From: Sulfurimonas sp.
GTDB taxonomy: Bacteria > Campylobacterota > Campylobacteria > Campylobacterales > Sulfurimonadaceae
DNA: 35,010 bases
Direction: 5' to 3'
Assembly (NCBI GenBank): GCA_002899765.1
Contig: PPDH01000033.1
Coordinates: 35,089-70,098 of the forward strand
Below the pieces are notes generated by a model. It was not told where the DNA came from, did not search any database, and saw nothing but the letters and a program-made list of their open reading frames with translations. Both the position numbers and the translations under genes were made by a program. Shown piece by piece: positions 1 to 35,010 of this stretch. Position 1 is the stretch's first letter. Every line of letters begins with the position of its first letter.

Positions 1-1
1 C

Positions 2-96
2 TAGTGTCAAGTACCATGGAGTATTTTATTACTATGCCCTACTTACAGTTGTTTTAGAAAGCATATCGATTAAAATTAGGTGCGAAAGCTCAGTTA
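2..96 (+). repeat. 95-bp inverted repeat, left copy (probable mobile-element end)
   Basis: This stretch is identical base for base to the reverse complement of 34916-35010; identity stops abruptly at 96/97. The napG reading frame crosses the border and then runs on as apparently foreign residues to a TAG at 32-34. Read left to right, one frame (from about 6) ends with TAG at 57-59, leaving about 37 bases to the border. That is the layout expected for the 3' end of a transposase gene in an insertion sequence, but the family cannot be named from so little. A fold-back assembly or amplification chimera would give the same picture. Confidence 0.85.
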
Positions 97-865
97 CATT
101 ATCAAGTGCACTTTTTTCATTTCTTTTGGTTCTACTCATTGTAATGTCTGTAGAACTTTTTTTAAGTCTCTCTTCATCCTCTTTTTTCCAGCCGACAATA
201 TAGTGGGAACCTATATCACTTTGGGAGATAAAAAGCGGAAAGACTTTTATCGAGGCTATGTTTGTGGGACAAGCCATTTCACATGAGCCACATCCCGTAC
301 AGTGATTTGGGTTAACTACAGGAGTTAAAAATGCATGCATTCCGGTACGCGGATTTCGCTCATTTTTAAGCACAATTGCTACATCGGCAAGTGGACAGGC
401 TCGTATACACATAGTACACTGAAGTCCAAGATAAGCCAAACATGACTGCGTATTTACTGTTGCAAGTCCCATTTTTGCGTTGTTTATAGAGAGTAAATTA
501 TTTTTTGTAAGTAATTTTAAATCGAGTGCATCCGTAGGGCAGGCCGTCGTACATGGAATATCGGGGCAGAGACGACATGCATTTTCCCGCGGTGTAAAAT
601 AGGGAGTTCCGATGGGTGTATTTTTTGAAATCGTGGCGAGCTGCAGCACATCAAAAGGACAGGCATTTACACACATCCCGCAGCGGATACATGTAGTGAT
701 AAAATCTTTTTCTAAAAGAGCACCAGGAGGTCTCAGCAGCAGGCTTTTTGCATGTGATTTTGACAGATAAGCACTCCAAAAAATAGTGCCTATTGAAGCA
801 TATCCAACCCCGTAGAGTACTTTTTGTAAAAATAATCTTCTCTTAGGAGTGTCAATTTTATTCAT
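32..865 (-). CDS. napG: NapG-type Tat-exported ferredoxin, C-terminus replaced by repeat
   Basis: Periplasmic-side 4Fe-4S ferredoxin that, with the membrane protein NapH, passes quinol electrons towards periplasmic nitrate reductase. The 277-residue frame opens with a twin-arginine signal (RRLFLQ at residues 9-14) before a hydrophobic stretch. It has four iron-sulfur motifs: CIRCGMCVNACP (59-70), CRLCPDIPCTTACP (97-110), CLAYLGLQCTMCIRACP (142-158) and CTGCGSCEMACP (189-200). The ATG at 865 follows AGGA. From about residue 257 the protein is encoded by the terminal repeat, so only residues 1-256 are native; the natural tail is probably just a little longer. No napA precedes it: the next gene upstream is a divergent helicase, so this is the head of its own unit, with napH expected beyond the left edge. 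Function is clear from the motifs; its nitrate reductase partner is not visible. Confidence 0.88.
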   Translation of the reverse strand: MNKIDTPKRRLFLQKVLYGVGYASIGTIFWSAYLSKSHAKSLLLRPPGALLEKDFITTCIRCGMCVNACPFDVLQLATISKNTPIGTPYFTPRENACRLCPDIPCTTACPTDALDLKLLTKNNLLSINNAKMGLATVNTQSCLAYLGLQCTMCIRACPLADVAIVLKNERNPRTGMHAFLTPVVNPNHCTGCGSCEMACPTNIASIKVFPLFISQSDIGSHYIVGWKKEDEERLKKSSTDITMSRTKRNEKSALDNVTELSHLILIDMLSKTTVSRA

Positions 866-892
866 TTTACATCCTAGATATAACTACAAATT

Positions 893-912
893 ACTATCAT
901 TATAATGATAGT
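893..912. promoter_or_regulatory. 20-bp perfect palindrome, candidate Fur/PerR-family operator
   Basis: ACTATCATTATAATGATAGT is a perfect 10+10 palindrome lying 28-47 bases upstream of the napG start, in the napG/helicase divergent region. Its core, TCATTATAATGA, resembles operators of the Fur/PerR family (AT-rich 7-1-7 palindromes such as TTATAATnATTATAA). The match is by eye. Control of napG by iron or peroxide is inference. Confidence 0.45.
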
Positions 913-1006
913 TTTTTAAGATTAGATTTAAAGTTAATATTAGTTTTTGTTATATGTTTAATTAGTTAAAGAAGTAATAAATAAAATATAGTGAAGTTTA
1001 TCATTG

Positions 1007-1012
1007 TATAAT
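1007..1012 (+). promoter_or_regulatory. Putative sigma-70 -10 element for the helicase gene
   Basis: TATAAT preceded by TG (TTGTATAAT), about 30 bases before the TTG start at 1042 and before the ribosome site AAGGGAG near 1029-1035. No good -35 box is visible, which is usual in Campylobacterota. Confidence 0.45.
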
Positions 1013-1041
1013 CACGTTCTAAATTATAAGGGAGCAGTTAT

Positions 1042-3120
1042 TTGCCACTTTCGCGTTTAAATGAAGAACAATATCTTGCAGCTACATCTTCTAACGAGCA
1101 AAATCTCATCATCGCTTCGGCAGGAACAGGGAAGACATCTACAATTGTGGGAAGAATAGCTTATCTCTTAAGTAAAGGCGTAAAACCTACAGAGATTTTA
1201 CTTCTAACTTTTACAAATAAAGCCGCAGCTGAAATGGTTCAGCGTGTCGCAGAATTTTTCGGTAAAGATGTGGCTTCTAAAATTGATGCGGGAACCTTTC
1301 ATGCAGTAAGTTACAGATGGCTGAAGAAGCATGACAAAAAAGTTGTCCTCAAACAGCAAAGAGAGCTAAAAACACTCTTTAGAAGCGTTTATGAGAAGCG
1401 TTCATTCGGGCATATCGGAGCAGAAATCTCACCTTATGGCGGAAACTATCTCTATGATGTTTACTCCTTTTATCAAAACACGGAACTACATGTTCATTTT
1501 GAAGAGTGGGTTAAAAATAAATATCCTTAACATGAGCTTTTCGCTATAATTTATGCCGACATCGTTGATGAGTTTGAAGCGCTTAAAAAAGAGTACGGTT
1601 TTGTAAATTTCAACGATTTGCTTCTTCATTTTCGAGCCATGTGTAAAACCAAAGAGCTTGGATATCAAGAGGTTCTTGTTGACGAGTATCAAGATACAAA
1701 TGCGCTTCAGGGTACGCTCATAGATGCGATGAATCCGCCTTCACTTTTTTGTGTCGGGGATTATGACCAGAGTATTTACGCATTTAATGGTGCCGACATT
1801 TCTATTATCGGAACATTTTCAAAAAAATTTCCAACAGCACAAGTTCATACGCTGACTAAAAACTACCGCTCAACCGTTCCCATACTCTCACTTGCTACAA
1901 AAGTTATAGAGCATAATGAGAGAATTTATCCTAAAAAACTTGAAGTGACGCGAGGACATGATTCACAACCGCCAAAACTGCTTGCGTATGATGAACTCTT
2001 CGACCAGTACCATGCAATGGCGGCGCAAATACGCGACTCTCAGACTCCAAAAGAGGAGATAGCAGTTATTTTTAGAAACAACTCTTCGGCCGACGGTATT
2101 GAGGTTGGGCTTCGTGAACTCGGTATTACATGTAAAAGAAAGGGTGGGACGAGCTTTTTTGATTCGCGTGAGGTAAAAGCAGTTTTGGATTTTTACACTC
2201 TTTTGGTAAACGAGTCTGATATGATGGCATTTATTCATCTTTTTGAGTTTGCCAGAGGCATAGGAAGCGCCATGGCAAAAGAGATCTATATTGCGTTAAA
2301 AATACTTGGTCATGGAAGTATATTTTACGGGCTTTATGCACCTGACGAGTCTATTAAAAATCCTTTTGAAAAACGAAAACTAAATCATCAACTTGGGCTT
2401 TTTGATGACTTTTTGGAATTAGGGAGCGTAGGAAAATTTGCAAAGCTCGGTTTTGAAGATAAATTTATGCGCAATCCGATTTTAAAGCACCCTAAACTTA
2501 CAAAAGAGAGCGCTACATTTTTACATGATTTTTATCTGCTGTTTCGAGATTTAAAAGGTGTAAAACAGCCTCGCACTATTGTTAAAAAAATCGCCGAATC
2601 TGCAATCTACAAATATATAGCAGAGTCTTTAGCAAGCAAAAGAGCACTGCTTAAAGACGGTACGATTGATGAAAAACAAAAAGTAGAATCATTGGTGAGA
2701 ATAAGCAGAAAAATGGTTTTGTTAGAAGAGCTCTCAACACCATACAGCGAACATGAGAGATTTTTAAATGCTATGATTTTAGGCTCATCCGATTTGACAC
2801 AGGGCGAGGGAGTAAACCTCTTAAGTGTTCATGCTTCAAAAGGGTTGGAGTATAAAGAGGTCTATATAGTCGACCTTATGGACGGACGCTTTCCAAACCG
2901 TAAACTTATGCAGCGCGGCGGTTCTTTAGATGAGGAGAGAAGACTTTTTTACGTGGCGGTAACACGTGCTAAAGATATCCTCTATCTTAGTTATGCAAAA
3001 TATGACAAGATAAAAAAGCTTAATTTTTTGACTTCACAGTTTTTATATGAAGCGGGATTAGTACCAAAAGATGAGGCTTTTAGAGCGATGGTCTTAAAAG
3101 AGGAGGCTAAAGAGGATTAG
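1042..3120 (+). pseudogene. UvrD/PcrA/Rep-family ATP-dependent DNA helicase, interrupted by in-frame TAA
   Basis: Superfamily 1 DNA helicase used in repair and replication restart. Translation starts at TTG 1042 after AAGGGAG. The first part (162 residues, to 1530) carries motif I (ASAGTGKTST) and motif Ia (LTFTNKAAAEM). A TAA at 1528-1530 then stops it, yet the same frame continues at once (HELFAIIYADIVDEFEAL) into motifs II (VDEYQD), III (GDYDQSIYAFNGAD), IV (KNYRS), V (LLSVHASKGLEY) and VI (RRLFYVAVTRAKD), ending with TAG at 3118-3120. The whole would be 692 residues, normal for the family. The break separates the Walker A from the Walker B motif, so neither half can be an active ATPase alone. 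The second half could at best restart at TTG 1618. The replaced codon fits Glu (GAA). Mutation or sequence error is more likely than programmed readthrough. Confidence 0.88.
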
Positions 3121-3128
3121 TCTTAGCT

Positions 3129-4673
3129 CTAGGTGAAGGTTTTATTGTTATATACGACAACTTGATTGCGCCCATTTTCTTTAGCTTTGTACAATGCTTC
3201 ATCAGCGCATCTGTATATTTCATTAGTGCTGTAGAGTGTATCTGGCTCAATAACAATAACCCCCATGGAGATTGTCAAGTATTTGCTAGCACTGTTTTTT
3301 TCATGTTTAATTTTTTCATTTTCAATATTTTCTTTTAAAGTGTTTGCAAAAGAGAGCGCTTCTGTATGATTTATACCTATACATAAGATTCCAAACTCTT
3401 CGCCTCCAAGTCTAAAAGCCATATCACCGGCTCTTTTAAGAGAGTTTTTCAGATTTTTTGCCACTGTTTTTATAATAAAGTCTCCCGCTTGATGACCGTA
3501 TGTATCATTGTAGAGCTTAAAAAAATCTATATCTAAAATAACAAATGTAAGCGGTTGTTTTGTCCTGCTTTGTATCTTTAGATTGTTTTCAAAAACTTCA
3601 TCAAAATGTCTTCTGTTGTATAAAGAGGTCATAGAATCCGTAATGGTCAATTTTTGTATCTCTTCTATAAATTTTTTGTTTTTAATATAAAAAATTCCGT
3701 TTACACACACAATAAACAAGGTTGAGATAAGTCCTGCCAATATCACATATACGGAGAGTATTTTTGTCTCTTTTAGTCTGTTGTTGAGACTTTTTTCTAA
3801 AAACAGGAAATTTGTATCGTAAAGAGCTATTATGAGATTGATATTTTTTGTGATTAGCTCAAAAATTCCATTTGGTTCAAGAAGTATACCATTTGCTTTT
3901 AGTAGATTTTTTTGCGTAAATTCAATAATGCTGTTTTGTGCCTCTTTCATCTTTAAATGAGTCTCTTTCAAATCAATGCTTTGCTCTGTTTTGTATAGCA
4001 TATTGAGATTAAATTCCAATTTTTTTAAAATCTCTTTTATTTTGTTTAACTGTATAACAAAGTACTCTTTTTGATACTCTGTGAGTTGCTTGTCTGTCGT
4101 GCTAGTAGCAATCGCCCTAATCTGACCGTTGTACTCTATTAGCTGCGGTAAAAGATAGACTACATTTTCAATCATAACATAAGAGTTCAGTTCAGGGTCT
4201 AATATAAGATTGCAACTATAAGAGATACGATTGGAATAACTCATAAACTCTTCAATTATTTCATACAAATAGTTAAAACTTTTAAATTCTAAAGAACTTT
4301 TTTCAACAGAGTCTATAAAACTCTCCAGCTCTTTTTTTAGAGGTATACTTTTGTTTTGAGTAGTTATATTTTGTCGTATAAGTATTAGATTTTTTGAGAT
4401 TTTTTCTTTTGTAAGTTTTAGTTCTTCTTGTGACTTTTCAGAGAGATTTTGTATGGATGCCAAACCTCTCAGTCTTTGAATATTGAAAATCGTATTTTGA
4501 ATCTCTTTTATCGTTGTTAATCCTCCCGTTTCATCTATTATAAATTTTAAATCTTTTTGCAGATGTAAAAAAGCATAAGAAAATATTACAGCAACCCCTA
4601 TTATAGGCATAATAGTAATCAAGATAAAATATTTAAAGTTCTCTTTTGTTCTGTCATAAGTTCTGTTTTTCAT
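3129..4673 (-). CDS. Membrane diguanylate cyclase with NIT-like sensor domain
   Basis: Makes cyclic di-GMP from two GTP. The 514 residues have a short cytoplasmic start, membrane segment 1 (about 17-40), a long helical periplasmic part with a nitrate/nitrite-sensing-type motif (FNIQRLRGLASI near 67-78), membrane segment 2 (about 304-330) and a C-terminal GGDEF domain. The active-site motif is RLGGEEF (GGEEF at 423-427) and an inhibitory I-site RAGD lies five residues before RLGG's end, so the enzyme should be active and product-inhibited. Metal and substrate residues are present in LDIDFFKLYNDTYGHQAGD. It converges with the helicase gene, with only eight bases between them. The ribosome site before the ATG is weak. 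The ligand is unknown; nitrate or nitrite is a family-based guess. Confidence 0.88.
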   Translation of the reverse strand: MKNRTYDRTKENFKYFILITIMPIIGVAVIFSYAFLHLQKDLKFIIDETGGLTTIKEIQNTIFNIQRLRGLASIQNLSEKSQEELKLTKEKISKNLILIRQNITTQNKSIPLKKELESFIDSVEKSSLEFKSFNYLYEIIEEFMSYSNRISYSCNLILDPELNSYVMIENVVYLLPQLIEYNGQIRAIATSTTDKQLTEYQKEYFVIQLNKIKEILKKLEFNLNMLYKTEQSIDLKETHLKMKEAQNSIIEFTQKNLLKANGILLEPNGIFELITKNINLIIALYDTNFLFLEKSLNNRLKETKILSVYVILAGLISTLFIVCVNGIFYIKNKKFIEEIQKLTITDSMTSLYNRRHFDEVFENNLKIQSRTKQPLTFVILDIDFFKLYNDTYGHQAGDFIIKTVAKNLKNSLKRAGDMAFRLGGEEFGILCIGINHTEALSFANTLKENIENEKIKHEKNSASKYLTISMGVIVIEPDTLYSTNEIYRCADEALYKAKENGRNQVVVYNNKTFT

Positions 4674-4765
4674 ATTGTTATTTCTACTTTTAGCATAACA
4701 TTTTTTAACTATTTTATCTTTATTTTTCTGAAAATCATAATTAAATTCTTCTAATAATTAATTTT

Positions 4766-4838
4766 TTAGATTGCCGCGCTTCTAAAGAAGCTCGCAATGA
4801 CAGTCATGTACCAAGGAGCTTGCGACGAAGCAATCTAA
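4766..4838. repeat. REP-like interspersed palindromic element
   Basis: The outer arms TTAGATTGC (4766-4774) and GCAATCTAA (4830-4838) are perfect inverted repeats. Inside lies the smaller palindrome ATGACAGTCAT (4797-4807), with GAAGCTCGCAATGAC and GGAGCTTGCGACGAAGC on either side. Elements with this wording (GTCATTGCGAG...GAAGCAATCT) recur in intergenic DNA of many bacteria. It is richer in GC than its surroundings and lies in the 255-base gap between a cyclase and a cytochrome gene transcribed away from each other, so it is not a terminator for either. Confidence 0.6.
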
Positions 4839-4903
4839 GTTTTTTAGATAATTTATAACGCAATTGTTAATAAAAATATTACATTATAGTTCAAGGTTTA
4901 TAG

Positions 4904-4909
4904 TATAAT
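4904..4909 (+). promoter_or_regulatory. Putative -10 element for the cytochrome c lipoprotein gene
   Basis: TATAAT within TAGTATAATAG, about 20 bases before the start codon at 4929 and just ahead of the strong ribosome site AAAGGAGAG (4917-4924). Confidence 0.4.
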
Positions 4910-4928
4910 AGAAAAAAAGGAGAGTGTC

Positions 4929-5438
4929 ATGAAAATTTTTATGTCAGTAGTTTTAATTATGTTTTTAGCAGGCTGTAGTAGTGAGAATAAGCAAAATAAT
5001 GAAGAGGCGGCAACTGAGAAAAAGAGCGTAGTTAAAGATGTAAAAAATAAAGCTTTAGAGACGGCACAAGAGGTCAAAGAAGCAGTTTCAGAAAAAGCAC
5101 AAGAGGTCAAAGAAGCAGTTTCAGAAAAAGCACAAGAGGTCAAAGAGGAAGTTTCCGAAAAAGCACAAGAAGTCAAAGAAGCTGTTAGCACACCGGAAAT
5201 AGATGCAGCAAAAATTTATAGTGCATGTGCAGGATGTCATGGAGCAGACGGTTCTAAAGCTGCTCTTGGAAAATCTCAAATTATTAAAGGGTGGGATGCT
5301 CAAAAAACAGCAGATGCGCTTAAGGGGTATAAAACAGGAACATACGGCGGAGCTATGAAAGGCTTGATGAGGGGGCAGGTATCTAAGCTGAATGAAGCCG
5401 AGATACAAGCACTTGCAGAGTATATTTCAAAACTGTAA
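4929..5438 (+). CDS. Cytochrome c lipoprotein with 11-residue helical repeats
   Basis: Small electron carrier expected to be tethered to a membrane and facing the periplasm. The signal ends in a lipobox (FLAGC, Cys16). Residues about 46-87 are tandem copies of KEAVSEKAQEV, an 11-residue amphipathic pattern like that of LEA or apolipoprotein helices, probably a stalk. The rest is a class I cytochrome c: haem site CAGCH at 100-104, likely Met axial ligand in the MKGLMRG segment (143 or 147), and a closing helix NEAEIQALAEYISKL. The start is ATG with a strong AAGGAG site. It converges with trpB, leaving four bases between the stops. Its partner is unknown; haem attachment and lipidation are clear from the motifs. 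Confidence 0.88.
   Translation: MKIFMSVVLIMFLAGCSSENKQNNEEAATEKKSVVKDVKNKALETAQEVKEAVSEKAQEVKEAVSEKAQEVKEEVSEKAQEVKEAVSTPEIDAAKIYSACAGCHGADGSKAALGKSQIIKGWDAQKTADALKGYKTGTYGGAMKGLMRGQVSKLNEAEIQALAEYISKL
5064..5187 (+). repeat. 33-bp tandem repeat inside the cytochrome gene (about 3.75 copies)
   Basis: The unit begins GCACAAGAGGTCAAAGAAGC. Copies run 5064-5096, 5097-5129, 5130-5162 and a partial fourth from 5163. The first two are identical in DNA; later ones differ at a few bases. Each unit encodes eleven residues, so copy-number change keeps the frame and only alters stalk length. Confidence 0.9.
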
Positions 5439-5442
5439 TTTT

Positions 5443-6654
5443 TTAAATATCTTTCAGAGGAATAGGGTAATTTTCTACGATGTAGTCAATATCTTTATCT
5501 CCTCTTCCGCTGAGGTTGACTAAAATAGCTTCTTTTGGGTTCTCTTTTGCATATTTCATAGCAAATGCTACTGCATGAGCAGATTCAAGAGCAGGGATTA
5601 TTCCCTCATGTTGTGAGAGTTTGTAAAATGCATCAACCGCTTCTTCATCGTTGCAAAGTCCAATTCTTGTTCTTCCTATGCTGTTTAGATATGCATGTTC
5701 AGGTCCTACCGATGGATAGTCTATGCCGCTTCCTATGGAGTGGACGGGAGCAGGATTGCCATCTTTGTCTTTGAGCATAATGGAGTTAAATCCATGCATT
5801 ATTCCTTCGCTTCCGTATGTGAGACTTGCACTATGTTCACCGAGGTTTATACCTTTTCCGGCAGGCTCAACGGCGTATAGTTTTACTGCGTCTTCAATAA
5901 ATGCGCTAAAAATCCCCATAGCATTGCTTCCTCCTCCCACACACGCACTTACCATGTCAGGAAGCTTGCCCGTCATCTCTAAAAACTGCTCTTTTGCTTC
6001 AATCCCTACAACACTTTGAAAGTCTCTTACCATCTTTGGAAAAGGGTGTGGTCCTACAACTGAACCAATTGCAAAAAGTTGTGAGTCAGTATCTTTGAGA
6101 TATGCTTCAAATGCACTGTCAACTGCTTCTTTGAGAGTTTTAAGTCCATGAGTGGCAGGAACGACTTTTGCACCGAGTATCTGCATACGCACGACATTAG
6201 GGTGCTCTTTTGCAATGTCCACTTCTCCCATGTGTATTTCACACTCAAGCCCAAAATAGGCTGCAGCAGTTGCAAGAGCCACGCCATGTTGTCCTGCTCC
6301 TGTTTCGGCAATAAGCTTTTTTTTACCAAGATATTTTGCCAAAAGTGCCTCTGCCATACAGTGGTTAAGTTTATGCGCGCCTGTGTGATTCAAATCTTCA
6401 CGTTTAAGATAAATTTGTCCCCCTCCAATGAAGTTTGAGAGATTTTTACAGTAGGTAACGGGAGTAGGTCGCCCTTGGTAATGTTTTCTTATTCTTTTTA
6501 GCTCATCAAGAAAGATAAACGATTTTGAGAGTTTGTCATACGCTTCATTAATCTATCGAAACGGTTTTTCAAGTTCCGGCGGGATAAAAGCGCCTCCAAA
6601 CTTTCCAAAAAACCCATTTGCGTCGGGCATAGAGTCTAAATATGGTTTTTTCAT
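5443..6654 (-). pseudogene. trpB: Tryptophan synthase beta subunit, in-frame TAG at codon 34
   Basis: PLP enzyme joining indole and serine to make tryptophan. The complete frame starts at ATG 6654 (after AAAGGGA) with MKKPYLDSMPDANGFFGKFG, typical TrpB, and would give 403 residues, the normal length. A TAG at 6553-6555 (codon 34, context PFR[12 protein letters not shown]) interrupts it. Beyond it all key parts are intact: the PLP lysine in HTGAHKLN (codon 95), ETGAGQHG, the phosphate loop GGGSNAMG and the C-terminal SGRGDKD. The nearest downstream restart is a TTG at 6393, which would skip the N-terminal domain. The lost residue fits Glu (GAG). No trpA or other trp gene is nearby. If the stop is real, tryptophan synthesis depends on readthrough or on another trpB. 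Confidence 0.92.
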
Positions 6655-6725
6655 AAAATTTTCCCTTTTTTTGTCAAATTGTAGCGATTAAGAGATAAAA
6701 TTAGACAAAAAAGTAGAAATATTTA

Positions 6726-7139
6726 ATGAAAAATATTATTTTAATTTTATTGCTTTTTCTCTTCGCGGGTTGTGACGGTAAGATATATAACAATATACAT
6801 GACAAGAGTAAGATTGGCGTAAGTGTCTCATCTATAGAGATTGTTGCCAATGATGAACAATCTCTCAATTATTCAAAAAAAATTATGGAGGAAAAAGGGT
6901 TTGTCGTTGCAAAATCAAACTATAAACTACGGGTATAGTATAGAGACTATACTTTGTCATGTACCAATCCGCTCTCTAAAACATCTTCTGATTATAGTTA
7001 TGACGGATTGCTTGTTTTAGAGCTTTTTTATAACGGCAATAAAGTTTACTCCATCTACAGAGACTTTAAAGGAAGCATCAGCGAGAAACATTATTTGACT
7101 CTTATCGACATCATGCTTGATGATCTTGAGATAAGATAA
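6726..7139 (+). pseudogene. Small lipoprotein of unknown function, in-frame TAG
   Basis: I do not recognise the family. The start MKNIILILLLFLFAGC is a clear lipoprotein signal with the lipidated Cys at residue 16. The frame stops with TAG at 6936-6938 after 70 residues (NYKLRV-stop), but the same frame continues as YRDYTLSCTNPLSKTSSDYS and on to TAA at 7137-7139, in all 137 codons. The second half looks like coding beta-sheet protein (YDGLLVLELFYNGNKVYSIYRDFKG). The interrupted codon would fit Glu (GAG). The gene is divergent from trpB (71 bases apart) and converges with the EAL-protein gene. The ribosome site is weak. The general shape (lipid anchor, two conserved-looking beta-rich halves, C-terminal acidic helix) suggests an envelope protein, no more. 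Confidence 0.65.
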
Positions 7140-7143
7140 ACTT

Positions 7144-7278
7144 TTAATCTATACCTTCTTTTGGTGCGCAGAAATAGTATCCTTGAGAGTAGTCGATTTC
7201 CAACTCTTTTACTATCCTAAAAACTTGTTCATTTTCAACAAACTCCGCTATGGTTTGCATGCCTAGTTTTTTAGAAAA
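7144..7278 (-). pseudogene. Orphaned C-terminal 44 codons of the EAL-domain gene
   Basis: Directly after the TAA at 7279-7281, the same frame continues as FSKKLGMQTIAEFVENEQ and ends SQGYYFCAPKEGID before TAA at 7144-7146. This is the standard end of an EAL domain: it holds the Glu of the TIAEFVEN segment and the Q-G-Y-Y turn that complete the active site. The stop therefore sits inside a real domain. The lost codon fits Glu (IV-E-FSKKLG). Confidence 0.88.
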
Positions 7279-10152
7279 TTAGACAATAGTAGAGACGACT
7301 AAAAGTGCATTTTTATCCGTGTCTATATTTTTTATAAGTGAGCCGTCTATTTTTAAGTAATCTGCCTTTAGCTTTATTAGGTATGCAAAATTGCTGTAGC
7401 CTGTACCGAAATCATCGATAGCTATCTTGCAGCCATATTTTTTAACTTCATTTATAAAACGAATTACTCCCTCAAAGTTTACGATATACTCAGACTCTAC
7501 TATCTCAAATACGACTTTTGCACCGATGTCATGCTTTTGCAGCATTTTTAAGATAAACTCCGTAATATCAGGCTCAAGGATATCGTTGATAGATAGATTT
7601 ACGGAAAATTCTGCATCTATGTTTTTAAACTTTTCAAATGCCTGTTCTATAACTGCTTTTGTGATTGAGAAGTACTGTCTAGTCTTTTTTCCTACTTCTA
7701 AGAAAAAAAACGGAGATATAATCTTCTCACCGTCTCTCATCCTCACTAAACACTCATATTTTTCATACGCTAGATTTGAGTTGTTTACGATAGGCTGGTA
7801 AAAACTTATGATATCGTTGTTTTTGATAGCATCGGAGAGTTTTTTTGTCCAGTACATGTTCTCTTCATAGACTTTGTTAAGAGACTTTGATTCGTTATAA
7901 ACTAAAAAATCTATGTTTTTGCTTCTTGCCGTGCTCAGCGCCATGTTTGCCGTAGATAGAAGATGCTCTTTATCTTCAAAAGAGATACCGCCACTGCATG
8001 AGACAAGAAGCTCTTTGTTTTGTATGCTGAACTTCTCTTTAATGTTATCTATAATTTTTTTTACTTCAAGCACAAAAAGCTCTTTATAAAAATTGTCCGC
8101 TAAAACGGCAAACTCATCACCTTGAAGTCTGTAAAATTTTAAGTTTTTCTCCTGAGATATAAGATTGTAAATTTTGTTTGCGATAGATATGATGACAAGA
8201 TTACCAAATTCATGTCCGTAAAAATCATTAATCTGTCTAAAATTATCCAAGTTGAAAATTGAGATACAGGGAGATTTGCTATTTTCTATATCTTGATGGA
8301 GCTGAAACCTGTTTGAATAGCCTGTTAAGAGGTCGGTATATGCAATCTTCTCTATCTCTGCTTGTTGTTCGATGAGGGGAGTGATATCATTTCTGATAAA
8401 GAAGTATTCTATAACTTCACCTTCTAAATTTTTAATAGGCAAAATTGTTGTGTCTGTCCAAAATGCTTCACCCGATTTTTTTATATTTTTTATGATTCCA
8501 TGCCATATTTTATGAGAGTTAGATAGAGTATCCCATATTTCTTCGTATTGCTCTTTTGCGATGTCGGGCGAGAACATAACAGTATGATTTTTTCCCTTTA
8601 GCTCATCTAGAGTATATTGGCTAATTTTTGAAAATTTGTCGTTTATGTAGATGATGTTTTTGTTTTTGTCTATTCTTGAGAGGATTGTACTGCTATCTAT
8701 GGCATTTTCATACTCTTTTGAGACATGAATCATATCATCAAAGTTTTTCTCTGTAACTTTGAGCTGATCTTCAAAGTAGCTCATAAGCTCTTTTTGCTGA
8801 GTTATATCTGTTTTTATAGCGATATACTCCATAATATTGCCGTTTTTATCTAAGATCGGTTTTATAAAACCTTTTAACCAGTATGAAGAGCCATCTTTTG
8901 ATAGATTTTTAAAATCTCCGCTCCATGATTTTTTAAGATTTTTGATCGTATTCCAAAGATCTTTATAAATCTCCATGGGCATATCGGGATGACGGATGAT
9001 TTTGTATGAGTTGCCAACAAGCTCCTCTTTTGTATAACCGCTTCTTTTGCAAAAAGCATCATTTACATATCTGATAATTCCGTTTGTGTCGGTTTTTGAG
9101 ACGATAAAGCTCTCATCAACGGCTGATTTGTACTGCTCTAAAAGTACGAGTGAATTTTCAAACTCTTCATTTAAAAGGTGAGTGGAAGAGAGAATGTTTT
9201 TAGCGATAGAGCGCATAAAAAAAACAAGCATAATGACCAATACCAAAAGAAAAAGAGCAATGAAAAAAACTGTCTGTTTTATATCTTGTAATTTTGCATC
9301 GATAGATTTTTCTACATCCTCAAAGAGCTTCTCCTCAAGCTCTCTAAGGCTATTTATGCTTTTTGTTGCCGAATCAAACCAGTGAGATGGTTCTATGTTT
9401 TGAAGAGTTGGCTCTTTTGTATTTAGTACAGATTTGATGATTTTAAAAGTCTCTTGAAAATGGGCTTCTTGAGCTGTTTTTACATATAAGTCATAGTAAA
9501 GAGGTTGCTCTTTTAGAGATTGCTTAAATCTATTTATGCCTGCATTGTAGATGTAAAAAGATCTATCCGTTTGTATAAAATTCTCTTGTGAAAGTGACTT
9601 ATTTACAAATACTTCGTTTAAAGCTGCCCTCATTTGACCCAAATTCTCTTTTGCAAAAGACAAAAAACCATATGCTTGCATATAGTTTCTATCTGTTCGC
9701 TCCTCCATCATAGTCGGGATGACTTTTGTAAAATCAAGAAGTATGGCTATCTCTCTAGTATAGTAAGCTTGAACCTCTGAGGCTGATATATTTAGTTCGT
9801 CAATCCGCTCTCTTACTCTTTTTATGTTGCTTAAGAGAGTTGTATCAAAATCTTTGTAGCGAGGAGATTTTAAACTCTCCAACGCAGTGTCTAGATCATT
9901 TCTGGTTTTTATAAGCAATGGATCTTTGAGATTTGAATCCTTAGCTACAAATCCGGTGCTGACACCTCTTTCAATCTGCATCATATGAACTATCCAAGAG
10001 GTTAGTTTTACATCATCAATATATCTTTGCGTTTGCTCAAGCTCTTGTACATGAACAAATTCATGCGCTATTTTGTTTGAAGAGAGCAATATAATAACAA
10101 GAGATGGTACAATGGTTAAAAAAAGCAGTTTTGATTTTAAGTTTATCTTCAT
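7279..10152 (-). CDS. NIT-PAS-PAS-GGDEF-EAL sensor protein, prematurely stopped
   Basis: Membrane sensor of cyclic di-GMP turnover. Order of parts in the 957 residues: membrane segment (about 8-26), periplasmic NIT-type domain (MQIERGVSTGF near 58-68), membrane segment (294-316), PAS (about 345-455), PAS (about 485-595), GGDEF (about 603-755), EAL (about 775 on). The GGDEF site reads QGDEF (677-681) and the metal Asp of the usual DIDxFK appears as Asn (FNLDNF), so cyclase activity is doubtful; it may be a GTP-binding regulatory domain. The EAL motif reads ECL (800-802) and DDFGTG (913-918) is intact, so the full-length protein would probably be a phosphodiesterase. TAA at codon 958 removes the last 44 residues of the barrel. 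The start is ATG 10152 with a perfect AAGGAGGT. The chemoreceptor gene lies 79 bases upstream on the same strand and may be co-transcribed. Confidence 0.9.
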   Translation of the reverse strand: MKINLKSKLLFLTIVPSLVIILLSSNKIAHEFVHVQELEQTQRYIDDVKLTSWIVHMMQIERGVSTGFVAKDSNLKDPLLIKTRNDLDTALESLKSPRYKDFDTTLLSNIKRVRERIDELNISASEVQAYYTREIAILLDFTKVIPTMMEERTDRNYMQAYGFLSFAKENLGQMRAALNEVFVNKSLSQENFIQTDRSFYIYNAGINRFKQSLKEQPLYYDLYVKTAQEAHFQETFKIIKSVLNTKEPTLQNIEPSHWFDSATKSINSLRELEEKLFEDVEKSIDAKLQDIKQTVFFIALFLLVLVIMLVFFMRSIAKNILSSTHLLNEEFENSLVLLEQYKSAVDESFIVSKTDTNGIIRYVNDAFCKRSGYTKEELVGNSYKIIRHPDMPMEIYKDLWNTIKNLKKSWSGDFKNLSKDGSSYWLKGFIKPILDKNGNIMEYIAIKTDITQQKELMSYFEDQLKVTEKNFDDMIHVSKEYENAIDSSTILSRIDKNKNIIYINDKFSKISQYTLDELKGKNHTVMFSPDIAKEQYEEIWDTLSNSHKIWHGIIKNIKKSGEAFWTDTTILPIKNLEGEVIEYFFIRNDITPLIEQQAEIEKIAYTDLLTGYSNRFQLHQDIENSKSPCISIFNLDNFRQINDFYGHEFGNLVIISIANKIYNLISQEKNLKFYRLQGDEFAVLADNFYKELFVLEVKKIIDNIKEKFSIQNKELLVSCSGGISFEDKEHLLSTANMALSTARSKNIDFLVYNESKSLNKVYEENMYWTKKLSDAIKNNDIISFYQPIVNNSNLAYEKYECLVRMRDGEKIISPFFFLEVGKKTRQYFSITKAVIEQAFEKFKNIDAEFSVNLSINDILEPDITEFILKMLQKHDIGAKVVFEIVESEYIVNFEGVIRFINEVKKYGCKIAIDDFGTGYSNFAYLIKLKADYLKIDGSLIKNIDTDKNALLVVSTIV

Positions 10153-10231
10153 TTTACCTCCTTATCTTATTAGTTATCTTGCAATATTTTCAAATAATAT
10201 CAAACAATTGTTAAGATTGTGTTACATATAG

Positions 10232-11329
10232 CTATTTGACCTCTTTTAACATTGTATCTAGTATCTCAAAAAGCTCTTTGCTTGCACTCTCTGCATCTTT
10301 GAAGTGGTTGATAACTTTGTTGATATCTGCTAAACAGTTACCGCTTTTTACACATTCGATGGCTGCAATGGCATTGTCATGCACTTTTGCATGCGGAGCG
10401 TCTATCATGTTATATGCTTTTGTAGTTCCAAAGAGAGCTTTGCCTTGCTCACCTTTCCATTTGCCGAATCTGCATGAGCGGTGATTTGAGAGTTCAACAT
10501 CTTTAGCGTTAAATACAGCGTCATACGCATTAACCTTAAATAGTACATGGTCTAATTTTGCCAGATTTATAAAGAGTTCATAGCTGACATGTCTGTTGTC
10601 ATCTTTGATAATTTGAGTGCTGCTAAGAAGTTTGTCAAGCTCTTCTTTGAAATTATCGAGATTGTTTGAAGAAGTTTGTGCTTCACTCTCTAGTTTTTCG
10701 CTGTCTGAGTGCATGATATGGGCATTTTGTTTAAGTGTGTTGATATTTATCTCAACCTCTGCCGTTGCTTTTTGCGTTCTCTCTGCAAGTTTGCGAACCT
10801 CGTCTGCAACAACTGCAAATCCTCTTCCATGCTCTCCCGCACGTGCCGCTTCAATCGCAGCGTTGAGTGCTAAAAGATTTGTCTGATCTGAGATATCTTT
10901 GATGAGATTGATAACTTCAGAGATGGCAGAAACACTCTCATTTAGGTGTTCAGCCGTGGCTCTTAGCTCATTTGCCATTTGAATGATGGCATCGGTGTTA
11001 AAGATGGAGTTGGCATTTTGTCTGATGTCAATCATAAAACCTTCATTCTCAACTGTGAGCTTTGCGATCTCTTCTAAAAATGAGATATTGTGTTCTATTC
11101 CACTTTGAATTACCTTAATGTTGCTGGCACAACCGTCTGAGAGGTTGTGAGTAAGCTCTTTTTTAAGCTTGTTTTCTTGCTCGATATTTTTAACTTCTTT
11201 AGCTTGGCTTTGAAACGCTTCATTTTCGAGTCTAAGTTTTTCACACTCTTCTTGAAGCCCTTTGACTTTTGCTTCTAGCTCTTGGATTTGCAGGGAGTTT
11301 TTGTTGTTGCTGTTGTTAAAAAAAGACAT
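10232..11329 (-). CDS. Soluble methyl-accepting chemoreceptor with CZB zinc domain (TlpD-like)
   Basis: Cytoplasmic chemoreceptor that signals through CheA/CheW. There is no membrane segment in 365 residues. Residues about 15-60 form a coiled coil. The conserved signalling hairpin is at 140-190 ([39 protein letters not shown]). The C-terminus is a chemoreceptor zinc-binding (CZB) domain with likely ligands His261, Cys286 (in SCRFGKW), His313 and His317 (APHAKVH). Architecture and size match Helicobacter TlpD, which links oxidant or energy stress to swimming; the same role here is inference. The start is ATG after AAAGGA. A run of nine G lies about 60 bases upstream. The EAL-domain sensor is the next gene on the same strand. 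Confidence 0.92.
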
Positions 11330-11389
11330 CTTCTTTCCTTTTTACTTTGTATGGTTCTGCAAGGAATCTAATTGATATGACCCCGATAA

Positions 11390-11398
11390 GGGGGGGGG
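11390..11398. promoter_or_regulatory. Poly-G9 tract upstream of the chemoreceptor gene
   Basis: Nine consecutive G, directly after CCCCGATAA, in otherwise AT-rich DNA 61-69 bases before the chemoreceptor ATG. Runs of G this long are slippage-prone and drive phase variation in Campylobacter and Helicobacter. Here the tract is outside the gene and could change promoter spacing. The rest of the 290-base gap (11330-11619) is AT-rich, with one weak hairpin at 11571-11589 and no gene. Confidence 0.5.
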
Positions 11399-11619
11399 AA
11401 ACTACTAAATGTTTGCTATATATTAGAGTTATAATAGTTATTTGCTAAAAGTATTATTAAAAAATGAAATAATTCTAAAGATAAGAGGACATTTATCACA
11501 TTCGTAACAAAACTAAACATATTGAATATTGCAATAATATAATTTCAAACAAAAAAAGAGCCTAAGAATATTTTACCACAAGGGTAAAAATCTGCAGAGT
11601 CTATAAGTTTTATACTCTT

Positions 11620-12318
11620 TTAGAGCGGTGTTAAAATCCATTTTGCCAATGTGTCAAGTTCTTCATTTGTGAGTTGTCCAAATGCCGGCATAACAGCTCT
11701 TGAGTTCTCCCACGCTCCTTTGCTTCCTTTTTTTATGCTCTGTTTAAGTGCATCTTGCGAGGATGCGAATTTTTTTTGTATTTTTGTAAATGAAGGACCT
11801 ACGAAATCTCTCTCAACTCTGTGACATCCCAAACAGTTGTTTTTTAGAGCTATTTTTTCTCCCTCAGGGAGTGCATCATACTTCATTTTTGCTTCCATGG
11901 CTTCAGAGAGTCTCTTTTGCGTGTAGTTGCTAAACATATATTTTGCAATTGCTTTTGCTTCATCATCTGTTACACTCTCTTTTAGTGAGGGCATGAGTCC
12001 GTATTTCTCAAGAGTTCCTTTGTCGCAAAACGACTTCTCAAAACTCGGCTCTTTGATGTAATCAACCACAAACTCTACGGCTTCATAAATCCTCCCAGAT
12101 TCATCTTTTGGTTTTACAAAATCAAATATATGAATAGAGACGGACATCATGGGAGGTGCGACTTCATTTTTAAGTAAAAGAGGCGGCATATTTAAGTCAT
12201 GGCAAGATGCGCATTTTTGCTCTAAAAGTTTTTTGCCATCAAGTTCTTTAGTCGGTTCGTTGCTGCTGCAAGCAGTAAAAAAAAGTACCACGATTAAAAG
12301 AGTGTATTTTAAAATCAT
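11620..12318 (-). CDS. Dihaem cytochrome c lipoprotein
   Basis: Periplasm-facing electron carrier. The signal ends with a lipobox (FFTAC, Cys17). There are two haem sites, CASCH (36-40) and CLGCH (162-166). The second lies in a typical cytochrome c class I domain, with FVGPSF after the haem and the Met ligand at about 210 (AVMPAFGQL), closing with the helix NEELDTLAKWILTPL. The first haem domain is larger and less standard (about 30-140). 232 residues in all. ATG start after AAGGT. It stands alone or last after the EI24 gene, with 70 bases between. Redox partner unknown. Confidence 0.87.
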   Translation of the reverse strand: MILKYTLLIVVLFFTACSSNEPTKELDGKKLLEQKCASCHDLNMPPLLLKNEVAPPMMSVSIHIFDFVKPKDESGRIYEAVEFVVDYIKEPSFEKSFCDKGTLEKYGLMPSLKESVTDDEAKAIAKYMFSNYTQKRLSEAMEAKMKYDALPEGEKIALKNNCLGCHRVERDFVGPSFTKIQKKFASSQDALKQSIKKGSKGAWENSRAVMPAFGQLTNEELDTLAKWILTPL

Positions 12319-12388
12319 AATCTTACCTTTTGTATATTATAATCAAAGTGTATAATATAAAGAGTTAAAAAAAGATGAAGATAAATTT

Positions 12389-13180
12389 TTAATTGAGATA
12401 TTGGGTTTTTCTTATCTTTGAAACTTCCAAAAAGTAAGTGTGTCCGAGGTAGATGACAAAAAATACAGCTGTAAAAAAGATAGCAAAGGGAACAAGTGAG
12501 AGAAGGTAGAGCAGAAGTGTTTTTACTCTTAGGTTTTTTGCATTAAAAAACTCTATCTGTTTTGCTTCTTCTTTTGTGCAGATACTTGAAGAGATATCAA
12601 AAGTGAGCATCTTGTGAAAAAAGTAGTAAAGCGGTATATTGATTGCCACTATATTAACAAGCGGAATAAAGTAAAAAGGGATGAGTAAAAAGAAGAGCAA
12701 AAGCATAACCACTGAGTATTTTAGAGCTAAAAAGATTGCAGAAACAGGATTTGAGTAGCCTGTCATGTCAACATCCTGATAGTGTCTTAAGCGGAGTTCT
12801 CTTAAGATAAGCGGCGTTAAAAAACCGATGATAATAATTGCCACAAAGATAGAGAGGTAGATGGTTAAAAAACCGCCGATTATATAGATGAGAAAAGTTG
12901 CCAGCCATGATGTGATAGCATAGCTCATCAAAAATTTCATAATTGCCGAACCTTCAAGTTCTGCTTCCATAGTCTCTGTGTGTGGGATGCCGTTTTGCAT
13001 AGTTGTTTGAGAGCTCTCAATATGCATGGTGCCGAGCTGTTCTACGCCGATGCCTGCTGCAACAAAGAAAAGTATGTACATGACGATGATGCTTATGACA
13101 AAAGGCAAAAGGGCGTATTTGAGCATTTTTGGGGTTAAAAAATCTTTGATGCTCTGGAGCAGTATCTCTTTCTCGCTCAT
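12389..13180 (-). CDS. EI24-domain integral membrane protein
   Basis: Membrane protein of the EI24/CysZ-like family; the substrate is unknown and sulfate transport should not be assumed. About six hydrophobic segments are visible, including LLPFVISIIVMYILFFVAAG near the start and FLTIYLSIFVAIIIIGFLTP in the middle, with the family-like IPLYYFFHKMLTFD late in the protein. I place the start at ATG 13180 (MSEKEILL): GGAG lies six bases upstream and the ATG overlaps the TGA of the preceding gene (ATGA), a translational coupling. An in-frame GTG at 13192 is the alternative. Third gene of the lemA operon. Confidence 0.72.
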   Translation of the reverse strand: MSEKEILLQSIKDFLTPKMLKYALLPFVISIIVMYILFFVAAGIGVEQLGTMHIESSQTTMQNGIPHTETMEAELEGSAIMKFLMSYAITSWLATFLIYIIGGFLTIYLSIFVAIIIIGFLTPLILRELRLRHYQDVDMTGYSNPVSAIFLALKYSVVMLLLFFLLIPFYFIPLVNIVAINIPLYYFFHKMLTFDISSSICTKEEAKQIEFFNAKNLRVKTLLLYLLSLVPFAIFFTAVFFVIYLGHTYFLEVSKIRKTQYLN

Positions 13181-14118
13181 CTCTTGCTCCACAGTTTTTG
13201 GTTTAGTTTTAACTCTTCAACGATACTTATCGCCAGATGTAGAGTTTTTACATACTCCATAGCCACCTTGTAGTCCAGCAGCGAGCGGAATATGGATGGT
13301 TCAAACAGGTCTTTGTTGTAACTGATCGCCATGTAGATATGCGCTCCCACAAAAGAGATAGAGACAGGATGTGCAGATTTGTGCTTAAAGTCAAGCAGTT
13401 TTTTCATAAGTGCGTGCGAGAGGATATATCTTGCTTCGACTTGGTCTGTGGAATAAATCACAAACTCTTTCTCAAACGCCGGATCATCCATTTTGATTAG
13501 TTCGTCCCTTGCCATATTATTTGACTGCAGCCAGTGTCCTATGATATCACCAAATGTACTTTGAGCAGTGTCTGGAAGAACGATTGTTTCGCCGCTGAAG
13601 TGTTTGTTAAAATCTGCAACGACAAAAAGCCCTTGAAAAATGGTACTCCATGTATCTTTGCCTTTTGAATTTTGATTTTTCTTTTGGGCGTGGAGGTCTG
13701 AAAACTGGATGTTGATACCCTCAATCTGACCTTTTACATAGTCGTTTCCGCTGAGTTTGTCTGGTTTTTCAAAGAGTCTAGAGTTCTCGAAATAGTAGTC
13801 GGACACATGTGTGTTTGATGCGTATACAAGCGAAGAGTCTATGGCATGAACAAGCGGTTTGATAACGCTCATTTTAAACTCATGCGTGTAGTCATGCACT
13901 AAAAATTTATAAGCAATACCCCCAAGCGCGATGGTGGCAAAGAGAACAAACTCATAAAAACCTTGAAGCGAGTATGCCGCAACACCTGCAATAACCGTGA
14001 GAAAAATCCCAACAATAATGATGCGGTGACTGAGATTTTTTCTATCCTTTTCCAGTTTTTCAAGCGTGGGATAGAGACTCTTGTAGTAAAAGTCTGTTAA
14101 TTCACTTACGCTCTTCAC
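13177..14118 (-). CDS. DUF3137 membrane protein (LemA partner)
   Basis: Uncharacterised family usually found beside lemA. The N-terminus has two hydrophobic segments close together (IIIVGIFLTVIAGVAAYSL and FYEFVLFATIALGGIAYKFL, about residues 35-75), followed by a large soluble part of about 240 residues containing the family-like core (VKGQIEGINIQFSDLHAQ, FQGLFVVADFNKHFSG). The start is probably GTG 14118, which has AGG seven bases upstream; TTG 14124 is possible. It begins nine bases after the lemA stop and overlaps the EI24 gene by four bases. Molecular function unknown. Confidence 0.78.
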   Translation of the reverse strand: MKSVSELTDFYYKSLYPTLEKLEKDRKNLSHRIIIVGIFLTVIAGVAAYSLQGFYEFVLFATIALGGIAYKFLVHDYTHEFKMSVIKPLVHAIDSSLVYASNTHVSDYYFENSRLFEKPDKLSGNDYVKGQIEGINIQFSDLHAQKKNQNSKGKDTWSTIFQGLFVVADFNKHFSGETIVLPDTAQSTFGDIIGHWLQSNNMARDELIKMDDPAFEKEFVIYSTDQVEARYILSHALMKKLLDFKHKSAHPVSISFVGAHIYMAISYNKDLFEPSIFRSLLDYKVAMEYVKTLHLAISIVEELKLNQKLWSKR

Positions 14119-14126
14119 TGCCAAAC

Positions 14127-14681
14127 CTAGCTAAAGAGCTCTTTAACGTCTACATTTTTACGCTCACTCTCTACAATCTCAAACACCTCTTTTCTTCTGT
14201 AGTTCATAAGTGAGGCCATAAAGTTTGTCGGAACCATCTCTATGGCATTGTTATAGTCTGTTACGGCTTGGTTGTAAGCGCGACGTGCAGCTGAAATCTG
14301 CTCTTCTACTTCATGAAGCGTGTGTTGGAGATGCATAACATTTTCATTTGCTTTTAACTCTGGATAGTTCTCAACCGCTACCATGATGGAGCCTAAAGCA
14401 GAGGTTACTTTTGCATCAAGGGAGATTTTTTCCCCATCGCTGAGGTTTGGTCTGTTTGCTTCTGCGCGAAGTTTTGTAACTTCTTCTAAAAGCGATTTTT
14501 CGTGCTGCATATACTGCTTTACCGATGCAACAAGATTTGGGATGAGGTCGTAGCGTTTTTTAAGATTTGTATCTACGCTTGCAAAGATATTCTCAACCTG
14601 ATTTTTCTTCGCAACTAGCGAGTTGTACATCAAAGCTAAGATAAGAACTATAATGATTAAAATAATGAGCGATGTCGGCAT
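14127..14681 (-). CDS. lemA: LemA family protein
   Basis: Small membrane-anchored helical protein of unknown biochemical role. One N-terminal membrane segment (SLIILIIIVLILALMYNSLV), then a helical bundle with the family signature: NQVENIFASVDTNLKKRYDLIPNLVASVKQYM and, later, NYPELKANENVMHLQHTLHEVEEQISAARRAYNQAVTDYN quoted in parts as NYPELKAN, EEQISAARRAYN and VTDYN. 184 residues, the normal size. The start is ATG 14681, seven bases after AAGGA; a TTG at 14687 is in frame but badly spaced. First gene of the lemA - DUF3137 - EI24 operon, divergent from dgt. Confidence 0.93.
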   Translation of the reverse strand: MPTSLIILIIIVLILALMYNSLVAKKNQVENIFASVDTNLKKRYDLIPNLVASVKQYMQHEKSLLEEVTKLRAEANRPNLSDGEKISLDAKVTSALGSIMVAVENYPELKANENVMHLQHTLHEVEEQISAARRAYNQAVTDYNNAIEMVPTNFMASLMNYRRKEVFEIVESERKNVDVKELFS

Positions 14682-14801
14682 GGGCAATTCCTTAAGATGG
14701 GCTTAGTGCAATAGTCTATCCAAAAATGGTTGAAATTTCTATTTTTGAAGTTTAGTTTTTGTACTATAGCAATACAAAATCCCTTGAGATGGAGATAAAA
14801 A

Positions 14802-16139
14802 ATGTTTGAAAAACTACTCTGCAAAAAAAGATATTACTCTGATAGTGAGATACATGAGGATGAAAATCAACAATATTACAGAAGCAGTTTTCATAAAGAT
14901 TACGACAGGATAATATTTTCCAACTCATTTAGAAGATTATCAAAAAAGACGCAGGTGCATCCGCTCTCAAAAAACGACCATGTCCACAACAGACTCACGC
15001 ACAGCCTTGAAGTGGCAAGTGTGGGCAGAAGTTTGGGGCTTAGAGTCGGAGAATTTTTAAGTAAAAAGTATCCGTATGAAGAGATAAATCCCTATGATGT
15101 CGCATACATTATCCAGACTGCATGTTTGGCTCATGATATCGGAAACCCTCCTTTTGGACATGCAGGCGAAGAGGTCATAAAAGAGTGGTTTGAAACAAAC
15201 AGAGATGAAGATTTTTTAAAAGAGCTCTCGTCAGACGAGATAGAAGATTTTATACATCTTGACGGAAATGCACAAAGTTTCAGAGTAGTTACACAGATAG
15301 AAAACAATCTTTTTGGCGGCGGTATGAATCTCACTTTTGCCACACTAGGGGCTTTGGTAAAGTACCCGCACTCTTCATGCAACTGCAAAAATATAGGCAA
15401 ATCTAAGTTTAACTATTTTCAAAGCGAAGCTTCCTTTTTCAAACTCCTTTTTGATGAGCTTGGACTCTCAAAAGCCGACGGCACATTCAAAAGACATCCA
15501 CTCTCTTATTTGATGGAAGCTGCAGATGATATCTGTTACGGTTTGCTGGACTTACAGGATGCTCTAGAGCTCAAAATCATAACACTTGAGGATGTAAAAA
15601 ATATATTTACTCTTGTTTGCGGCGAAGAAGAGGTTGCAAAAGTGTACTCTAATGAGAGCATTGAAGATACAAAAAAAGTCTCAAAACTCGTTGCTATCTC
15701 TATTCATAACTTGGCTGTTCATACCATGGAGATTTTTGAAGAGAATTTTGATGCCATTGTAAGTGATGAACAGCCAAAGGATTTGATAGAACTTTTTAGA
15801 AAAAAAGAGTTTCAAACAGCTATAAAAGAGGCAAAAAAGCTTGGAAGCCAAAAAATATTTAACGAAAAAAGAAAGATAGAACTCGAACTAGGAGCTTACA
15901 ACATCATAGAAACTCTGCTTGAAAATCTGATGCATGCCTCGTACGAACTTTACAAAAAAGAGGATGAGTCAAAACTCTCTTTTAGAAACAAAAGAGCATT
16001 GGAGCTGATGGGCGAAAACAGACCTCAAAAAACGCAGAATTTATATAAAATGTATCAAAGAGTGGTCGACTACATAGTCGGCATGACAGACAATCATGCG
16101 AAGTATGTGGCAAATCAGTTGAACGGCATGGGGATTTAA
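14802..16139 (+). CDS. dgt: Deoxyguanosinetriphosphate triphosphohydrolase-like HD protein
   Basis: Hydrolyses dNTPs to deoxynucleoside plus tripolyphosphate. The 445 residues have FSNSFRRLSKKTQVHPL (39-55), the HD metal site His67 (NRLTHSLEVA), His111-Asp112 (AHDIGNPPFGH), His120, and the late Asp in EAADDICYGLLD (239-250); LDGNAQSFRVVTQIE (153-167) is the typical Dgt substrate segment. ATG after GGAG (14791-14794). It is alone on its strand: lemA diverges from it and the phosphodiesterase gene converges on it. A possible -10 (ACTATAGC) lies near 14763-14770. dGTP preference is family knowledge; dNTP range may be wider. Confidence 0.93.
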   Translation: MFEKLLCKKRYYSDSEIHEDENQQYYRSSFHKDYDRIIFSNSFRRLSKKTQVHPLSKNDHVHNRLTHSLEVASVGRSLGLRVGEFLSKKYPYEEINPYDVAYIIQTACLAHDIGNPPFGHAGEEVIKEWFETNRDEDFLKELSSDEIEDFIHLDGNAQSFRVVTQIENNLFGGGMNLTFATLGALVKYPHSSCNCKNIGKSKFNYFQSEASFFKLLFDELGLSKADGTFKRHPLSYLMEAADDICYGLLDLQDALELKIITLEDVKNIFTLVCGEEEVAKVYSNESIEDTKKVSKLVAISIHNLAVHTMEIFEENFDAIVSDEQPKDLIELFRKKEFQTAIKEAKKLGSQKIFNEKRKIELELGAYNIIETLLENLMHASYELYKKEDESKLSFRNKRALELMGENRPQKTQNLYKMYQRVVDYIVGMTDNHAKYVANQLNGMGI

Positions 16140-16159
16140 AAAATTAATATTAAAGCTTA

Positions 16160-18514
16160 CTATAGAGCACTAAAATCCACCGTTACTTCATCTATGCTGC
16201 TCTGCGGCAGAAGCTCTTTTGCATACTCCATGTAGAGTTTTGAGTCATAAAAAAACTTTACCAAATCTTTATCCAAATCGCCATCTTTTGCCATAAAGTA
16301 GAGTATCTTCATAGCCGAAGAGAGAGGATTTACTTTTTTGTATGGACGGTCACTTGCGGTTAGCGCTTCAAATACATCGGCAACGGCTAATATGCGTGCT
16401 TCAAAGCTTATCTCATCGCCTTTAAGTCCAAGCGGATACCCTTTGCCATTAATCTTCTCATGGTGGCTGCCAGAGATTTGAGGGATATTTTTATACTTTT
16501 TAGGGAAAGGGAGTTTGCTTAGTATATCGACGCTTGTTTGTGCATGTTCGTTGATGATATTGCGCTCTTCTTCTGTCAGTGTCCCTTTTTGAACGCTTAA
16601 GTTGTAGGCTTCATTTTGGGTAAGAAGTTCATAGGTGACTCCATCAACCACCCAAGGATTTTGTGCCATTTCGTTGATTGCAGCGATATCTTCGTCTTTT
16701 GTAAACTCTGTTCCCGCATTGCTTTTTTCTATGATTTTAATATCTGCTTCTAGCAGCTCTATTTTTTGTTCATGCTCCTCTTTTGACATTTTGCCCTCTA
16801 AAAATGCGATATAGAGTGCTTTTTTGATAACCTCAAAACGGCTCTGCACAAGGGCGATGCGGTCAAAAATGGCTTCAAGTTTTGTTGCTTTGTCCACAAC
16901 CTGTTCTGGAGTTGCCAATTTGCCTATATCATGCATCATGGCTGCAAAATTTATCTCCCGCACCTGCTCATTTGTAAAATATTTCTCTTTGTAGAGCGTC
17001 TCGTCTTTGTTGATGGCATCGCAAAGCATAAGGCTTAGTTTAACCATGCGCTCTATATGTCCAGCTGTATAGGGAGACTTTTTGCGTACGGCAAAGATAA
17101 TGCTTCTCAAAAATGCTTCAAGAAGATCCTCAAGACCCTGAATAAGCATGGTGTTGGTAATACTCACAGCCGCTTGAGAAGCAAGCGAGAGTGTGATGGA
17201 AGCATCATTTTGGCTAAAAGGAATACTCTCGCCAGTGATAGAATCTTTTTTGTTTAGAAGCTGCAAAACGCCGATAATCTCGCTCTCATGATTTTTAAGA
17301 GGAATGACTAGCATCGATTTTGATCTATACCCTGTTCCTGCATCAAACTTCTTTGTTCCCTCAAAAGAAAAGCCCTCCGCTTTATAAACATCGGGGATAT
17401 TGATAATCCTCTCTTCAAGTGCACAGGTAGCCGCTACCATCTTTTTGTTTGGTGTGCCATCTTCTAGGTAGAGCGGAAGCGGCGGCCAAGTGATGGGGCC
17501 ATGTGTACCGCCCATTTTAATACCCAAAGAGTCAGTTTGTGCTACTGTAAAACGCAGCGACTCGCCATTTCGGAGATAGAGTGTACCGCCGTCTGCATGG
17601 GTTAAATTTTTTGCTTCTGTTACTATCATCTCAAGTAAAACGTCAAGATTTCCCTCCGCAGAGAGTGCCGTGCCGATAGTTGTGAGTTTTGTAATCGTAT
17701 CATGCGTAGAGGCGTTTTTTTCTCTATGTAGTGAGCCGTCTTTTAGATTTATTAGTTCATTATCTCTTAAGATATGTTCCTCTTTGATTCCCATAGCAAC
17801 GAGTTCTTCTATGATTTGCTTTGCATAAAAAGGTTTGAGATGGTTGACGTAGATAGGGAAGTTTTCTCGTCTTAAAAGGGTAAGCTCCTCTTCTAAAAGT
17901 TTTGGAGTGAGATGTTTGCTCTCATATGCGATTTTATCAAAACGGCTAGGAAAAGAGACATCGATAATAAGCGCTTTGATAGAAGGTGTGTTATTGATAA
18001 CTTCCCAAAGCAGAGGATTTTTATAGGTGTCGCCTGAGAAGAGGATGCCGCTTTGCTCTTTTTGGATGATGTAGCCGCAACATGCAACGGTGTGGTTGGA
18101 TAGAATGGGGGTAAGCGTTATACCGTCTTCTAGCTCATACACCTCTTGCTCAAAAATCTCAACAAATTCAATAGCTGACATATCGCTGCCATGTAGAGTT
18201 ATTTTTGAAAAATCCGGCCAAATTTCTCCGTTAAAAAAGTGTTTCTTAAGTGCATCAATAGTCTCTTTAAGTCCATAAAGACGTAGCGGTTTTGTACGCT
18301 TTGCAAAAAAGTTATCTATCAAAAAAGCACTTTCAATGATATGGTCAAGATGTGAATGTGTAAAGAAGATACTGTTTACATGTAAAGCTTCCTCACCAAG
18401 TGCGTGCATGATATTTCCCGCATCTATAAGTGTGTGTTTATTTACTTGAATACATGTAGTGAAACCGCCATTAAATCTACTTCCGTGTGAGCCTAGTATC
18501 TTAATATAGTCCAT
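16160..18514 (-). CDS. Class II cAMP-phosphodiesterase-like MBL, GAF and HD-GYP fusion
   Basis: Three enzymes or sensors in one 784-residue chain. (1) Residues 1-260: metallo-beta-lactamase fold with HSHLDH at 53-58, His141, Asp162 (FSGDT) and His225 (VNHLKP), resembling class II cyclic-nucleotide phosphodiesterases (CpdP/PDE1 type). (2) About 275-455: GAF domain (ADGGTLYLRNGE, IPLKNHESEIIGVLQLLNK). (3) About 462-740: HD-GYP domain with HDIGK (528-532) and HHEKINGKGYP (684-694), where the usual Asp of DGxGYP is Asn; about 120 residues lie between HD and HHE. It would be predicted to hydrolyse cAMP and c-di-GMP, with GAF as a likely cyclic-nucleotide sensor. ATG after AAAGGA that lies inside the end of the cyclase gene; only two bases separate the original frames. 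Domain calls are firm; substrates are inference. Confidence 0.88.
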   Translation of the reverse strand: MDYIKILGSHGSRFNGGFTTCIQVNKHTLIDAGNIMHALGEEALHVNSIFFTHSHLDHIIESAFLIDNFFAKRTKPLRLYGLKETIDALKKHFFNGEIWPDFSKITLHGSDMSAIEFVEIFEQEVYELEDGITLTPILSNHTVACCGYIIQKEQSGILFSGDTYKNPLLWEVINNTPSIKALIIDVSFPSRFDKIAYESKHLTPKLLEEELTLLRRENFPIYVNHLKPFYAKQIIEELVAMGIKEEHILRDNELINLKDGSLHREKNASTHDTITKLTTIGTALSAEGNLDVLLEMIVTEAKNLTHADGGTLYLRNGESLRFTVAQTDSLGIKMGGTHGPITWPPLPLYLEDGTPNKKMVAATCALEERIINIPDVYKAEGFSFEGTKKFDAGTGYRSKSMLVIPLKNHESEIIGVLQLLNKKDSITGESIPFSQNDASITLSLASQAAVSITNTMLIQGLEDLLEAFLRSIIFAVRKKSPYTAGHIERMVKLSLMLCDAINKDETLYKEKYFTNEQVREINFAAMMHDIGKLATPEQVVDKATKLEAIFDRIALVQSRFEVIKKALYIAFLEGKMSKEEHEQKIELLEADIKIIEKSNAGTEFTKDEDIAAINEMAQNPWVVDGVTYELLTQNEAYNLSVQKGTLTEEERNIINEHAQTSVDILSKLPFPKKYKNIPQISGSHHEKINGKGYPLGLKGDEISFEARILAVADVFEALTASDRPYKKVNPLSSAMKILYFMAKDGDLDKDLVKFFYDSKLYMEYAKELLPQSSIDEVTVDFSAL

Positions 18515-18516
18515 TT

Positions 18517-18732
18517 TTATCCTTTAGAAGTGTGTATAAATACACCGTTGAAATTTTGCGGCGGTACCTCTATGTAGTGTTAGCATCGCTCTATATATAT
18601 CTTGTATATGGCGTTGTTTGTTTTGTTGCTCCAGCTCTCAATTTCCTTGAAAATTTCAAGTGCTTTTGCAAACTCTGCCTTTTTGTAGAGTTTTATAGCT
18701 TCATGGTAGAGAGAGAGTTCATGTATAAGCTG
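18517..18732 (-). pseudogene. Orphaned C-terminal tail of the CHASE2 cyclase gene (two stops)
   Basis: After the TAG at 18733-18735, the same frame continues QLIHELSLYHEAIKLYKKAE, FAKALEIFKEIESWSN, KTNNAIYKIYIERC, meets TAA at 18580-18582, then runs HYIEVPPQNFNGVFIHTSKG to TAA at 18517-18519. This is the TPR-like helical tail that normally ends CHASE2 adenylate cyclases (AIYKIYIERCE..., NPP..FNGV....KG), so the real gene was 738 codons. Both stops are at positions where Glu is expected (SK-E-QLIHEL and ERC-E-HYIE). Confidence 0.88.
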
Positions 18733-20733
18733 CTATTTTGAGACATCAAAAAGATAAATATCGCGTGCATCATCATAATCATGGATTTGCCAAATCTCGA
18801 TAGGTTCGCTCTTTCCCTTAACAGTTACAAGATCTAAAAAACGGTATATATAGTCTCCCATAAGAAGCTCTTTTGTAAAGTTAGAGATATTTAGTTTTGA
18901 GTTGTAGTATTTACAGAGTGATTCTAAACGAGAGCCGAGATTAATCGGATCTCCGATAACGGTGTAGTCGCTTCGCCCGCTTGAACCCATCTCTCCCACA
19001 ATGGCAACGCCGCTGTTTAAACCTATGCCGATATCGACAATAGGAACTCCTTTCGCATCTGACATGGCGACAACGCTTATAAACTCAGGGTCTTCTCTTA
19101 GTGTTTTGTTAAGCTCTCTTAGCGCATGGAGTTGTTCAAGTGAAGCTGTAACGGCTTTGTCTGCGTGATTTTTAACATCAGTTGGTGCATTCCAATAAGC
19201 CATGATGGCATCGCCTATAAATTTATCAACCGTTCCTTCGGTTTTGATGATAATCTCCGTCATAGGATCCATATAAGTATTCATAAAACGGATAAGTTTC
19301 TTAGGGTCTCCCATCGCTTCAGAAATATTTGTAAAATTACGCACATCGGATAAAAAGACAGTGATTTCTCTCTCTTTGCCCTCCAATACATTGTCTTCGC
19401 TTGAGAGTATATCGTTCATAACCGCAGGGCTGACTTTGCTTGCAAACTTCCCTTTGATGCGCTCTTTTTGCCTAATCTCCAAAAAGTAGTTCAGGGCTTG
19501 CCCGATGACAAAGAAAGAGTTAATGGCGATAAAGGGCAAAATCGTATTGAAGAGAACTCCATGGTTAAACATGTAGAAGTAGTGAGCAAAAAGCAGAGCA
19601 GCATTCAGTGCTAAGAGCAGAGCAAATGAGCCGATGGCACTCGGAAGAAGAAGAATCAAAAATGTAAAAAATGCTCCTGCAATAATGGTGAGAGTATCTA
19701 CCCCTGCTGCCCAGATGGGTTTTGAGAGAAAATCGCCGCCAAGGATATTTTCAAGTGCATTGGCATGGACTTCAACTCCGGGAAAAACAGAGTCAAACGG
19801 AGTGCTTCTAAGATCTAAAAGTCCCGCTGCCGAGGTTCCTAAAAAGGCTATTTTGCCTTCTATCTCCTCAGGTTTTACTCTTTTTTCATAGATATCCAAA
19901 GCAGAGATATAACGGTAGCTTCTTTGCGCACCTCTATAGTTAACGCTTAGGCGGCCGTAATAATCGGTTGGAATACCAAGTTCCCCCAAAGCGATATGGC
20001 TCAAACCGTTCTCATCATAAAAGAGTTCAATTTTTCTCTTATCTTGTATGATACGTGCCATTTCAAGAGTGAGCGAAGGGTAGATAATGCCCTCATACTC
20101 CATAACCAAAGGAACACTCCTTACATTGCCGTCGCTATCGGGAACGGTGTTAAAGTACCCACTTGAGTATGCAGCTTCTTGAATGGAGTCTATGTTTAAG
20201 ATGGGGCGGTAAGGTTTGAGCAGATAGGATTTTTCTGGTCTGTTTTTTTCTATGACGATGCCGCTGGATTTTGGGTTGTTTTGTGGAGCAATAGAGTCGT
20301 TTTGAATAGCAAAAACATACCCGATAATAGTTGGAGTTTGAGAAATGGTTTGTGCTAAAACCTCGTCATAATCAACTACTCCTTCGTAAGAAAGCCCAAG
20401 TTTTTTAAGCACTTTCTTTGGAGAGCTGTTGTCAGGCTCTGCAAAAACGACATCAAGTCCGACCATCCCCACACCGTAATCGGCAAGATTTTGCAAAAGC
20501 GTCGACACTTTGTCTCTGCTCCATGGCCACTGCCCAAGAGACTTAAGACTCTTCTCATCGATATCGACTATGATGATATTTTCATCGCCCTTAATTTCGC
20601 CTCTTGCCTTAAACATAAAATCTTTGACTTTGTTCTCAAAAGGCATAAAAAGTTCCGAGGCACGAAAAGAGAGCATTATAACTATGACAGAAATAATGAT
20701 TGCTAAAAGAAGATGTGCTGTCTTTTTTGGCAT
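18733..20733 (-). CDS. CHASE2-domain class III adenylate cyclase, tail cut by TAG
   Basis: Makes cAMP in response to an extracytoplasmic signal. Residue plan: membrane segment (5-23), CHASE2 sensor (about 30-335, with VDIDEKSLKSLGQWPWSRD and GLDVVFAEPD), three more membrane segments (about 340-415), cyclase domain (about 450-650). The catalytic residues are all present: metal Asp463 (LSDVRNFT) and Asp508 (KFIGDAIMAYW), adenine-binding Lys504 and Asp589 (SDYTVIGD), and Asn598/Arg602 (INLGSRLE). The 666-residue product keeps the complete cyclase domain, so it may still work; it lacks the helical tail. It follows the beta-repeat gene by 35 bases and precedes the MBL-GAF-HD-GYP gene, pairing synthesis with breakdown. 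Ribosome site weak, so coupling to the upstream gene is likely. Confidence 0.92.
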   Translation of the reverse strand: MPKKTAHLLLAIIISVIVIMLSFRASELFMPFENKVKDFMFKARGEIKGDENIIIVDIDEKSLKSLGQWPWSRDKVSTLLQNLADYGVGMVGLDVVFAEPDNSSPKKVLKKLGLSYEGVVDYDEVLAQTISQTPTIIGYVFAIQNDSIAPQNNPKSSGIVIEKNRPEKSYLLKPYRPILNIDSIQEAAYSSGYFNTVPDSDGNVRSVPLVMEYEGIIYPSLTLEMARIIQDKRKIELFYDENGLSHIALGELGIPTDYYGRLSVNYRGAQRSYRYISALDIYEKRVKPEEIEGKIAFLGTSAAGLLDLRSTPFDSVFPGVEVHANALENILGGDFLSKPIWAAGVDTLTIIAGAFFTFLILLLPSAIGSFALLLALNAALLFAHYFYMFNHGVLFNTILPFIAINSFFVIGQALNYFLEIRQKERIKGKFASKVSPAVMNDILSSEDNVLEGKEREITVFLSDVRNFTNISEAMGDPKKLIRFMNTYMDPMTEIIIKTEGTVDKFIGDAIMAYWNAPTDVKNHADKAVTASLEQLHALRELNKTLREDPEFISVVAMSDAKGVPIVDIGIGLNSGVAIVGEMGSSGRSDYTVIGDPINLGSRLESLCKYYNSKLNISNFTKELLMGDYIYRFLDLVTVKGKSEPIEIWQIHDYDDARDIYLFDVSK

Positions 20734-20768
20734 TTTAAAGTTCTAATATTTTAATTATCAAGTTGACT

Positions 20769-23639
20769 CTATATAAGAAATGTACTTAATTCTGACTCTA
20801 CTAGTACGGTAATACCGACAAAATCTACGATAATATCTCCATTTACATTTCCTTGAAACAGATAAGTACCACTATTTCCATAACCTAAATCATAAGTAAA
20901 TGCTACCGTCTCTGTATCAGCTATAGCTCCTGCAAGATAGCCGAGTGCTGCATTAAGAGCATCTGCGGAAGTGATAGCTACGCTTGTTGTGTTATCTGCT
21001 GCTTGAAAAGTTGCTATGCCGCTTGTGATGGTTGTTTTTCCTACAGTTACTACGCCCACCGTTACATCCGATACATCCGTGCTTGTTGTTGCGATAGTCG
21101 TTGACGGCAAATCAAGTTTATCTTTATCTAGTTCAAAATAAACTATCTGATCAGGCGTACCGACTGAAGAATCTCCATTTGCGATAATCATCGTATCGAC
21201 TCCTCCATTTGCTCCTGCATCTCCCAGCCAAATCGTATCCAAACCTGTACCGCCTGTGATAGAGTTTGTGCCGCTTGTCCATATATAAAGAACATCCTCA
21301 TTAGCCGTACCCGTAACAACAACACTGCCTGCTCCATCGATAGGTTTCGTCAAATCAGCCGCACTGTCTGTTATGGTTTGACCTGCGGCAAGAGTGATTT
21401 TTGTTATATTGCCAAGATTTACAGTAGTAGCTGCTGTTACGCTTCCTTTTGTAAATGTAACCGTACCGCTATCTATGGCAAGTGAGATATTGCCCGTTGC
21501 CGCTCCCTCAAATGTTATAACTCCATTTGTATCTGTTACCCTAAAAGCTGCCTCAAGAGTAGGCACAGCATAATCAATCCCCGAACTATTTGCATTGCCC
21601 GCTATATCAACTGCTTTTGAAGAAGCTACCGTAAGTGTATCGTTCGCTGCAACTGTTGGAGTAGTGCCGAGTGTTATCTCAAAAGTGGATGTAAATCCGT
21701 CTGATGGGCTGATAGCCGTTAGAGTTGCACCGTCTCCAAAAGAGTGAGAGTTATCAAGTGTGATATCTGCAAGTGTTAATGTAGTTGTATTTATAGACTC
21801 TGAGAAAGAAAATCTTATTTTGTCTCCTGCGGCATAAACTCCCGTTGAGTCGTTGTTTGTATCTGTGTTTGTGATAGGGTTGGTTGATGCTGCAGTCGGA
21901 GCCGCAGTGTCTTGTGTAATAGCAACAACAGCATCTGCAGCTGCATCTGCAGCAGCTGCATTGTGTGACATGTCTCTGATAAATCCTGCTGATACATCGA
22001 GTGTATCGACTGCACTTGAGCCAGTCTCGTTATATCCCGTTGTAGCTATGAGTGCCGCTGTTTTTGTATTTGTCAGCGTGATAGTGAGCGTAGCCGCATC
22101 TGTAACTTTTGCGGAGCCGATATCACTTACTGCAAAACTTACATCTGCCGTTGTCGTGTCATCGCCGTTTATATCCCAGCTCAGTTTGCTCCAGTCAAGT
22201 CTTGCTTTTACATCGGTTGTGGCATCTTCCGTAGTTTCTAAGATAGTATTAAAATTTGTACCTGTTAGTGTTAAAGTGCCTGTGTTCTCATCAAATGCAG
22301 CCGAAGCAATAGTCGAAGTCGGAATTGTTGTATCTGTAGAAACCAGTTTGTCATTCGTACCCAGTGTGACTTTTCCGACTAGGGCAGCGTACTGTTCAGG
22401 GGTTATTGTAACTGTAATCGCAGTGTCTGCTTCATCAGAAATCGTTAATACATCGAGTCCGCTAAGATTAGCTTGTGTTAGATTGAGTGTTTGCGAAATT
22501 GTTGCCGACAGAGTGCCTGTTGCCGTGATAGTTGAGAGATTAGTATCTGCAGCTATATCTTTTACGGTTACATTTCCTTCACCGGAAATAGACTTGCTTA
22601 GTGCTTGAGCAGCAGTTAAAGTTAAAGTAGTATCATCTTGACTTATATAAGCGGTAACCGTATCTAAATTTTCATTTGTACTTATATTTACAGTTTCATA
22701 TACAATCCCAATAACTCCATTTGTCGTAGTAACATTTGACATGTCAATATCAGCTGTTAAGTTTGCCGTAGCAGTACCTTCTCCAGATACAGTTACACCA
22801 TCCATTTTTCCTAAATCAGAGTTAAGTGTTGCTCCTGAGTTTACTACAAACGATGCTGTTCCTAAAGTTGCAGCAGTTCCAATAGTTACCACCCCGCTTG
22901 TAACTGTTACTACCGCTTTTCCAAGATTGGCAGTTAAATTTAAAGGTGTTTCTTGTGTTCCACCTGCTACTGCCGCTGTAACAGTAGTGGCCTTAATCCC
23001 TGATAAATCCGCATCTAAAGTATTTTCAAGATTTGTAATATTTACTGTACCCGCACCCTCAATAGTCAACCCTGTTGAATCAGCAGCCGTTAGGGTAAGT
23101 GTTGCTCCTGTTTCTACGACGATGGAGGTATATGAGGGAATGGTAAGTAAGGAATCTAAAGAAACCTCGCCGTCTGTTATTTTTATGACAAGACCTATAG
23201 TAGGATCTCCAATATCTAAAGTTTCCAATTGTGTTGGAGTTGAGATACCGCCTGTAATAGTTGCCGATAAAACTGCAGATTGGACATAAGTTAAATCTAC
23301 TTGTGGTATGCTTGAAAAAGGGTTTAGGTTGACAACACCGCTGCCTGTTACAGTTTCGCCGTCGAGTACCAAAGCATCGGTATTTAGTGTGATAAAATCT
23401 ACTATGATGCTTGTAACACTTGAAACGGCTATAGTTACGGCATCGCCTCTTGCAGGAGTAAATACATAACTTCCGCTCTCAAATGTCAAAGTAACATCAC
23501 CGTTAAATTTACCTACAGTGTAGTTTCCATTACCGTCATCCGTTACGCTAAAAGTCGGAGGTGTATCGCTTTGACTTAACTTTTCACTTATATAGTTGTT
23601 GACTTTAGATTTAAAAAGTACATCTTTGCTGTTTGCCAT
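20769..23639 (-). CDS. Large secreted beta-repeat surface protein (adhesin-like)
   Basis: 956 residues, rich in Thr, Ala, Val, Asp and Gly, with no Cys and no N-terminal signal, as in type I secreted proteins. Start: MANSKDVLFKSKVN, then a beta module about 30-75. About 75-425 are degenerate beta-strand repeats (motifs like LTLTAADSTGLTIEGAGTVN). Around 430-530 and 570-690 are Ig-like modules (PTSTIASAAFDENTGTLTLT; DTAAPTAASTNP ... DKIRFSFSESIN). Near 770-790 is one RTX-like turn (NSITGGTGLDTIWLGDAG). The C-terminal beta region ends GTYLFQGNVNGDIIVDFVGI, like type I secretion signals. ATG after AAAGGAG, 19 bases after the FecR gene. The TAG at 20769-20771 is followed in frame by SQLDN-TAA (20751-20753), so this too may be a converted Glu codon. 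No type I exporter is in the window. Confidence 0.75.
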   Translation of the reverse strand: MANSKDVLFKSKVNNYISEKLSQSDTPPTFSVTDDGNGNYTVGKFNGDVTLTFESGSYVFTPARGDAVTIAVSSVTSIIVDFITLNTDALVLDGETVTGSGVVNLNPFSSIPQVDLTYVQSAVLSATITGGISTPTQLETLDIGDPTIGLVIKITDGEVSLDSLLTIPSYTSIVVETGATLTLTAADSTGLTIEGAGTVNITNLENTLDADLSGIKATTVTAAVAGGTQETPLNLTANLGKAVVTVTSGVVTIGTAATLGTASFVVNSGATLNSDLGKMDGVTVSGEGTATANLTADIDMSNVTTTNGVIGIVYETVNISTNENLDTVTAYISQDDTTLTLTAAQALSKSISGEGNVTVKDIAADTNLSTITATGTLSATISQTLNLTQANLSGLDVLTISDEADTAITVTITPEQYAALVGKVTLGTNDKLVSTDTTIPTSTIASAAFDENTGTLTLTGTNFNTILETTEDATTDVKARLDWSKLSWDINGDDTTTADVSFAVSDIGSAKVTDAATLTITLTNTKTAALIATTGYNETGSSAVDTLDVSAGFIRDMSHNAAAADAAADAVVAITQDTAAPTAASTNPITNTDTNNDSTGVYAAGDKIRFSFSESINTTTLTLADITLDNSHSFGDGATLTAISPSDGFTSTFEITLGTTPTVAANDTLTVASSKAVDIAGNANSSGIDYAVPTLEAAFRVTDTNGVITFEGAATGNISLAIDSGTVTFTKGSVTAATTVNLGNITKITLAAGQTITDSAADLTKPIDGAGSVVVTGTANEDVLYIWTSGTNSITGGTGLDTIWLGDAGANGGVDTMIIANGDSSVGTPDQIVYFELDKDKLDLPSTTIATTSTDVSDVTVGVVTVGKTTITSGIATFQAADNTTSVAITSADALNAALGYLAGAIADTETVAFTYDLGYGNSGTYLFQGNVNGDIIVDFVGITVLVESELSTFLI

Positions 23640-23658
23640 TTTTTTCTCCTTTGATTTA

Positions 23659-25533
<1,875 letters not shown>

Positions 25534-25543
25534 GATAATTATC

Positions 25544-26845
25544 CTAAAAAGTTTTTACGACACCCGCTGATAGCGTCTGTTTTTCATAGCTAAATACATT
25601 TTGATTGGAATCAACCTTATCATATCGTGCATTAAGTCTTAAGAGTAAATTCTCAAACACTTTGACGCTCATCCCCACGCCTATGCTTTTAGAGAGGTCA
25701 TCCCTTGTTGAGCTAAAAAGTGTGCTGTAGTCATCGTACTTTCGCTCTCTTATCTGCGCATATAATTCTGCACCGTAGAGAGGTGTAAACTGGTTAGCAT
25801 ATACTACATCAAATTTATACTCATCATAGTTTACATCTACTCTTGTTCCATGCTTCTTTTTCTCTTGCACTCCGGTAATATTTGCCTGAATATAAGAGCG
25901 TGGAGATAAGATGCTTTGTAGGCTGTAAGATAATTCGTAGTGATTTGCATCAAGATCTTTTTGTGCACTTTGTTGAAAATCTTTCACTTGGTATTTAAAG
26001 TGCACCATGCTTCTTAGGGTTTTTGTATGTTCATATTCAAATCTTGGCATAAGAGAGAGTGTTTGCAGATAGCTCTTATCACCTAAAGTCATTACATCTG
26101 CTCCGAGTGCCATTTCAAATGTGTATTTTGTGTATTTATATAGGAGGCTCGGCATGTAAGAGAAGTAGTTTATATCGTACTCATCCTCTTCAAAGTGTCT
26201 CTTAAGATAGATGGAGGCTCTGTTTTTGAGCGCAAAACCGTTTGCTTTTCCTATGTCGTAGATATTGACAACGCTTATAGAAGTCTCAAGTGCTCCGTCA
26301 GACTTTTCTTCTGCGGTTGCGTACTCTGTGATTCCTATGTTGTAAGTGTCATCAATGGGTGCCGAGTTTACATTTGAGTCATAAAGAGTATTTAGATTTA
26401 AAGTAACATAGGTAAATGATTTTTTTTGCTCTTTTATGACTCTTGAGAGATAAAGTTCTATATTTTTACGGACATTTTGAGGAAGAAGCGGGTTAGAGAG
26501 AACCTCTTTAAAGGTAAGTTCGGCATCCTCATACATCTTTAGCATAAAAAAAGTTCTTGCTTTTTCAAGCTTGTTTCTAAGATTTGAGGGCTGGAGCATC
26601 TCAACTCTCTCAAAAGCAGCAAGCGCCATCTCATAATTTCCAATCTCATAGGCAGATATACCAAACTTAAAGTTGAGATCCACATCTCTTAGATGTGTCA
26701 TGTATAACTTTGAAAAAAGAGTGTATGAAGTTTGAAAATCTTTTGCTTTGTAAGCATCAGCAGCTTGAGTGTAAATCTCTTTTGGCTCTAGTGCTAAAAG
26801 ATGTAGAGGCACAGCCAGTGCCAGAGCGATAAATCTTTTTTTCAT
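25544..26845 (-). CDS. TPR plus outer-membrane beta-barrel protein, Slam/DUF560-like
   Basis: 433 residues with a Sec signal (MKKRFIALALAVPLHLLA). Residues about 20-145 are tetratricopeptide repeats (EIYTQAADAYKAKDFQTSYT; LNFKFGISAYEIGNYEMALA). From about 145 alternating beta strands begin with FTYVTLNLNTLYDSNVNSAP, very like the first barrel strand of surface lipoprotein assembly modifiers (Slam, DUF560; YDSNVN). The last residue is an aromatic Phe (VVKTF), the normal signal for outer-membrane barrel insertion, so this stop is natural. Slam proteins move TbpB-like barrel proteins across the outer membrane, and the next gene encodes one such barrel. First gene of the five-gene operon; ATG after GAAGGGA. 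A generic TPR-porin is the alternative. Confidence 0.78.
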   Translation of the reverse strand: MKKRFIALALAVPLHLLALEPKEIYTQAADAYKAKDFQTSYTLFSKLYMTHLRDVDLNFKFGISAYEIGNYEMALAAFERVEMLQPSNLRNKLEKARTFFMLKMYEDAELTFKEVLSNPLLPQNVRKNIELYLSRVIKEQKKSFTYVTLNLNTLYDSNVNSAPIDDTYNIGITEYATAEEKSDGALETSISVVNIYDIGKANGFALKNRASIYLKRHFEEDEYDINYFSYMPSLLYKYTKYTFEMALGADVMTLGDKSYLQTLSLMPRFEYEHTKTLRSMVHFKYQVKDFQQSAQKDLDANHYELSYSLQSILSPRSYIQANITGVQEKKKHGTRVDVNYDEYKFDVVYANQFTPLYGAELYAQIRERKYDDYSTLFSSTRDDLSKSIGVGMSVKVFENLLLRLNARYDKVDSNQNVFSYEKQTLSAGVVKTF

Positions 26846-26874
26846 GTTTTCCCTTCATTAAAAACATTTTAAAC

Positions 26875-26891
26875 CTGTTTTTAAAAAACAG
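26875..26891. promoter_or_regulatory. 8-1-8 perfect palindrome ahead of the Slam-like operon
   Basis: CTGTTTTTAAAAAACAG (arms 26875-26882 and 26884-26891), 30-46 bases before the ATG of the TPR-barrel gene, in the 133-base gap after the BaiN-like gene. It is not followed by a U-run on the minus strand, so it is more like an operator than a terminator. Its regulator is unknown. A small second inverted repeat (AGCTTAAAAAAGCT on the minus strand) lies just upstream, near 26900-26913. Confidence 0.35.
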
Positions 26892-26978
26892 ATAATAATA
26901 GCTTTTTTAAGCTTAATTATCAAAATTTATATTTAAGTAAAAATTAATAATGGTTATTATAAAAAGAAAAAAATATGA

Positions 26979-28175
26979 TTATTTAGAGTGTTCAACGATG
27001 TGTTTCGCAGCTGCGTATCCGCTTGCCCATGCAAAGGCGAAGTTGTATCCGCCTCTTTTACCTACTACATCTAAAACCTCTCCGCAGAAGTAGAGATTTT
27101 TCTGTTTTAGCGATTCAAAAGTTTTTGGGTTTATCTCAGTTGTATCTACTCCGCCGCCTGCAACTTCTGCATGTCTAAAGCCGTGAGTGTCGCTCACTTC
27201 AAAACGCCAGTTTAAAAGTTGGTTTGCTATTTTTTTGGCAACTTTTATGTTTATCTCATCTGCACATGTAGAAGCTGAAATGTTTAGCTCATCTAAAAGA
27301 GCTTGAGCTATTTTTAGCGGAATCAGTCCGCTTAAGATATCTAAAATAGTAAAATGAGGCATATTTGACGCTACTTTGCTTATATTAGCGGAGAGCATTT
27401 GGGCGTTAAAATTTGGAAGCAGATTTATAGAGATGCCTACATGTGAATGTTCCATCAAAGCTACACTTGCACTTTGAGAGATATCCAAAATCGCAAAACC
27501 TGAAACACCGTAATCGGTAAAAAGTATATCACCCTTACATGTAAGCTCTTTTTTGTTGTTTATAAGCAGTGTTGCTTCACCATCTATTTTAGCTCCGCTC
27601 ATCTTTTTTACCGCTTTAGAGTCAAGATGAAGCTGAACGAGTGAAGGGTAGGTGGGGATTATATTATGCCCGACCTCTTTTGCAAATTCCTGCCCGTCAC
27701 TGTTTCCGCCTAGATGTGAAGCCGCCTCTGAGCCTGTTGCCACAACAACCGAGTCATACTTATTTAGCAAGTTCTTTATATCAGTTATTTTTGTGTCGGT
27801 GTGAAAATTAACGCCTAGATTTTTGGTATAGCTAATCAATAAAGATGCAACACTTTTTGCTTCGTTGCTTAGCGGATAAACCCGTCCGTCATCCTTAGCA
27901 TCAAGTAAAAGTCCAATGCTGTTACAAAATTTCTCAAACGCATCAAATCCAAACTCTTTGAGCGCAAAATCTACAAAACACGGATTCTGTGAAAAGTAAT
28001 CGTTTGAGCTTAAGTTTTTGTTTGTAATGTTACAACGGCCGTTTCCAGAAACCAAAATCTTTTTTGCACATTTTGAGTTTTGTTCATACATGTCTACATG
28101 TATGCCGCTTTTTGCACAAAAGATAGCGCATAAAAGTCCGCTCGCCCCGCCGCCGATAATTGCTGTTTTTTTCAT
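26979..28175 (-). CDS. BaiN/HI0933-like FAD-dependent oxidoreductase
   Basis: Flavoprotein of the HI0933/BaiN family. The FAD-binding Rossmann motif is at the N-terminus (AIIGGGASGLLCAIFCAKSG, residues 5-24), followed by KILVSGNGRCNITN, the family signature. A late FAD motif is at the C-terminus (LYFCGEVLDVVGKRGGYNFAFAW quoted as CGEVLDVVGKRGGYN and FAFAWASG), and AGGGVDTTEINPKT lies before it. 398 residues, usual length. The substrate is not known; bile-acid chemistry of BaiN should not be assumed. It starts one base after the mutS2 stop, with no good ribosome site, so it is probably translated by coupling at the end of the dapC-mutS2 operon. Confidence 0.9.
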   Translation of the reverse strand: MKKTAIIGGGASGLLCAIFCAKSGIHVDMYEQNSKCAKKILVSGNGRCNITNKNLSSNDYFSQNPCFVDFALKEFGFDAFEKFCNSIGLLLDAKDDGRVYPLSNEAKSVASLLISYTKNLGVNFHTDTKITDIKNLLNKYDSVVVATGSEAASHLGGNSDGQEFAKEVGHNIIPTYPSLVQLHLDSKAVKKMSGAKIDGEATLLINNKKELTCKGDILFTDYGVSGFAILDISQSASVALMEHSHVGISINLLPNFNAQMLSANISKVASNMPHFTILDILSGLIPLKIAQALLDELNISASTCADEINIKVAKKIANQLLNWRFEVSDTHGFRHAEVAGGGVDTTEINPKTFESLKQKNLYFCGEVLDVVGKRGGYNFAFAWASGYAAAKHIVEHSK

Positions 28176-28176
28176 T

Positions 28177-30396
28177 TTAAAGCGTTACGAGTTTAGCGCC
28201 GAATCCGCCTAAATGCTGCGGTGCGTCTTCAAATTTTTTTACTTTTGGATGAGCTTTTAAGAACTCTTTAACGGCGTAAGAGAGTTTGCCAGTTCCGATG
28301 CCGTGATAGACTATAACCTCGTCCCAACCGTTGATGAGTGCGTCGGAGATAAATTTATCCAGCACTTCGGTTGCTTCTTCGGCTCTCATGCCATGGAGGT
28401 CACACTTGAGTCCTGCTCTTCTTTGGACATTTACTTTTACGTCTGTAGTCGGTTTTTGTTTTATGATTTGCGTATGTTTGAGTTGCGATGTTTTGACTCT
28501 TACACGCATACCGTCGACTTCTACAATCGCTTCGTTTTTGTCTTTCATGGCAATGATGACGCCTTTTTTGCTGTGATATTTTACATTCTCACCCACTTTG
28601 AACTCTACATGTTGATTTACTTTCTCTTTTTTCTCAGGCGGGAGTTTTTTGTTTGCTTCGTTCATGGCTCTGTGGATAGCTTTCATATCTCCTGCACGGG
28701 CTGCATTTTTTGCTTCATCTATAGCAATTTTATAACTCTCTTTAAGCGCATTTTTCTCACGTTGAAGCTCCTCAAAAATCTGAATTCTCTCCTCTTTCAA
28801 ATCGCGCTCTTTTACTTCTAGCTCTTGTAATTTTTCGTCAACTTTTTTGTGTTTTTGCTTAAGTTCTCGTTCTAGCTGTGAGCCTCTCTCTATGAGAAGA
28901 TTAAGTTTTTCGCTGTTGTCGCCGTATAGAATTTTTGCTTCTTGGACGATTTTGTTGGAGATTCCGTATCTGCTTGCAGTCTCAAAAGCGTAACTTTTTC
29001 CGATGATTCCGTGCATAAACTCATAAGTGGGCATGCGGTTTTGCTCATCATAAATAGCCGCCATCAGCTCAACGTCGTCGCGATCTGCCATCAAAGCTGC
29101 AAGGCGTTTGTGATGAGTTGTAACGACAATTTTATGTCCTTTTAGTATCAATTCGTCAAGTATCACTTTAAAAAGTGCCGCCGCCTCGTCGCTGTCGGTT
29201 CCGAGTTCTATCTCATCCACTCCGACAAGCGCATCTTTGTGCTCAAATATTTTTGAGAACTCCTGCATACGTCCTGCAAAGGTAGAGATGTCGTTTTTAA
29301 CATTTTGAGGATCGTCGATAATCGCAAGTACCTGTTTAAAATTTCCTATATGCGATTTGTGTTCATTTAGCTTCATGGGGATGATATATTTTGCCATAAA
29401 TGCCGCACTTAAAATCGACTTTAAAAGCATTGTTTTTCCGCCGGCATTTACACCCGTAATCATTAAAATATTTTTAGAGAAGTCTACATGTATAGGTTTT
29501 GCATGGTGCAGCGCAGGGTGGATAAAGCCCTCAAGTATGATTTTGGCGTCTTTTTTTGATTTGATAAGCTGAAGGTCTCTGCTTTTTGCAAAAAGTACCC
29601 TTGCTTGATAGTTGTCAAATTTTGTAAACTCTTTGTCGGCAAAGTTTATAAAAGGCAGAAGCTCTGCAAACTTAGAAGAAAACTCTTTTGCGTAGGTGTA
29701 AAAAATCGCCTCACGCTCTTCGTTTATATAGCGAATCTGCTCTTTAGTTTTTAAGATGATATCGGGCGAGACATAAAAGCCGCCGCTGCTGCTTCTGCCT
29801 ATCATTGCGCCTTTTAGGACATGATTGAATCCGCCGCGAACCAAAAGACACTCTTCATCGTTTACTAGATGCACTTGAGTGTCAATGAGATAGGGCGAGA
29901 TTTTTTGAGAGGAAGTGAGCCTTTTTAGTGAAGAGCTTATGTTCGCTTTATGCTCTTTTATCCTCGCACTTAAACCAAAAAGAGTCTCATCAAGGTTTTC
30001 ATCAAACTTACCATCATGCGTAAAGTACTTCTCAACCTCAAGAAATTTCTCTTCAATAACAAACTTCTCCATCCATTCGCCGATGATTCCTTCAAGATTT
30101 TTGTTTTTAAAATAGCGAAAGTAGCGCACGACTTTTATGATTTCAAAAATCTGCTCAAAGGGCAGTACACCCTGTTTTTTGAGATGAAGTTTACTGTTTG
30201 TAAAGTCTGCGACTTTTGGAGGCGCTTTAAATTCTATGGCATCAAGAGCTTTGATATAGCGGTAGTGAAGCTCTTGATCTCCTTCTATATAAAGGGAATT
30301 TTCACGAGAAAAAAATTGCTTGAATAGAGCTATATGGTCACTTAAATCGAGCTGATTGATGAGTGTATCAATCCTTTGGTTGTTATCTACTCGCAT
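28177..30396 (-). CDS. mutS2: MutS2 endonuclease/ATPase with Smr domain
   Basis: MutS-related protein that limits homologous recombination and may rescue collided ribosomes. 739 residues: MutS core with Walker A GVNAGGKT (315-322), the Walker B segment VGVDEIELGTDSDEAAALF, the conserved TTHHKRLAAL, a long coiled coil (about 490-590), a KOW-like stretch (KVGENVKYHSKKGVIIAM) and the C-terminal Smr nuclease domain (CDLHGMRAEEA and VYHGIGTGKLS). ATG 30396 lies inside the end of the preceding gene (ten-base overlap); BaiN-like gene follows one base after the stop. Confidence 0.93.
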   Translation of the reverse strand: MRVDNNQRIDTLINQLDLSDHIALFKQFFSRENSLYIEGDQELHYRYIKALDAIEFKAPPKVADFTNSKLHLKKQGVLPFEQIFEIIKVVRYFRYFKNKNLEGIIGEWMEKFVIEEKFLEVEKYFTHDGKFDENLDETLFGLSARIKEHKANISSSLKRLTSSQKISPYLIDTQVHLVNDEECLLVRGGFNHVLKGAMIGRSSSGGFYVSPDIILKTKEQIRYINEEREAIFYTYAKEFSSKFAELLPFINFADKEFTKFDNYQARVLFAKSRDLQLIKSKKDAKIILEGFIHPALHHAKPIHVDFSKNILMITGVNAGGKTMLLKSILSAAFMAKYIIPMKLNEHKSHIGNFKQVLAIIDDPQNVKNDISTFAGRMQEFSKIFEHKDALVGVDEIELGTDSDEAAALFKVILDELILKGHKIVVTTHHKRLAALMADRDDVELMAAIYDEQNRMPTYEFMHGIIGKSYAFETASRYGISNKIVQEAKILYGDNSEKLNLLIERGSQLERELKQKHKKVDEKLQELEVKERDLKEERIQIFEELQREKNALKESYKIAIDEAKNAARAGDMKAIHRAMNEANKKLPPEKKEKVNQHVEFKVGENVKYHSKKGVIIAMKDKNEAIVEVDGMRVRVKTSQLKHTQIIKQKPTTDVKVNVQRRAGLKCDLHGMRAEEATEVLDKFISDALINGWDEVIVYHGIGTGKLSYAVKEFLKAHPKVKKFEDAPQHLGGFGAKLVTL

Positions 30397-30716
30397 TTAG
30401 ATGCACTAATCATCTGAGCACGGTTTGGAGTATTCTCCTTGCCTATGAAAGTGTACGTACCGATGCTTAGGGTAAAGTTTTCTTTGTTTACCCGAGTGCC
30501 GTCGCAAATAATAGTTTTGTTTTGGTTAAATTTTAAAACAGCGTCTAACATCTTTTGAGTTTTTGCATCGTTGTATTTGTTAAAAGCTATTGCAAATAAA
30601 ACTATAAAAAGAACAACTCCCGTTACTACTGTTTTTTGAGAACGTGTTAATTCAGTAAAGTAGTGCATTGCTAAAAAGAAAAGTCCTACTACTACGAGTC
30701 CGGCTATGTATGCCAC
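30387..30716 (-). CDS. Small two-pass membrane protein, unknown function
   Basis: I do not recognise this 109-residue protein. Two hydrophobic segments (AYIAGLVVVGLFFLAMHYF, 2-20; TVVTGVVLFIVLFAIAF, 29-45) are followed by a soluble C-terminal part of about 60 residues with two Cys (71 and 108) and KENFTLSIGTYTFIGKEN. It starts at GTG 30716, sharing one base with the murC stop (TAGTG), and overlaps the mutS2 start by ten bases, so its translation is tightly coupled to both. Its place inside a cell-wall/repair operon suggests co-expression only. Confidence 0.75.
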   Translation of the reverse strand: MAYIAGLVVVGLFFLAMHYFTELTRSQKTVVTGVVLFIVLFAIAFNKYNDAKTQKMLDAVLKFNQNKTIICDGTRVNKENFTLSIGTYTFIGKENTPNRAQMISASKCE

Positions 30717-32029
30717 TATGCAGTTCCCCTTATTTGGTATGTTAAATCGCCGGCGCCAAAGCCAATGATAAGACCTTTATCGAGAGTTTTTAGCACCTCT
30801 TTGTCTTTCATGATTGTGATAGTGTTGTTTGCTCTTATGACGTTGTCCGCCATAATGAGGTTGTATCTTTTAAACTTCTCGGCAAAATCAATCTCTCTGC
30901 TTGCCTCACCAGCCGACCAAACAGGCAGGATAATAAGCTCCTCAGCACCCTCAAAACACTTTATAAACTCTTCGAGATTATCTATGGTACGAGAGTATTT
31001 ATGCGGTTGCCAGATGGCTGTAATCTTCTCAAAACCTTTTAGCTGCGCATACTCTTTGACCGATTCAAATGTAGCTCTTATCTCAGTCGGGTGGTGACCG
31101 TAGTCATCTATAATAACGCTTCCCTTTTGAGAACCCACTATGTCAAAGCGCTTTTTGATGCCTTTAAATGTAAGTATTTTCTCTCTAATTGTCTCAATAT
31201 CCATCGACTCATAAGCCGCCAAAATTGCCAAAGAGGCATCAAGAGCGATATGTTTTCCAAATCCCCAAACATCAAAACTGCCAAAATCTTTTAATTTAAA
31301 TCTAGTATGCGGTTCATCGTCAATAAGAACAAATTGAATGTCTGTTATGTCAAGGCTTGGATAGAGCCATTCTGCGTCTATCTCGCCCACAAGCTTGCTC
31401 AAAAACGGGTCTTCTGCATTTAAAACGCGGCAAGGTGCAGATTTTATAAAAGTTTTGTAGGAGTCGTAAAAGAGTTCATAGTTATAGTCGTAGTACTCCA
31501 TATGTTCGGGTTCTGCATTGATAACGATTGCGCAGTGCGGATTTGAGTTGATAAAACTTCCGTCACTCTCATCTGCTTCAAAGAGCATAATATCGCTTTG
31601 CGGGTTGTATCTTACGTTTGAGCCAAAGGCTTTTGACTCTGCACCTATGATTGCCGAACCTTCCATGATGGCGGTCAAAATTGCCGTTGTCGTGCTTTTG
31701 CCATGTGCGCCTGCAACTGAGTAGACTTTTGAAGTATTGAGTATTTGAAGGAGCGCTTCACGGCGTGCAAGAACCTCAATGCCTCTTGCTTTTGCTTCGA
31801 CTATCTCCGGATTATCAGGACGTATTATTGCGGAGTGAACGACTAAGTCCTGATTTGTGATTGCAGAAGCGTCATGTGGAACCGTAACTGTTATGCCAAG
31901 TTTGCGAAGTTTTTGCGTAATTGCCGTGTCGGCTATATCCGAACCACTTATTTCGTGCCCTTGATAGCGCATGTATTGTGCCAAACCTGATATTCCGATT
32001 CCGCCGATTCCGATAAAGTGGATTTTCAT
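30716..32029 (-). CDS. murC: UDP-N-acetylmuramate-L-alanine ligase
   Basis: Adds L-alanine to UDP-MurNAc, the first amino-acid step of peptidoglycan precursor synthesis. N-terminal nucleotide motif HFIGIGGIGISGLAQYM (4-20), ATP loop VAGAHGKSTTTA (about 108-119), Mur ligase centre FEADESDGSF and NAEPEHMEYYD, and the later DDYGHHPTEIRAT and WQPHKYSRT. 437 residues from ATG 32029, which has GGAG seven bases upstream; an upstream ATG at 32044 is in frame but lies inside the previous gene and has no ribosome site. Fourth-from-end operon with dapC upstream and mutS2 downstream: DAP and MurNAc-peptide supply are combined. Confidence 0.95.
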   Translation of the reverse strand: MKIHFIGIGGIGISGLAQYMRYQGHEISGSDIADTAITQKLRKLGITVTVPHDASAITNQDLVVHSAIIRPDNPEIVEAKARGIEVLARREALLQILNTSKVYSVAGAHGKSTTTAILTAIMEGSAIIGAESKAFGSNVRYNPQSDIMLFEADESDGSFINSNPHCAIVINAEPEHMEYYDYNYELFYDSYKTFIKSAPCRVLNAEDPFLSKLVGEIDAEWLYPSLDITDIQFVLIDDEPHTRFKLKDFGSFDVWGFGKHIALDASLAILAAYESMDIETIREKILTFKGIKKRFDIVGSQKGSVIIDDYGHHPTEIRATFESVKEYAQLKGFEKITAIWQPHKYSRTIDNLEEFIKCFEGAEELIILPVWSAGEASREIDFAEKFKRYNLIMADNVIRANNTITIMKDKEVLKTLDKGLIIGFGAGDLTYQIRGTA

Positions 32030-32033
32030 TGCC

Positions 32034-32537
32034 TTACTCCGCATCTATTTTAGAGCTGTCTAGCAATTTTTGTGCCTTATTGTTAAAGCAGCTTATATAA
32101 AATGTTCCCGCCTCTTGCGTAGCATCTATATCTGCTATATTTGAGATAAAATCATCAAAAGATAGCTCTTCTTTAGAAGCAATCCAGTGAAATTTAAGAG
32201 CCGCTGAGAATTTTTTGTCGTTGCTAAGACCGCTGAGAACTTCAAAAAGTGCGCTTGCATCATGTAGTTTTCCAGCATCGTAGTGCTCGATAGCATACTC
32301 ATATAAAGCTCTTAGGGTAGCGAAATCCTGAACTTCGTTCATGTCCATGACTCTGTGGGCTTCAAGTGTGTCGGTTAGTCTCTCTAGTGCCAAATCCAGA
32401 ATGTTCATATAAAAACTTTGGAGCGTCTTTTCATCAAAAGTGTCATGCGCGCGTCCTTCAAGCATATATAATGAGGCTATATCAGAGTTTTGCTGTGCTT
32501 GAAGCACCTCTGCCTTTAGTTTTTCTGCTTCACTCAT
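32034..32537 (-). CDS. Hypothetical helical protein between dapC and murC
   Basis: Not recognised. 167 residues from ATG 32537, all-helical in look (SEAEKLKAEVLQAQQNSDIA; LRALYEYAIEHYDAGKLHDA, SALFEVLSGLSNDKKFSAAL), with a TPR/Sel1-like flavour in the middle (YEYAIEHYDAGKLHDASALFEVL in parts). No signal or membrane segment, so cytoplasmic. ATG overlaps the dapC TGA (ATGA) and has AGGAG eight bases upstream; a GTG at 32546 is also in frame. It ends four bases before murC. A chaperone-like or scaffold role is possible but unsupported. Confidence 0.8.
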   Translation of the reverse strand: MSEAEKLKAEVLQAQQNSDIASLYMLEGRAHDTFDEKTLQSFYMNILDLALERLTDTLEAHRVMDMNEVQDFATLRALYEYAIEHYDAGKLHDASALFEVLSGLSNDKKFSAALKFHWIASKEELSFDDFISNIADIDATQEAGTFYISCFNNKAQKLLDSSKIDAE

Positions 32538-33670
32538 GATAAACACTCCTTAATTCTCTCTAATGCAATTTTGGTTTTTTTCGGCTCTTCAACAAGCGCA
32601 ATTCTAATAAAATCTTTTCCGGGATTAACACCGTCTTCATCCTCTCTTGCCAAATACTCTCCCGGAAGGACTTTTACATTATATTTTTCATACAGTTTTT
32701 TTGTAAATTCTAGCGGGTTAGGTACTTTTAGCCAGACATAAAATGTCGCTTCAGGAATTTCTACTCCCAAAACCTCGCGTGCGATTTCAAAGTTTTGTTT
32801 GTAAATAGCTCTTGCAGATGCTACATGTTCTTCATCCCTCCAAGCCGCTGCAGCAGCACTTTGAAGCGGAAGAGGGGAAGCACAGCCGATGTAGGTTCTG
32901 TAGTTTATGTACTCTTTTAAAATCTCTTCATCACCTGCGATAAAGCCTGAGCGAAGCCCCGGAGCGGATGAGCGTTTTGAGATGGAGTTGATAACTAAGA
33001 TATTTTTAAATGCGTTGTTTCCTACATGCAAGGAAGCTTCAAGAAGCGAAGTGATGGGCTTATCTGTGTAAATTTCGCTGTAACACTCATCGTTTAAGAG
33101 CACGAAATCGTGTTTTAGAGCCAGCTTTACCCATTCGCCTAGTTCATCAAGAGTAAGCGTGGATGTAGTCGGATTGTTTGGAAAGTTTAAAATAACAAGA
33201 TGACATGCAGATAATTTCTCTTCATCAATTAGAGGTTTAAAGCCGTTCTCCTCACTAAGATTGAGATAAATCGTTTTCGCTCTTGAAGCGATAGCCGCTC
33301 CCTCGTAAATCTGATAAAAAGGGTTTGTAAAAGCGATAGTCGGCTCTTTTTTGTCAAAAAGAAGAAACTGGGGAAAGTTAAAAAGAACCTCTCTTGTTCC
33401 AAAAGTAGGGATAATCTGCTCGTTGGTGAGTTCTACGCTAAATCTTTTTTCAACAAAGATTCTTTGTGCCTCTCTTAAGCTCTCTTCCCCTGCAGTTTTA
33501 GGGTATCTTCTAAGAAGAGAAGCGTTGTTGCAGAGTGCTTTTTGTATGAAACTTGGAGTTTCAAATTGTGGCTCACCGATGGTTAGAGCGTAGGGTTCAT
33601 GCTCTTTAGCGGGTTGTATGTCTTGGAGTAAATTGTTTAGTTTTTCAAATGGATATGGTTCAAAATTCAT
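32534..33670 (-). CDS. dapC: Succinyldiaminopimelate-type aminotransferase (DapC-like)
   Basis: PLP class I/II aminotransferase, likely making N-succinyl-LL-diaminopimelate for lysine and peptidoglycan. The start at ATG 33670 gives MNFEPYPFEKLNNLLQDI, the usual DapC beginning in this group; in-frame starts further up to 33727 have no homology-like sequence. PLP residues: Lys232 in SISKRSSAPGLRSGF, Asn166 (NFPNNPTTS), Asp194 and Tyr197 (LNDECYSEIY); Arg near the C-terminus (FIRIAL) for the carboxylate. 378 residues. First gene of a string with murC. The ribosome site is weak (AAAGG about 14 bases ahead). Other aminotransferase substrates cannot be ruled out. Confidence 0.88.
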   Translation of the reverse strand: MNFEPYPFEKLNNLLQDIQPAKEHEPYALTIGEPQFETPSFIQKALCNNASLLRRYPKTAGEESLREAQRIFVEKRFSVELTNEQIIPTFGTREVLFNFPQFLLFDKKEPTIAFTNPFYQIYEGAAIASRAKTIYLNLSEENGFKPLIDEEKLSACHLVILNFPNNPTTSTLTLDELGEWVKLALKHDFVLLNDECYSEIYTDKPITSLLEASLHVGNNAFKNILVINSISKRSSAPGLRSGFIAGDEEILKEYINYRTYIGCASPLPLQSAAAAAWRDEEHVASARAIYKQNFEIAREVLGVEIPEATFYVWLKVPNPLEFTKKLYEKYNVKVLPGEYLAREDEDGVNPGKDFIRIALVEEPKKTKIALERIKECLS

Positions 33671-33926
33671 CGTTTTTAGTGCCTTTAAATAGTAGGCGCA
33701 ATTATATCCAAAATCCATAAAGAGCAAATTAAGGAGTTTGAAACTTGCCCTATTTATTGAGCGAAGAGCTTGGTATAGTTTTGTTGTTGTGAAACTTTTT
33801 GTAACAATAAGATTTATAGTTATGTGAATATTTGAAAAATGGATAGATTGAAGTTTCAGTTTTGTACAATGGCATTAAAAATAAATAAGTTTTTATTGAT
33901 AAATAGAATAACTAGGAGACAAAGAT

Positions 33927-34922
33927 TTGAAACAATTTTTTCAAAATATCTCCATTAAGTCTAAGATGATTTTCTTACTGGGGTTGAGCTCTTTAGTGGC
34001 TCTTTTGATCTCTTTTCTTGTTATGACTCTTTATCAAATAAATAAAGATATGCAGTGGAGTGTTGATGCGACGACAAATCTTGCGAGCGTAAGTGCTAAA
34101 AATATCGTAGCAGCTCTTACATTTTCAGACGAAAAGGCTGTAGAGTCCATTTTGATGCCGACTCTTGAAGATGACGATATCGTCTCTGTAAATGTGTATG
34201 ATACACAATCAAATCTCTTCATATCTTTGGGCAAAGAGTTTAAAAAAGATATACATGAAGTCAAACTTTTAGAAGTGAAAAAAGAGAGTGCAAGGATTGA
34301 TTTTGAGTTTATACAAATTATCTCTGTTGTCACTTTGGAAAATGAGACTATAGGATATCTTGAAATTATAAAAAGTACTTCAAGTATCAAAAAAAAGATT
34401 TTTGAACAGCTTCTCTTCTCACTTTTTGTTATAGCTTTGACGCTTGTTGTTGTTTTTTTTCTATCTATTTGGTTTGAGAAAATTTTCTCAAAACCTATAT
34501 ATCTACTTCTTAATGCGATTAAAAATATACGAAAAGAGGGTAATTACGGTATTTGCGTTATTTCAAATTCAAAAGATGAATTTAACGAACTCTATAAAGA
34601 GTTCAATAACATGATGTATGAAGTACAAAAAAGAGATACTGTTTTAAAGCAGAACAATTTAAGTCTTGAAAATCTAATCCACACAACTGCGAATGAGCTT
34701 GAGAAGACAAAAGAGAATCTAAAAGAGTTTACGGTTTTAGCACAGACAGATTCGCTTAGCGGCCTTGCAAACAGAAGGGTTGCTATGGATAAGTTCGAGC
34801 AGATGCTCAAAGATGCAAAACAGCTCAGCCACCATATAGGCGTTTTAATGGCGGATATAGATTATTTTAAAAGTGTAAACGATACATACGGGCATCAAGT
34901 GGGCGATGAGGTAATTAACTGA
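33927..34922 (+). CDS. CHASE8-HAMP diguanylate cyclase, truncated by the terminal repeat
   Basis: Membrane sensor and cyclase of c-di-GMP. TTG start after AGGAGA (33914-33919). Membrane segment 1 (about 13-36), a periplasmic CHASE8-type domain (about 45-150: TTNLASVSAKNIVAALTFSD, SVNVYDTQSNLFISLG), membrane segment 2 (162-184), HAMP linker (about 185-235), coiled coil, then GGDEF from about 270: QTDSLSGLANRRVAMDKFEQ and ADIDYFKSVNDTYGHQVGDEVI. The native sequence ends at 34915, inside this domain; the repeat adds only Asn and a TGA at 34920-34922. The GGDEF motif itself, due about 40 residues later, is absent, so the encoded 331-residue protein cannot be a cyclase. It is divergent from dapC, with 256 AT-rich bases between. 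Confidence 0.88.
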   Translation: MKQFFQNISIKSKMIFLLGLSSLVALLISFLVMTLYQINKDMQWSVDATTNLASVSAKNIVAALTFSDEKAVESILMPTLEDDDIVSVNVYDTQSNLFISLGKEFKKDIHEVKLLEVKKESARIDFEFIQIISVVTLENETIGYLEIIKSTSSIKKKIFEQLLFSLFVIALTLVVVFFLSIWFEKIFSKPIYLLLNAIKNIRKEGNYGICVISNSKDEFNELYKEFNNMMYEVQKRDTVLKQNNLSLENLIHTTANELEKTKENLKEFTVLAQTDSLSGLANRRVAMDKFEQMLKDAKQLSHHIGVLMADIDYFKSVNDTYGHQVGDEVIN

Positions 34923-35010
34923 GCTTTCGCACCTAATTTTAATCGATATGCTTTCTAAAACAACTGTAAGTAGGGCATAGTAATAAAATACTCCATGGTA
35001 CTTGACACTA
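34916..35010 (-). repeat. 95-bp inverted repeat, right copy
   Basis: Exact reverse complement of 2-96. It begins TAACTGAGCTTTCGCACC at the border and breaks the cyclase gene. Two unrelated genes being replaced at the same base of the same sequence is what two insertions of one mobile element would give. Confidence 0.85.

Follow-up and report, generated by a model that had tools for sequence, protein, structure and literature searches.

An unusual feature of this locus, from a Sulfurimonas-like assembly (hereafter G000), is that TAA and TAG codons interrupt several genes in frame, which raises the question of whether these codons are read as an amino acid, are true mutations, or are errors in the assembled letters. 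The preliminary description of the window (i.e., the entire 35,010-nucleotide stretch of DNA analysed here) had reported six such codons in five genes, expected Glu at each of them, and offered three options: template oxidation or another sequence error, a mutator lineage with a G:C>T:A bias, or a genetic code in which UAR means Glu. All six codons are present in the letters, and coding sequence flanks each of them in frame (Table 1). A suggested seventh case is shut at once by further stops that follow directly in the same frame, and therefore reads as a normal gene end and not as an interrupted gene.

Table 1. Stop codons considered in the window, with the genes that contain them and their Pfam matches.
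Gene	Gene position	Codon	Codon position	Strand	Residue	Pfam or remark
UvrD-like helicase	1042-3120	TAA	1528-1530	+	163	UvrD-helicase and UvrD_C in the read-through protein
trpB	5443-6654	TAG	6553-6555	-	34	PALP
small lipoprotein-like gene	6726-7139	TAG	6936-6938	+	71	no match in Pfam search
NIT-PAS-GGDEF-EAL gene	7147-10152	TAA	7279-7281	-	958	EAL, spanning the codon
CHASE2 cyclase, first stop	18517-20733	TAG	18733-18735	-	667	CHASE2 and Guanylate_cyc in one frame
CHASE2 cyclase, second stop	18517-20733	TAA	18580-18582	-	718	
proposed seventh case		TAG	20769-20771	-		rejected; ordinary gene end

We examined which residues relatives carry at these sites, the nearest relatives among at least 80 matching loci being Sulfurimonas bins. 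Rows from relatives covered the helicase, lipoprotein, trpB and EAL sites, with none for the two cyclase sites. Bearing in mind that some of these loci overlap or copy one region, Glu was found in 8 of 10 rows at the helicase site and in 4 of 4 at the lipoprotein site, as had been anticipated, while the expectation was borne out less well in trpB (Glu in 8 of 20 rows; Lys 5, Gln 4, Asp 2, Arg 1) and in the EAL domain (Glu in 2 of 19; Asp 5, Asn 5, others 7), where the position is variable among relatives and paralogues. In the two near relatives G004 and G011 the corresponding codons are GAA in both genomes (helicase), GAG in both (lipoprotein), and GAT and GAG, respectively (trpB).

At the genome scale, 1.10 of the 2.39 Mb of G000 was compared with 1.08 Mb of G004. 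In-frame stops exceed chance: among 126,778 conserved codon pairs, 57 in G000 were interior stops, versus 4 among 121,932 when the direction was reversed, and GAR>TAR changes numbered 31 of 9,367 versus 0 of 8,849. The residues of G004 at the 57 stops were Glu (31), Ser (14), Gly (5), Cys (1) and Asp (1), as well as Arg, Gln, Lys, Trp and Leu (one each), meaning that the Glu reading fails genome-wide. One of the Ser-site stops replaces the second Ser of the AcnB motif GTGSSRKS, and all five Gly sites are TGA in G000; the earlier statement that no TGA is involved thus holds for the six window sites but not for the genome sample, where TGA makes up 7 of the 57 stops.

Most of these stops point to a single mutation class. 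Specifically, 52 of the 57 lie at residues one G:C>T:A step away from a stop, and of the 34 that differ by one base from the G004 codon, 29 are G:C>T:A (the other 23 are more than one base from it, so that the earlier codon was inferred). Glu is the usual victim mainly because, of the codons that one G:C>T:A change turns into a stop, GAA and GAG are much the most abundant; codon abundance predicts 28.6 Glu sites among the 52, and 32 were observed when the trpB site is counted as Glu. The individual routes to a stop were nevertheless uneven (TAC>TAA 0 vs. 5.7 expected; Ser 14 vs. 8.3; chi-square p 0.023).

We then compared stops with radical missense changes (BLOSUM62 score of -2 or lower) of the same mutation class. 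In the strictest set of 75,466 codon pairs, G:C>T:A stops occurred at 18 of 6,936 positions versus 0 of 6,420 in the control (excess 0.260±0.063%), and G:C>T:A radical missense changes at 46 of 15,436 versus 12 of 14,770 (excess 0.217±0.050%). As the two excesses are equal, the underlying process is blind to codons. Radical missense was not raised for C>G (0.013±0.023) or T>A (0.002±0.022). It was raised for C>T, by 0.377±0.108% in the loosest set and 0.112±0.092% in the strictest, which we take for ordinary drift, given the small number of C>T stops (2 of 4,188 and 0 of 2,523, respectively). Two results count against such a process. When missense changes were not filtered for radical ones (first two codon positions of 96,537 pairs), their excess was 0.109±0.062%, versus 0.322±0.069% for stops. 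With G011 used to polarise changes around the window, first-position G>T changes numbered 9 (three of them stops) versus 5 in G004, and second-position changes 0 versus 0, i.e., not raised apart from the stops.

The placement of 85 events over 70 windows of 10 kb fitted a random distribution (p 0.68), and G>T fell on the plus strand in 40 of the 85, so both orientations are represented. Strand-coherent runs, a sign of single damaged molecules, were not seen: neighbours less than 2 kb apart shared orientation in 12 of 20 cases (about 16 of 25 in shuffles). A 5'-GAR context motif for G>T was considered and set aside, with no clear excess in other frames over 58,463 pairs, and trinucleotide contexts, which carried large errors, gave no single hot motif.

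The idea that glutamate is inserted at UAA and UAG, by recoding or by strong suppression through a tRNA-Glu variant, draws on the finding of Glu among the relatives' rows at each of the four covered window sites, and on the share of sampled stops at Glu (31 of 57). We favoured it after a first sample of 24,073 codon pairs, in which GAR>TAR accounted for 10 of 14 stops and, as also in the sample of 58,463, no clear missense excess was visible; we dropped it because larger samples added Ser and Gly stops (the latter as TGA), which contradict it already, and because the radical-change test gave equal rates. A search, suggested in the preliminary description, for a tRNA reading UAA or UAG found none among the 40 G000 tRNAs detected, all of which bear ordinary anticodons, although a tRNA gene could have been missed, given that 38 of 188 first-look candidates were unscored and that no 16S rRNA match, tRNA-Ile(GAU) or tRNA-Ala was found in the assembly. 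The tRNA-Glu genes match those of G004 and G011, with 100% identity for one copy and 99% for two others; a tRNA-Glu with C33, considered as a suppressor, was ruled out by its 100% identity in both relatives. A lax cut-off added two weak hits, one a stretch near tRNA-Leu that looks like a 3' tRNA-Leu remnant, the other at C2:121017-121050. Both genes of the RF-1 family (RF1 and RF2) are open, encoding 389 and 355 aa in G000 and 391 and 355 aa in G004. TAA and TAG are not depleted as gene ends in G000 (TAA 273, TAG 119 and TGA 79 of 471 frames, vs. 245, 124 and 85 of 454 in G004), and the 392 of 471 G000 frames ending in TAA or TAG, some of them maybe fragments that end at interior stops, agree with the earlier argument against full recoding.

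Codes in which UAR means Glu are found in peritrich ciliates. Blastocrithidia nonstop also has one (PMC12153298). G000 resembles such codes in having TAA and TAG at Glu positions while TAA also terminates genes; it differs in that stops replace Ser and Gly codons as well and include TGA, in the equal frequency of radical missense, and in the lack of a fitting tRNA among those found. Taken together, we reject the UAR = Glu reading, the third of the options, as very unlikely. Even less credible is a genome correct as read whose premature stops, numbering in the hundreds and including some UGA besides UAA and UAG, are tolerated through efficient read-through, whether by near-cognate tRNAs or by a tRNA missing from the assembly.

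Some of the genes hit are ones that cells are expected to need. The only full MetRS gene of G000 has two stops (a TAG and a TGA; the two sites are at C2 160245 and 160917), with no intact second copy found in G000 (copy number was examined for MetRS only), TopA also has two, and further stops lie in AspRS, SecA, EF-G, DnaB and UMP kinase. This bears on a living lineage that lacks 8-oxoguanine repair (MutY/MutM) and has truly accumulated G:C>T:A changes, as mutY/mutM mutator strains do. The spectrum is right and on both strands, and both repair genes seem absent: fpg/MutM was matched in none of the six genus genomes tested, and the best MutY-model hits in G000, G004, G011 and G002 were weak (a protein of 222-225 aa, 82-88 bits), compared with 267-271 bits in G005 and G009, with the model cut-off reached in none of the six. 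The apparent absence of mutM and mutY from G000 applies equally to G004 and G011, yet G004 shows no such load. Moreover, the frequency of stops equals that of radical missense changes, and the load looks incompatible with life; given that selection in a living cell would remove such stops, we consider the mutator option unlikely. Genome decay (e.g., in a young symbiont), with the stops as true pseudogenes, could be suggested by the recent multiplication of a 190-bp element, which occurs in near-identical copies and has inserted into four genes. Nearly all stops, however, stem from one mutation class, translation and replication genes are also hit, and gap or frameshift candidates number 6 in G000 (1 in G004), 4 of these 6 being the 190-bp element, which makes decay highly improbable. 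In a self-comparison of repeats, used as a separate measure of error, 0 of 1,314 G/C letters (columns kept) across 20 copies of the element were changed by G:C>T:A, where about 3 were expected; this null result counts against sequence errors, but is weakened by the fact that assemblers often fill repeats with consensus.

Most likely, then, the window stops belong to a set of G:C>T:A substitutions strewn over the genome without regard to selection, likely errors of the 8-oxoguanine type fixed in the assembly, with a density of about 0.2-0.3% of the tested G:C positions; the first option is thus the one favoured by the wider data. From the spectrum, its presence on both strands, the equal rates of stops and radical missense, the random placement and the two MetRS stops, all computed directly, we infer errors and not cellular mutations. 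Oxidation is the likely chemistry: guanine would have been oxidised in the DNA template or library, with 8-oxoguanine pairing with A, and the errors would have become fixed in the consensus because few template molecules lay behind each position. The long scaffolds (up to 232,855 bases) count against errors, since they usually need a coverage that outvotes read errors, and a template-limited amplification step must therefore be assumed.

Two reports treat the 8-oxoguanine artefact (G>T / C>A) at the level of reads or rare-variant calls (PMC12390751, PMC8748355). G000 resembles it in showing G:C>T:A on both strands without an excess of C>G or T>A, and differs in that the letters sit in an assembled consensus. 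Our literature search, restricted to papers matching all of its terms, found no printed report of such stops in metagenome assemblies.

Judged from the assembled letters, the in-frame stops are most likely not a real biological feature, and assembly errors, not a new genetic code, are their most likely source. They serve as a warning that substitution errors of one class can imitate a UAR = Glu code, as codon abundance places most of the resulting stops at Glu. What separates the two is a reciprocal comparison with a relative, in which stops are set beside radical missense changes that arise by the same class of mutation. About 320 false stops (an extrapolated number) could mislead anyone who searches the assembly for new codes, for broken genes or for signs of selection. 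Extrapolation of the sampled rate gives approximately 322 stops in G000, and the same rate predicts about 5 for the window, where 6 were seen.

The six in-frame stops of the window lie at the positions listed in the table, each with coding sequence both upstream and downstream. The preliminary description had expected Glu at every one of them, and relatives agree at the helicase and lipoprotein sites, where near relatives carry Glu codons and where, in homologue alignments that include repeated rows from a single region, Glu occurs in 8/10 and 4/4 rows, respectively. By the same count the trpB site is mixed (8/20; GAT in the near relative G004, GAG in a second one, G011) and the EAL site is mostly non-Glu (2/19), while the cyclase tail had no homologue row. 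The suggested seventh stop is an ordinary gene end. The assembly itself (G000) comprises 2,390,858 bases in 45 contigs, with completeness given as 98.48%; no 16S rRNA match was found anywhere in it, and a helicase comparison places metagenome bins of Sulfurimonas as its closest named relatives, at 83% amino-acid identity.

Coordinates of the features discussed (G000, the window's own assembly; C, its contigs)
Feature	Location	Strand	Remark
Window	G000:C32:35089-70098
Helicase stop	window 1528-1530
trpB stop	window 6553-6555
Lipoprotein stop	window 6936-6938	+ (gene)
EAL protein stop	window 7279-7281
Cyclase stops	window 18733-18735, 18580-18582
Suggested seventh stop	window 20769-20771
Second tRNA-Glu(UUC) type	G000:C5:4263-4338 (L100:668-743)		C for U at position 33, by our reading
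tRNA-Leu(CAA)	G000:C2:104378-104669		then partial tRNA-Leu-like 3' end
~190-bp element, window ends	window 1-94, 34918-35010		terminal inverted repeats CTGAGCTTTCGCACCTAATTTT
~190-bp element, example copies	C29:28749-28943, C4:4320-4512
N sites in element copies, examples	G000:C32:35088, 70099

We compared conserved codon pairs between G000 and G004. A first sample (24,073 pairs) contained 10 GAR>TAR changes among 1,795 and four other stops, suggesting a codon-specific reading of UAR as Glu; this was abandoned as Ser and Gly sites appeared in a growing sample (58,463 pairs; 31 stops, including six Ser sites and one GGA>TGA), in which missense G>T was not yet clearly elevated. In the full sample (1,101,554 bases of G000 and 1,080,000 of G004) we found 57 stops in 126,778 codon pairs, affecting 54 of 448 compared genes and extrapolating to ~322 genome-wide, against 4 in 121,932 pairs, none of them GAR>TAR, in the reverse comparison. 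Contigs C25 and C43 (no codon pairs) and C8 (389) were uninformative. G004 has Glu at 31 of these stops, Ser at 14, Gly at 5, Cys and Asp at 1 each, and Arg, Gln, Lys, Trp and Leu at 1 each, the Trp and Leu cases both falling in one short, doubtful frame. A single base separates 34 stops from the G004 codon (29 G:C>T:A, 2 C>T, 3 T>A); for the other 23 the ancestral codon was inferred.

Among 52 classifiable stops, counts by route (expected from codon counts) were Glu 32 (28.6; trpB site included), Ser 14 (8.3), Gly 5 (8.0), Tyr 0 (5.7) and Cys 1 (1.4), a split departing from expectation at p = 0.023. The dominance of Glu thus mostly reflects codon abundance, with some unevenness beyond that. 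Events occur on both strands with random placement. To strip most natural divergence, missense changes were restricted to radical ones (BLOSUM62 -2 or lower). In the strictest set, G:C>T:A radical missense changes then exceeded the control by 0.217±0.050% and G:C>T:A stops by 0.260±0.063%; two looser sets gave 0.194 and 0.246%, and 0.216 and 0.251%, respectively. C>G and T>A showed no excess in the strictest set, and T>G was reduced in G000, which is what the mirror image of G:C>T:A requires. Radical C>T was also elevated (0.377±0.108% loosest, 0.112±0.092% strictest), with C>T stops at 2/4,188 and 0/2,523, respectively; we took this rise for base-composition drift. With the radical filter off (codon positions 1 and 2), the missense excess (0.109±0.062%) was lower than that of stops (0.322±0.069%).

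Naming via G004 counterparts was attempted for 20 of the 54 stop-bearing genes, three of which had no match. The others encode AspRS, AcnB, SecA, monomeric isocitrate dehydrogenase, EF-G, UMP kinase, SdhA/FrdA, IlvD, DnaB, TrpC, HisB, an FtsH-like protease, LeuB, AroB, Pta, TopA (two stops) and MetRS (one TGA, one TAG). The translation and replication genes among these are generally regarded as essential. For MetRS, the one gene whose copy number was checked, there is a single full-length gene and no intact copy. The genome as read looks non-viable.

Stops are not rarer than radical missense changes, and genes such as that for MetRS are disrupted, so these substitutions have not been filtered by cellular selection. 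We conclude that they are most probably oxidised-guanine-type substitution errors in the assembly, the oxidised-template option of the preliminary description; PMC12390751 and PMC8748355 describe artefactual G>T or G:C>T:A changes that arise through oxidation. Plain low coverage is disfavoured because scaffolds are long, and we therefore guess that a few damaged templates were amplified, which would have fixed errors in the consensus. Counting against error, 20 repeat copies show no such change where ~3 are expected, and G>T is not elevated around the window once stops are set aside and changes are polarised with G011. Real mutation in a living mutator lineage is unlikely. MutM has no match and MutY only weak ones in G000, which could favour it, yet G004 shares this apparent lack but not the stop load. 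MutM had no match in any of six genus genomes searched, and the MutY model matched strongly in G005 and G009 and only weakly in G000, G004, G011 and G002; one branch of the genus may lack both 8-oxoguanine repair genes. For reading of UAR as Glu, described for Blastocrithidia nonstop (PMC12153298; a large-scale search for alternative codes is presented in PMC8629427), no decoding machinery was found: none of 40 G000 tRNAs, with 38 of 188 first-look candidates unscored, has an anticodon for stop codons. Both release-factor genes are open, and TAA and TAG still end frames as in G004. A narrow literature search, from which we make no wider claim, found nothing on transversion-error premature stops in metagenome assemblies.

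The tRNA-Glu genes match those of G004 and G011 (one copy 100%, two copies 99% identical). The C33-type tRNA-Glu(UUC) scores weakly (44.9 bits), yet it has identical counterparts in both G004 and G011 and ones of 96-99% identity in eight further genus genomes. tRNA-Ile(GAU) and tRNA-Ala are absent among the 40. Lowering the cut-off added two weak matches, the one examined being a tRNA-Leu-like remnant; the partial 3' end after tRNA-Leu(CAA) is possibly an integration scar.

The ~190-bp element at the window ends has 20 full, nearly identical copies in 1.10 Mb of G000, with apparent target-site repeats of 7-9 bp, and represents a MITE-like burst of recent date. Four of these copies interrupt genes that G004 also has; one of the four splits the GGDEF gene at the right end of the window. 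All 20 full copies have 1 to 7 N at their centre, where the hairpin is unreadable to assembly, and the window bounds are exactly two successive N sites.
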